In this document: piece by piece, positions 1 to 64,000 of the stretch
Layout: every line of letters begins with the position of its first letter
Numbering within the stretch: the stretch's first letter is position 1
Assembly: GCA_019059635.1 (NCBI GenBank)
Contig: JAGVRJ010000001.1
Coordinates: 2,170,001 to 2,234,000 of the forward strand
Direction: 5' to 3'
Length of the DNA: 64,000 nt
From: Proales similis
Taxonomy: Eukaryota > Rotifera > Eurotatoria > Ploima > Proalidae
Notes under the pieces: model-generated
The model's input: only the letters and a program-made list of their open reading frames with translations
Database searches by the model: none
What the model was told of the DNA's origin: nothing
Program-made: the position numbers and the translations under genes

Positions 1-1629
1 TAGCAGTTTTGTTCGGTTGGCTCGACCGACTGACTTGTTCCTGCTCAATGTTATTCTTCTTGTTATTGTTTTTGCATAGACAAGGAATTTGTGCCCATAG
101 AGCAATAAACGAGTGCGAGCGGCAAGGCACACACTCGAATGCGGCCAGCATATAAATGAAATCGCACGCAGGGAGAGCGCAAGCCGAAAATGAAAAGTAA
201 ACAGATGTGGCGGTGCTTACTGTGGCCACAGAAACAAAGAGGCACAGAGAGAGAGAGAGAGAGAGAGAGCGAGAAACGGAGAAATAGAAAGAATCGACGA
301 GTAAACACAACAGCCAAAGTTGACTCGTCAAGGTGTCCATTCACTCGCTGTGTGTGTGCGGGCCGACCTCTGCTCGTCCGGCTCGTCGGCCAAACTCATT
401 AATTTTAAACGCTCTCTCTCTCTCTCGTCCGCCTACCGCGCCAGATGGCTCGAGCATTTCGGCCACAAGCAGCCGAATTGCAATTCGTACCTCATCAACC
501 CACTTAGCTCAATTGAATGTCGATCAATAAAATTTCGGGCGTCAGTTTCTTCCCATCGAGCGTGTAAATCGAGTCGGGCAAGCGCCACATGATTCTCGCT
601 GGCCATCTCGTCGACTAATAATCAGTTGACTGACTTACTAGCTGATCGCCTGGCTGCCTATCGGCCGGTCTGGCCAGTCTAACTAGCTCGCCAACAACTG
701 ACTGACGGGCAAACTGTTTGTGATTGAAGCTGTTTGCTGATACTGCTGTTACTTTGTGAACGGTGTCGCCTCGAATTCGTTCGTCTGATCACGCTTGTCT
801 GAGTCGTGTCCGACAACTCGGCTTGGGTCATGCTGAGTCAACAATCCGGTTGGATAAGCTTGCTATTTTATTTTTATGAGCTGTGTTGGTGTTTTTCTAA
901 ATAGAGAATCTGGCCGCTTTATTACTGAACGTTCAAGACACAAACACACACACACAGCACTCACAGACAGGCGAGCACACTGGTTATTAAAAAAAAAGAG
1001 GTCTGACGACGACTCGCGAGCAGAGAGCATTTGCATTTTGATTGATACACTCCGCACGCCTGATTTGCTCGATTATTAAACGCCTCAAGTAGACGCGCGA
1101 ATAGAGCGAGAAATATGATGAAGCAAAGGCAGAAGCCAATGTCTGTAATCTCTCTCTCTGCCTCTCTGCCTCTCAAAAGCTCGTCTTCTCACTTGGGCTG
1201 CACAGGCCGGACGACGTGTGTTTGTTCACGCTCGGATGATTTCGAATCCAGTTAATACCTTCTTCTACTCAATCGGCTGCCTGTCTCACTCCTCGTCCTG
1301 TTTGGCGCTCTCCGTTTATTAACTTGTTTATTCACGAGCTTATTGATCATCCCATTGAGGCTGTAGCCGCTTCCTGTTCGAATCTCATTAAATTTTAATT
1401 ATAGCCTCGCCAGCTGCCATTATTGTGCTTGCGCTCACGCTTGCCGGAAAGAGAAAAAAAAAGAAGCTGACACATTCATGGCCTGGCGGAGAGAGCAGGC
1501 CAAAAAGTAGGCGGACGTGAGCACCGCATGCTCACTGCCCAATTGACTCTGTCAGCAGAAGCTATTTTTACGCAAATTAGCTCGCGAAGCACTTGAACTT
1601 GGATTGTGCTCGTTTTAATAAAAAAAAAT
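1..1629. other. Non-coding stretch, left edge
   Basis: No supported gene is visible. The segment has a (GA)n tract at about 246-269, a (CT)n run near 410-425, an (AC)n run near 941-957 and AT-rich patches with TAATTA-like words. Short ORFs here are low-complexity and have no family resemblance. It could be intergenic DNA or a large intron of a gene starting outside the window. Confidence 0.6.
246..269. repeat. (GA)n microsatellite
   Basis: An uninterrupted AG dinucleotide run of 24 bases. Similar tracts recur throughout the non-coding DNA of this window. Confidence 0.95.
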
Positions 1630-1818
1630 ATGGAAACAGATGAAGAAGAAGAAAAGATGGAGAAGAAACGGCCAGTGCGGACAGGTCGACAGCAATTAAT
1701 CGAAGCCTTTCAAACAAGCAGACTCGTCCCAGTCGAGAACTCGTACAATCCAATCTCCCAAGAGAGACGGAATTTCCTATCAAATGACCTAGCCGGTCTC
1801 GTGAAGCCGCAGTTTTAG
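1630..1818 (+). CDS. Small orphan ORF, 62 aa (candidate)
   Basis: ATG at 1630 opens a 62-residue frame ending in TAG at 1816-1818. It begins with an acidic/lysine run (METDEEEEKMEKKRP) and continues with a composition that looks protein-like, including TGRQQLIEAF, SRLVPVENSYNPIS and QERRNFLSNDLAGLV. The second half is not low-complexity. I do not recognise the family. No signal peptide or membrane segment is visible. It may be a complete short cytosolic protein or the last exon of a longer gene whose earlier exons are not obvious. It lies 0.84 kb beyond the stop of the convergent TPST gene. The call rests only on composition and ORF integrity. Confidence 0.3.
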   Translation: METDEEEEKMEKKRPVRTGRQQLIEAFQTSRLVPVENSYNPISQERRNFLSNDLAGLVKPQF

Positions 1819-2659
1819 TTTTATTTTTCTCTCTTGTTTTCGAATACATTTCGTCCGCACCGAAGCCACGACTGACTCAGTAAGCTCATCAGAGTACACA
1901 GGCACACGGCCGTCAAATCGCTATTCTTAAATCGGAGGACTTCGTGGTCATAAAGTCGGTTCTAATTCGAATACTCACACACGCGTCACGCTAATGAGGG
2001 CAATTGCGGCCTGAATGGGCCGGTCTTTTCCGCTCCGCCGCTCCATTAGAGTTGATTGGCTTTTTTTTCTTAAATTTCCAAGACACGGAATAGTTGGCGC
2101 CTCTGTGGCCCTGCGCTGCGGTTAGAGTAGCGCGCACAATCTTCTAATGGCTCTCATGTCAAGTGGACTAGACCGAGCGAATTTGTTCGATTATTTCCGC
2201 TTGATGTCGAGCACACAATGAACAGCGAAATTACAAGTCGCGCTTACCGCTCTCGCCTGACCCCTATTTCAAGATGTAAAAAAATCGATCAATCAATTAT
2301 TAGAGCGATTTGTGTCGATCCGAGCAGACTAATTGTAATGGAAATACAGCTGCTGCTCGCATGACATCTTCTCCAATTTCAATGCCCAGTTCGGTTCGCG
2401 TCCGTCATTGAAAGCTATTTGCATGTCGTCCGCTAGACTCTCGTTTCCTATTTCGATTGAAACAAGGTCACTCGCATTTGCTGTCGGCCGGCCTCTACCT
2501 GTCTGTGCTCAGTGAAGCAGTCGACAGCAGAAATCAATTTATTCTAATGCACCAGCTGTTGAATGAAACAAGACACGAATAGAAGGTCCGAATGGATGCC
2601 CAAGGCCTTCTTCAGTGGCCTGGTCTCCATCGCTCGGCTAGATGTGATATGCAGTGAGA
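1819..2659. other. Non-coding, contains TPST 3' flank
   Basis: No ORF with recognisable coding character. The part next to 2660 must contain the TPST 3' UTR; a minus-strand AATAAA lies at 2538-2543, about 117 bases after the TPST stop. Confidence 0.55.
2538..2543 (-). promoter_or_regulatory. Poly(A) signal of TPST (AATAAA)
   Basis: TTTATT on the plus strand reads AATAAA on the minus strand, about 117 bases past the TPST stop codon. This is the nearest canonical signal downstream. Confidence 0.5.
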
Positions 2660-4074
2660 TCAAGGCGCGGGCTCGTCAGCATGCACCGAGTACTTGTGCG
2701 CTTTCTGGCGCCAGTACTCGCGGTTCGCTTGAACGTGAAACGTGTTGGCCTTGATTTTGGGATCGGGACTCCCGTAGTTGGGCGGGTTGGCGAACGGGTC
2801 GTAGCCGAGCTGTGAGAGCATCGGCGCAATAATGTCCATCTGAGCCAGAACGTCGTGCGGTATGTGGCCGACCCACGCGGTCAGCGCCTCCAGATTCACT
2901 GGCTTTATGACCTGGTCGCTGGAGCGTTCCACTTTGGACAACGAAATCTCGTCGCCAATGAACTTTTCGTGATGCAGCACGTCCTCGTTCCACGTGATGT
3001 TCAAGAAGTTCAAAATGGCCCTCATTGTGTTCTCTGGATGCAGCACGAGCTGTTCGTAGTAGACCGGCATGCAAGTCTCTGGGCCGGCGGTCATGCACTC
3101 GGCGTACATTTGCTCGATCATCGAATTCCTGGCCACATTGAGATAAAGCGCGTATTAGTAAATGAGTCGATTGAGATAAAAGTAAATGAGACGACGACGA
3201 GAACTATTCACTATCACCAACTCTCTACTCACCATCGCATGAGACAGTCCCTGTAGCTGTTTAGATCAAAGCCGGTGATGGTCACCTTTCGGCTGATTAT
3301 CGAGTGAACCGTGCCACGGCCGTCCCTGATCATCAGCAAGTACTTTGAGTTGGGAAACACATTTTTCATGTAGCCGGTGAATCGCAGCACCAGCGGGTCC
3401 TTGTTGCAGAGATTCTTGGCCGGTTTGCCATGTTTGACAATCACCTCGAGTATGAAGGCGCCGATGGCCGAGTCGATTATTTCGTCGGTGATGCCCGCCG
3501 TTTTCAAGCGCATGTTCTCAATGCCGGACGCCACCCACTGATTTCGCAGGTAGATGATGCGAGGAATGATGCGCGTCTCTTCGCCGCATCTGATGTCCGG
3601 ATGAGCGTCGAGCATTGCCCGCATCAGCGTCGTGCCTGAACGAGGCACGCCGCCGACGAATATGAGCGGCATGAAGCGGTCGTATGGATAGATCTCGTCT
3701 AGCTTGAGGCTTCGATTATCTGCGGGCGTGAACAGGCCCACGTTGAGCACGTTGTCTTTGAGGCGAATGAATTCAACATCTTTATCAGCGTTGCCGTTCT
3801 TGCTTATGGGTCCGTAGCACTGGCTAAAGTCACTTAGGCCGTTCATGGTCCAGACCACGATCATCACCAATACGGAGAGCAGGAATATGTAGCCGGTGGA
3901 TATGTTGCGCAAGCGGCGCCGCAACGAGCCGAGCGCCGACGCCGAGCTCTCATCGTCATGCGCCGAGCGAACAAAGTAAGAGGCCGACTTGCTCGAGCTG
4001 GAATGCTTGTACTTGATGCCGGCTGCCTCTTGTTCGTCGTCGCTCGGCTCCACATTTGTTCGCAGTTTTATCAT
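2660..4074 (-). CDS. TPST: Protein-tyrosine sulfotransferase (TPST1/2 type)
   Basis: Two exons, 4074..3233 and 3128..2660 (104-bp intron), encode 436 aa. TPST moves sulfate from PAPS to tyrosines of secreted and membrane proteins in the trans-Golgi. The protein is type II: a short cytosolic serine-rich tail, one membrane segment at about residues 61-78, then a lumenal catalytic domain. The 5'-phosphosulfate loop GGVPRSGTT (about 141-149), the conserved [11 protein letters not shown] with its catalytic Glu, the 3'-phosphate motif RDGR, and the family block [15 protein letters not shown] are all present. The tail [13 protein letters not shown] is also diagnostic. GTG precedes the in-frame ATG at 4074; the ATG was chosen. 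The W at the junction is split by the intron, and the alignment across it ([15 protein letters not shown]) supports the splice. Length is near the 370 aa of vertebrate TPSTs plus a longer N-terminus. Confidence 0.95.
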
Positions 4075-5172
4075 CACCTATGAGCAAATGAGAAACAATT
4101 TCTTAGTCTAGCTCTTGTTCAATTTGCTTTCTCTCAGAGACTGGGAAGCCAGAAGGTTGCTTTTTATAGAATCCACAGAGCAGGCAAGAAAGCAGAACTA
4201 GAAATGAAATGAGAACAGACGCAGAATTGTGCGAGGCCGCCGGTCGTGTTCACCCTTTCCTCAGTCGGTCGGGTTTGGGTGACCGGACGTTGGCAATTTA
4301 AAAACGCAACTCCTTCTGCTGCTGCTACTGCGCGTCTTTGTCGTTTTCAAATCGCTTTGCACAAGAAATGAAAATTATTGATTCGCCTCGATTATTATGC
4401 CTCCAAATTTATCTGGGAAGACGCGGCAAGAAGCGAAAGCGCGCGATTCACATCCGTCATCTACTAGCCGATCTGCAAAGCGATAGGTGCTCGATTGCTG
4501 ATGCCTCTTGTTTTTCATTTCAATCTCATTATTAAAGGCCACTGGCGCATTCATGGATCAAACGTAAGACGACGAATTGATCTGGGACGCCTCTTTTTGC
4601 CCCTCTCATTTCTCTCGCACGTAATTATATTTGGCGGCTCTTTTCGTTTATTTCGCAGATCACTGTCTCCCGAGCTGATTTAAATGAGAGCAGTACAGAA
4701 CCGAAATCGAATAATTGATCCACATCGCGAAGCAGAACACGTGCAAACGTTCGCAGGCTAATTAAACCAAACTGGCAGTTCAAACCGGTCTGTCTGTTTT
4801 CAATTCAGTCAAAACAATGGTGAATTCGATAATCAAAAACTCGAACGTTATTGACACGAGTTGAATTCGAATCAAGCCAACGCGCTTGTCTGCCAACTGA
4901 TTAGGCAACCAACTCAAACCTCAAGACTTGAACAAACTGGCAAGAGAGAGAGAAAGTGAGCAGTAGAAAAATTCACAAGGGCTTATTAAACTTGTTCTGT
5001 CTCTCTTACTCTCTTGCTTGCTCCTAATTTATTCTGCTTTCACCCGGCCAACTTGAAAAGAGAGCTCTCTAGGTGGAGCAGCTTCACTCGTATCCAACCA
5101 GCGACAGTTTTCTTTTTCTTTGTTCAGATTCGCTTTCAATTCTTTGATAGTCGGGGTTTAGAACAGCGAAAA
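4075..5172. other. Intergenic: TPST 5' flank and duplicated SPFH 5' flank
   Basis: The left part is upstream of TPST. From about 4870 onward the sequence resembles 5830 onward, and 5001-5172 closely matches 6115-6286, the region just upstream of the SPFH gene. No independent gene is seen. Confidence 0.6.
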
Positions 5173-5238
5173 ATGGCCGATCAGCAGGCGTTTAAACTGG
5201 GAGTTGTGGCCGGCGCCGGAGCTTTCATAGTCTTCTCG
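5001..5238 (+). repeat. Direct repeat copy 1: SPFH 5' UTR and start of exon 1
   Basis: About 240 bases nearly identical to 6115-6352 (same order, offset 1114). They include the pyrimidine-rich leader and the first codons of the SPFH gene. A second matching block lies further upstream (4870-4955 against 5830-5915, offset 960), so copy 2 carries about 154 extra bases between the blocks. This is a tandem duplication of a promoter and first exon. Confidence 0.9.
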
Positions 5239-5292
5239 ATCCTCTTGTTCTTTGCCGTATTAATTCGGTTAGAACGGCACCAAAAAATTTAA
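5173..5292 (+). pseudogene. Truncated duplicate of SPFH gene exon 1
   Basis: ATG at 5173 opens a 39-residue frame that starts MADQQAFKLGVVAGAGAF, matching MSDQQALKLGVVAGAGAF of the full gene at 6287. Similarity ends within the hydrophobic segment after about residue 22, and the frame then runs into unrelated sequence and a TAA. No later SPFH exon follows before the intact gene. The fragment could still be transcribed, since its upstream flank is also duplicated, and would give a 39-residue single-membrane-segment peptide. Most likely it is a non-functional remnant. Confidence 0.7.
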
Positions 5293-6286
5293 TCAAAATA
5301 TGCTTATTAAACTTACAGTGACTAAAAAAGTTTTTTGACGCACATTTCAGCCTTGTTTTGATTCTGAGCTTTTTTTTCTTAATAAATAAGTCGAAGGAAA
5401 AATTCGATAGAGAATTTCTAATGGTCGAATGAGTGAAACTAGGTCAAAGTCCTCACCATGCTTGGATAGCAAAAATTTCACTCAAACTGGATTACCTGGT
5501 CTCTATGATCTCAACAGCGAATATACGAAATAGTCAAGAGCAAAAGACACTGAGTTTTAATTCAATGAGGTCGTACTCTGCCCACCAAGCTTGTAGATTC
5601 GATGCCAAGAAGAAGAGTCGCTCAAAATAATGCCTTCTAGACTAAATATTAAAAATAAAAAATTTAACAATCCGAATACTTTTTCTAGTACGGAATTAGC
5701 ATTCACGCTTGATTGAACAACCAGACACATCCAAATTGCATATCATTCGATAGTCAAACACGCAATCGAAATGGGACTATCTTGGGGCGGGACATTGAGA
5801 AGTGATTTCAAATTGAATAAATGCTACTTTGAGTCAAAGCGCATGTCTGCCAAGTTATTAGGCAACCAATTCAAACTTCAAGACTTGAACGAAATTGCAA
5901 GAGAGAGGGAGAGAGGTAAACGAATAAATTGAAAAGAAAAACAACACCTGGACCGTGCATGAATAAGCTCAAGTCGGCTTGAGTTGGGCTTGCGGCGGCG
6001 GCGAGGACAATCTTGCGAGTACGACTCGCTCGGCAGGCTTCAGTCGTGCTGATACGGCTCCTCTCGCATTATGATTCATTGCAGTCCATTATTCACCAGG
6101 GCTCAGTAAGCTTGCTCTCTTACTCTCTTGCTTGCTCCTAATTTATTCTGCTTTCACCAGGCCAACTTGAAAAGAGAGCTCTCTAGGTGGAGCAGCTTCA
6201 CTCGTATCCAACCAGCGACAGTTTTCTTTTTCTTTGTTCAAATTCGCTTTCAATTCTTTGATAGTCGGGGTTTAGAACAGCGAAAA
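5293..6286. other. Intergenic between SPFH fragment and SPFH gene
   Basis: Mostly unique AT-rich sequence. It contains the second copy of the upstream duplicated block at about 5830-5915, a segment at about 5930-6085 with no counterpart in copy 1, and the second 5' flank copy from 6115. No gene is seen. Confidence 0.6.
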
Positions 6287-6352
6287 ATGTCCGACCAGCA
6301 GGCGCTTAAACTGGGAGTTGTGGCCGGCGCCGGAGCTTTCATAGTCTTCTCT
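6115..6352 (+). repeat. Direct repeat copy 2: SPFH 5' UTR and start of exon 1
   Basis: Partner of 5001-5238. This copy leads into the intact gene. The two copies differ by only a few substitutions, so the duplication is recent or has been homogenised. Confidence 0.9.
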
Positions 6353-7697
6353 CTTCTTTTGGTCATTCTCTTGCCCATGTCTTTCAGCTATTTGGACTTT
6401 TACGAGGTAGCAGCAATATGCTCGGGCTGCTCCGCAGCACAGCTCTCTCAATCTGACTGAATTTGACATTCAAGTACGGATTTGCGCGAGACCGAACCAC
6501 CGGAAGAGTGGACACCAAACACGTGTACGCAGGCGGACGTCACTTCATCGGACCGATCTATGAATTCAAAGAGTTCTACGCAGCCGCACAGTTCGTTCAG
6601 TTCGGCCATATTCCGATCTTCACCCGAGACAATCTGCAAGTAAGTGCGGACTGCGACCGTGTCTCATTGCAAATAGTGATCGCCAACACTTGAGGTCGGA
6701 CTCACGGTCGAGCTTCAGTACTTTTTGATAAAAGAGGACCTCAAGCTTCTGCACGATACGTTTGACATCTACTATCAGTCGATAATCGTCAACAACGCCA
6801 AAGACGCGCTCAAGGTTGCCTGCTGAATGGCTCTGTCTGCTTTTGGGCAAAGGCTTCAATTGTTTGCTTGCTTAAGAACTCGGTGACCAAATTCGACACG
6901 GACGAGTTCATCTCGAACAGAAGCGTGATACAGCACGATCTCTATTTGGGAGTGCGTCGACGTCTGAGCGGAATCTGCTGCTTGCCCAACTGCAAAACGA
7001 GTAAGTAGAGCAGGCAGACGAATCGAGTTCAAATGGCGGCCGGTCTAAGACGAGAATCGAATAGAGGAGCAATGTCCCAACTGCAGACGATGGGAGCTGT
7101 GTGACGAGGGCTGTAAGCCGCGCGATTTGTGCAAAGACACCGACAAAGGCCTGTTTGTGGAAGTGCGCTACCTCGAACTGCAAGACATCGACATTCCGGT
7201 CACGGTGAACGAGAGGAAGCTGCTGTCGTTGATCAGAGACCTGGAGAAAGAGAAGGAAGAGTCGGTAAAGAAAGAGATGATCGTCAAAAAGCAGAGCGAG
7301 CTCGAGGTTTGCCACTCAATCACTTCCGTCGCTTGTCGCCGCTGTCTAACTTGATCGACAAAAGGTGAAAAAGATCAAAAACGAAGCCAATGAGCAGATC
7401 GAGATGGCCAAGGCCAAGTTCGAGTTCATTATTAACCAGGCCGAAGTGAACTACACTCGACGCATCCAGGAAGTGCACAACCAAGGTGAGACATGCCAGC
7501 TCTGTGTGACAGTGTTCACTTTGCTTTCATTCGGCCGACATTGAACAAAAGGCATGAAACGAATGTTCGACGAGCTCAGCATTACAGACATCAAGCACAA
7601 AGCGTCGCTGAACTACATGCTCGCACTGCAAGAGCACGAGCGAGCCAAATACGCCATTGACTTCAACACTCTGGTGGCCACCGCGGGCACCAATTAG
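6287..7697 (+). CDS. SPFH/Band 7 (prohibitin-like) membrane protein
   Basis: Seven exons: 6287-6406, 6475-6639, 6695-6814, 6877-7000, 7065-7306, 7365-7485, 7552-7697. The model closes in phase and encodes 345 aa. An N-terminal hydrophobic segment (about 12-36) is followed by an SPFH fold: GGRHFIGPIYEFKEF, IPIFTRDNLQVGLTVELQY, then DIYY..IIVNNAKDALKNSVTKF. SPFH proteins such as prohibitin, stomatin and flotillin form membrane-bound rings and scaffolds. A cysteine-rich insert (about 136-170, CCLPNC.....CPNC....C....C) is unusual for the family, and a long charged coiled coil follows (about 190-300). It does not fit closely with stomatin, prohibitin or flotillin; it looks like the divergent SPFH family known from many protists and invertebrates. 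Function is unknown. A truncated duplicate of its first exon lies 1.1 kb upstream. Confidence 0.8.
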
Positions 7698-8009
7698 CCA
7701 GCCTGATTTGTTCTAGCATAGAGACCGACCGCCATAACTCGGCGGTTTGTTCGTCGCCGCCTTTTTTGCACTCACGCCTCGACTTGGTGTTTTCATTTAT
7801 TTCGATAAACAAGCAAAACGGAGCAAAATATAAATTCAAAATAAAAAAAAAAGAAACAAAGAGAGAGAGAGTTTGCTGAACAAGAGTATCGGTGTGGTAA
7901 AAGAGGGAGTGGTGGACAGAGATTCAGTTCATCAAATGAGAAGAAGGGAGCGATGAATAGAGAGGAGGACAGAGCGAACAAGTGAATACATTCGTCCTGA
8001 TTGACTTGA
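7698..8009. other. Convergent 3' flank between SPFH and Ig genes
   Basis: 312 bases between two facing stop codons. It holds a plus-strand AATAAA at 7840-7845 for the SPFH transcript and a GA-rich tract at about 7860-7871. No ORF is supported. Confidence 0.6.
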
Positions 8010-9702
8010 TCAAACTGCGACCAAAAGCGAAATGAAGCTGCAGACGAGCAGAGATAAGCGCCGCCTCAGGTCGAATCTGACCGCACTCGCGTTGTCTATG
8101 TAGCCTTCGAACAGATGAGTATAATTGGAGCGAGCACCGCGCTCACGTGCCTCTTGATCACTGCCCGCCTGACCCGACTGTGTGTGCGGTGTGACATGGA
8201 TTGACTTTGACTCGGAGCCACCCAGGCCGTCGACCAGACATTCGTACACGCCGTAATCGCTCGAGTCGAAATGCTGTCAGAGAGAGAGAGAGTTAGAAAA
8301 GATCTAATTGCTCAGACGAGTAGACCGACCTCGATGCGCAGCTTGGAGACGTAGTTGTGCGGCGAGAGCGGAGTGGTGTGCGCCCAGATAGTCTTGCGCG
8401 GCCTGTTGGCGTCCGCGCTCTCAATGGTGAGCTGAAAATTGGGCAGACCGGCCAAAGTGCCGCCTTCCAGTCGTTGTCCGTCTTTGAGCCAGCCAATAGA
8501 GTTGATCGGATTGCTGGCAATTAATCAGTTAATTGATCAATTTTCGATATTGTCTCTGTTTGGCCTACCCGCGCACGTCACAGACCAACTGGAGGCCTCT
8601 TTGCTCAGGCAATATGGAATAGCTGACGTCAGACGAGTCGCGCCCGGGCTTGCTCAGATGATAAAGCAAACTAATGCTCGGCTTGTCTAATCGCAGTTTA
8701 GTTTAGTTTAATTAAATTGCGACGCTCACTCGGCCTGCTAGCTCACAGTTTATGTTTAGTTTGAAAATGCGGCTGCTGTCCGGCTTGATTCCGTTGCGAG
8801 CGACACACTCGTACTCGGTGGGACTATCGCGACTAAGGCGATTGAGAAAGAGCTGCGGACCAGAAGTGAGAAGTTTGTCTGCGTGCGAGAAGCGATCGAA
8901 TTCATCAGATGGCAGACAGAGAAGTCAGGCAGCTTACTCTCTCGGTACCAGTAGATGGTCGGGTCCGGGTTGCCCACTGCCTGGCAGGACAGAGTGGCGT
9001 TCTGATGCTCGAACGAGTTTATGACTATTTGATGCGAGTCGGTGTTGTCGAGGAAGCTTGGCGCCACTTTAGAAAAAAAAACAATCAGCAACGTTGTCGA
9101 TCGCGCAAGCCCAAACAAACAAACAACAAACCTCCAACGCGCAAATAAATGCTCTCCTTCATTCCGTTTGTCAGTTGGCAAATGTACTCGCCCTGATTGC
9201 CCATATCGACCGGATCGATGATCAGGTGCCATTCGTGCTCGAGCGGCCGCTCCACCGAGTACCGTTTGTCGTTTTTTATTCGATTTGTGTTCAATGTTAG
9301 CAGTTGGCCGTTGAAGTAAAACGCAATCTTTACTCAGCAAAGCAAACAGCCATCATCAAGAGTCGACAATTGCGCGTGAGTCGACTGCGACTCGAGCGAC
9401 TGGAACGATCGGTTACCTTGTAGTCCTGGATGTTGTGCATTCGGCAGACAATGGCCGCTCGCTTGCCCAGTGTGGCATTCACAATGCGCTCGCTCTCGAT
9501 GAACTTGTCGCGGCTCTCGCGGCTCTCCATCCGCCTCATGGCGTAGAGATAGTTGCTCGAGAACAGACGAGGCCGGTCGTCTTTTCAGTTTGGATTAGCG
9601 GTTCGAACATGTCCCAAGTCGCGTTGTCTATTTACCACATTGAACACGAAGGGCGGCGAGGAGAGCGACCAACATGGTCAGACAGGCGGCTGTTGACTGC
9701 AT
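8010..9702 (-). CDS. Three-Ig GPI-anchored adhesion protein (lachesin/IgLON-like)
   Basis: Eight exons, 9702..9636, 9580..9417, 9327..9132, 9066..8938, 8878..8747, 8686..8569, 8513..8330, 8273..8010, give 417 aa with all phases closing. A signal peptide (1-22, ACLTMLVALLAALRVQC) precedes three Ig domains. Ig1 (about 37-142) has IVCRMH and GEYICQL; Ig2 (about 143-229) has ATLSCQAVGNPDPTIYWYRE and YECVARNG; Ig3 (about 230-352) has LVCDVRGNP, IGWLKDG and YGVYECLVDG. The tail ends RRLSLLVCSFISLLVAV with nothing beyond, as expected for a GPI signal. This matches the lachesin, neurotrimin and IgLON group of neuronal cell-adhesion proteins. In Ig1 the usual core Trp is Phe (IAFYFNG). The exact subfamily is not resolved. 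Confidence 0.82.
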
Positions 9703-11190
9703 TGTTGAGTTAAATGAGTAGATTCTCTGTGTTCGAGCTAATTTCTCGCTACTTTGGACAAGAGGGAAGAAAAAGTAGAAATAGCAAAATGAGTTATATT
9801 CGCTCGTCTACTGATTAATGGCAAGCATTCGCTTTTGTCTAAATTCAGTCAGAACACAAGCAGCAATTAAAATAGGTGAATGCGAGCGAGACTGAACGAG
9901 TAGCCGCACATCGGCAGCAGTAGCAGCGGGGAGACATAAAAAAAAAAGAACGAAAGCGCGACGAGAAAGGATGGAACCGGAATAGACGCGAGCGGGAGAC
10001 GTCAGTCCAAGCGAGTGCGCTTGAATCTGTCAAGCGCCTGTCAAATAAATTTTGTTTTCAAGAGTTTCCAAGCGCTAGTTTAACGCTCCAAGCGGAAAAT
10101 AGCTGCTGACACGCTCGCTTTCTCGCTCTCTCCACACTCTGGCAGGCGGCGGGTCGAGTCTAACCGGCCTAAACGCTGCTCTAAATCTGGCCCATTTAAG
10201 ACGCAGTTGCAGTCGACTAATTAGCGGGCTCGTCACGGCGGCATTAAGACAACGATCGACAACACAGAGCTCAAATTGAAAGCAATAGGCTGGGCAGCGC
10301 ATTAAAACTCTATCGATCACTCGACTCGCTTATCTATTAGCGCACTGTGGCCTTGGATCACACGCTGCTGCTGAACTGCAGGGGCCAAAATGCTCATTCT
10401 AAATTAGCTTGCGCGATGTGAAGCACTTAATGGATTTAAATGTCAATGGCAGCCGTCGAGTGTGCGCGTTCAATTCGGATAGAGCGCGCGCCTGTTTGAG
10501 ATGCAGAAAGTGAATCCAACGAGAAGAGGATGTGTGTGTGAGAAGAGCACACACAGGCAGAGCAAGAGAGAATGGGAAATGAGAGAAGAGAGGCTGAGAA
10601 TTAAGATGAAAGCGACTGAATAGAACAAGCGAAAGAGAGATTCTAAATGGCAACTATGCAATGCTGCCGTCGAGATATCGCCAGCAGAGCTGATCAGGCG
10701 CGCGACCGATCGGAGGAGAAAATCGGCTCAGTTGAAAAATGGCTCTGGCTGCCATAGAGCGAACAAGCAGGCCGACTAGCAGTTAGATGAAGAGGCAGCG
10801 CGCGGCTAAGAGATTACGAAAGGAGAAGAAGGGAGGGGGCAGGGAGGGAGGCGAATGGCCGAGCGCATTTGGCCGCTCTTGTTCTCTCTGCTACGAACCG
10901 GTCAGCCGGGCCTATCCGGGCATAAGCTGCGAAACAATGAGAGCGGCGGGAAACAGCTTTCTCGCCTCAGTAATTCGACTCTCAATTAGATTTGTCAAGA
11001 TCTCATTAGAATGACGGGCATCGAGCAACAACGCCCCAACGCCAAATAACGAGCCGAGTGTGTTGCAATTTGCTCAAGAATACTTGATGCAACTTGGAGC
11101 CTCATTTGGCTTGATTAGCTAATTTTTGTGCCAAGTCTCAACACACCATCGCTGTGTCCCGCTCGCTCCTTTCCTCTGTCTCTTTCGCTC

Positions 11191-11208
11191 CTCTCTCTCT
11201 CTCTCTCT
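11191..11208. repeat. (CT)n microsatellite
   Basis: An uninterrupted 18-base CT run within a longer pyrimidine-rich stretch (about 11155-11208). Confidence 0.9.
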
Positions 11209-12770
11209 GCGTCCTGGGCCTTTTGTTTGTCGCTTATTCGCCGGGCGATCGCAACTCTTAAGTCAAGACCCAGCCGATCGAATTTCGCTCGTTTGAGCTC
11301 TCCGTGACCGGTTCACTTACACACACACACGCGTGCACGCGCCCCAACCAGCGGCGCATGGTCGCCATCGAGCTCTTTCTCTCTGCTCTTGATGCCTGGA
11401 TCAAACGAATTAGGGCGACCGGCAAATAAACGAGGCAACACAGAGCGGCTGGAAAACCAAACTGTGAACGAGAATAGAAGAATGAGCCCAAAGTGACTTG
11501 CGTCCGAGTCGCTTATCTGTTTGCATGCATCGCAGCTCGCTGGTGGCGGCGGAGACAGGCATCACAGGACTTGGTCGGAGTGAGTGCGTCTCAAAATGCA
11601 GGCTGCTGCTGTTTTGCCTCTAATCTCAATGGGGGCCGCATTTAATTAATTTGAGCGCAGCGCACGAATAAATAAGCAACGATCTTTGAAAGTGATCTGG
11701 CCGCGCGCGCTTTCGTGATAGAATGCAGAACTGTGCGAGCGAGGTGCAGTAATCATGGACGGCCGCCTTTTCTCTCTCCCTGCTCTCCAATTGACTCTTA
11801 TCTCTCTCGTCTCGCACGTCCGATTAATCCAGGCAGCCAAGTAACCATCGAATGCACCATCGCCGCCGATTGATTTATTGGAGGAAATAAACGCCGACTG
11901 ATCGAGCATCTTCCTGGCCCGCTCGACAGATAAGCGCGTCCGGCCAACCAAGCGGTCAGCAACATTCATTATCTGCGCATGTCAAAGGGCGCCGTCCGCC
12001 GCCACCGTTACCAGTCAGAAACCAAGTTGATGAGGTTGTTTTGCTGGCTCATGAAGAAGACGATGATGATGTCGATGATGGTGCTTCAAGCGGTCTTGTG
12101 TTTAATGGAAGCCGTTGGAATCGAGGTCGGCTGCTCTTAAGAGCCATTGGCACCCCGATTATCTCAAACGGGGCACCATCGCGCTGTTTAAAACTGTCGG
12201 CCCCAGCAATAGATAATTCAAACGTTTGAGTGCGCTTTAATAATTTGCCCCTCTCTCTCTCTCTATTTCGCTTGTTCTAATCATTCGCTTGTTGCCTCTC
12301 TTAATCAAATAATTTATTTGGGCAACGTTTGGCTGTTTGTTGTTTTAATTAGTTGGCAATTGATTAAGTATGCAGAAACGCGTGCCAAACATGCGACCAA
12401 GAGCAGAATGCTTTCAAACGACCAGCGGCGTTCAGAAAAGAGACACACGGCTAAGGCTTCGCTGCGGCCCGTTTCGCAATAGGAACAAAACGAGCCAACG
12501 AGAGAGAGAGCAAGTGAGGCCGTTTGATTTGCTTTCTTCTGTTTCGTTAAAAAAATTCGATGACTTTAACACATAAACACTTAAACTGGTTGGCAAACAA
12601 TGCAAACACTCGTCTTGGGAGCAATTGGTGAAATACGCCGCTAAATAATATTTTGTTTGATCAAGAGGGCGTCAATTGATTTAGACTAGCCAACTGACTG
12701 ACTTGGAGACCAACCGGCAGCAGCAGCAGCAGAAGCGAGCCAAGAAGCCAACAGAGAAAGAGTGAGAACA

Positions 12771-12790
12771 GAGAGAGAGAGAGAGAGAGA
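12771..12790. repeat. (GA)n microsatellite
   Basis: A 20-base GA run in a purine-rich context. Confidence 0.9.
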
Positions 12791-13401
12791 CAAGAGAGCA
12801 AATGACAAGCGTCCAATCGTAATAAAAAAAACAACAGCAGCACGGCACTTAGGATGGCGACCAAGTGCATGCGTCTGTTTGAATAGGGTCACTGTGTGCG
12901 GTTAAAGGAGCAACATTCGCTGCTCCAAACAAATCAACAGAATGACTGTCAGTCTGGCCAAGATTGACTCTGATGAAAGCGAAGAGGAGGATGAGGACGG
13001 CTTGATTTACATATGAATGCAAGAGACTGGGTCGAATAGATAGCAAATATTTGGTCGCAGGCATCCTAATCGAATTAGAGCAGTTTAAGGGCAGACAAGG
13101 CAGAGGCTAATTGCCGGAAGGAAGGAAGTCGTGCGAACGCTCAAAATAAGTCTCCTCTCTCTCTCTGGCCCACTCTGCAATGACGCAGCCCAATTGGCGT
13201 CAGCCAGCTCGAGCCGTATTCATGCTGGAGAGTTTCAGGCGACCGGAACTGGCACCGCTATGAGAAGGTGATTGCTTAATAAGCTGCTCTTGGCTTTGTG
13301 TGGTAAGGCCAAATGAATTAGGTTGCCACTCGAGCAAGTGGCGTGCGTTTCTTAATTGAACCTTATGTCCGAGCCAGAAGAAGCATACTCGTTTCAAATA
13401 T

Positions 13402-13420
13402 TCTCTCTCTCTCTCTCTCT
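13402..13420. repeat. (TC)n microsatellite
   Basis: A 19-base TC run. It lies about 240 bases from the complementary (GA)n run at 13658, so the two could pair as an inverted repeat. Confidence 0.9.
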
Positions 13421-13654
13421 GCTTCTTCCTTCGGCCCATTCTCTCTCTGGCTGCTGCCTTCAATAAGGAATCTGGACCAGCATCTGCGCTTTGTTGCAGG
13501 CAAACGAATGGGGGGACCAATCACCTATCGAGCCTTTCAAGCCCTTTTCTACTTTACAAGAGCACCAGCATCAGCAGCAGCAGTATTAGCACCGATAGCA
13601 ATTAGTTCGACTCGCACAACCGCTAAGCAAGACGAGCAGTCATAAATAACGAGC

Positions 13655-13657
<3 letters not shown>

Positions 13658-13688
<31 letters not shown>
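13658..13688. repeat. (GA)n microsatellite
   Basis: A 31-base GA run, the longest pure dinucleotide tract noticed in the window. Confidence 0.95.
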
Positions 13689-13691
<3 letters not shown>

Positions 13692-14010
13692 GGGGTTGAG
13701 GGAGAGAGGCATCAATTGAGCCAAATAGAGGAGATGAGCGGAGGGAGTTGGCAGAACAAAGTCAAGTTGAAAGTTCTGGCAATCGACAATTCATAAAATA
13801 AAACTTCTAAAGACTACCCGGCTGCCTGCCAGTGGATGCCTCGTGAGGCCCACTTGGCTTTCAATGCAAGTCGCTTTCGCGCTTTAATCTCAACACAATT
13901 TAATTTGCTTGCGCTTGAATATATTCGGTAATTAGTTTCAAGCAACTCGGGCTGGTGGAATGATCAGGCCACTCAGGAACGGAAGGCAGTGGAAACAAAG
14001 AGAAGAAACG

Positions 14011-14076
14011 AAGAAAGAGAGAGAGAGGGAGGGAGAGAGAGCAAGTCAGAGGGAGAAAGAGAGAGAGAGAGAGAGG
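14011..14076. repeat. Imperfect GA/GGGA purine tract
   Basis: About 65 bases of nearly pure purine on the plus strand, mixing GA and GGGA units with a few interruptions. Confidence 0.85.
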
Positions 14077-14489
14077 GCTGGCAGGCGAGTGAAAGAAGAA
14101 TAGTCGAGATGAGTAGGCGGCTGTTTTCTAAACTTTGTGATTGATTGCATGGGTGCGGATCGGGGCGCCGACAATCGTACACAATGCGTGAACATAACGA
14201 AGAGCAAGCGCAAATATTTAGAAACTAGACGAGCACATGGCCTGAAGAGTCGTCGAATGTTCAAATATTTGAACGCTACTGCTGCTTCTGACTGGTTAGC
14301 TGCAGGTTGACTTGCAAAAGATAAATTGAAAAAAAAAAAAGATGTAAAAAATAAAAGAAGATTAGAATAACATGTTTTAAAACGAGTCTATTTGCGCATC
14401 TAATTGAACGAGAACTCGACTTTGATTTCACGCTCTCAGGCCAGTTCACCTCCAACCGACGTGCACAAAGGTTGATCGAAGCGTCAAAC

Positions 14490-16785
14490 ATGTCGCTCGC
14501 CGTTCGGCTGGCTGCCGTTTTCTTGATCATTTATCCAATTCAAGTCCACGCATATATTGAGCCGGTGCCCGAATTTGTAAATAGTCCACTCAAAAGTAAG
14601 ACCTCACCCGTCTCTGTCCGGCCCCGCTTGTCCTCATTGCCTGTCTGCTCATTCAATTGACGCAATCCTACCCAAAAGAGATCGACGAGTCAATTGATGC
14701 ATTTTACTTTGCACTCCAGCTGGATGCGAGCGATGAGCTGAGAATCGACACCGGATTCTCACCAGCGTCAGAAGGTGACAGCGACGTTGAAGGCTCCGGC
14801 GAGCCCGACATAAGCACACAGGAGACGAGCGCGTCGCCTAGTCCAACCAGTTCGATCACAAGCAGCGTGCCAGATGAGCTGGCCTGCACAAGCAGTTCAA
14901 ACTGCTCCTCGCTTCAAGGCGTTTGCATCGACGGCCAGTGCAGCTGCGTGCCTCCGAGCGTTTTGTACCAGCAGGCGTGCGTGGGTAATTCGAGTCAACA
15001 GAGGCCGATAAGATTCATCTAATCGCCATTTGACTCCAAGTTTCATTCTCGCTGCCTTTCACTCTGCCCATATTCGAGCGGATCTCGTCCGCCTGTAAGA
15101 TAATAATCAACCGAGACTCAAGCGAACTAAACACTCGCTTTGACAACGTGGTAATGTTCGCCTCACTTGTCTTACTTGTGCCATTTCAATTCGACCCGCA
15201 CAGATCACCGAGATCGCTTCGGCACAAAGCCAATTTCAAGACTCGTTCCTGTTCGCTCAAGTAGAACAGATTCAATTCACCGGTCGAGCTGAATACGTCC
15301 AGCAAGCGGACGTTTGTGATCAGAACGGTGCAGTTGACGAGCTAGCCGCCACTTGCCAGGAACCAGAAAATTCAGATTATCGAATTGAGAACTGCTGGCA
15401 GCCGTTCACAGTCAACTACCGTCTGTTTTTCCGCTCTCGACAGGCGCTCGGCTCACAGACAGAAGAGTTGATCGCCAACTACACTCGCCTGTTCCTGCAG
15501 GCGTTGATTCCGCTCCAGGAAGCGAGCATCCTCGCACTGAAGCTCAACGACACCGACGATGAGCAAAAGCTCTACCTGAGCGTCTCCAGACTCGACGAGG
15601 TCTGTAAAGCGTCGAGCAGCAGCAGCAACAGCAGCAGCAGCGACTGTGCGGACCAGATTGAGGATCATCGGCAACAGATCATCGAGCAAATAATCAACTC
15701 ATCCCGACCTCGTCCTTCTAGTAAGCGAGCTGCTTTACTTTTACTTTGGCCCACATCAGTCGAATCCTCTGTTCAGGTAACTGTAACTTGCTGGCGCAGA
15801 CTTGTTACTTTGAGAATCGTGTCTGCCAAGACACAGTCTACGGGCCAATGTGCAACTGCTTTCCGGGCTTCACGGCACCAAACGGCCTCTACAACGAAGA
15901 GTGCATCCGTAAGTACTGCCTCGTCCACTCGAGGTCTGGCCGAATTTGACATTTTGCCGTTTGGACCAGGGACGTGCAGCAAACAGTGCTCGATGGCGGG
16001 CAGATGTCAAATCGAAGCCGGCCAAGAGACCTGTGTTTGCAATGAGCTTTTTTTCGGCGACCAATGTCAATTCAACGGTCTCTTGTTCATTTCGCTCGGC
16101 AGTCTCTTTCTGATATTGAGCACATCGGCCTGTGCCGTATTTGCCGCCTTTTTCCTTCGCTACAGAGCAAAGCGGTGAGGCTCCACTCTACGCTGAGCGA
16201 CTTGCGTTCGATTTGATCGCGAAAAGAAAATTTAGAAACAAAAAGGTGACACCGTCGAATGGGCCGCCAAAGGCGCCCTCTGCCTCCAGCAGCAGAGTGC
16301 AGACAGATGCGCCAATTCAATCGACGACGGGCGTGACAAGCGGATCGGCGATCGCATTAGGACAAGCGCCGAATGTGAGATCGGCATCGATTGAGACCTG
16401 CTCCATTCCGAGCTTTGACCTCAATTCAGAAGAGCTAAGCCGAGACGAAGAGCTATTTTGGGACGAAATTTTGGGCAAAAATGAGCCGGTGAGTAGCAAT
16501 CTTCAGCGATCTTTCATCATCACCATCATCACTTGAACTGGTCAAAATAAAAAGCGAAGAATCGTGGAGCCGGGCAGCGTGAACCCGGCGTTCCTCTCCA
16601 GCCTGATGGTGGCCAAACGGCTACCGAATGGACAGCGTGAACTGTTCGGTGGCGTGGCACGATCGGGTGCACTGAGTCTTCCGCCGCCTGTCGACAGCCA
16701 GCTCTTTGCCAGACCCAATCGCAAGCGCCGTGTTTCCGATCTTAGAGAGGAAGCCGCTGACAGCGACCTTGAACTCGACACTTAG
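14490..16785 (+). CDS. Type I membrane EGF-module protein, putative proteoglycan
   Basis: Eight exons: 14490-14595, 14679-14984, 15041-15150, 15204-15720, 15777-15908, 15970-16174, 16227-16488, 16555-16785; 622 aa, phases close. Signal peptide 1-21 (VRLAAVFLIIYPIQVHA). An acidic linker holds a serine-glycine flanked by acids (DVEGSGEPD, Ser about 75), the typical glycosaminoglycan attachment context, then a Ser/Thr-rich stretch. Three small cysteine modules of EGF type lie at about 107-138, 347-390 (CNCFPGFTAPNG) and 391-425 (CVCNELFFGDQCQ). Residues about 139-346 form a folded region with N-glycosylation sites that may be SEA-like. One membrane segment (about 428-452) is followed by RYRAKR and a 170-residue cytoplasmic tail. 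The family is not identified; the layout recalls SEA/EGF proteoglycans. Its 3' end converges on NDUFS8, stops 172 bases apart. Confidence 0.75.
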
Positions 16786-16809
16786 CATTTCGCCTTTTAC
16801 TGCATTTCG

Positions 16810-16815
16810 AATAAA
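16810..16815 (+). promoter_or_regulatory. Poly(A) signal of EGF-module gene (AATAAA)
   Basis: AATAAA starts 25 bases after the stop codon of the gene ending at 16785, in the short convergent gap before NDUFS8. Confidence 0.6.
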
Positions 16816-16957
16816 TTCCAATTTTAACCGCAACGAGCACCGTGGCCGTTTATTTCTAATTTTGTGTGCTTTGTTTTTATTCATAGTTTTGGACGACGAT
16901 GTTTGGTCCATTTCGAATTGATTGTTACTATAAATTGGCTTTTACAGTTTGTGTGAC

Positions 16958-17823
16958 TTAACGATACATGTAGTCGGCCTTTAGATTGGCAGCGATCGCC
17001 GGCTCCCATTTGTCACCTAAAACAAGAGTGGGTCAGATTGGTTGGTCACTGGTGATCAAGAGTCAGATCTGACCATTCTTAAGCAGTTTCTCTTTGTTGT
17101 AGAGCAGCTCCTCGTGCGTCTCAGTGGCGTACTCGAAATTTGGTCCCTGTTTGAGAGTCGTCAGGGTGGTTTGGCCTCAAACGAGCGCTAGTCGTCTACA
17201 AACCTCGACAATGGCATCGACCGGACACGCTTCTTGACAAAAACCGCAGTAGATGCACTTGGTCATGTCAATGTCGTAGCGGGTAGTGCGGCGACTGCCG
17301 TCCGCTCGCTCTTCGGCCTCGATCGTGATCGCCTGGGCTGGGCAAATGGCCTCGCAGAGCTTGCAAGCGATACAGCGCTCCTCGCCAGACGGGTAGCGTC
17401 GCAGGGCATGTTCGCCGCGGAAACGCGGACTCAACGGTCCTTTCTCGAACGGGTAGTTGATGGTCACTGGCTCAGTGAAAAACTTTCCCAGAGTTGTCAT
17501 CATGCCCTTGACAAGCTCGCCCATCAGTACTTTGTTCACCGCCTGGCTGGTCAACGAATGACCGATCAAATCCTCCTCTTTGACGTCCACGTATTCTAGA
17601 TGATTCAGGTGAACTGCATGAGTCAGGTGTGTGAATGGCGCTAGTCAGAAGACCTACTGTATTGGGCTGAAGAGGCGCTCTGAGCAGAGGCTTGAACACT
17701 TCTGCTTGAAGCGAGAAGAGAAGAGCCTCCTTGAAATAGAATTTAGAGAACGCGGCCAATCCAAGCTGCTTGAGTTAGATTACTTGCTCTGCTCGCCAAT
17801 GAAAACAGTTTTGCAGTTTGCAT
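16958..17823 (-). CDS. NDUFS8: NADH dehydrogenase [ubiquinone] Fe-S protein 8 (TYKY), mitochondrial
   Basis: Five exons, 17823..17784, 17729..17658, 17595..17204, 17146..17074, 17016..16958, give 211 aa (human about 210). This complex I subunit carries the two [4Fe-4S] clusters N6a and N6b in the arm that leads electrons to quinone. Both ferredoxin motifs are intact: [12 protein letters not shown] and [12 protein letters not shown]. The N-terminus is a plausible mitochondrial presequence ([13 protein letters not shown], then serine-rich). Family blocks [20 protein letters not shown] and the C-terminus ADYMYR are nearly as in vertebrates. The start was chosen as the only ATG reached by a phase-consistent 40-base first exon. 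It is the last of five minus-strand genes with short gaps; the next one upstream is DNAJC12. Confidence 0.96.
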
Positions 17824-18220
17824 CCTTTGCGCTGGTAAAAGCAATTCTCTCGACCAATTCAAGTGCTTGAAACTAGCTTGAAACTCCCCCCGAACGCTTA
17901 GTTATGTAAATTGATCGCGCGTACAGCAATCTGCCGAGAGCTCATGCGCGTGCAATGCCAACCAGACCTTTAGACATGCTTGAGACTGTGCCCGTCGTTG
18001 GCGGCACCGATCCATCACCGGTCGCCAGTCCACTCTCAACCCAATGCCATCAGCTTGAAGTGCAGCGCAACACAAACAACATTTTATTTGCTCTCGCTAA
18101 ACCTCACAAATCGGTTGAAATTATCTTTTAAACAATTATATACTAAATCGACTAGAGATTGTGGCTTGGATTTTCGAAAAAAAAATGGGAGATTCGGGCT
18201 TGAAGCTGCGCGCAAGATGT
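17824..18220. other. Gap between NDUFS8 start and DNAJC12 stop
   Basis: 397 bases. It must hold the DNAJC12 3' UTR (AATAAA on minus at 18083-18088) and the NDUFS8 promoter or 5' UTR. No other ORF is supported. Confidence 0.6.
18083..18088 (-). promoter_or_regulatory. Poly(A) signal of DNAJC12 (AATAAA)
   Basis: TTTATT on plus equals AATAAA on minus, 133 bases after the DNAJC12 stop and before the NDUFS8 start. It argues for separate polyadenylated mRNAs. Confidence 0.5.
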
Positions 18221-18684
18221 TCAGATCTGGTAGTTTCGGAATTTGCTCAATAGGGTCGAACTCTTCAATGCCCTCTGATCTCCTTGATTGCTTGGTGTGT
18301 GTGACTCGAGCGCAGGCTGAGGCTTTTGCACAGTCCAATGAAACATGGGCGTTTGATTCTGAGTTTTTGCCTTCCAGTCGCTCCACGAGATGTCAAGGCC
18401 AGAGTTGAGCCAGCAGTCGTAACTCGCCCTCGTCTCGGCACACATCAGTGTTTCCTTGGCCTCCAGCAGCCTCTTGAAATCTTCTTGCGCGCTGCTAGCG
18501 TTGCCATCTGTCACTTTGTCCGGATGCGCCAAGAGAGCCTTGAGGCGAAATTCGGTTTGAATCTGCTCTACCTTCAACACACAATGGCACGAATGAGCTC
18601 AGTCGAGGCGGAAAGTCCTGTTTGAATTACGGTCGCGTTTTCTCCGCATCCAAGCAGTTGGTAAAAGTTTTTCTCTTCTTCCAT
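18221..18684 (-). CDS. DNAJC12: J-domain co-chaperone DNAJC12 (JDP1)
   Basis: Two exons, 18684..18631 and 18571..18221, give 134 aa. The J domain runs from MEEEKNFYQLLGC to about residue 75 and contains the HPD tripeptide (about 34-36) that stimulates Hsp70 ATPase. The DNAJC12 signature region follows (SRASYD-like block, ISWSDWKA, MFHWTVQ), and the protein ends KFRNYQI, matching the conserved C-terminal heptapeptide of DNAJC12. In vertebrates DNAJC12 is the Hsc70 co-chaperone for aromatic amino acid hydroxylases. It is shorter than human (198 aa), mainly in the linker before the C-terminal motif. It sits 241 bases after the ATAD1 stop on the same strand. Confidence 0.9.
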
Positions 18685-18925
18685 CAGTACAACTGTTGGT
18701 TCATTTCATTGGCTGACCGCACCAAGAGCAAACTCAACAGTTAGTCAAACGATTCGTTTCGGCTTTTAACTCGAAAAGTTACTTCCGAGCGCGTCGACCT
18801 CAAACCCGCGAATTTAAAACCGAGCGTCTAATTTTCTTAAAATCAGAGAAAAACAGAGAAAAACAGAGAGAGAGAGAGAGAATAAGAAAAGTCAGATTCA
18901 GAAAGGTAAAGAAGGAAACAATGGG

Positions 18926-20229
18926 CTAATTTAGATCAAATCGGTTGGCGACTCGGGTCAGATTTCTGACTGCCATCTTCTCAAAGGCGACGTCGAAATC
19001 GGCCATGCGAATCTGCATGCAGGTCGACGCCGGCTGGTCGGATCGCTTCATCGACTCGACAAACGAGTTCATGGCGGCGCATCTGCACAGCTCGTGCAAG
19101 TCGCTGCCGCTGAACTCGGCCGTTCGCTCGCTCAGCTCCTGCAAGTCAATATCGTCGGCGAGCTCCTCGTCGCGAAGTATGACCTTCAAGATTTCGTAGC
19201 GCTGCCGTTCGCCCGGCAGGCCGATGTGGAACATTTGCGGCATTCGACGCAATATGGCCGGATCGACGTCCTCTGGCCGATTGGTGGCGCCGATGATCAC
19301 AATGCGATTCTGGCTCTGATGCGTGAGCAGACCGTCCCAAAGAGTCATGAACTGAGCCTTGATGTTTCCCGTGCATTCGTGGTCGTCTGAGCGGCGCACT
19401 CTCAAGAACGAATCTGGAACAAATCAGGCAACTGTAGTTAGCAATTCTGTTCATGCCCGGCCGTCCGTGCGGTCTATTTACCTATTTCGTCGATGAATAT
19501 TATTGCGGGCTGAACTTTGCGCGCGAGCGAGAAGAGCGCTTCGACGCGGCGCTGCGACTCGCCGAACCATTTGTCAAACAAAGTGGTCATTTGAAGGTTG
19601 ATGAAATTGGCGCCCGACTCTCTGGCCAGACATTTGGCGATCATAGTTTTGGCGTTGCCGGGCGGGCCGAAGAGCAAGACTCCTTTGGGCGCCTGAACGA
19701 GTCGGGAGCGGCGCGGGCCCATTTCATGGCCTGGCTCGGCCAGCTTGAGCGGGTAGACCACAGTGTCGCGCAGTTCGTCAATCACGTGATCAAGGCCTCC
19801 GATGTCTTCCCAGCTGCAGTTCAACTGGCTGCTGAGAACCATGTTCGAAGCGACAATCAGCTCGTACTCGCTGAGTTTCACATTTATTTGAAGCGCCTTG
19901 AGGATCTGATCGGCCTGCTTCTTGGCCGGCATCTTGTCCGCATTGGTCGGGTCCAGACTCTTCATGAGCCATTTGAACAGGAAATAAGAGGCCAACGCCG
20001 ACACAGATATGCCCAGTAGCCGCGCCAAGAGGGAGAATATTTGCCGTCGATGCTCGTAGATGAGTTTGCTGGCGCCATTCAACGGACTCATGGACATGCC
20101 CGGACGCTCCTCGACATCTCCAAGAAGGGCGAGTCGATTGGGCGTGGAGGCAGCCACTTTGCAGTTGGCGATCAACGTGTTCAAGCTGCTTTGAAAGTGA
20201 GCGCGCACTGTCTCGAATGTTCGCTCCAT
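18926..20229 (-). CDS. ATAD1: AAA+ membrane-protein extractase ATAD1 (Msp1)
   Basis: Two exons, 20229..19482 and 19413..18926, give 411 aa. ATAD1/Msp1 sits in the mitochondrial outer and peroxisomal membranes and pulls out mislocalised tail-anchored proteins. A membrane segment (about 64-87) precedes a linker, then the AAA+ domain: SWEDIGGLDHVIDELRDTVVYPL, a Walker A loop GPPGNAKT (about 188-195), Walker B IIFIDEID (about 243-250), the DHE..G pore-adjacent block, GATNRPEDVDPAILRRMP, and sensor/arginine-finger region. The N-terminus is about 40 residues longer than in vertebrates. The strictly conserved glycine before the Walker A lysine is alanine here (see findings). Confidence 0.93.
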
Positions 20230-20381
20230 TTCTCAGTGTTGTACAACACCGTTCTAAAACCGAATCTGTGATCGATAGCTTTGGGTGCAATAGAGGCGTA
20301 AAAAAGAGGAGATCGATTTACACTGGCAGGTGGGTTAGTCCCTGCGATTTACGCATCAAATGAAAACGCTTCATTGAATAG

Positions 20382-20387
20382 TTTATT
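20382..20387 (-). promoter_or_regulatory. Poly(A) signal of FERRY3/C12orf4 (AATAAA)
   Basis: Minus-strand AATAAA lies 83 bases after the stop at 20470, within the 240-base gap before the ATAD1 start. Confidence 0.5.
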
Positions 20388-20469
20388 GCTTGACGAGAAC
20401 AGAGCAGCTGCAAGGTGTGTGACGAGAGAAACGAGGTGGGAGACTGGGTAGCAGACGAGTGGGAAGCGA

Positions 20470-21972
20470 CTAGGACAAGTCGACAGTGCGCGACTCTCTA
20501 AACACGCTCTTGATCAAATTGCTGAGCATGTCGAACGTCTCTGGCATGAGCTCGGATGGAACCACAAATTGAATGTTGCGCGATTCGAGCGCGCCCTGCT
20601 GAATGAACTCAATCATGAAGCCCTTGAGGCATTTGAGAACGAGCTCGGCGCGCTTCATCACCCAGCCGATGGTCATCTGCTCGCTCATCTGATGCGAGAG
20701 CAGCAGCGGCAAAGTCAGCGTGCCGATGTTGTAGCGAACGCATTCGCGCAATATATTGCGCAGACCGAGCACGACCGGATGCCGCGAGGATATGTCCGAC
20801 TTGTCGAGCGGCTCCGAGTTTAGATGAAACACAATGTGCGCCTGTGACAGGTTCGAGTGGCGGGTGATGTGGAAGTCGCCAGAGCGGAGCTCGCGGCCGC
20901 ACTTGGCTCGCGCAGTTTGAATCTGCTGCTGTAAAGTGGCAAAGTGCAGCTCGCAGCCGTTTCGTTCGCAGATAGACGCGAGTCGCTCGCTAGTGTCGTG
21001 CGAGCTTATTAGAGCGACCGCGCTCAGCGAGTTGGAATAGAGCGACAGAGCGGTGCCGATCGAATGCGCTTGCATGCCGTCGGCGTCAAAGCGGCCGTCA
21101 AAGTACTCGTCGAGGAGATCGCATTTCACCAGACGCAAGTTGTGCATGGTTTTCATTTGAGCGCCCAGCTGAATTGTGTAGCTCTCCTGCATGCTTGTCG
21201 TGTCAATCTGGTGATGATGAGCGCCGGCAGTGAGCTGACGCGCTCGGTCGCTCATGATCTTCTGCGCGCTCGACTGCAGCACTGGCAGCACGTCAGGCGG
21301 CACACTCTGCCAGCGCTTGTCATACAGCGCCGACACGCACTGATAGAACGAGCGTCTTTGCTGACTGCTCAACGACTCCACTCTGGCCTTCCACTTCTCC
21401 AGCTCTAAAGAGTAGAGCTCCTGGTTTTTGACGCGGCCTGCCTCGCTCGTCTGTGCGTCCAGATTTGACTTGAACAATTTGAGCGCCCGGTCACGGTCGT
21501 TGAGCAGCTCGTTGAAGGCCAACATAAAGGCGTGCTCGACGCGCAGTATTTCGCTCATCGAGTCCGAGTGCAGCAGACTGTGGTACATGTCGGCGAGCAG
21601 TGACGCAGAGCTCATCTGCTCTTGCTGAGTACGCGACCAGGCCAGCAGACTTTGCCAGTAGGTTTTGGCCGATTTCACGTCGTGATGATGCTTGGCTTGC
21701 GTGAGCGCCTGTTCGGCGAAATGTCGATTGGCCTGTGAGACGAGACTTTCGAGACGCGCGCGTGAATCGGCGTCGCCCATCAAAAAGTGCTCGATCCAGC
21801 CGCTCGCTTCGCAGTCGGCCGCCATTCTCGAGCACAGCTGCTTCAACAGCTCGTCCGGCTTGCTTCGAATCGGCGCCTTGAGCTGCATGCGCGCCAGCAC
21901 TGTATCCTCGCAGCGCAGTCGCAGCTCTTCTCTGCTCTCGTCAAGTTCAAGTTCGAAGCGTTTCGTATGCAT
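20470..21972 (-). CDS. FERRY complex subunit 3 / C12orf4 homolog
   Basis: A single 500-codon exon with ATG at 21972. The sequence fits the C12orf4 (FERRY3, DUF2362) family of about 550 aa: an N-terminal helical part, an ERNGCELHF block, and a long conserved C-terminal half including RHPVVLGLRNILRECVRY, TLPLLLSHQMSEQMT and WVMKRAELVLKCLKGFMIE. In mammals the FERRY complex is a Rab5 effector linking early endosomes to mRNAs and ribosomes. No membrane segment or catalytic motif is seen. The assignment comes from recalled family similarity, strong over the C-terminal half. It lies 139 bases after the EMC5 stop and 240 bases before ATAD1, all on the minus strand. Confidence 0.8.
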   Translation of the reverse strand: MHTKRFELELDESREELRLRCEDTVLARMQLKAPIRSKPDELLKQLCSRMAADCEASGWIEHFLMGDADSRARLESLVSQANRHFAEQALTQAKHHHDVKSAKTYWQSLLAWSRTQQEQMSSASLLADMYHSLLHSDSMSEILRVEHAFMLAFNELLNDRDRALKLFKSNLDAQTSEAGRVKNQELYSLELEKWKARVESLSSQQRRSFYQCVSALYDKRWQSVPPDVLPVLQSSAQKIMSDRARQLTAGAHHHQIDTTSMQESYTIQLGAQMKTMHNLRLVKCDLLDEYFDGRFDADGMQAHSIGTALSLYSNSLSAVALISSHDTSERLASICERNGCELHFATLQQQIQTARAKCGRELRSGDFHITRHSNLSQAHIVFHLNSEPLDKSDISSRHPVVLGLRNILRECVRYNIGTLTLPLLLSHQMSEQMTIGWVMKRAELVLKCLKGFMIEFIQQGALESRNIQFVVPSELMPETFDMLSNLIKSVFRESRTVDLS

Positions 21973-22111
21973 TTTGTTGATTGCGTGTAAATAGATTTAA
22001 AGGCAAAAGTGAAATGATAAAAGTGAAATGAAGAAAGAAAATACTATCAGACGGAGCTGAATGAAAAAGAGCTTGTGAGTTTGTTTGTTTGGGGATGCTT
22101 TTAGAAAGTGA

Positions 22112-22585
22112 CTATTCCGAGTCGGTTTCGGTGGCCGCCTCAGACGATTCCAACTGTGGATGTCGAGTCGATCCTCGCAGCTCAGACAGATGGTCGGCAA
22201 TCGAGCTTGGCGCGCCTCGTTTGGTGGTCAGCGAGCTGAGGAACTCTTGCTCTTCGTCTTGCTGGATGAGATCGAACGCGTTGCCGGCCGAGTACAGATA
22301 CTTGCCGCGATGGTTGAACGAGTAGAATGAGGTGCGCGGACCGACGTTCAGCCAGTTCTTGTCCTCGAACTCGCTGGCGATGCGTATGCGTTTGAAACGG
22401 GCGCCTGTCTCTCTGATTACTGCCACACAGCAGACGAACAGGGCGGCAATGGTCTGAATGAGTATGTCCTGGGGCAGGCCGTCGTAGTTCTTTTCGATCA
22501 GTCGCAAATAAGTGCGATGTTGCGTGGCGGAGAAACCTGCGTGCAAGAGTGCAAGCAATCCGACGATAAGCAGCAGTTTGGCCAT
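22112..22585 (-). CDS. EMC5: ER membrane protein complex subunit 5 (MMGT1)
   Basis: An intronless 157-codon gene. EMC5 is a core membrane subunit of the EMC insertase, which inserts tail-anchored and multipass proteins into the ER. The family pattern is clear: an N-terminal membrane segment (LLLIVGLLALLHAGFSATQ), the HRTYLRL block, a second segment (DILIQTIAALFVCCVAVI), then YSFNHRGKYLY. Vertebrate EMC5 is about 131 aa; this one has an extra 40-residue Ser/Glu-rich acidic C-terminal tail. It is the first gene of a five-gene minus-strand series and divergent from TM9SF4 across a 647-base gap. Confidence 0.92.
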   Translation of the reverse strand: MAKLLLIVGLLALLHAGFSATQHRTYLRLIEKNYDGLPQDILIQTIAALFVCCVAVIRETGARFKRIRIASEFEDKNWLNVGPRTSFYSFNHRGKYLYSAGNAFDLIQQDEEQEFLSSLTTKRGAPSSIADHLSELRGSTRHPQLESSEAATETDSE

Positions 22586-23232
22586 TCGAGTCAGCTCGCG
22601 TTTAAATTGCTCTCAATGCTTTGGTCTTATGATGCGGCCTGTAGACACTAGCGAACGGGCGAAGCAGACGCGTCCTCTCATTTGCGCACTCGCATAACAT
22701 CCGACCGGCAGCCCATCACAATTGTGAGGTTGGCACTGCCTTCAGTCAGCCACTCAGTCACACTGCCTTCCAGATCTTGTTCATTTCGTTCGATTTCATT
22801 CAGTCATTGACCTTGGTCGCCAGCTTCTCTTTGGCGCCAATTTGACAACAAACCGATTTTCTTTTCGACCTGGTAAAAATAGAAAAAAAAAACTGAAATG
22901 AAAGCCAAATGACAAGGAACAGAGTGCGCAGACAAAAGCAAAGGCCATGCAGGACCGAGTAGCTTGAGTTTGTCGGGCACGGATCGATTTGGGGGTAGTT
23001 TGGATTGCAACTTTGTTGCGAACGGTTCGAATTAAAAATTCGTTTGACAACAAAACACCATGAAAAGGCATTTGTCGGTTGATTTGGCACATTTTAATTG
23101 CTCGCATCGATAATTCTGTGTAACCCAGTTTTGCTTGAAGTCTTTTCACGCCGAGTTGAAAAAGTTTGATCACTGAAACTTAGGAATAGTTTTAAAATCT
23201 AAAGAGGAGCATTTAGAACAAGCGGCCAAGAA
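22586..23232. other. Divergent intergenic region, EMC5 and TM9SF4
   Basis: 647 bases between two ATGs pointing apart, so it should carry both promoters. Overlapping ORFs on the minus strand here have no coding character or family match. No clear TATA box is seen at either side. Confidence 0.55.
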
Positions 23233-25639
23233 ATGAAGCGCTTTCAAGCAGTCGGGCAGCACTTATCTTTAATCGGACTGGTCCTGTTGGTAATTTGCGA
23301 GCAGATTTACGCGTTCTACGTGCCCGGCGTGGCGCCGCAGGACTTTGTCATCGGCGATCCGGTCGAAGTGAAGGTAACGTGTGCCTGCGAGCACCGAGCA
23401 TGCAGCTCAGCATTCGAATGCTTCACAAATTTCAAAGGCAGTCAAATTAACGAGCAGCCGAACGCAGCTGCCGTTCGAGTACTATGACATTCCAGTGCAT
23501 TGCCAACCGCGTGCAGGCGTCAGCTACAAGTCAGAGAATTTGGGCGAAATTCTGCGCGGCGATCGAATCGTAAACACGAACTTTGCCGTTCGAATGGGCG
23601 TCGAAGAGAAGTGCGCCATTCTTTGCTCTAAAATGAAACTCGTGCCAGCGCAGACGAACCAGCTGATTAAGCACATAAGACAAGGCTACCACGTTCACTT
23701 GTGAGTGTTTTGTCTGCTTTTTTGTTTTCTTAGCGCGAGCTAATCATGCTCAAGGCTGATTGACAATCTTCCGTGCGCCACTCGTTTCCAGTTGACCAGT
23801 GGCGAGGATTTCTACGAGGACGGCTACCGACTTGGCGAGAGCGACCACGGTCGATTTTACCTCAACAACCATCTCAAGATTAAGATCAAGTTCCACACCG
23901 AGCCGAGCACGTAAGCAGCACTTGTCACAGTCTCGATGCAAATATGTCTGGCAATTTGAATGAAGAAACCTGAATCGAGTTGTCGGATTCGAAGTGGAAG
24001 CGATGAGTGTGGCGCAGACCGACAACGGCTTTAACAAATGCAGTTATACGCAAACGTCGCCCAAACTGGAGCTGAAGGCCAACGCCGACGTAGAGCTCTT
24101 CATGAGCTATGAGGTCGAATGGGAGTCGAGCGATATCCCGTGGGCGTCGCGCTGGGACGCCTACTTGAAAATGACGGACGTGAAGATTCACTGGTTCTCG
24201 ATCATCAACTCGCTCGTGGTCGTCTTCTTCCTGGCCGGCATCATAAGCATAATCCTGCTGCGCTCGTTGCGTCGTGACATTGCCAAGTACAACCGAGAGG
24301 ACGAGCCGGTTAGTCAGTCAGGCAACTAGACTTGTTCGCCTGTTTTAAAGGCGCTCGTTTGAAGGAGGACGCGATTGAAGAGACCGGATGGAAGCTCGTT
24401 CACGGAGATGTGTTCCGACCGCCCAAATATTCCGAGTTCTTTTGCGTCGTTGTAGGATCGGGCATCCAACTGTTCTCCATGTCGTTCATACTGATCGGTG
24501 AGCTGTCTATTGCGTCTATTGCGAGCCACCAGCTAACAATTCAAACGATCAGTGTTCGCCATGCTGGGAATGCTCTCGCCGTCTTATAGAGGAGCCCTGG
24601 TCTCCAGCGCCATTTTCATTTATGTCTTTGTCGGGTAGGCACCAACGGCGACCACCAGTATCGATTAATCGACTGACGAGTCTCATTCAAGCTTGATTGC
24701 CGGCTACTACGGTGGACGAATCTATCGCACTCTCAAAGGCGTTCAGTGGAAGAGGACTGCAGTGGGCACAGCGCTCTTCTACCCGGCCGTCTTGTTCTCG
24801 ATCTGCTTTCTGCTGAACTTTTTCATTTGGGGCAAAAAGTCGTCGGGCGCCGTTCCATTCTCGACCATGATCGCCCTGCTCACCCTGCTGCTGGGCATCT
24901 CTCTGCCGCTGGTGCTTCTCGGCTACTACTTTGGCTACCGCAAGCAGGTATCAACGCGCCGTCTGAAGATGCTCCTTGCTCTTATTGTTCATTACCAAAC
25001 AGCCCTACTCGCATCCAGTGCGCACCAATCAAATACCGCGTCAAGTGCCCGAGCAAAACTGGTACCTGCAGCCGTTTGCGAGCTGCATGCTGGCCGGTGT
25101 GTTGCCATTCGGCGCCTGCTTCATTGAGCTCTTTTTCATATTTTCTGTAAGTGCCCTTGACCACATCACTCGCTCGCCTGCTGCTCTCTACTCTCTTGTT
25201 CCCTCTTCGCGCTACTTGCTAGGCCATCTGGCAGAACCAGTATTATTATCTGTTCGGCTTTCTCTTCCTGGTCTTCATAATTGTGATCGTGTCTTGTGCC
25301 GAAATCGCGATTGTGTTCGCCTACTTTCAACTGTGCGCCGAAGACTACCACTGGTGGTGGCGTTCGTTCACCACCTCGGGAGGCTGCGCTATTTACGTGT
25401 TCCTCTATTCTATGTACTACTTCATGTCTGAGGTGAGTAATCAGAGTCAGGCATTAAACGCAAACTGTCAATTAACCGGACTCTTTTAGCTTGAAATCAG
25501 CGGATTTATCTCAACCATTCTCTTCTTTGGCTACTCGCTGCTGATTTCTTTCACTCTGTGGATCGTGACCGGCACCATCGGATTCGTGGCCGTCTACGTG
25601 TTTGTGAGGCAGATTTATGCGGCGGTCAAAATCGACTAG
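23233..25639 (+). CDS. TM9SF4: Transmembrane 9 superfamily member 4 (nonaspanin)
   Basis: Ten exons: 23233-23373, 23438-23700, 23755-23910, 23966-24308, 24365-24497, 24553-24634, 24692-24947, 25003-25146, 25223-25432, 25490-25639; 625 aa, all phases close. A signal peptide (about 1-32) precedes a lumenal domain with [19 protein letters not shown] and [16 protein letters not shown], then nine membrane segments. [47 protein letters not shown] and [14 protein letters not shown] are TM9SF4 blocks. The protein ends AAVKID, the KxD-type signal by which nonaspanins bind COPI and stay in the Golgi. TM9SF4 functions in Golgi sorting and adhesion in other animals. It is close to the 642 aa of the human protein. 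The 3' end faces APC10. Confidence 0.95.
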
Positions 25640-25775
25640 AACCCACGCCTAACTTAAGATCAGTTTCGATTCATTTAGATTCATAACAACCAACACAAAT
25701 GCTTTTACTGCTGTTCCTCAAACTGATTCATGTCCAGTTTACGGACGTAGGGATGCACTTTAATTTTCAAATTAG

Positions 25776-25781
25776 AATAAA
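25776..25781 (+). promoter_or_regulatory. Poly(A) signal of TM9SF4 (AATAAA)
   Basis: AATAAA 137 bases after the TM9SF4 stop, within the 273-base gap to the convergent APC10 stop. Confidence 0.5.
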
Positions 25782-25912
25782 ATTGTTCGAGAAATACAAG
25801 AGAGAATGTGTGCAGGAGAAAGAGAGGAATGAAGAGAAGGAGAACAAGAAGGAGGAGAGGAGGGCGGCCAAAGAGGAAGAGAGGCGCCTACGAGCCCGAA
25901 GAAAGAGACTGT

Positions 25913-26482
25913 TCATCTGATGTAGGACCATTCGCCAATCTCCACCGAGTTGAATTTAGGCTGCAAGATGACCGAGGTCGTTTCGATGGGCGAATGAAGT
26001 TTGATTTGGCGAATGTGAGTGTCTCGTCCGTTCTGGTGATTGGCCAACACGACTATTTGCAGCATCCACGTTTTGAGCGGACGATTGGTGTTGGAGTCCA
26101 CCAGAGGGATAATCACCCAGCCTGTGGGCTCGTTCAGCTCGTAGGCGCCGATCTCGCGCAGGTCGTTTACATGCATGCCGGCCTTGAGCACAATTCGACT
26201 CGGCGTGTAGCTCTCGTCCGACTTGTAGTCGGCGTAGATGCAAATGTCCTTCAGCTTGGTCTTTTGTCTGAACTGAATGTTGACGAAATGCGGCTGCGGT
26301 CCGTCCGACTGCCAGTAAGTGTCCAGCGAGTTGTCAATCAGACTCTCGACGCCGTGTCCGCTCTTGCAAGAGCTCAGCGTCCAGACCGCTTGCTTCGATA
26401 TGTCCCTCGACTGGCCCTCGAGCTCCTCGGCGTTCGGATCCTGCTGCAGGTCTGGCTTGCTGATTTTCACGCTCTTGCTCAT
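25913..26482 (-). CDS. ANAPC10: Anaphase-promoting complex subunit 10 (Doc1)
   Basis: A single 189-codon exon. APC10 is the DOC-domain subunit that, with Cdc20 or Cdh1, forms the D-box degron receptor of the APC/C ubiquitin ligase. The DOC jelly-roll is complete: WTLSSCKSGHGVESLIDN, DTYWQSDGPQPHFVNIQF, IYADYKSDESYTPSRI, and GWVIIPL. The protein ends with the acidic-polar tail and IR (WSYIR); a C-terminal Ile-Arg is the motif that docks APC10 on a TPR subunit. Length matches human (185 aa). Its stop faces TM9SF4. Confidence 0.96.
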   Translation of the reverse strand: MSKSVKISKPDLQQDPNAEELEGQSRDISKQAVWTLSSCKSGHGVESLIDNSLDTYWQSDGPQPHFVNIQFRQKTKLKDICIYADYKSDESYTPSRIVLKAGMHVNDLREIGAYELNEPTGWVIIPLVDSNTNRPLKTWMLQIVVLANHQNGRDTHIRQIKLHSPIETTSVILQPKFNSVEIGEWSYIR

Positions 26483-27245
26483 CTCGCAATCTTAAACTCT
26501 GAATTTATCTACTTGACCGAATCCGATGCGACATGTTCATCTCGTCTGCCGTCAAGGGCAGAACTAAAGTTTCATTATTTGATTAGAAAACTTGGCCAAC
26601 TCAATCTGGTCGCCGGTCGGAGAGAATTAGACTCAACAACGATCCAGACTGTTGTTGTTGTTGTTGTTAGAGCATCGAGCTAGAGCATAGAATTAGAGCA
26701 TCCAATTAGAGCATTGTTGTTGTTGTTGTTTAATTCGATTGCGTCGAATTAGGCTGCGTTTATTCAACAAATCTAAATTGCTTTTGCTTTTCTTTTAGTA
26801 ACATTTAAAGCCCGACTGGACAAGGTCAGTACCGAATCGATCAATAAGAGGCAAAATAATATATTCATATGTATATTGACGCTGTTTCGACAGAAAAGGA
26901 AAATTGTTTGTTTTTGATAATTCGAAATGAATGGATGAGGTCGTATACCTCAAAAGAAATGACCAACAGACAAGAAGCACGCGGCGGCCGCAGAGAGACG
27001 CAGAAACAAGCCGAAGCAGCGCGAAGAAGAAAGAGCCTTTTGGCTTAGTCATTTGGATTGGGATTATGTGTTTCAGATTTGGACTGGCAAAGCATTGACC
27101 GTGAAAGAGCCGATGCTGGCCGGGCCTTGTTGCTAAATAAATATTAAAAGGAGGCGCTTTTTAAGGCAAAGTTTATGTGAACGACGACGACGGCTGCTGC
27201 TACGGCGACTAGAATACTCGAGCATGTTTCACATGGGCTGCTGTT
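26483..27245. other. Intergenic between APC10 start and USP7 stop
   Basis: Contains two (GTT)n runs at about 26652-26668 and 26715-26730 separated by repeated AGAGCAT-containing units. The rest is AT-rich with no supported ORF. It should hold the APC10 promoter and USP7 3' UTR. Confidence 0.55.
26650..26731. repeat. (GTT)n runs flanking a short TTAGAGCAT-type repeat
   Basis: TTAGAGCAT-like units occur about four times between two TTG-repeat runs, giving a compound minisatellite of about 80 bases. Confidence 0.8.
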
Positions 27246-30200
27246 TTAGTTGAATATCTTGATCGCCTTCTCTATGCTGCCCAGACGGTTCTTTTGCTTG
27301 TTGGCAAATTTGTTGGCGTGCTCGATGCCCAGCCAGGTCTGCATGCCGCTCAGGTTGGACAAGTCGAATTCAAAGCTGGGCTCGTCGTTGGGCAGAAATG
27401 TGGCCGTGCCCATGTTGATTATGGCCAGACGATAGGAGGAGAACTCTTTGTCGCCGACGTCCAGTTTGCGTTGGATTCGCTTCTTTACCTCGTCGAGCGG
27501 CTCGCCCTGGCAGACGCGAATCAGAAAGGGAGTGCCAAAGGTGGCGTAGATCTCCTTGCTGAAGTGAGCCACCGGAAGCAAGTAGGACTCGCCTTTGCTC
27601 GACAGCGATTTCAGACTCAGGTCGTGCTCGTCCGGCTGAATTGGCTCGATGCGGTATGTTCGGTTGGCAATTTGAGTCTCGAGCTGCTCGATTTGCGTGT
27701 CTTCTTTGAATATTCGATGCACTTTGTTGGCGACCACCTCGATGAGTCGAAGGCGAAACTGGGACCGATCGTCGAACTGCTCCTGTTTGATCAGACTCTG
27801 CCTGAGCAGCTCGTAGCGGCACTCGTCGAGCAGATTTTTCACGCTCGCCTTCTTGTGCGGCATGAGCAGCAGCTCGTGCTCCTCCTTGAGATCGCCGCTC
27901 ACCCACAAGCACTTGAACTGCTTTCTCTCCTCCAGTTCGTTGATGTCAATGTTGAGCTTCTGATAGAACAGCTTCCTGTACGACTGCTTGTTGGCGCTGT
28001 TGGCGAACGCGTCCTTCAGCTGGAAGTCTGCGCTGTACTTGATAGCCGGACCGGGCGCTTTAACGTCGTAAGTGCTGGTGCGGAAAAACTGAATCTTGTT
28101 GGCGTCGTGTCCGATCTGCTCGGCTATCTTGGCCGCCAGCTGGTCGTACTTGGTCTTGAGCGACAACGTCAGAGTGAGCGTCTCGTCCGGCGCCAGCTTA
28201 TCGCACAAAACGATCTCGACCATGTAGCTCAAGTCCAGAAAGTAGTCGAGCACAGTGGGCAGCTGGCTCGCTTCGTCGCTGCTCGGCTTTATTTGAAACA
28301 CGTAAATGTCGCCGTCGAGCAGCTGCTCGTGGGCCAACTTCTCCAGCGGCTTGTCGCGCTCTTGCAGCTGAGTGATCTGCGTCACTCTGACCTCTTCAAA
28401 GAGCAGCAGCTCGGTGTTGGGCGCAAAGCCCATCTTCTTGTTCAGTTTGTCCTGGATGTTGTTGAGCGTGTAGCTCACCGGCAGGCTGAGTCGAAAGACG
28501 AAGCGAAGCGTGTTGCTCTTGGCGTCAAAGTATTTGAAGAATATCATCACCTCCTCCTTGGGATTGAACGGTGCCAGTTTGACGGGCAGAAGCGGCTGCT
28601 GCTTGAGCTGTTGTTCGTTTTGCTCGGCGAGCTCGTGCATTTCCAGCTTCGAGTTGATGCCAATCAGCCGTGCGTAGTCGAACGAGACGGCGAACGAGAG
28701 ATCGGTGGCCCGCTCGACAAACACGGGCCATTGCGTTTCCTGCTTCGACACATCCAGCACTGTTTTCTCGCCGAACTCGGCCAAGTCGACGCAGTTCTGC
28801 GGCCGCGTCGTGTTGTTGCACCGCTTCAGAATTGGCCAGAGGCGAAGCGCCTCGACCGGCAACTCGAACAGCTCACTCAGCTGTTTCATCACTTCGATGA
28901 TTGTGCTGGATTTTTTCACTCGGAGCGTTCGACTCGCCTCGCATTTGCACTCGTCGAACAGATCGGCGCCGCCCAGATTCTCATAGAAATCGCTCTCCAA
29001 GTAAATGTTCATCTGCAGGTACAAGTGCGCTTCGTTGCGCTCCTTCTTCCTGACCAGCTCGAGCTTCTTCTCTTCGTTGAGTCGCTCCTGCAGCGACTCG
29101 GGTATGTCGGCTCGGTCGACATTGGCCACGGCCAAATGCTTCAGCGAGTCACGAACGTAGACAAGCATGTAGGCGTTTGTGGAGAGGCGAAATGTGAGCT
29201 CGCTCGACTCGCTGCCGCCAAAGTTGGCGTCGACCGCGTCTTTTTTCGAGCAGCGGCTGACCACCTCGTCGTCGAACTTGAACCATTTGCCGTCTAGTTT
29301 GGGGTTGATGAACACCACGTAGTGGCCGCCGTGGTTGTCGCCGCTGTGCACCAGGACTGCGTGAAGGCTGTAGGAGGCGGCGCCGGCCGGGTCCGGCTTT
29401 TCCAAATACTGGTCGAGTGAAATGTGCTCGTAGAACTCGTAGCGATCGTTTATCTTTATGTTGCCGTCCGTCTCCGGGTCGTACTGGAACCTCATGAGAT
29501 GAAGATGCAGCACGGGCGGAAAGGACTCGAATATGACGCCCTTGCCGGCCTCTTGCATGCCAAAGTCGCCGGCGTCGTACTTGTTCTCGCCGTCTAGCGT
29601 CTCTACTGTTATATAGTCCTTGAACGACTCGTAAATGTCCTTTTTGTCTTTTATGTTCAATTGAATGTCGTAGTAGTTTTCTACTCGACGCGACTCGTAG
29701 TCGATGTTCTTGCATTTGACGTACGAAATTGTCTTGCCTTCGAACAGCGACGGTATGACGCCGTCCACTTTGGTGCTCTTCATCTTGTTCTCCAGGTTGT
29801 CCATGAGCACTCGGCACAGCTCTTGCACGTCGTGCTGCATGAACGTGTCAAGAGTCTCCCAGCCGAACGAGCGCGTGAGCTTTTTGGTGCCCACCGACTT
29901 TTCGGAGAACTGCAGGTCGTAGAAGACTCGCTGCAGCGCGAACGGCACACTCTTGATCGGATCGTCGCTTTCGGTCGGCATTTGGTAAACAGCCTTGCGC
30001 AGTTCGCTGGTGAAAAACAGAGTCTGCAGCAGCGAGTTCATGTAGCAGGTCGCGCCCTGGTTGGTCAGGCCCACGTAGCCGGTCAGTTTCTTCGAGTCCC
30101 ACGCGGTGCCGTGCGGCGCGTCGGCGTGCAGCCACACCTCGAGGGTGACCGTGTCAGTTTTGGCGTCGTAGAAGCCGCGCTCAGGGTCGGCCAGCTCTCG

Positions 30201-30755
30201 CATGGTGATGAACGGCGAAAAGCCCCAGTCGTTCTCTTTCAGATAGAACAAATGCTGAATTTTCTTCACCAAATTCTTGCTCGGCTCGCTTGTGTGCAAG
30301 AGGCGCAGTTCAGCGGCCGCACATACCGACCAGCGAGTCGACTCGCTCTCCGCGTTGCACTGCAGGAAAAAGCCGAGCACAAAGTCTTTGTTGTTCAGCT
30401 GCTTTGACATGGCCAGTATCTTCCAGGGCAGGTTGCGAACAATGCAGGCGGTCGGACTGAGGCGCGATTCTTTGCTTTCCTTGAATTTGGAAAACTCGTT
30501 TAGAACGAGACGAAACGTGGCCTGGGCACGACTATCGTCCTCTTGGTCAGAACTGGCGGCGGCGGTCGCATTCTCGCTCTGGGGCTCTTGGTCGGCGCCT
30601 GGCTCGTTGGCGCCAACATCCATCGGAACGACCGAGTCTATTGAGGTGAGCATTTTCTTGTTCGGCGGACAATCGTTGTGTCCATTGGGATCGATTGCCT
30701 CCTGGCCACCGCCCCCGCTGCCTGTTCTCTCTTCACCGGTGTTGTTTATCTCCAT
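27246..30755 (-). CDS. USP7: Ubiquitin carboxyl-terminal hydrolase 7 (USP7/HAUSP)
   Basis: An intronless 1169-codon gene (human USP7 about 1102 aa). USP7 removes ubiquitin from p53, Mdm2, chromatin and trafficking targets, mainly in the nucleus. Order: a glycine/acid-rich N-terminus, a MATH/TRAF domain (about 78-210), the catalytic domain with Cys box GLTNQGATCYMNSLLQTLFF (Cys about 237) and His box HSGDNHGGHYVVF (His about 478) followed by KWFKFDDEVVSRC, then five ubiquitin-like domains and the activating C-terminal peptide ending IEKAIKIFN. All catalytic residues are present. Long antisense ORFs over this gene are shadows. The lack of introns contrasts with the intron-rich polycystins next door. 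It is divergent from the 2OGFOD3-like gene across 1.1 kb. Confidence 0.97.
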   Translation of the reverse strand: MEINNTGEERTGSGGGGQEAIDPNGHNDCPPNKKMLTSIDSVVPMDVGANEPGADQEPQSENATAAASSDQEDDSRAQATFRLVLNEFSKFKESKESRLSPTACIVRNLPWKILAMSKQLNNKDFVLGFFLQCNAESESTRWSVCAAAELRLLHTSEPSKNLVKKIQHLFYLKENDWGFSPFITMRELADPERGFYDAKTDTVTLEVWLHADAPHGTAWDSKKLTGYVGLTNQGATCYMNSLLQTLFFTSELRKAVYQMPTESDDPIKSVPFALQRVFYDLQFSEKSVGTKKLTRSFGWETLDTFMQHDVQELCRVLMDNLENKMKSTKVDGVIPSLFEGKTISYVKCKNIDYESRRVENYYDIQLNIKDKKDIYESFKDYITVETLDGENKYDAGDFGMQEAGKGVIFESFPPVLHLHLMRFQYDPETDGNIKINDRYEFYEHISLDQYLEKPDPAGAASYSLHAVLVHSGDNHGGHYVVFINPKLDGKWFKFDDEVVSRCSKKDAVDANFGGSESSELTFRLSTNAYMLVYVRDSLKHLAVANVDRADIPESLQERLNEEKKLELVRKKERNEAHLYLQMNIYLESDFYENLGGADLFDECKCEASRTLRVKKSSTIIEVMKQLSELFELPVEALRLWPILKRCNNTTRPQNCVDLAEFGEKTVLDVSKQETQWPVFVERATDLSFAVSFDYARLIGINSKLEMHELAEQNEQQLKQQPLLPVKLAPFNPKEEVMIFFKYFDAKSNTLRFVFRLSLPVSYTLNNIQDKLNKKMGFAPNTELLLFEEVRVTQITQLQERDKPLEKLAHEQLLDGDIYVFQIKPSSDEASQLPTVLDYFLDLSYMVEIVLCDKLAPDETLTLTLSLKTKYDQLAAKIAEQIGHDANKIQFFRTSTYDVKAPGPAIKYSADFQLKDAFANSANKQSYRKLFYQKLNIDINELEERKQFKCLWVSGDLKEEHELLLMPHKKASVKNLLDECRYELLRQSLIKQEQFDDRSQFRLRLIEVVANKVHRIFKEDTQIEQLETQIANRTYRIEPIQPDEHDLSLKSLSSKGESYLLPVAHFSKEIYATFGTPFLIRVCQGEPLDEVKKRIQRKLDVGDKEFSSYRLAIINMGTATFLPNDEPSFEFDLSNLSGMQTWLGIEHANKFANKQKNRLGSIEKAIKIFN

Positions 30756-31892
30756 TTTCTTCAGGGCGCGCTCTAAATCGCCTCGCTCCTCTTTGTCTCT
30801 AGCAACGACCGCAACAGAGTCGCTTTTATCGTTGTTGCTCGCTTCGCTTTGCTGTCTCCTCCTGGCACTGGTCAGATGTTGCCGAGCGCTCTTGCTGTTT
30901 GTGTGGCTACTGCTAATACTCGATGTCGACTTGCTGCTTGAGTGCCCCGTGGTTTCAACTTTTCACACGTTGCCCCTGCCTTAGTGTGTCACGTTGTTCA
31001 AACGCGTTTTATCAACCTCAGTCCCTGCTAGTTCCGGCAATCTAGACTCGAATCGAATTTAAATAGAAAAAATGCTCTTCACAGAATTTGAACTATTTTT
31101 AAAAGACCGCAAACACTCTTATTTGGAGATTGCACCGATCCTGCTTCTTGGCTTTATCGTCATCTTGCTCTCAACGCGTGCACTCGATCCAAGCCTGTGA
31201 GAGCAAAGCCAATTCAAGTACACGATTCGTCGCTGCCTTTTATTTTTTATGCTAATCTCGCTTTAACTGGACGGAACTCAATACCGGATGTGCGCACAGC
31301 AAATCTAACCAAACATTTGTAGTCGATTATACCTTTGCCCGATAGAGACCTCTTTGCTTTTCTTTATTATCTTTTTGACTTTCAAGGTTCAATTTAGATT
31401 GTGATGTTCACTTTAGAATTCAATCGCGAGCGATAATAAATTGAATTGAAGCGACTAAGGCGTAAGCAGGAAACGCCCAGCAACGGCGATTAATCCAAAG
31501 GCTTGCGCTCTCCCTTCGCTTGTTTGCCTTGACTACCTGCTTAGCAATTTATGATGCCTCAAAGGTGAATGCGAAATGAAGAGAAAAAAAAAAGAGAAAC
31601 TAGCGAGTTAAGCGTTTATTGACTGGCGAAAGTCTGTGACCCACAAACATAATAGTCAAAGTAATTTTTCGCTTCTCTCAGAGGAGAGAGTGGAAACCTC
31701 GAATAAAATCCAGGAGCGTCTTTCATAAATAATCACTCAAGTGAATCATTTTTTTTTTAAACTGAATGAGATGAGTTTCGATCGAGTTTTTCTCCTCCGC
31801 ACACATACACAAGCCGAGGCACACCCAGATACGCGCGCAAGCGTTCAACACGAAAGAATTTCAATTTTTTAGACCACAAGCTAGATAACAGA
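30756..31892. other. Divergent intergenic region, USP7 and 2OGFOD3-like gene
   Basis: 1137 bases between ATGs pointing apart. AT-rich in the right half with poly-A/T runs. No supported ORF. Both promoters should be here. Confidence 0.55.
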
Positions 31893-32868
31893 ATGGGCAA
31901 AGTGACAACGGCAGGAAACAGCAAGCCAAAAGAATTCGCGGCCACCGACTACACTTTACTGTTTTTTTCGCTTGTGCCCATCGGCGTCATATCCACATTG
32001 TGCATGGCATTGCTCTACAACGATTACTCCACTCACGGCTATTTTTCGCACGATTTCTACCACAGCAACACAGTCGACCACAGCCACTTGAATCTGAGCG
32101 AATGCTCGTCGGCCAACCGCAACAAATGCGGCATGTACTTTACCGACGAGCTGCTTGACACAAACGAGATAAAAGCGGCGCAAGGGTGAGTTTGCCTTTC
32201 AGCACTTGACCCATTTGCGTGCTTCACTGTCCATATGCCTTTTTGAAGGATAATTCCGCATTTGTTCACCGACTCGTTCTCTGACTCGCAAGGAACAGTC
32301 ACGCTGAGAGACGCGGACGGCTCAATATCACCAAGGTATTTGCCAAATCGCTCATTTCTGATTTCCCGACCGGTCGCTAATTCTCTCTCTCAGGCTAGGT
32401 CAGAGTGGATTCGATCAAATCGAGTAAGATCCGATCATTGGGCGCATTCTGCCGACTTGTCTCCTAATTTGGCGAAAAGGCGTTTGACCAACAAGGTTCT
32501 GCGCGACGTTTTTGACAAGTTCGGCGTGAAGAGCGGGCGAGTGGAAAGGATCAGAATGTCACGCTGGACATCGCAGACCAGAAAGAGCTCAATGGTTGGA
32601 TAAAAGTTAAAATTCACTTTTCAACTTCTAAACCAAATCGCAACAGGAAAGCGGCGTTAAACAACGAGGACTGTTGGTGTTGGTCAATCTGAACGACTTT
32701 GTGCTCAACTTTGAAGACGGCCGCCTCCTCTTCGTCTCAGCTGATTTCACCGAAGGCGTGCAAGCCAGGGCTGGCCGCGTGGTCGCTTGGAGCGCAGAGA
32801 CCCAATTCACTTTCGAACAGGTCACTGGCGGCGAGCAGCAAATCCTTTGGCTCGAAGTTGCCTGTTGA
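31893..32868 (+). CDS. 2OGFOD3-like type II membrane protein, degenerate dioxygenase fold
   Basis: Five exons: 31893-32185, 32249-32335, 32394-32423 (30 bases), 32480-32594, 32647-32868; 248 aa, phases close. A cytosolic start and one membrane segment (about 20-42) precede a lumenal region. The last third aligns with the C-terminal half of 2OGFOD3 prolyl-hydroxylase-like enzymes: LLVLVNLNDFVLNFEDGRLLF, then VQARAGRVVAW, then FEQVTGG and a final Cys. The iron ligands of the family are not seen: the HxD segment before the LLVLVNL strand is missing, and the distal His is Phe (ETQFTFEQV where relatives have ENLHRVEKV). It is therefore probably a non-catalytic relative. The exon 4/5 junction uses a weak GTTGGA donor; an alternative would add sequence but no His was found. 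The 3' end faces polycystin A. Confidence 0.6.
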
Positions 32869-33000
32869 AGTTTTTAATTTAGTAAAGTCTTGTTAGAGTT
32901 GTTCAATTTAAATTCCCAAGGCCGATGGGCAAACAATTCATTGCAAAAATTAATCAACTCTATATTCCAACAGACTGGGCTTTGCTGATTGAGAACAACA

Positions 33001-33006
33001 TTTATT
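33001..33006 (-). promoter_or_regulatory. Poly(A) signal of polycystin A (AATAAA)
   Basis: Minus-strand AATAAA 45 bases past the stop of polycystin A, in the 182-base convergent gap with the 2OGFOD3-like gene. Confidence 0.6.
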
Positions 33007-33050
33007 CGCAATGGGAATGTTCACTGGGGTCTAATTAAAGTAACTGGCAT

Positions 33051-36000
33051 TTAGTACTGTCGGTTGGGACGGAATGTCTTGGCAAAGTGGTCCTCCGATG
33101 ACTTGTGATACGTCTTGTGAGAGCAAAGAGCAAATGAATCAAATGGGCAAACAAAGCATTCGGACGGAATTTACCTTTTCAATCGCTTTGGTCAGGCGAT
33201 CGACTCGGTTAGGGAACAAGTCAACATAGTCCTTGTAGGCCTCTGCTTGCTTTGTTGGACTTTGCTCGACGTGACGCGACGACATGAACGGCAGCACGCT
33301 GAACAGCGATTTAATGTAGTTGAACAGTTCGGGATCTTCATGGTCAAGGTGGTGACTGTCCTTCTTTACGTCATTGTAGTGGTCGGTGAGAATGGTGAGC
33401 AGCATGTTGACGAGCACAAACACCACAAGCAGGTTGTAGACTATGAAGAGAGTGACGCCGAAGAAGGCGTTCGCCTCGATAAGCTGCTTGACCTCGAACT
33501 TGCCGAGCACCATCTGAAAGCAGGTGGCCATCGACTTGACCAGAGTGGGGAACTGCGTCGAGTTGACGTTGAATATTATGTAAAAGGTCTGCACCAGACT
33601 CATCCAGAACACAAAGAACACGATGCCGAAGCTGACCAGCTCTTTGAGACTTTTTTTGAACGCGAGCATGTAAATGATGATCTTCTTGTTGAACCTCAGC
33701 AGCTTGATGAAGCGCAGCGTGCCGAACGCAGCGCAAAAGCCCAGCGAGAAGCCGAGCGCCTCGTTGCAGTACGTGATGTACTGCAGTCTGATCTGCGCGT
33801 CGGTGCCGTGCTCCTCGAGCTCTTTGAATATTTTGTGCGACGAATAGAGCCGGTAGAGATACATGGCGAACGCGGCCCACGAGAAGCCGATTATGACCAG
33901 CTCAATGTAGTTCCAGAACTGCGTAAAGTACTTTTTCTTCTCTTTGACTATCTGCCGCGTCTCGGTGACCACAAAAAACACGATGAACAGAATGTAGAGC
34001 AGATTGCAGATCACCTTGAACGACAGCAGCTCGGTCTTGACGCTCATCATGCTGATCGGCTCGAAGCGCGCCGAGGCCACCATCGTTCCGGTCGGCAGCA
34101 GCTCGAACAATATCGTGCAGTAGGCGAACAGGTTTATGTTGACGTTGAATACGGAGAACTCGATGAAGACCGATCGAGTCTGCCGGTCGATCCAGCCACT
34201 GCTTTCCAATAGCTCAAAGTCTGAGACTAGATTGCTCTTGTTTGCCTTGCTGTCGATTCGGTAAACGTAGCCGCCGCCCATGTAGGTGGTGTAGATTCCG
34301 CCGTAGGGAACACCGTCAATGTCACTCGACGACGTGTACTGGAACGCCTTGTAGACCTCGGCCTCGTTTGGATCGGGCACGTAAGAGCTGTTGTAAGACG
34401 ACCAGCCGATGCCGTACATCTCCTTCTCCTCTTCCAAAGCCGAATATTCGTCGGTGCAGGCCAGATACTCTTGCTTGAAGCCTTCGTGTAGCTTGCACGA
34501 GTCTAATTCGAAGAAAAGATTTGAGTAAAAGACTGTTCGGGGAAATTCGAACAAACGCCAAACAAACCTCGTTCAATACGATTTTGTCTGAGCAGTGGCT
34601 TGCCAATCATCAAAGAGGCAATGTCGTGAATGTGCTCTCGCTCTAGAGCGCCATTGTAATACGTTTCTTTTAAAATCATGCTCACAAAGTCATCCTTGAG
34701 ATAAGTCCAAATGCCGGCGATGTTTGATACTGAACTGTGTCCTTGGAATAGGCGAGCAACGCCCTTTTTGTAATTGAAGGAGTTATTGTCCTTGTTCGAG
34801 TAGGCGACCGTGAACAGAACCCAGAGGAAGAGCAGATTGAAAAAGAGCTCTTTGAGCAACTGCTTCGAACGCTTCCTTTTCAGCTGTTGAGTTTTTAGCT
34901 CTTGGAGCTGCTCTTCAGACATGTCTTCGTGTCCGAGCAGCTTCGACTGAGTGGCAGCTGCTGACTCCGCGCTCAAGTAAGCCGGACGATTGTACTTGTT
35001 GAGCGCCTTCTCGTCCTCTTCCTCAATGTCGCTCTTGTCGTCTGACTTGCGACAGACAAACACCAGAATGAAGGCGACGATCGCCACCTGCAACGGCTGC
35101 GTCAAGAACACCGAAGTGAGGAACGAGACGAGAAGCGACGTGATCCATTTGGTGACCTTGTCGTTGCCGAACGAGATGCCCTGCACCAGAATGAAAAAGA
35201 GCGAGACGGCGGCGATGACCGCCGACAGCACGTAGGCGATTATCTTGACCCACCAGGGAAACTTGAGCTCCTTCTTCTCTTTTTTGGTCTCGGCCTCGAT
35301 CATCTGCTCCTTGTCTTTGAACATGTCGTTCCTGGTCTGCTTCTGCAGCTCATCCAGCTGCTTCTTCAGCTTGCTCGTTCTCGTCTCGCGTCGTCTAGAT
35401 CGCCTGAACAGCTGCACGAGAAGAAAGCTGGGCGGGAATATGATCAAGCTGGTGATTATTCCGACGCTCACTTGCGCCGGCGTGAAGTTGAACGGGCCGA
35501 TCTCAAGGCCGTTTGACTTGGCCGAAGTGTCCGTGCCATAGTACAGAATGTTCATCATCATGGTCATGCAGAGCAGCACAAAGCAACAAGTCAGACGGTC
35601 GAGACGAGTGAACGAGCTCTGCACCGGCCGAGCGAACACCGAGAACCAGAGGTGGCCATCGCTCAGCTTCTGCTTGGCCTGTTTCTGCAGCAAGTACCTG
35701 AACTGCGTCTTCTGCGCCTCGCCCGCAGCCGCCAGGATTCGATTTATCATTCCGTCGTCTTTGTCCACGGCCAGCCACCGGTCGCAAATGAAATACTGCT
35801 TCTCTCTCGTCTGCAGGTCGTGCACAATCACGAACTTGAGGAACCAGCCGGCGCTTCCCGCTCGGCCCGAGTTGTCGTGCCACACCTTCAAGTTGGTCAG
35901 GGTGCCCAGGGGCCTGCGAATTTCGAGTCAGATCAGATGATGCAAAGAGGAGAAGGCCGACTACTTACTGCTCTGACGCGTAAATGAACGAATCGACTCC

Positions 36001-39000
36001 GCCACGTCTGAACGGCTTGCGTCCTTTGTCCTTGAGCTCGAGCACCTCGGTCTCGGTCTGATCGGACGAGAGGATGCAGCTGACGTTCGAGTCGGTCGCT
36101 GCGCCCCTGCGTCCACTGGTGAAGAACATGAGCTCGTAGAGATAGAGCGAGTCGAAACCGGCTGCAGCTTCAGCGTTGATCAGGCAGATGCCCATTTTCT
36201 TCTTGTCTCGCTGGTCCTGCACTCGCGCCCAGATGGCCAAGATCACAAACAGGCAGATTATGCCGATCACTGTGGCGTATATGGCCGGATTGTCGAGCGG
36301 ATTGGCGTTGGCGAACACGTACTCAAAGTCGATCATGGGCGGCAAGACCACCCAGCCGCCCGCAAACGAGGTCAAGTGATTGGCCTCGCAGATCGTTTGA
36401 GTCAGGTTCGTGCCTTCAAGCACCTCGACTCCGTACGAGCTCCATGAGGCCGAATCTTCGTCCCAGTAGTAGCAGCCTGCGGTGTACAGCCGCACTCCGA
36501 AATCGGAGCTAAAGCTTCCGTTCGAAGGCTTTGCGTCTCGTGCGATTTGAAAGTCAACTTGAGACTTGCGCGAGCAGTTCATCCTTTGCACAGTTTCTGC
36601 ACTCAGCTCTTTGATCGCAAAGCCGACGAGGCCTTTGTAGCCGCCGATTTTGGCCATGTTGGCAAAGTAGACATAAAACTGCTCACCCAGCTCTTCATGA
36701 AGATCTACATACGCCAATTTTATCGGCCGCGGCTCAATTGGCCGAACTAGAGAGACCTACCTGAAGGACAGAGGATCTTGTAGTCCTCGATGTCTGAAAA
36801 AGAGCTGTTCAGCAGCGGAGTGCTGCCTCGTTTCATGATCACCAAATAGCCGAGCGAGTAGTTGTAGGGTCTGATGTTGACGTGCAGTGACACGTTGGCG
36901 CCAGTGATGAGCACTCCATTCGGCAAATAGTGGTTCCTGTCGCTCATGTCCAAATAGGTGGCGTTCACGTCGACAAACTCAAGCGTCGTGTTGGACGATG
37001 AGTAGGAAATGTCCTTTTCGATGACAAACTGAAACTTTTGCGCAGTGTCCTTCACTTTGATCTCGTTGCGCGTCTCGTCCAAAAAGCTGAGCGACACTTG
37101 CTTCGAGTTGCCGATGAACGCCTCCGTGTCTCCGTTGGAGCCTGTGACTGCGTTCGCCAGCACCATGCTCTGAACACGATCGCATCAGATTGAGCTCATT
37201 CGACTCGTCAGTGCGCCTACCTGCTGAGTGATGGTTCGACTCGAGCAGTCGCCGTTCTCGTCTTTGACCAGATCACAGATGGGCGGCATGCTGATGCCGC
37301 CGCCCTGGATTTTTATCTCTCGCTCGATCTCCGAGACGTTCTTCTTGACGAAGCTGGCGTTCATCGACGCGGTTTTAAGATCAGTTGCCTGGTCGCTGGC
37401 CAAGTGAAGTGAAATCATTTTCGACACTTGGTCCAGCATGTGCTTGGTCTCTCCAGAAAACGACATGATCTATTCAAACAAGTTTAAATAAATGCTATTT
37501 GAAACGAACAAATGGTTCAAGGGCGAGTACTTTCTCCTTTTGCTCTTTGATCGCTTCGGCTGACGAAGGGAATGAGATGAATGAGAGCGATGGACGAACG
37601 ATTTGCATCGATTCACTTACTGATATTGCCGGTGTTGTCGCTCTCTAAGAATTGAGAACGAGCATTGAGAGGCGCACTCAGGCCCTGAATTGGTTTAGAA
37701 TTCAAATTCAATTCAATTTTATGCAGCGAATGAGATGAGTGTTGAGCTCTTACGATAAGCGAGTTGGCGATCGAGTCTAGTATGCCACTCACGCCTTCTT
37801 TAACGTCCTCGAGCGAGGCCTTGTCACCGACCTGGGCCAAACTTTCAACCATTTCGGAGCATTTCTTCATGGCGATGCTCTTCGAAATGCCAGCATTGAT
37901 GAGGTTTGCGAGGCTCTTGTCAACAAACTTTGACACTTACCGCCGAGCTGCGCGACAACTGCTCCGTTTTGACGGTGGTCGCCGACAGTGCGGACGCGAA
38001 TACTTTTATGCTGCTCATGTCGGTGATGGGCATCTCGGCCAGCTTGTTCACAAAGTAGTCTCTCATATTGGCTCGTCGGGTCCTGTTCTGCTCAAGTTCT
38101 GTCTCGTTGGCGCCGGCTACGACTTCTTCAGGTTTGTTAAACTCAGTGGCCAGACCGATCACGTTCTTGGCCACTGCGCCCAGATTGCCGCTGTTGAGCG
38201 ACGTGAGCGCTCGAGAGCTCGGGTCGTTGGCGAGTATGCTGGTGACCATTTGATCAGCCAGCGATGGATTGGGCAGCACTTGCACCGGGTTCGGTATGTG
38301 GTAAATTGTTCGTCCGTAAGAGTCGTCGATTATGTTCACATACAAGTAAATGTAGTGATTGTCCGACTCGGGGCCTTCGGGCAGCTCGACACTATAAACT
38401 CCGTCCGAATTGAAGTCCAATACGAGCGGGTTGTAGGCGCCGTCGTAGGTGGCTTTGTTCAAGTTAAATGATAAAATCGGCGCCTCGAGTGACCAGGTAC
38501 TTGTTGTGCTTACCAAAGTACTCGTAGCGGGCAATGTAGCCGTCGGTGTCGATCCAGTTTTCGCATCGAATCTCGAACGTAGTGTCCAAGCTCACGCCTT
38601 GGTAGACGTGAGGATAGCAAGTGCCGTCCATTGGCAAGCTGTTGATTTTAAAGTCCACAAGAGAGGAGCCTGTCACTTGGCCGTTCAGGTTGATGGTCAG
38701 ATTCACTCGCCAGAATATGACTTCTGAATAATTGCTGAAAAAGTCCGTGCTGAGAATGAACTCGGGCCGATTGAAGTCTGACGAGTCGAGATCAGAATGA
38801 AAAAGTGCAAAAAAAAAGGGCAAAAGTGAGAGGCAGACTAAAAGGCTGACCTTTGACTTGCTCGAGCGGATCGTCGAACAGCTCCCACTCGAACTCGCCC
38901 GGACCAAGCTCGGTGCCGTTGAACAGCTGATACGAGTAGATCAGCGAGTCAGATTTGCGACATCCCTCGGCGCATTGGCCGTCTATGATCAGCTGCGAGC

Positions 39001-42000
39001 TCGGGTTGATCAGACTGTAGTACGGATAGGGGAAGCAGGTCTTGGGTAGACGACATCTAATTTGCAATTAAGATTCATTCGAACTGGCCCGATTTGGCTC
39101 AGTGCGGTCAGTGAGACTCACCCGAGTGCTACGATCGGCAAGCTAGAGAATAGATCGATTCGAATTTGAATTGTCTGCGCGAAAGTGCGGCCCATGTAAG
39201 TGGTCTCGATCCTGAATTGGTAGACTCGAGCGACAAAGTAGCGCAGGAAGAGAATGACGAGTCGATTGCCGTTCGCCTCCATCGTGTACTCGTCTGAGAG
39301 AGATGGAACTTGCTTTTAAAAAGAGAGAGAGAGAAGAAACTCAGTCTAACTTACCGAGTGCATGGAAACAAGTCTCGTTAAAGTTCATTGGCCAGTTGTT
39401 GGTGAAGTATGAGTTGAGGTCACCCTTGGGCGCTGAGACATTCGTGCCCAGGTTGGGATCAATGACACGGCAAAAGAACCTGAAGCTCAGAGAGCTCATG
39501 TTCATCATGTTGTCCAGATCGTAGGAGAATTGCTGAGGGTTCAGAACGACTTGTTGGCTGCTGCCGATCAAGAGCCGATTGAGGCCGTCCTTGAGCGCTT
39601 GAATAACAAGGCCAGTGGGCATAACTTGAAAGAAGGTGTCCACTTCGCTGGTGACTATGTCTTCTTTGTTGTAGATAATGGTCACCAAATAGACGGCCTT
39701 GTACACTCCGTAGGGCATCGAGTTGGCGGCAATGACCAGCTCGGGACCGGTCGAGGTCGGGTTGTCGGCCAAGTCGATCTCCTCAATGAGCTGGCCGCTA
39801 GTGTCCACTCTGAACAATGTCCAGTTGCGCTCCTGGCGAAACAGAGTCGTATCGCAGTCGATCATTGTCATTGTGCGCAGATTGATTGTGTTCGATCTGT
39901 TGAACTGCTGCGGACTGATGACCTTGAAGCGACGATCAAAGCCCACTCTGGGCTTGTTGCATCGGTTGCCTATTGCGAGCAGATTTTAAAGTGGCACAAA
40001 GTGAAACGAGGCCGCACTTTGACCAACCTCGAATGAATATCAGATCGGTCAAATTCTCGCCTCGACTCGGCACCATCACGGTCATTCTGTATGAGCCCAG
40101 ATCGGTGTATTGGCGTTCGAATCTGATCGATCGTTCGCTGATTGCCATGTTCTGCACAACGCCGTCGCCGTAGTCGATGGTCACGTGAAGCGTTTCGCCA
40201 ATCAACGGATTGAGCGAGAGCACACAAGCAACCGGTCGATCGAATGCGGTCTCGTTCACGCAGTCAATGCCGTAGCTGATATCTTTTTTGGCGTCACGCT
40301 TCAGCTGAGACTCTGCAGACTCTTTCATGCAAACTTACAATTTATCTTCTCGAACCGGATGCCGTCCAGATCGCCGCATCGCAGCGCCGAATTGCCCGGA
40401 CACAGTCGATTGCAGCTGGCGTAGGTCAGCGCCTGGAAATAGTTTTCGACAAGGAACTGCTCGTCCTTGTGGCAGTAGCAGTTGCTTTCAAAGAATTGAG
40501 ATTACATTTCAATTGTTGCAAGTCGCAATCGGCTCGCTTACAATCGACGCGTGCCGGCGTACAGGTAGCCAAGACTGAAGCATTCATAGACGCAGGTGGC
40601 GTTCGTCATTAGATCGTCTCTGAACATAAAGTCGTAGCGGAGACTGGCGTCGGCGCAGTAAATGAAATCGGTCGTGGTCAAGATCTTGTCTTGATTACAG
40701 CTCGCTCTTAAGCCAGACAGTGAGAAGAGAGAGAGAGAGTAGAGCGTAACTTACTGTGAATCTCCACACTTTGACTCAGCATCAGATCGTACGCTTCAAT
40801 GTAGGCCTGAACCAAGTAGACGCCCACGTCCTCGAATTTGTGCGTGATGTTGTTCAGGTCGGTGCCGAACGACAGTGTTTGGTTGGTGCCGTCGCCGAAG
40901 TAGACTTTGACCGCCAGTGTTAGGCCGGCCGTATTCATGTTCACCTGACAGACCAGATTGGAGCTGATGTTTACGAACGGCGGACACTTCATGTAGAAAC
41001 CGTCGTCTATTGAACGTGATTAAAGCAGACAGCATGCAGTGCCATTCACTTAATTGAACTCACAGCTCAGCGAGTTGAAGCGGACTCTGTCGCCAGCGCC
41101 ACAAAGCTCTGAGCTGTCGCCTTCACACGGCACATTGCAGAGCGGGTCTGTCGACTCATACACTCCTTCTGTCAATCGATAGTCGTTTGCACAGTGACAA
41201 GTGCTGTTGGCGTCGATTTAATGCGGCTTGAAATTTGAGCAAAACACGGTGCAAACTGAAACGCTCGCTTACCTGTTTGACGAGCCGGCGTAGCCGTATC
41301 GACCTTCACTGCACACCCTCACACATTCGGACTCACTAATCCAGTCGACTTGTATGCTCTGGTCGAATATGAGCTCTTCAATGCCACACGAGTAGAACTG
41401 AGTGGACCGCAGCCGTTGGTCTATGCGAAACGAGATTGACCTCTGAGAGAGCTGTTGAGACTAGTGGTGATAAGATCGGCTTACCAGTAACCGACACATT
41501 GTGCGTAATCTTTTCGTTCTCCAACGAGAAAGTGATGCTCACAACGCCGACTTGAACAGGCCGTGGTTTGACAGTGATCACTTGGTTGGTGTTGCTGAAC
41601 GACAACGTGCTACTCGTACCGTCGCTCATCTCCATTTGAACGTTGGCTGTGAATACCTCGCCGAACACGGAATAGACTTGAACCACACACTGTAGCTCGG
41701 TGCCGAGAATGACGTCCGTCAGATCGCAGTAAGCATCAAACACACCATCTAGTCATTTTTGTTAATGAGCTGATTCGATTTCGTTTGAATGCCAGTCAAA
41801 GACACAGAGAGACAGAGTTAGAGAGAGAGAGTGAGAGAGAGAGAGAGAAGAAAATGCCGATTACTTACAAATGAGACGATAAGCCCGAATGAAGTATTCA
41901 TCTCCACACCGCTGAGCCGCATTTCCCGGGCAAGGTTCTCTGCAAAATTGACTGTTGGAGTTGATCGCATTTCGAGAGAAACCGGTCTCATCGTTTGAAC

Positions 42001-42461
42001 AAACGCACGTTCTGATAAAAAAAAAGCGTTTAAAACAAGTGACTGCGGCCAAACGAATGAATCAAGTTGACTCACTTGTTTGTGGTTCCGTAAAACAATG
42101 TTCCCAGTTGGAAACACTCTTGCAAACACACTTGTTGACTTGCCAAGCCGTACATGGACGGAATGAGTTGGTATGTGGCCGCTACAAACGGCATTGTGGT
42201 GGTCGTGGTGGTTGTCGTAGTTGTTTTGGTGGTTTTCTTAGTTGTGGTGGTGGTGGTGCTTGTCGGAGTGGTAGTCGTGGTGCTTGTCGGAGTGGTAGTC
42301 GTGGTGCTTGTCGGAGTGGTCGTGGGGCCACCAGTGGTAGTCGTGGTGGTGGTCGTGGGGCCAGCGGTGGTGATTGCAACAACAGTCGTGTCTTCGTGGC
42401 TCTGAGAGGCTGCCAGACAAGCCAGCGCCACTGTGGCCAGAATGTAAATGCTTAGACGCAT
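33051..42461 (-). CDS. Polycystin-1-like receptor/channel A (WSC-PKD-REJ-GPS-PLAT-PKD)
   Basis: 23 exons: 42461..42076, 42011..41869, 41748..41485, 41420..41273, 41203..41064, 41006..40755, 40689..40542, 40484..40339, 40282..40028, 39969..39355, 39293..39122, 39056..38851, 38777..38514, 38452..37941, 37879..37754, 37684..37621, 37559..37531, 37469..37221, 37169..36761, 36704..35969, 35913..34568, 34502..33175, 33113..33051; 2666 aa. Signal peptide 1-19, then a Thr-rich mucin-like stretch with PTSTTTTT repeats (about 35-89). Three pairs of WSC-like cysteine module and PKD domain follow (to about 627; VYFGDGTNQTLSFG is a PKD core), then a REJ-like region and stalk (to about 1575). The GPS-like site has HLT at about 1619-1621. 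TM1 (about 1650-1670) is followed by PLAT (LKVWHDNSGRAGSAGWFL) and a polycystin domain (DGVPYGGIYTTYMGGGY, LLPTGTMVASARFEPI) plus channel helices. The pore loop reads MVLGKFEV (LGK about 2536-2538) rather than LGD. The tail is short and basic (ending FRPNRQY). The family includes PKD1, PKD1L proteins and nematode LOV-1, mostly mechanosensory or ciliary receptors. Three blocks are near-identical to gene B. Confidence 0.9.
33344..34353 (-). repeat. Inverted homology block 3, polycystin A copy (channel core)
   Basis: About 1.01 kb, matching 57876-58885 in inverted orientation with equal length. It codes for the end of the polycystin domain and the pore helices. Only a short patch near 34165-34245 is clearly diverged. 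Exons of both genes here are 1328 bases long. Confidence 0.93.
34996..36419 (-). repeat. Inverted homology block 2, polycystin A copy (GPS, TM1, PLAT, linker)
   Basis: About 1.42 kb matching 55818-57241 inverted, with only scattered substitutions. It contains a complete 55-base intron (35914-35968) that is identical to its partner (56269-56323). Confidence 0.95.
36979..37364 (-). repeat. Inverted homology block 1, polycystin A copy (stalk)
   Basis: 386 bases matching 54867-55252 inverted without indels and with no mismatch noticed. It includes a complete 51-base intron (37170-37220) identical to 55011-55061. Confidence 0.95.
42252..42330. repeat. 24-bp tandem repeat coding for PTSTTTTT
   Basis: About three copies of a 24-base unit containing GTGCTTGTCGGAGTGG on the plus strand, within exon 1 of polycystin A. 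On the minus strand it codes for the octapeptide PTSTTTTT, extending a Thr-rich segment. Confidence 0.9.
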
Positions 42462-43158
42462 TCTCCTGTTCACTTGTTTCTTCTCTCGCGTTTTTTCCCT
42501 CTTTCTCAAATTTTCCTCTACTCAACAGAGACGAAATGAAGGAGCCGATGAAATGCAGACCTATTTGAAACAGGCAGAGTGTGAGCAAAGCAAACTACAG
42601 CTCACAACCTTGGATCATGGTTTATTCATGAATTTAAATCAACATCTAACGAGCATTAGCGGATCGGTCGATCGTTGTTAGCTCAGAGTCAACCAAAGTG
42701 AGCAGTTCTAAGCTCAAACCAGAGAAAACAAAACCAGATCGGAGGCAATCAATAGATTCTCTTATTAAATCAATTTTTCAAGCCACCAGCTCATTGCATA
42801 TGCCGACTCAAAGCAAACTGATCCGAAAAATCTCAGGCCACATTTAAATCAACAACGCAAGGCCGGCTGTTGACTCAAATAACCGTTGTATGGATACTAT
42901 CGAACATTCCATCTACGATAGGCTTCATTCTCTCTATTTTTGGATCTAGTTGCGAAACGACTTTCTTTTTTAGAAAGCCGAATTGGGTAGCCGATTGTTT
43001 ACTCTGTCTAACGCGTCTTGTAGCTCAAACAAAACGATCGACCTCCGCAATTGAGCACAAGCTCGCCAAGTGAAACTCGTTTCTTCTAGTTCTCGCTTCA
43101 TTTTGTTTTTATTGTTTCAAGCAGAGGCGTACGCGTTCATCGACATTCGACGGCAAAG
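42462..43158. other. Gap between polycystin A start and nucleobindin stop
   Basis: 697 bases. It should hold the polycystin A promoter and the nucleobindin 3' UTR (minus AATAAA at 43108-43113). No other ORF is supported. Confidence 0.6.
43108..43113 (-). promoter_or_regulatory. Poly(A) signal of nucleobindin (AATAAA)
   Basis: Minus-strand AATAAA 46 bases past the nucleobindin stop. Confidence 0.6.
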
Positions 43159-44606
43159 TTAGACTGTGCGAGGAGCAGCGTTCAGATGTTCATTATTGAT
43201 CGACGGCTGCTGTGCTTGGCTTGGCTGTTTTTGATCTTGCTGTCGATGCTGCTGTTGTTGTTGATCCGGCTGACGTTGATCCGGCAGGTGTGGTTGTTGA
43301 TTTTGCTGAGGGTGCTGTGCGTCGACAGGAGCCATCGGAGTTGTGTTTGGATGCTCACTGGCCATCTTTTGTTTTTTTAATCGATTTTCAGCTTTCAAGT
43401 TTGACTAAATGAGATAAGTAAAGAAAAGCAGACTTACATGAGCCTTTGAATATCGCTCAAATTCGTTTTGATCAAATGCAGGCAAGTCCTCGACACTCTG
43501 GCAAACACACAATAGAGCTTTAGGTCTTTTCTAGGACTTTAAAAGTTTGCAAACCTTCCACTCCTCGTTCTCGTTGAAATCTGTTCGCTCGGTGGCCTTG
43601 ATGAATTCGTCTCGACTAATCAGACGGTCCTTGTTGGTATCGATCTCGGTGAAGACATGCTGGCGCATTCGTTCGGCCTCTTGCTCTCGTTCGAGCGGAT
43701 CGTAGAGCGGGTCTGATTTGTTGAAGATTTTGTCGAGCTCTTTTTGAAACAGCGCCTCGGTCTCGAACTCGTCCAGGTAGCCGTCGCCGTTCAAGTCTTT
43801 GACACGTCAATCGAACGTCAAGCGAACGAGACCGGCATCGGAGATGGCAACTTACCGTGAAGGGCGAAGAACGTGCGCGGGTCGAACTGTTCGGGCTCGA
43901 GATGATCCTCCTCTTGCCAGACCTCCTCGAGCTGGTCCTTGCTGCCCGGATGATTGACGCGCTCGTGATGCTTGCGCTTCTCCATCTGCTCTTGGTATTC
44001 CCTTTCGGCTCTCGCTCTCTCTTGCTCGTCCATGTCCTGCAAGTGGCGTCGGCGTTCGTACTCTTTTTGAATTTCGTGCTGCTTGAACTCCTCTTGTCTG
44101 ACCTTGTCCATTTGCTCTAGGTCGTTGGTCGCCTGGCGAATGAGCCGCTCCAAGTCGCGCACCTCGAACGTTTCCACATTCTCGTGATCAATGTGCTTGG
44201 GCAGCAGATCTTCGACCTGATGCGGCTTGAGATCGTTCAAGGCCGCCCTGCGCGATATCAGCTGCCGCAGGCGTTCAATCTCTTTCCTCTTCAGCTCGTC
44301 CAGTTGAGTTCGAACGTTGTGATGCACAAAGTCCAAGTTGGTGGCGATGCGACCCGACTTGATATCGTCGACACTGGCGTTCTCGATCAGACTCTTGAAC
44401 TTGGGATCTGTCTCGAGCAAGTTGACTACCTCGCGCAAATACTTGTTGTACTCGAGTGCCAAGATCTTGTCGTCGTCGGCGTTGTTCTTGTTGTTGTCCG
44501 GCTGTGCCTCTTGGCCCGGATTGACGGGCGGCGACACGATTCGGCCAACGTTGACCATGAGCAGCGCCATGCTCAATAAACAAAAGAAACGATGAGATTC
44601 GCACAT
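43159..44606 (-). CDS. NUCB: Nucleobindin (NUCB1/NUCB2, calnuc/nesfatin family)
   Basis: Four exons, 44606..43856, 43796..43555, 43497..43438, 43404..43159, give 432 aa. Nucleobindins are Golgi/secretory calcium-binding proteins that also bind G-alpha subunits. A signal peptide (RFFCLLSMALLMVNVG) is followed by the nesfatin-like region (LEYNKYLREVVNLLETDPKF, SGRIATNLDFVHHNVRTQLD), a basic/coiled-coil segment, and two EF-hands: DLNGDGYLDEFE (about 251-262) and DTNKDRLISRDE (about 303-314), both with full acidic ligand sets. The linker with EWKSVEDLPAF is typical. The C-terminus is a Pro/Gln-rich tail. ATG at 44606 was chosen because the frame upstream starts only at TTG and the ATG gives a good signal peptide. 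It lies between the two polycystins, upstream of A on the same strand. Confidence 0.94.
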
Positions 44607-45833
44607 GCTCGAGCCCTTTCTCAATTTTGATCACTCAGTCGCTTTGATGCTTTGCTCGGTGCTTTGCTGCTCTTGTCGACCACTTGACGACTTGTTCGCC
44701 TCTTTTCTGGTTCTCTCGCTGACTCTCGCAGGCCGCTTTTGGTCGCGATTTTCTACAATTTGATTCTTAAACACGCCAAAGTAGACAAACAAAAATTAAA
44801 TTGAGCAACACTGAGCGCGAGCGTGAATAAATTATTCGCAGCTGCCGCTTTATTTCTTTGTATTGTACAGGGAACGGCCATTTCAACTAATCAAAATTAT
44901 GCCGCTTGCGTCTAAGCCAGTGCTGAACAAGCAAATTGAGAGCTCTTGCCCACTGTGTGTGTGTGTCTCTCTCTCTCGCGCGATTTTGGAACAATACAAA
45001 AACAATGCCAAATCATGAGGACACTTGCTCCGAATTGTAAGAACGCCCGCACCGGTTGCGTGAACAAGACGATGTAAACACCTCTCGAGAATTGCTTTGA
45101 TTATTAAGCAAGCGATGATGTTTTGATGATTAAAAAACTCGTTCGGATTTCGCAACCTTTCTTCCATTCTCTCTCTCTTCTCTTTGCTCCAAACAATCAG
45201 TCCTCGTGCCGCAAGTGAAATGAATGCAAAAGCGCACATATATAGACATTGACATGCCGCATAGATGAGATGCGAGATCTATCCATTAGAGCAGTGACAC
45301 GTCATCGTGTCCGCCATTGAGCATTTGGCCCTCAATCTGACTCGATTGACAAGCTGCTCGAGTTGCCGTTCATCTGTCCCCGTCCCTGCATAGATCGAAG
45401 TTAGAACAAAGAGCGTGTTTGCATGCTTCGGATTGCAATTGACAATCGTCTCTTTTCTTGCTTCTTTTCTCCGTGTTTTAAGTCTTCAGTTCGCTTTTAT
45501 TTATACGACGATGATGATTATGATGGCGATGATGGTGGTGAAGATTAGAACGACGTAAATGACCATGACACGATAAAAAAAAAGAGAAAGCAAATTGGAA
45601 CGATTGAGAGAAAGAAGAGAGAGAGAGAGAGAGAATTTTCTGCTTTTTGTTTTCTTTGATTACTCTGGAAATAATTTAAACATTGACTTCTGCTGGGCTG
45701 CGGCTGTCAGAGAGAACTAAAGAACTTGGACACGTGCGGGTTAGAACTTTAAGGCTTTAGGTGCGAGAGGGAGTGAAGACGGCTAGTTGTTGCTCTCAGT
45801 CTCTCTTGGTTCTGTTTGTAATGTCCGGTGGCC
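44607..45833. other. Gap between nucleobindin start and transportin stop
   Basis: 1227 bases. A (GA)n tract sits at about 45618-45635, GAT-rich repeats near 45508-45540, and a (GT)n/(CT)n run near 44956-44978. Transportin 3' UTR and nucleobindin promoter are expected. No supported ORF. Confidence 0.55.
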
Positions 45834-48664
45834 TCAAACACCGTAGAGCGCCGTGATTCGCTGTTTAAGTTGAGGCGGCACTTGGGCGAAAAACTGCTCC
45901 CAATTAGAGTCGCCCATTTGCATTTTGAATCCGTTTAGAATCTTGAGAGAAGAAGCTCTGGTTCAGCGCTGGACTCAGATTTCGAGCAGAGGCGCGTGCT
46001 TACCTTGACGAACATTTCTTTGAGATCTGGCTTCGGGTTGGTCCAGGAGGCGATCGCGTCGCAAAAGAACACAAAGTCGTTTACTACACCGGCCGGATTC
46101 ATGCTGATCAAGTGACAAATGCCTCTGAACGCCGACTCCTTCTCTTCGTTGTCCCTGATCGAGCGCAGAGACGAGCACCAAACGCGAATGAACGAGGAGA
46201 GGTAGGGCGAGATGAGCTGGGGACAGACGAGTCCGATGCGGCCGATCGTAATCGCCGTGTTCTCCAGCAGCGTTTTCGGCGTGTTCGCCTTGTTTATGAT
46301 CTCAATGAGCGGTTCGATCAGAATTGTGGCATAGCGCTCCATGTCGGCGCCGAGCTGAATGGCGATCTCGCCGATCGCCCAGATGGCGTTGTTGCACACG
46401 CTGATGTGCTGCATGTTTAAATTGAGTCGAAGTAGAGGCATGAACTCGTCCAGGGCCGAGCGGAGACAGGCGAAGCAGGTTTTGCTCAGGTCGCCGAGCA
46501 GAGCGAACGAGCTCTGTCTCACCTCGGCCACGCTGTCTTTCATGCAGGCGTGAAGAAGAGGCAGCAGCTCGCTGTTGCTCAGTAGCGGCAGAATGCACTC
46601 GCCCAGGCCCTCGGTTAAGCCGGAGAGAAGGTCGAGCGCCACCACCATAAAGTCCTTGTCCGGATATTCGTGCTGGTCTGGCTGGCGTGCGTTCAGCTCT
46701 GTATGCTCCAGAGTGTGCTTGATCAGAGACAGGCACCGTTTGAACACCGGCTCACAATAAGGCCCGAAGCCGCCCTGCAGAGCAGTCGCCACGCTGCTCA
46801 GACACTCGAACAGCGGGAACAGGTTCTTGTCCTCGTCTTTCAGCATGTTCCATTTGTCGATGAGCGGCGGCATCAGCTTTTGGATGTAGTCTTCACGATT
46901 CAGATGAGTGCCCACCGAGTCGGCCAGTGTGCCCACTGCGTCGTACAATATGAGCAGGTTCTTTGCCTGGTATTTGGTGAACGCCACTGCGAACGTGTCC
47001 AAGATCTGGCCCAAGTACGGAACGAGCTCGGTGGCGGCCTCCTCTTCGAGAGTGGCGAACGCCGAGCAAGCGGCCTCTTGAACGCGCTTGTTGGCGTCGA
47101 TCACTCTGGCAAGGAGCTGAAACACCATTGGCTGGAGAAAGGCCTCTGCTGGCTGATGCACAATCCAGTGTGCGTAGCGGCTCAGAGTCCAACAGGAGAT
47201 GGATCGAACCAGCGGCTTTGAATCGGCCAGTGACTGAACTAAAAACGGAACGAGCTGAGGTAAGTGTGCAATGAGGCCGTTGTAGCAGCCTTCAGCGATG
47301 GCGCCAAGCACCAGGATGCCGCTCTCGCGCACCTCCCACGCCGAGTGCGAGAGCGCTTCGTTCAGAATCGGAAGCAGACACGGCAGCAGGTCGTCTTTGA
47401 ACACGTTCGACAGCGTGTCCAGAGTGGCGGCCGAGCATTTGCGCAGATTCCATCCACTGGCCAGATCGTCGTCGAATGCCGCGTCGTCGTCGCCACCGTC
47501 GTCGTCGTCGTCGTCGAGGCCGCTGGCTGCCTCACCGGTCTGATCGCCCATCATACGGCTCTTGTGAAAGCGAGGACGAATGTCCTGCTCTCTGTCAGGC
47601 TGACTGGCATCTTCGGCGTCGCCCTTGAGAAGAATGATGTCAAGCTCCGAGTAGCGCATCGACTTGACCAGAACCGGTATGAGTTGACCAATGTGCGGTT
47701 TGAGCACTTGAGCGCAAATGGGCTGTTCGGCCAGAACGAGCCAGAACTCGCAGGCCTCGAGTGCGACCGACTCGTCTTCGTCCTGGGTGCGCATCAGCAT
47801 GTAGACGACCACCGAGTCCATGTGCGGCATCAGGCTGTCCGGTCTGACTTCGAGCAGCATCACGAGCGCCTTGCACACATGCTTTCTCACCTCGAGATCA
47901 GTGTCGTGGGCGAGCGCAAACAGACTTTCAATGAACGCGTTCATGTTGTTCATTAGCGCCTCGCTCTTGAAGCCGATGAACTGGTTGATGCAGGCGATCG
48001 CGTGCGATCGAATTTTGGCGTTCTGATGCGCAAAGAATTGAATGAACTTTGGTATGAGAATGTCGAGCGGCTTGTTGTTTGGCGACGAGTTGTTGGCCAC
48101 TTCCAGCTGATCGCTCGAGTCTTCACAGATTTTCTGCAAGGCGCCGAACGCGCCCTCGCACCGCGTGTACTCGCCCGAGTCCAAGTGAGCGCACAGAGCA
48201 GGCAGCAGATCGGGCCATTCATTCAGGCCCGACTTGCTCACTATGGTGGTGATCAGAATGCCGATCGTGGCCCTTATCAGCTGACTGGAGTCGCCGATGG
48301 ACGCCAGACACTCTCGCTTAATGAACTCGCGGCACCAGGGCACAAAGCTTTCAAACGACGATTTCACATTGTTCTTCAATATCAGGCCGCTGATCGAACG
48401 AGTCGCTTCGTCTTGCTCGCCCATTTTGGTCATCACAAACACCAGGTAGTTGTTAAAGTCCGGATGGTTGTTGAACTCTTCCAGTTTCTGCGTTCGCTGT
48501 TTAGGACAGTTTGTGCAAATTTGCAATTTGAGACTCACTTTTCTTATGTTCGCCTGGACTAGATTGTCGGCCGACTGCGACTCTCTTAAAAGCTGAATGA
48601 TTTGCTGCAGACCTTCGGCTTGTGGTCTCCATTCTTGTTGCCCCATTTGTTCGTTCATTGTCAT
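45834..48664 (-). CDS. TNPO1: Transportin-1 (karyopherin beta-2)
   Basis: Three exons, 48664..48539, 48487..46004, 45941..45834, give 905 aa (human about 890-898). Transportin imports PY-NLS cargo such as hnRNPs into the nucleus and releases it on RanGTP. About 20 HEAT repeats cover the length. Family blocks include [69 protein letters not shown]-like and [18 protein letters not shown]. The acidic H8 loop is present as an Asp-rich run ([17 protein letters not shown]). The C-terminus ALYGV is as in vertebrates. The first intron (48488-48538) is 51 bases long and has no in-frame stop; an acceptor 9 bases earlier would add three residues (RTQ), but the chosen one matches human spacing. It lies between the polycystins. 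Confidence 0.96.
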
Positions 48665-49871
48665 TGCGCTCTACTGAATTGATCGAACAATCACGCGAAC
48701 GGCACGATCAGACCGAGAGGGAGGCTACCGACCTGCGCAGCTTGGCATTACCTTTCGCTAAGGGCGGCTTGCTTGAATAGAGGGAAAAGACTTTGTCTGT
48801 GCCCCGTCTGTCCTTGGTTTTGCTTTGAATCTTCCTTTTGCCTCTTGTTCTCTCTCTCTCTTTTTCTCTGTTTGTCTATTAAACTCGATGTTTGGCTTCG
48901 CCCAATTCAGTTCGGTTCAACTCTCAGTTCTACAATCGGCCAGAGGCGAGCAAGCGGATCAAGTTGCTCTTTGTGGATTTTCGATAAAGAAATGTAAAGT
49001 TCTATGAAATGCATCAAATCGCTGCTTGCATTGCAGGCCTCATTCAACCAATTCGGCTTTAATGTAGTCGCATTCAAGCTGCGATAAGCATGTTTGCCTG
49101 CACTCGTTGCGCAACTAACTTTCCATGAGCCGTGAGAGGCGGCATTCGTCTCCGCCTCAGAAGCTGCTACTGCTGCTGCATGCTCGCAAACGCCAATTTC
49201 CATTCTCAAGTCTGATTTCTTCCGATAAAGCTGTTTTCTTTATTTCGTTTCGCCTTCCTCTCCGCTTTGTCCGCATCAACTTTGAAACGAGTCAAATTAA
49301 CCAGAGATCGAAAAATTTTAAAAAAGGATCAATAGTCAAAAGGAGTACCCTTCAGAATGCAACCACTCCCTGTGGCAATTTTCAGCTTGGCTTAAGCTAA
49401 CAATAGAAATCCATAAATTATTTCTCAAGTTGTCAGTGTTGACCTTGCTCGGTTGCACAACCGACTCTGCAAAAGAAAATAAAAAAAAAAATCCTGAGGA
49501 AATGTTTGAGATCGCCTGGAGGTGTCAAACATCGAACATTTTCTATCTAAATGTAGAAAATAAAACGTATCAAGCGTGCTAATGTTTGTAGAGCCACTTG
49601 TATTTACTTTTGGCTTTCATTCGAATTCAAGCTTTTCTCTTGCTCCCTCCTATGTCATGTCAGACATGGCATGCAAACAAACCACGGCGAACATTGACGT
49701 TGAATCGACACCAGAGCAAACAAGCATTTCGTTGTGATTTCAATCGCACAAATAGAAAGACTGTCTCAAGAAAGCGCAAGACGCAGAAGCGTCGCCTATA
49801 TTTACCACTTGATTTGATCGAAACTGCCTCATTTAGAAACAAGAACCTAAAAAAGCAAGCAGTTCTGATCG
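48665..49871. other. Divergent intergenic region, transportin and polycystin B
   Basis: 1207 bases between ATGs pointing apart, so both promoters should be here. AT-rich near 49400-49560. ORFs present are short and without coding character. Confidence 0.55.
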
Positions 49872-52800
49872 ATGAAAAAGCGTCAATTCTCTTATTGCCT
49901 GATTGCATTGGCCGTTTTATGGCTGAGAGCATCAGGCGCCCCGATCACGGCTCCAGGCAAGCTTTCAATTTTATTTCTAAATCGTGACCACAGTTCTAAT
50001 CGTTGGCAATTGATAGAGCCAATTTTCTTGGCCACCAACTACACGGCGTGTCTGGCGGCCAATTCAACTCACCTAACTCCCCTCTATCCGGGCGGTTCTA
50101 GCACTTTGACCAGTGCAAAATGCGCGTCAGACTGCCACGCCGATGGACACTCTTATTCGGCTACTCTTGATAAGTATGCGAATTGAGTTCAAACTTTTGG
50201 AGTCTTTTTTCCCAAACAACCATTTGTTTGCAATCAAGTGATTGCTATTGTCTGGACGAAATAGCGAATGCGAACGACACATTGGATATGGAGAATAGTG
50301 ACTGTAATCGTCCTTGTCCTGGCAATTCTTCTCAATCTTGTGGACGCTTCGATTCACTTCGAGTGGAAGAAATAATCGGTGAGTCGCACTCCTTTCTCGG
50401 CTTTAGCAATCAGCTTGATCGATTGAATCTAGTCGGCAATGTGGTGCTCGACTGCAATCAAAACAGTCTGCCGATCGGTGGCAGTCTGACGTGTCAAGTC
50501 AGAGTGACTCCCTCTTCGGATGCGGAGTTCGCAATTACCGGCGTCCTTGACTTTGGCGAAGGCACCTCGCACACGCTTGGATTCAACGAGAGCACCAATT
50601 CGCATACAATTCAGAACACGTTCAACGTTATGGTCAACTGTATCATTCGTTTTACAGTGGGCGGGCAGACATTAGAGCACTCACTAACCATCAACGGTAA
50701 TCTCCTGTCTATTCGACTCGTGGACCTCACTGAGCTCAGCTGGGCGTTCTTTAGACAAGGTCTATCATTCTTACAGTCACTACGCATGCGTGCCACGCGA
50801 AGTCACATATCAGCATACGAGACCTTACACCGAGAGAAATCGAGAAGATAGATGCGCCGCCTATTGTGGTGCCCGCTTTTACGCATTCTCGGCCACTCGA
50901 GACCGGTAAGCCAGAACACTCAGGCTCGCACTGGCCTTAGGTAAATTCTTGCCAAGGGACTGCTACTGCGACAACAACCCGAACAAGATGAAATCGAACA
51001 TTCCCCTCAACACGTCAGACTGTAGAAGTGGTTGTGAAGATTGGAGGCCTGACATTTATTGTGGACGCCGGGATGTGACTCGAGTCAACGTGTTGAGATG
51101 TAATAAAATCGCCCTAGAGCCACTCGGCAGAAAGAATGAACGATTTTTAAACAATAGACGTCGGATTTGCGCTGAATTGTCCAACATTCCACAACATCAC
51201 TCAGACGTTCCAGTGCCAGCTTCAAGTCAACAACCAAGGCGGCACCATAGACGTGGAAATCTCATATGGAGACGGCACGCCCACTGAAAACATCCAAATG
51301 AACAGTCCGGAGCGCAACATTCAGCACACGTTCGGCTACACGGGTTTCTTCACCGTCACGGTCTACGTGCCCCGTTACAATCTGAAAATGAACCAGACGG
51401 TCGAAATTCACTGTGAGCTTTTTGGTCATTTGTTTGCGCTTGAAAGCTTGCTGAACGCTGTCATGTTTCAGACAAGGTGCTGGTGGGCACAACCTACAGC
51501 TACTGTTCGAATAGAGCGGACAGCTTCGAGCTGTCGTTTGCTCTTCAAACAAGGACTAGCTCGAGTTGTGTTTCGGAATGCTTCGTCTTGAATTACGACT
51601 ACGCCGGCACCAGCGAACCGTAAGTGCGAGCACAATTGACATTTAGAATCGGCAACAAAACAGGCCCCGCTAATCTGATCACCTTGTTTGCATAGGCTTT
51701 GCTTTTGCACCAAGAACAAGACGCTGATTGAGCAGAACACTTTTCAATCGTTGAACTACATTACTTGCAGTGTGTTGTGCACCGACTCGAGCAGCGAGAG
51801 ATGTGGCTTTGGCGAAGTGATTCGCTTCGAGAAACTCAACTGTAAGTCTAATTCAGAAGGCGATTTGATTTGATGCTGAATTTGTCGCTGCAGACATTAG
51901 CTATGGACTCGACTGCCCGAATGACACGGCGATCGACAAGCCACTTGAATGCCGTCTATCGCTTAATCCGGTTACGGGCCAAGTTCTTGTTGTTGAAATC
52001 GACTACGGAGACGGCTATAACCAGACTCTGAACATCACCGAACGATCAGTGGTGATTTCCAAGATGTACAACTCACTCGGCCAATACAGAGTGGACGTGT
52101 TCGTGCCCGAGCGCAACGAGAGCTTCTTTGACATAATCTACATTCGAGGTTTGTGGCAAATGCCGTTCAAACGAGCAAATGGGTAAATTGGTGTCTTGAA
52201 GGAAACCGGTGTGTGAAGCCCAAAATCGGATTCACCAAACGCTACCCGCCCGAGGCTCCGCAGCGCTTCAATCGGTCCGAAATACTGAATTTGAAGACGA
52301 TGACCTTGATTGAATGCGACACGAACCGGTTCACTCAGATGCGAAACTGGACAATGTTCTTGCTCGACTCTAATCTCACGGAGATAGAGGAGGTGAACTT
52401 GACCACGAGCTCTATTCCGAACGGGCCCGAGCTCAAGCTGGCGGAGAACATGCTCGTTTATGGCCTGTACCGTGTCACCTACGAGGTGACCATATTTTAC
52501 AATGAAGACGACCAAGTGAGCAGCACTGTGGACACGTACGTGCAAATAGACGCAACCGGCATTGTTGTTAACGGGCTGGAAGGCGGCACCAAGAACATTC
52601 TGATCGGAAGCAGCCAAAGCTTGAGTCTGCGACCGTCCAACTACTCGATCGACTTTGACGAGTTCGTAGACATGAGCACGCTTGAGTTTGAGTTTTTCTG
52701 CCGCGTGCGAGACAACGGCATTCCATCGCGTCCAGTCAGCCAGATGATCAGTCTGTTGGAGTACAAGCAGAACCCGGTGACCAACACGTCCTCGAACGAG

Positions 52801-55800
52801 ACCATCGCTCGATACACAATGGACTATCATGACACGTGCTTCTTGAGTCCAGGTGAGAATCTGACTGCTCGTGATCGGTCGCCGCTCCAATTGACTAAAT
52901 TCAATTGATTGCTCTAGACGAGTACGTTGTGGACGAAGGCTCGCTCGAGATTCTGGCCACCTCACTCCGCTACTACCCGAATAGAATCTACGAGTTCACC
53001 ACCAAAGTGTTCTACATGAATCGAACATTCACCGAGATTGTCAACGTGGTCATCGACGCGCGAGCCAGTGTGCCCATCGTTCGACTCGGGTAATTTTGTT
53101 CAAAAAAAGTAATTTGTTGCAGAGCGGCTCGATTAAAACTGCGCCTGGTGTCACTAGATGTCGCCTGCCAAAGACCTGCTATCCTTACCCGTTGTACAGT
53201 CTGATAAATCCGAGCTCTCAGCTCATCGTGCAGAGCTCGTGTGCTCTCGGCTGCAATCCGTCTGATAAGCTCACTTATCAGTACTACATATACAACGGAA
53301 GCTACAGCGGTGGCTCGCTTGTCTGGTCCCATTTTCCCGATCACCTCGGCCTTCTCGGAGGTGACTCAACAGCCCGATTCGTCCAATATCTCGATTCTAA
53401 TCTCATCGAATAGTGACCACTCGTTCTGAGATGACCCTAATGGACACGTTCTTCAACAATTACACTTCGATCGCTTTCTGGCGAGTGCAGCTCTACATGA
53501 CCCTGAACGATCTATTGACTGGTAAGGCGCCAAATCCGCTCAGCTCAGTACTACTCGATCGCATTCGATTCCATGTAAACAGGCACGTCCAGTATGGATT
53601 TTAAAATAAACGCGTTGCCCACCGGCGGCTCGTGCTACTCTCACACTTACCAGGGCGAGAGTTTGAAGACGACGTTTGAGATCCGCTGCGTGAACTGGTA
53701 CGACCCAGACGGCTACATTGCTCGCTACGAGTATTTCGGTAGGTCGATCTGATCCAGACTCAAACCCTAAACCCTAAAGACTCAAAGCGGATTGTCAACA
53801 AAAACTGAAGCCAACTACAAGGGCAATTACAACCCGCTTGTGCTCGACTACAACAGCCAGGGTGTGCTGAGCATCGAGCTGCCGCAAGGGCCCGAGGACG
53901 ACAACTACATGATTTACATTTTCATTAACATTCTGGACGACTCGAACGGACGAACCGTGTACCGCTTGCCGCGCGGAATCAAAGTGCAGCCGAGTGCGAG
54001 TTTGGTCGATGATCTGGCCAGCGCCATACTCAGCAATGACCCGTCGTCGAAAGCGCTCACCTCGTTGAGTAGCGGAAATTTGGGCACCGTGGCCAAGAAC
54101 GTGATCAGCATCAGCACTCAGTTTAACTTGCAGAGGCCGAGCGTAAACGCGTCTGCCGAGGAGACGAGCAAGAAAGCCAACTTGCGCGAGTTCTTCATCA
54201 ACAGGCTGAACGAAATGCCGGTCAGCGACATGAGCAGCATAAAAGTGTTCTCCTCTGCCCTGTCGACAACCACAAACAAGAACGAAGAGTTGTCCCGAAA
54301 CTCGGCGGTAAATTGCCAGAAATCTCACGATTCGCCAGCTGTCGCCTAATTCAGACACGAATAGGACATGGCGTTGAAAAAGTGCTCGGAAATGGTGGAG
54401 AACTTGGCCAGAGTGGCGGCCAGGAGTTCACTTGCCGATTTGACCGAAGGAGTGAGCGGCATATTGGACTCAATGGCTAATTCTCTCATTGTAGGCATTT
54501 TCTCTTCTCCTCTTCCGATCAATTCCCTTCAACTCGTCATACAGGGTCTCAGTGGTCCACTTAACGCCCGGTCTGACTTTTTGGTTAGCGACTTGAACGG
54601 TGATCCGGGTAAATTTGCTCGCCAGAGTGTGCACTCAAATCGATCTAATCTCATTTCATTCTGAATAGTTGAGGCGGCCAATAAACAAAGAGAAAAGGTA
54701 ATTTCTAATTTCAATCCGATTTGAATTTCAACAATGATTGATAAAGCATTTCGCTATTTAGATTATTGCATCAGCGCCCCAGACAAAGAAAATGCTCGAC
54801 GAGATAAACAAAGCGATCTCACTTCATTTGGCCAACGACCAGTCGACAGAGCTCAAGTCTTCTTCAATGAACGCCAGCTTCGTCAAGAAGAACGTCTCGG
54901 AGATCGAGCGAGAGATAAAAATCCAGGGCGGCGGCATCAGCATGCCGCCCATCTGTGATCTGGTCAAAGACGAGAACGGCGACTGCTCGAGTCGAACCAT
55001 CACTCAGCAGGTAGGCGCACTGACGAGTCGAATGAGCTCAATCTGATGCGATCGTGTTCAGAGCATGGTGCTGGCGAACGCAGTCACAGGCTCCAACGGA
55101 GACACGGAGGCGTTCATCGGCAACTCGAAGCAAGTGTCGCTCAGCTTTTTGGACGAGACGCGCAACGAGATCAAAGTGAAGGACACTGCGCAAAAGTTTC
55201 AGTTTGTCATCGAAAAGGACATTTCCTACTCATCGTCCAACACGACGCTTGACTTTGTGGAAGTCAATGCGACTCATATGGATCTAAGCGACCGAGGCAA
55301 TTTCCTGTCAAACGGCTTGATGATCACGGGCGCCAACGTGTCCGTGCATCTGCACATTCAGCCGCACGACTACTCGCTTGGCTACTTGGTGATAATGAAA
55401 CGAGGCAGCACTCCAGTTTTGTACGGCTCAACGGCAGACTACGAAGACTTTTCAATCCTTTGTCCCTCTGGTAAGTGCTCAAAGTGAAAGCTCTCCTGTC
55501 TGTCTATGGTCAACGATCTCTGCGTTTGACAGATCTGAAGAACGAAGGCGGAGAGCTGTTCTACCTTTATTTTGCCAACATGAGCAAAATTGCCGGTCAC
55601 AAGGGCTTGGTTGGCTTTGCGATAAAAGAAATCTCGTCCCTAGATCTGACCAGTATAGACTGCACTCGCAAGTCAATTGAGGATATGGAGATTGCTCGTA
55701 GATCGAAGCCGCTGAATGGCAGCTTTAGCCGGAACTTTGCTATGCGCATATTCACAGCTGGCTGCTACTTCTGGGACGACAACACGGCCACTTGGAGCTC

Positions 55801-58800
55801 ATACGGAGTCGAAGTGCTTGAAGGCACGAACCTGACTCACACGATCTGCGAGGCCAATCACTTGACGTCGTTCGCGGGCGGCTGGGTGGTCTTGCCGCCC
55901 ATGATCGACTTTGAGTACGTGTTCGCCAACGCCAATCCGCTCGACAATCCGGCCATATACGCCACAGTGATCGGCATAATCTGCCTGTTTGTGATCTTGG
56001 CCATCTGGGCGCGAGTGCAGGACCAGCGAGACAAGAAGAAAATGGGCATCTGCCTGATCAACGCTGAAGCTGCAGCCGGTTTCGACTCGCTCTATCTCTA
56101 CGAGCTCATGTTCTTCACCAGTGGACGCAGGGGCGCAGCGACCGACTCGAACGTCAGCTGCATCCTCTCGTCCGATCAGACCGAGACCGAGGTGCTCGAG
56201 CTCAAGGACAAAGGACGCAAGCCGTTCAGACGTGGCGGAGTCGATTCGTTCATTTACGCGTCAGAGCAGTAAGTAGTCGGCCTTCTCCTCTTTGCATCAT
56301 CTGATCTGACTCGAAATTCGCAGGCCCCTGGGCACCCTGACCAACTTGAAGGTGTGGCACGACAACTCGGGCCGAGCGGGAAGCGCCGGCTGGTTCCTCA
56401 AGTTCGTGATTGTGCACGACCTGCAGACGAGAGAGAAGCAGTATTTCATTTGCGACCGGTGGCTGGCCGTGGACAAAGACGACGGAATGATAAATCGAAT
56501 CCTGGCGGCTGCGGGCGAGGCGCAGAAGACGCAGTTCAGGTACTTGCTGCAGAAACAGGCCAAGCAGAAGCTGAGCGATGGCCACCTCTGGTTCTCGGTG
56601 TTCGCTCGGCCGGTGCAGAGCTCGTTCACTCGTCTCGACCGTCTGACTTGTTGCTTTGTGCTGCTCTGCATGACCATGATGATGAACATTCTGTACTATG
56701 GCACGGACACTTCGGCCAAGTCAAACGGCCTTGAGATCGGCCCGTTCAACTTCACGCCGGCGCAAGTGAGCGTCGGAATAATCACCAGCTTGATCATATT
56801 CCCGCCCAGCTTTCTTCTCGTGCAGCTGTTCAGGCGATCTAGACGACGCGAGACGAGAACGAGCAAGCTGAAGAAGCAGCTGGATGAGCTGCAGAAGCAG
56901 ACCAGGAACGACATGTTCAAAGACAAGGAGCAGATGATCGAGGCCGAGACCAAAAAAGAGAAGAAGAAGCTCAAGTTTCCCTGGTGGGTCAAGATAATCG
57001 CCTACGTGCTGTCGGCGATCATCGCCGCCGTCTCGCTCTTTTTCATTCTGGTGCAGGGCATCTCGTTCGGCAACGACAAGGTCACCAAATGGATCACGTC
57101 GCTTCTCGTCTCGTTCCTCACTTCGGTGTTCTTGACGCAGCCGTTGCAGGTGGCGATCGTCGCCTTCATTCTGGTGTTTGTCTGTCGCAAGTCAGACGAC
57201 AAGAGCGACATTGAGGAAGAGGACGAGAAGGCGCTCAACAAATATAAGAGACCAGCTTATTTGAGCGGCTTGGGGCATCTCGCTCAGACAAGAATGAACA
57301 ACGGAGTCGAGGACATGACTGAAGCAGAGCTAAAAGAGCTTAGAAGGACCCAACTGAAGCGCACTCGTGCCAAGCAACTGCTCAAAGAGCTCTTTTTCAA
57401 TCTGCTCTTCCTCTGGGTTCTGTTCACGGTCGCCTACTCGAATAAGGACAATAACTCCTTCAATTACAAGAGGAGCGTATCCGGCCTGTTTGAAGGACAC
57501 AGTTCAGTATCGAACATCGCCGGTATATGGCAATGGCTGAGCGACGAGTTCATCAACCAGACCCTCAAGGACAGTTATTACAACGGAAAAGTCGAACAGA
57601 AGCACATGTTTGACTTGGCATCGATCGTGATCGGAAAGCCGCTTCTCCGTCAGAGTCGCGTGGAAATCGGTGGGTTTTCGGCCTGTTGCCTCTAACCGTT
57701 CATATTATTGATGAATTTTGTCGTAGACTCCTGCCAGCTTCACGAAGGCTTCAAGCAAGAATACCTGCCCTGCACAGACGAGTTCTCATCGCTCGAGGAA
57801 GACAAGGAGAAATACGGATTTAATTGGTCTCCGTTCGACAGCTCTTTTGCGGTGCCTGCTGGCGAAGAGGACATTTACAAGGCGTTCCAGTACACGTCGT
57901 CGAGTGACATTGACGGTGTTCCTTACGGCGGAATCTACACCACTTACATGGGCGGCGGCTACGTTTACCGAATCGACAGCAAGGCAAGCAAAGCATCGCT
58001 GGTCTCCAAGTTCCAATCGCTGGAGAACTATGGCTGGATCGACCGGCAGACTCGGGCCGTATTCGTCGAGTTCTCCGTATTCAACGTCAACATAAACCTG
58101 TTCGCCTACTGCACGATATTGTTCGAGCTGCTGCCGACCGGAACGATGGTGGCCTCGGCGCGCTTCGAGCCGATCAGCATGATGAGCGTCAAGACCGAGC
58201 TGCTGTCGTTCAAGGTGATCTGCAATCTGCTCTACATTCTGTTCATCGTGTTTTTTGTGGTCACCGAGACGCGGCAGATAGTCAAAGAGAAGAAAAAGTA
58301 CTTTACGCAGTTCTGGAACTACATTGAGCTGGTCATAATCGGCTTCTCGTGGGCCGCGTTCGCCATGTATCTCTACCGGCTCTATTCGTCGCACAAAATA
58401 TTCAAAGAGCTCGAGGAGCACGGCACCGACGCCCAGATCAGACTGCAGTACATCACGTACTGCAACGAGGCGCTCGGCTTCTCGCTGGGCTTTTGCGCTG
58501 CGTTCGGCACGCTGCGCTTCATCAAGCTGCTGAGGTTCAACAAGAAGATAATCATTTACATGCTCGCGTTCAAAAAGAGTCTCAAAGAGCTGGTCAGCTT
58601 CGGCATCGTGTTCTTTGTGTTCTGGATGAGTCTGGTGCAGACATTTTACATAATATTCAACGTCAACTCGACGCAGTTCCCCACTCTGGTCAAGTCGATG
58701 GCCACCTGCTTTCAGATGGTGCTCGGCAAGTTCGAGGTCAAGCAGCTTATCGAGGCGAACGCCTTCTTCGGCGTCACTCTCTTCATAGTCTACAACCTGC

Positions 58801-59213
58801 TTGTGGTGTTTGTGCTCGTCAACATGCTGCTCACCATTCTCACCGACCACTACAATGACGTAAAGAAGGACAGTCACCACCTTGATGACGAAGACCCTGA
58901 TCTTTACGAGTACCTTAAATCACTGTTTGCCAGCTTCATGCCCGTGTCGAGCTGGAGAGACAAAATCGACGCGCCCAAGGACAACCATTACTATCGTGAT
59001 GTGGTCTCCATCTTGCCTGTTCGAGTCAATTCGCTTGTCTACAAGGTGCAGAAGGTAAGCAGCCTTTGTCCATTCCTCTTTGCTTCTCTCAGCCTCTCAT
59101 GAAACCAATCGAAGGCATATTTCCGCAAAGATGATTTCGAAACCGGCTTTGCTCCTCTCAAAGAAGAGGAACAGCCGCAAGTAGACGATTCGGACATTGA
59201 GAGCAGCGCCTGA
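49872..59213 (+). CDS. Polycystin-1-like receptor/channel B (inverted paralog of A)
   Basis: 24 exons: 49872-50173, 50239-50378, 50433-50696, 50755-50905, 50957-51099, 51158-51412, 51472-51619, 51696-51841, 51894-52148, 52202-52852, 52918-53089, 53158-53360, 53414-53521, 53583-53738, 53811-54307, 54365-54490, 54545-54608, 54669-54697, 54762-55010, 55062-55470, 55533-56268, 56324-57669, 57727-59054, 59115-59213; 2658 aa. Architecture follows gene A: signal peptide (YCLIALAVLWLRASG), three WSC-like/PKD pairs (to about 601), REJ-like region, GPS-like site (CYFWDD, CEANHLTSF), TM1, PLAT, polycystin domain and pore helices with MVLGKFEV. Differences: no Thr-rich mucin stretch, one extra intron (between 53521 and 53583), diverged ectodomain, and an acidic C-terminal tail (QVDDSDIESSA) where A is basic. 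Exons from 54365 to 59054 have exactly the same lengths as in A. Nothing is truncated, so it should be functional. Confidence 0.9.
53765..53778. repeat. Two CCCTAAA telomere-type units in an intron
   Basis: The intron between exons 14 and 15 of polycystin B (53739-53810) contains CCCTAAA twice in tandem. The corresponding intron of gene A lacks it. Confidence 0.85.
54867..55252 (+). repeat. Inverted homology block 1, polycystin B copy (stalk)
   Basis: Partner of 36979-37364; equal length, no indels, includes an identical 51-base intron. Confidence 0.95.
55818..57241 (+). repeat. Inverted homology block 2, polycystin B copy (GPS, TM1, PLAT, linker)
   Basis: Partner of 34996-36419. Protein differences are only a handful (such as Gln/His before CEANHLTSF, Glu/Lys in KEKK(E/K)LKFPWW, Val/Ile in YVLSA(V/I)IAAVS). 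The 55-base intron inside is identical. Confidence 0.95.
57876..58885 (+). repeat. Inverted homology block 3, polycystin B copy (channel core)
   Basis: Partner of 33344-34353. Identity breaks off sharply where the C-terminal tails begin (HHLDDEDPD here, HHLDHEDPE in A). Confidence 0.93.
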
Positions 59214-59809
59214 GCCAGAGCATAGCTATTACTTAGGAACTTTTACCAGGAGCCTTCATTTATGTTTATGTTCTCCTGTTTTTCGCAATAAAAGCATTCT
59301 TGTACCCGCCCCCGGAGAGTTTTGTTTTCTCCTTGGAGATAAGCGAATTTACTATCAAAATCAACACATAACTCTTCTTTTTTTGAAAATTCAAAAGGAA
59401 AAAAAAAGGCAACAAAAGAGCAACACTCATTTTAGTTGTATAATCTCCGACAAGTGAGAAATTCACAGTCCCGGTTTGAAAATTGAAGAAGATGAACCCG
59501 AGCCGAATAGCACTGATGAATAGAAATAGGTTCTACAAAGTAGAAAGCGTGCAGCTGCTGGCATTAGAGAACACACACACACACACAAACAAAAACTGGG
59601 CCACGAGCAGCATTGGTCTGAAACGAATGAAAGATGCAAAAAATAATTTAGTGCGAAGCAGTCTAGGCATACTGTGTGCGCTGGCTGCCGAGCAATCGAT
59701 TGATTTAGAACTGATACAAACAGGACAGATGCGAGCCAAAGAACAGGAGCAGCGCGTGCCTTCCTCTTGCTGAGTAATAGTCGTATAAATAACAACGAGA
59801 GGGCTCCTC
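59214..59809. other. Convergent gap between polycystin B and B4GALT
   Basis: 596 bases between facing stops. AATAAA at 59287-59292 serves polycystin B. An (AC)n run lies at about 59572-59586. ORFs here are not supported. Confidence 0.6.
59287..59292 (+). promoter_or_regulatory. Poly(A) signal of polycystin B (AATAAA)
   Basis: AATAAA 74 bases after the polycystin B stop. Confidence 0.6.
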
Positions 59810-61022
59810 TCAGTTCTGATCGTTGTAGTTGACGTAAATACGCGTAAACAAGGCCTTTCGCTCTGTTTTTATCCACTCGTAGCGAAGCGAATTGAGTCCG
59901 TCTGTCTCGAGGCGTGAGATGGCGCTCATGTACAACATGAATCTGGAGGCGAGCAAACGATAAATTCGAAGTCATTTTGTTTATTCTAGACATCCACTCA
60001 CCGGTCGGGGTTTTTCTCTTGTTTTTGATGACAATTCGCAAAGTAGCGACCGACCTCGGGGCTCAGTCTCGTTATGTTCGGGTATTTGTTCATTACTCTG
60101 AGTCGTGCGTCGTCGTCTGTGCGAGCATTTCAAAAACCAAGCAGATGAGAAGAAGCTGGTGGATGCTAACCTTCGATTCCCCAGCCGAAATAGGAGTTGG
60201 AGAATCCGTTTATGTTGTTGAACTGCTCTTTGGTGAAAGCGTTCACGCCGCCAAAGTATTTGTCCCTGAAATAGCCGCTCACCCTTTTGGTTGTGGTTTT
60301 TTAAAATTAGCGGAATTGGGGCCAGATCGAAGCGAGCACTTACGAATAGCTGTAGGTGTTTAACGCGATGGCCATTTGCTTTGGCATTTCACTGCTGCAC
60401 TCGTAGATGTTTCTTTCACTTTCGGGTAGCATATCTACATCGTGAAATACAAAGCAGTCCAACTGAGCATCGTCTTTGAGCGCCTCCACATAGCCAATGT
60501 TGATAAGGAGCGCCCGATTGAACTTGAGATGCTTCAGAGGCTCGACCAGATAGATGCCGTAGTCGGCCTCCTGTCTAATCAAGAACTGATGCATGTAGAG
60601 GAGAAATATGTGCAAATTGGGCTGGCGATCTCGATAGGGCACAATGAGCGCCAGCTTGGGCCGGCCGCCTTTGCCTTTAAATTTGCCGCCGGGCAGTATG
60701 TTAAACGGCTTTAACTCGTTCTCTACTTGAGTATAGGTCAAGTTCTTCAAATTCAGCTTGTTGTCATGATCAGCTATTGAAGAGACGCAATGAGTCGACC
60801 TGGCGGGCAGCAGTTGGCTTGCTTTAACTTACTTAAATTGAACGGAATGTGCTTGCATAGATCTTCGTTGATGGGCATTTTGATCAGGTCGATGGCAGTG
60901 AGCAGCTTTTCATGGTAGGCGATCAGGAACACGATCAGCAGATTGAAGGCGGCAATGCGCACCAAATAAAATCGCCAGTTTCTTCTGCCCAGCAGGGACG
61001 CTCGTAACCACCTGAGTCTCAT
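59810..61022 (-). CDS. B4GALT: Beta-1,4-galactosyltransferase family protein
   Basis: Five exons, 61022..60833, 60773..60344, 60283..60171, 60116..60002, 59942..59810, give 326 aa. These Golgi type II enzymes add galactose (or GalNAc in some invertebrates) from the UDP-sugar to GlcNAc or xylose acceptors. A basic cytosolic tail and one membrane segment (about 20-40) precede the catalytic domain: [18 protein letters not shown] (family FRNR-type block), NIGYVEAL, metal-binding [10 protein letters not shown] (DVD about 175-177), [22 protein letters not shown], and GWGIEDDDARLR. The usual GWGGEDDD has Ile in place of the second Gly. The subfamily is not resolved; length is near that of B4GALT7 and short invertebrate members. 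The stop faces polycystin B. Confidence 0.9.
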
Positions 61023-63186
61023 GTGTGCGTGACGACCGGCTCTCTACTGCTCTGCGCTTCATGCAACCAATTTTGCTCTGCGCACTCGATTCATGCGAAT
61101 CTAAATTTAGAATTGGAGTTTTAAAAATGGCCCCGTCCGGCTGCCTGGTCAAATTAAACATCTACACCTACTCGACGCGTGGGTCATAAAAAGCAGCAAA
61201 AATAATAAAAACAAAGCAAAAGAAATATAAAGAGACTCAGGGCCGTGCAGTCAATGGCTCATGACTCACGAGATATTCACAAGACAAAACTTAATTGCAT
61301 CCACCGGAGCGCTGAACAAAACAAATTGCTGATCGTGTCGAAGGCAGTCTGGCCGAGTGTGGCCAAGCAAGAGCTCGACAGGCTCCCAGTTCGATTTTAT
61401 GGTGTTGGTCCTCCGTTTGGCATGGTTGTTCATAAATTATCATGCTCATAATTCGCCAGCCAGCCAGCCCGCGATTGCCTCCAAGCGAATCTACGCCTCT
61501 ATCAGCTCAGCGTGTTGTTGCTCGCGTTTTACTTCTTCTCAGCTCTTGCACGCGTGTGAGCCGAGTCTGATCTCCATCATCTTGGCGAGTTCTTGTGCAA
61601 ACTCGGAGGCGCGTGCAACGCGTATCGACGACGACGGCGGCAGCGTGTGTGCCAAGGAGGACCAGATTCATAAAAATCTCCCCACTCAAATCCAAGCGGA
61701 TTTCTCTTCGATTGCGAAACGTGATCTCATTGCCGCCAATTTTGAAAATACACCCGGCCCGAAATGGGCGAAAAGAGAAGCAAAGCGAGCGAGTGAGGCG
61801 AATAGAAAAATGCTTGCAAAAACGATTACAATCATTTACTAGATGAGAGTCAGCCCTGCACAAGCTAACGGGCTCATCTTCATAATTTTTTTCAATGGCC
61901 CATAATTTCAGAGAATATTATGAATGAGTAGAGCATGCAAAGCATCATGATGATCATCATCAGAGTCATCAACATCATCATGAATATAATCCCGAACCAT
62001 ACACACTCAAGCATGTCTGATGACTGTTTGTCTAAGCAGCGAGTAAGAGTTGAATCAGAATGTAGACACGCCCTCTCTCTCTATCTCTCTCTCGCCCTGC
62101 GATCGGACGCGACTAAGTAGCAAAACAGGAAATTGACAGGGCGTAGTCCATTTGTCAGCTGGCAGTGGTTATCACTTGAGTTTGCTTAAAGTACATTTGT
62201 TTTTGGTTCATTTCGACCTCTTTATGGCCCTTTCTCTCTCTCTCTTTCTCTGGCTCTCATTTGCGATCTCACCCACTCGGACGCCGGCTTGTGCGCATCG
62301 CGCCCATTGTTCTCCGTATCTGCAAATCAAAGAGCCGAATGAGCCCGCATGTGCAAGTGATTTATCGGTTTTTATAATAATAATTAATAATTTTTTTATG
62401 GCTCGCATCTGCTTCCGAAATCGAATCGCGCAGCCTCTAAAACATGTTTGAGCGGCGTTCCAAAGATAAACTTGCTAATTGAATCTGATACTTTTGGTTA
62501 CCGTATACACAGACATGACCGGGCCCGGTTGTCGCCGCGCTCCTCAATTCAAATGAGTTGTGTTGAGTTAAATCAGATTCTTTCATTATTGGGCTCGTAC
62601 GTAGCGGCCAGGTGAGCAAATAAATAGGTGACGGCGTGCTGTTCGAACTTTAAAAACGCTTTGCTTAATCTCAATTAGGTCATGAATATCTAATTTGCAA
62701 GCCAGCACAACACAATTCAAATTCATCTGCCTCGCCCGTCTAATCTTCTATCTTTCAGGCCGACGCGGTTCGCTCCCTCCTCCTTGCTCATCCTCTTTGC
62801 GCCATCGTCGGCCGCTCTTCTTCAATCCTGACCCGTTCGTGGCCAATCGTCCGGTCCGCTTGATTTCTCTTCGCTTTTTTCTCAACGCATCGGCTCTCTC
62901 CTTCTTTGTGCACTTTTCGTTTCTCTCCTGCTGGATAATGACGAACTCTGTCGAAATTGAACTCAAATTTCATTTGCCGGCTCATTACTGAACGAATTGA
63001 CTGACTTGTTCAGATAACAGGGAGTTGGCTCATAAATCATGAGAAACTGTGGCCGGCGATGTTCAAAGGGTTGAATTCAGACCGCAAAGCTGTCAGGATC
63101 CTGTCGAGTTGCTAAGTAACACAGCGCAGTCGAGCGCACTTTTCACGCTCGACTCCGAATTGTACGAAGCGCATCGATCGAATTAA
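61023..63186. other. 2.2-kb non-coding region between divergent B4GALT and CEP162-like gene
   Basis: Both flanking genes point away, so two promoters are expected. It contains a CATCAT-rich patch at about 61940-61985, CT runs at about 62070-62095 and 62230-62250, and AT-rich segments. Short ORFs here show no family match. Confidence 0.55.
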
Positions 63187-64000
63187 ATGTCTCTGTCCGG
63201 CAGTTCAATATCGTCGCCGCGCAAGAAAAGCGGCAATCGAGGAAGCGCCGATTACTCGGGCTCGTTTGACGAAGAGTTTGAAAAATTCCTTGAGCAGGTC
63301 AGTGATCGAGGTCTTGGTTCGCAATGGGTCAGTCGGTAATAATTTTGACTGGTTAAGACAACCGAATCAGAATGGAATGCGGACAAATGGGCCAAGAAAG
63401 AGCCAGAGCCCTGGTGGGCGAAAGATTCTAAAAACGAAGCGGTGTTCGAGAAATCGAAAAATTTCTTGAAAAAGGAAAAGCCGATCGCGCAGAGCAGCGG
63501 TAAATACGAGCAGCAAACAGTTCGCTTCAGCGACGAGCATCGAATCTCATTCAGCAACGAGAACGACGACGATGCAAATTCGGCAGATGAGACACGAAAA
63601 GACACAAAACGCTCGGACGCGTCGGACAGGCTCGGCTCGTCGAGGCTGGACTCGAAAAGTGAAAAGAGCCGCTCGTCAGCTGATCCCGAAAGTGTCTCTT
63701 CTCCAGCTTCGTCTCAACGTGAAAGAAGCGCTGTGCAGGTGCCCAACGAGCGTAAGCAATTTCTCTCGCATTTTGGCTGAATTTCATCAAAAAGACTTGT
63801 TTGATTGATTGATTAGCGATGGGCTCTAGTACCATTCAAACGAGAAATCTTCTCTCTGGCGTCAACTTTGCAGAGACGCACGACAGCGACATGAACAAAG
63901 AGACCGGAGCGCTAATTGATTTACAGACCCTCGAGGAACGCTTTGACGAAGAGCAGACCGATGAAGCGGGCGCAACTGCAAAAAGTGGCAAACACTCAGA
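63187..64000 (+). CDS. CEP162-like protein, 5' part (runs off the window)
   Basis: Exons 63187-63297, 63358-63751 and 63817 to beyond 64000 (partial). About 230 residues are visible. The start MSLSGSSISSPRKK leads into FDEEFEKFLEQ and, after the first intron, KKEPEPWWAKDS; an acidic DEEFE.F block followed by a PWW motif is how centrosomal protein CEP162 (KIAA1009/QN1) begins. The rest is charged, Ser-rich and disordered (RFSDEHRISFSNENDDDAN, SSRLDSKSEKSRSS). CEP162 is an axonemal/transition-zone microtubule protein. The long coiled coil that would confirm this lies outside the window, so the identity is tentative. Phases close across both introns. Confidence 0.45.

Follow-up and report, generated by a model that had tools for sequence, protein, structure and literature searches.

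In this study, we observed that two neighbouring, inverted polycystin-1-like genes of the rotifer Proales similis, here called A and B, are mosaics in which patches of nearly identical DNA alternate with strongly diverged sequence. Interlocus gene conversion between the inverted copies is very probably the best explanation of this mosaic, and A and B can with high confidence be regarded as an old inverted duplicate pair with patches of copied DNA. The tracts measure about 0.1 to 1.4 kb, introns included, and are alike at silent and intron sites, while the divergence of their flanks is near saturation. Conversion is supported because silent sites and introns, and not just the protein, were homogenised.

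The window, i.e., the whole stretch of 64,000 nucleotides that was analysed, corresponds to positions 2170001-2234000 of contig C1 (3,837,811 bases) in a genome of 32,716,893 bases and 15 contigs; its GC content is 49.9%, and Rfam gave zero matches. Kim et al. 2021 is reportedly the genome paper of this species. A table in PMC11954553 lists the P. similis assembly with 15 contigs, 32,722,929 bases, a largest contig of 3,837,811 bases, a GC content of 45.5% and PacBio Sequel. The genes and open frames considered here are:

33051..41006, minus strand: gene A, polycystin-1-like, 18 modelled exons, 2282 aa, 5' end not closed
43818..44630, minus strand: NUCB1-like open frame between A and B (Pfam PF25434, E 2.8e-43)
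45935..48670, minus strand: importin-beta/transportin-like open frame of 911 codons between A and B (IBN_N and HEAT/TPR_IMB1 matches)
51158..59134, plus strand: gene B, polycystin-1-like, 19 modelled exons, 2305 aa, 5' end not closed

Less certain gene-finder exons of A run on to about 41635, and possible further exons of B start from about 50288. The modelled genes are separated by a gap of about 10 kb, and the innermost blocks of near-identity lie 17.5 kb apart.

A and B are polycystin-1-like receptors of P. similis. The joined A protein matches the Pfam families WSC, REJ, GPS, PLAT, Polycystin_dom and PKD_channel. Its REJ domain (PF02010, residues 315-759, E 1.2e-26) is the domain said in an excerpt of PMC1934368 to define the polycystin-1 (PKD1) family. 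It is followed by GPS (PF01825, 1203-1240) and PLAT (PF01477, 1321-1429), which both exceed the cut-off, and by the polycystin domain (PF20519, 1764-1971) and a TRP-like channel (PF08016, 1976-2198). PKD repeats (PF18911, PF00801) scored below the cut-offs in this model, whose 5' end is not closed. Hydropathy alone gives 12 peaks, of which two overlap within the polycystin domain, compared with the 11 transmembrane segments of the family. Against PDB, the channel exon matched polycystin-2, PKD2L1 and PKD1L3 chains, and polycystin-1 chains more weakly. Rotifer sequences rank first in the homologue search. With residues 1-960 of B as query, no ectodomain homologue was found at E 0.001 among 7988 candidates scored, and with residues 1240-1700 of A the best 120 of 309 matches were mostly PLAT proteins of the LOXHD1 type. 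The shared architecture of the two genes, claimed in the initial annotation from the window, was borne out: each modelled intron of A (17/17) is matched by one of B in position and phase, and B has one intron more.

Base-by-base alignment of A and B, together with ungapped recounts of mismatches, resolved the following features:

36979..37364, minus strand: block 1 in A, stalk, residues 942-1053, with an identical intron at 37170-37220; 0/386 mismatches
54867..55252, plus strand: block 1 in B, with the identical intron at 55011-55061; partner of A 36979-37364
34996..36423, minus strand: block 2 in A, residues 1220-1677, with an identical intron at 35914-35968; 5/1428 mismatches
55814..57241, plus strand: block 2 in B, with the identical intron at 56269-56323; partner of A 34996-36423
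34768..34858, minus strand: small block in A, residues 1723-1753, around TM6; 1/91 mismatches
57379..57469, plus strand: small block in B; partner of A 34768-34858
34242..34353, minus strand: block 3a in A, residues 1870-1907, polycystin domain; 2/112 mismatches
57876..57987, plus strand: block 3a in B; partner of A 34242-34353
34164..34241, minus strand: diverged island in A that separates blocks 3a and 3b; 28/78 mismatches to 57988-58065
33344..34163, minus strand: block 3b in A, residues 1933-2206, end of the polycystin domain and channel; 4/820 mismatches
58066..58885, plus strand: block 3b in B; partner of A 33344-34163

Block 2 covers the end of GPS, TM1, PLAT and the membrane core TM2-5 in A (transmembrane segments by hydropathy only). 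Counted per 100 columns, identity ranges over about 0.45-0.73 in the 5' half as modelled, over 0.49-0.83 in the sequence between blocks and over 0.93-1.00 inside the blocks. Three nearly identical blocks had been proposed from the sequence of the window. The first (36979-37364/54867-55252) was recovered without a mismatch. The second, given as 34996-36419/55818-57241, has 5/1424 mismatches and reaches 36423/55814 without an additional one. The third, given as 33344-34353/57876-58885, is nearly identical in its parts 3a and 3b, but it is not a single block, as it contains 34/1010 mismatches, 28 of them in the island of 78 bases. The small block at 34768-34858/57379-57469 was absent from that list. 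The abrupt edges described there were confirmed by the base-by-base alignment, which resolved them to a few bases.

A codon alignment of A and B comprised 2267 aligned codons and five blocks, with 7 codons at block edges excluded. Inside the blocks (906 codons), amino acid identity is 99.7% and four-fold sites mismatch at 5/395, whereas outside the blocks the 3' half (455 codons) shows 57% identity and 65/106 mismatches, and the 5' half (899 codons) 52% and 113/194. Both enclosed introns are identical between A and B, over 51 and 55 bases. Outside the blocks, 13 of 15 intron pairs lie less than 2 standard deviations above shuffled sequence; the exceptions are the A introns at 40485-40541 (about 4 SD) and 33114-33174 (about 3 SD above shuffles). 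The proposed divergence of the ectodomain half and of the sequence between blocks, at protein and intron level, is therefore supported, and the windowed comparison of silent and intron divergence suggested as a check revealed a contrast instead of a uniform level. The silent-site contrast and the identical block introns also bear out the view that one duplication age cannot explain the pattern. The A-B segment score of 269 exceeds the shuffled maximum of 96, and none of 20,000 permutations of matches along the gene reached it. Copying via spliced RNA does not account for the pattern either, and the introns that are retained and identical inside the blocks speak against such a route.

The initial annotation had proposed repeated conversion. 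Conversion holds, and several separate tracts are needed; however, "repeated" does not follow for A and B alone. Mismatches in the three main blocks (0/386; 2/1368, with three near one edge set aside; 4/820) do not differ detectably in density (p = 0.155), and the blocks may thus have one age or several similar ages. Repetition was shown at the level of the family, as described below. Likewise, the claim that the transduction parts were homogenised and the receptor head diversified stands in part: the head is diverged and blocks lie in core and pore, but the non-block 3' regions are equally diverged at silent sites (0.61 vs 0.58). Moreover, one A/B block sits in the poorly conserved stalk.

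To what extent do the blocks follow protein conservation? Across clusters (39 pairs drawn from 10 genes other than A and B), residues of the 3' half that lie in A/B blocks have an identity of 0.44 vs 0.26 outside, a difference that 1.4% of circular shifts of the block mask reach. Block 1 (residues 942-1053) has a cross-cluster identity of only 0.27, and constraint alone does therefore not place it. The 3' edge of block 2 (residue 1677) lies near the ends of the tblastn alignments of five of eight C3 genes (1670-1679), at a variable cytoplasmic linker. In the protein tree, the distance between the sister sequences of Brachionus calyciflorus and Brachionus plicatilis is 0.41 at block positions and 0.62 elsewhere in the 3' half; the same comparison gives 0.006 and 0.64 for A-B and 0.22 and 0.81 for T1-U3, two genes of the C3 cluster described below. 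Thus, block positions are not frozen in general. A and B formed a group in all three partitions, each time with 100% support, and the Brachionus sequences fell outside A+B. In the DNA trees, data outside the blocks reject both module topologies (AU p 4e-31 and 2e-63), and module data do not reject the outside topology (AU p 0.14 and 0.29). As these topology tests are one-sided, our argument rests on divergence levels and not on topology. GC at four-fold sites is raised at block positions compared with the rest (A 0.85 vs 0.70, B 0.84 vs 0.66). It was raised in 12 of 12 genes checked (A, B and ten others; uncorrected p <0.05), among them genes with no conversion detected, and is therefore not a specific indicator of biased conversion.

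A and B belong to a large family. A search of the genome with the channel exon yielded 38 separate places at E <1e-30, among 49 matches (C1 2, C3 11, C4 22, C5 1, C8 1 and C9 1), and the relatives nearest to A and B elsewhere in the genome reach only 46-50% identity in this exon. Polycystin_dom also matches loci on C10, C11 and C12, which are probably PKD2-type. We compared 19 genes of the about 38 loci: A, B, T1-T3, U1-U5, V1, V2, W, X5, X8, X9 and Y1-Y3. The C3 cluster (C3:124-227 kb) comprises T1-T3 on the minus and U1-U5 on the plus strand; V1, V2 and W lie elsewhere on C3, and Y1-Y3 are the 3' parts of three of the 22 C4 places. Four-fold mismatch was determined in windows mapped on A, and individual values were taken for pairs with some window <0.40. 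Between T1 and U5 it is 0.55-0.78 over ectodomain and linker, 0.07 at residues 1451-1677, 0.20 at 1933-2070, 0.42-0.44 in two neighbouring windows and 0.68 at 2071-2206. At residues 1451-1677 and 1933-2070, respectively, T1-U3 shows 0.10 and 0.07, T1-U1 0.12 and 0.07, and U3-U5 0.06 and 0.18. The segments shared by T/U pairs on C3 centre on these two regions, the membrane core after PLAT and the pore. Over all pairs, the block 2 and block 3b windows show a median silent mismatch of 0.54-0.63, a level that speaks against codon bias.

A permutation test for silent-site segments was applied to 171 pairs (33 within-cluster, 138 between-cluster) with a threshold of 0.05/171, and 23 of the 33 within-cluster pairs passed. 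Eighteen of these have an overall silent mismatch >0.2, namely A-B and 17 of the 28 C3-cluster pairs (12 T-U, 5 U-U); outside their two best segments their mismatch is 0.48-0.68. The 12 T-U pairs are not independent events, because T1-T3 are recent copies of one another. The other five passing pairs are these recent copies (T1-T2, T1-T3, T2-T3) and Y1-Y2 and Y1-Y3. Ten within-cluster pairs did not pass: the seven that involve U4, in which no shared segment was detected, and U2-U3, Y2-Y3 and V1-V2. V1 and V2 are identical throughout. T genes (minus) and U genes (plus) share segments in the same way as genes on one strand, and orientation is thus no bar. Homogenisation is not confined to core and pore, since U1-U2 and U1-U3 each have an ectodomain segment among their best two (residues 317-445 and 317-526, respectively). 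None of the 138 between-cluster pairs of the 19 genes read passed (lowest p 0.026). X8, on C8, has a silent mismatch of 0.32-0.41 to the C4 genes at residues 1933-2206, and X8-Y3 is not significant (p 0.067). The three C4 genes read were dropped as a repeat of the A/B pattern: although Y1-Y2 and Y1-Y3 pass the permutation test, direct alignment shows another mosaic, in which Y1-Y3 are 0.9-1.0 alike over the greater part of the stretch read and diverge in local patches. In one such patch Y3 is diverged from Y1 and Y2 over about 300 bases, while Y1-Y2 are 0.91-1.00 alike there. The comparable mosaics of the C3 cluster support conversion and show repetition at the family level: the same region was homogenised within a cluster, and no homogenisation was detected between clusters among the genes read.

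Conserved stretches of the protein are where the blocks tend to lie, and conversion therefore probably spreads wherever the DNA stays alignable under constraint. According to an excerpt of a review, conversion occurs mainly above 80% identity (PMC3924818). Repair of double-strand breaks may copy one neighbour into the other without crossing over. Tracts would start and extend only where the copies stay similar, mainly under strong protein constraint, and would halt at fast-evolving linkers; the heads may escape conversion, being too diverged to pair. As a consequence, neighbouring receptors would continue to share membrane core and pore, and their ectodomains would diverge.

Several alternatives have to be weighed against conversion. 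Strong purifying selection on core and pore, without conversion, would fit the tendency of the blocks to match regions conserved across clusters, but it leaves the nearly identical silent sites and the two identical introns unexplained, the median mismatch of all pairs in the corresponding windows is high, and the two Brachionus sequences differ considerably at block positions. Purifying selection alone is already refuted, unless silent and intron sites are selected in A and B only, and we assign it almost no probability. Hardly more credible is the reverse mosaic, in which A and B would be recent duplicates with their other parts overwritten from a diverged third gene. Sharp edges are expected in this case too, yet A and B group together outside the blocks as well, all A introns are common in place, and the genome holds no closer relative than those with 46-50% identity in the channel exon. 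It is also very unlikely that an error of assembly or polishing built or corrected one copy from reads of the other. The blocks, at 0.1-1.4 kb, are short relative to usual long reads, it is improbable that polishing created identity from 60% silent divergence and left edges only a few bases wide, and homogenised modules of intermediate divergence (about 0.06-0.2), as on C3, would hardly be expected; the point in favour of an error is the PacBio Sequel origin of the assembly (table in PMC11954553).

A further reading accepts conversion and adds selection that retains tracts in core and pore: a common transduction module might be favoured, perhaps one fitting a shared PKD2-type partner, while the heads diversify. 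Much the same modules were homogenised separately in A/B and in the C3 cluster, and probable PKD2-type loci exist on C10, C11 and C12. However, outside the blocks the 3' halves of A and B have diverged to the same extent as the heads, homology-limited conversion accounts for the placement of the tracts unaided, and the three C4 genes read lack the same division into core and head. We consider a role of selection possible but rather unlikely, slightly more so as the A/B pattern did not recur in the C4 genes read. It is tempting to speculate, with somewhat less confidence still, that the about 38 receptors carry diversified heads on cluster-specific cores that might be kept uniform by recurrent, orientation-independent and selection-maintained conversion, in a protocadherin-like manner and possibly for recognition of gametes, mates or chemicals.

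With gene conversion between inverted copies as the preferred explanation, A and B represent a clean natural case in a compact genome, in which the effects of conversion and of constraint can be told apart within a single gene by means of silent sites and introns. With a second cluster showing recurrence, it becomes testable whether conversion merely tracks constraint or is used by selection to maintain a shared transduction core in receptors whose heads diversify. Trees of recent branches of this family that are based on PLAT or channel domains could be misleading. Polycystic kidney disease has the human family member PKD1 among its causes. The about 38 polycystin-1-like loci in an animal genome of 32.7 Mb compare with 5 PKD1 proteins in human and 10 in sea urchin, as given in an excerpt of PMC1934368, and are themselves worth study.

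Among the titles listed from open PMC papers, we found no report of conversion in polycystin-1-like receptor modules across inverted genes. The kind of phenomenon is known, and what is apparently new is its occurrence in polycystin-1-like receptors, in internal modules, between inverted genes and at more than one place of a genome. Gene conversion also affects the human polycystin-1 gene PKD1, reportedly as a disease-causing event in a gene with pseudogenes (PMC11919013), while the reading frames of A and B are complete over the modelled exons. Within monogonont rotifers, excerpts on mmr-b of the Brachionus plicatilis complex describe concerted evolution of a surface-protein gene family, but there it concerns near-identical tandem repeats within and among copies and not modules of large receptors (PMC3495898). 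The inverted homologous pairs of Caenorhabditis resemble A and B in that divergent genes combine near-identical with strongly diverged parts; in the cases described in that study, their identity lies at the 5' ends and in arms of an intergenic palindrome (PMC1803023). In contrast, the 5' ends of A and B are diverged, identity lies in internal 3' modules, and 17.5 kb with two genes separate the innermost blocks. The nearest precedent is the protocadherin clusters, for whose regional gene conversion Noonan 2004 is said to be the work cited. Excerpts on fugu describe regional gene conversion in clustered protocadherins, with 3' parts more than 99% identical beside diverged 5' ectodomains and homogenisation confined to subclusters, with silent sites and GC3 as the evidence (PMC1852091). 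In the protocadherins, which are tandem genes, the tracts occupy the 3' portion of a variable exon (PMC1852091), whereas the rotifer tracts form several internal modules with introns, also in inverted genes, around unrelated genes and in channel-type receptors.

Three genes of the polycystin-1-like family on contig C4 of P. similis (loci L012, L021 and L022) are near-identical over most of the stretch read. Short, strongly diverged patches interrupt this near-identity and give the impression of segments brought in from another source. Near other family members, short family-gene fragments were found at C4:2140426-2140863 that are 81-93% alike to parts of L021; they are probably what is left of a degraded family copy. 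On contig C3, the family genes V1 and V2 (L035 and L036) lie in tandem at C3:950-962 kb. None of the 759 four-fold sites compared differ between them, so that either the duplication is very recent or the assembly has doubled a single gene.

Repeats and an overlapping pair of frames were recorded in the window, and a tandem array was recorded on C3:

window 5001-5237 and 6115-6351: direct repeat of 237 bases, 97.9% identity
window 4875-4950 and 5832-5907: weaker repeat of 76 bases, next to the 237-base repeat
window 27246-30962, minus strand: uninterrupted USP7-like frame
window 27213-29297, plus strand: open frame (694 codons) that overlaps the USP7-like frame in antisense
C3:139543-144710 (L025/L026): array in which a unit of 881 bases is repeated in tandem about six times, next to the C3 family cluster

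The 694-codon frame is probably a by-product of codon bias. The units of the array are more than 99.8% alike.

Within the C3 cluster, the part of T1 (L006) that was matched, C3:124571-125926, is interrupted by an in-frame stop, and the frame of T2 (L025) is broken in the channel region near C3:133885; pseudogenes, unmodelled introns or assembly errors would each account for these breaks. Several genes of the cluster (L024-L034, C3:124-227 kb) possess very long unbroken frames of up to 2221 codons. By contrast, A and B, the inverted pair in the window, have 17-18 short introns where several of these genes run uninterrupted, which suggests that the C3 branch has lost introns or contains copies made through RNA.
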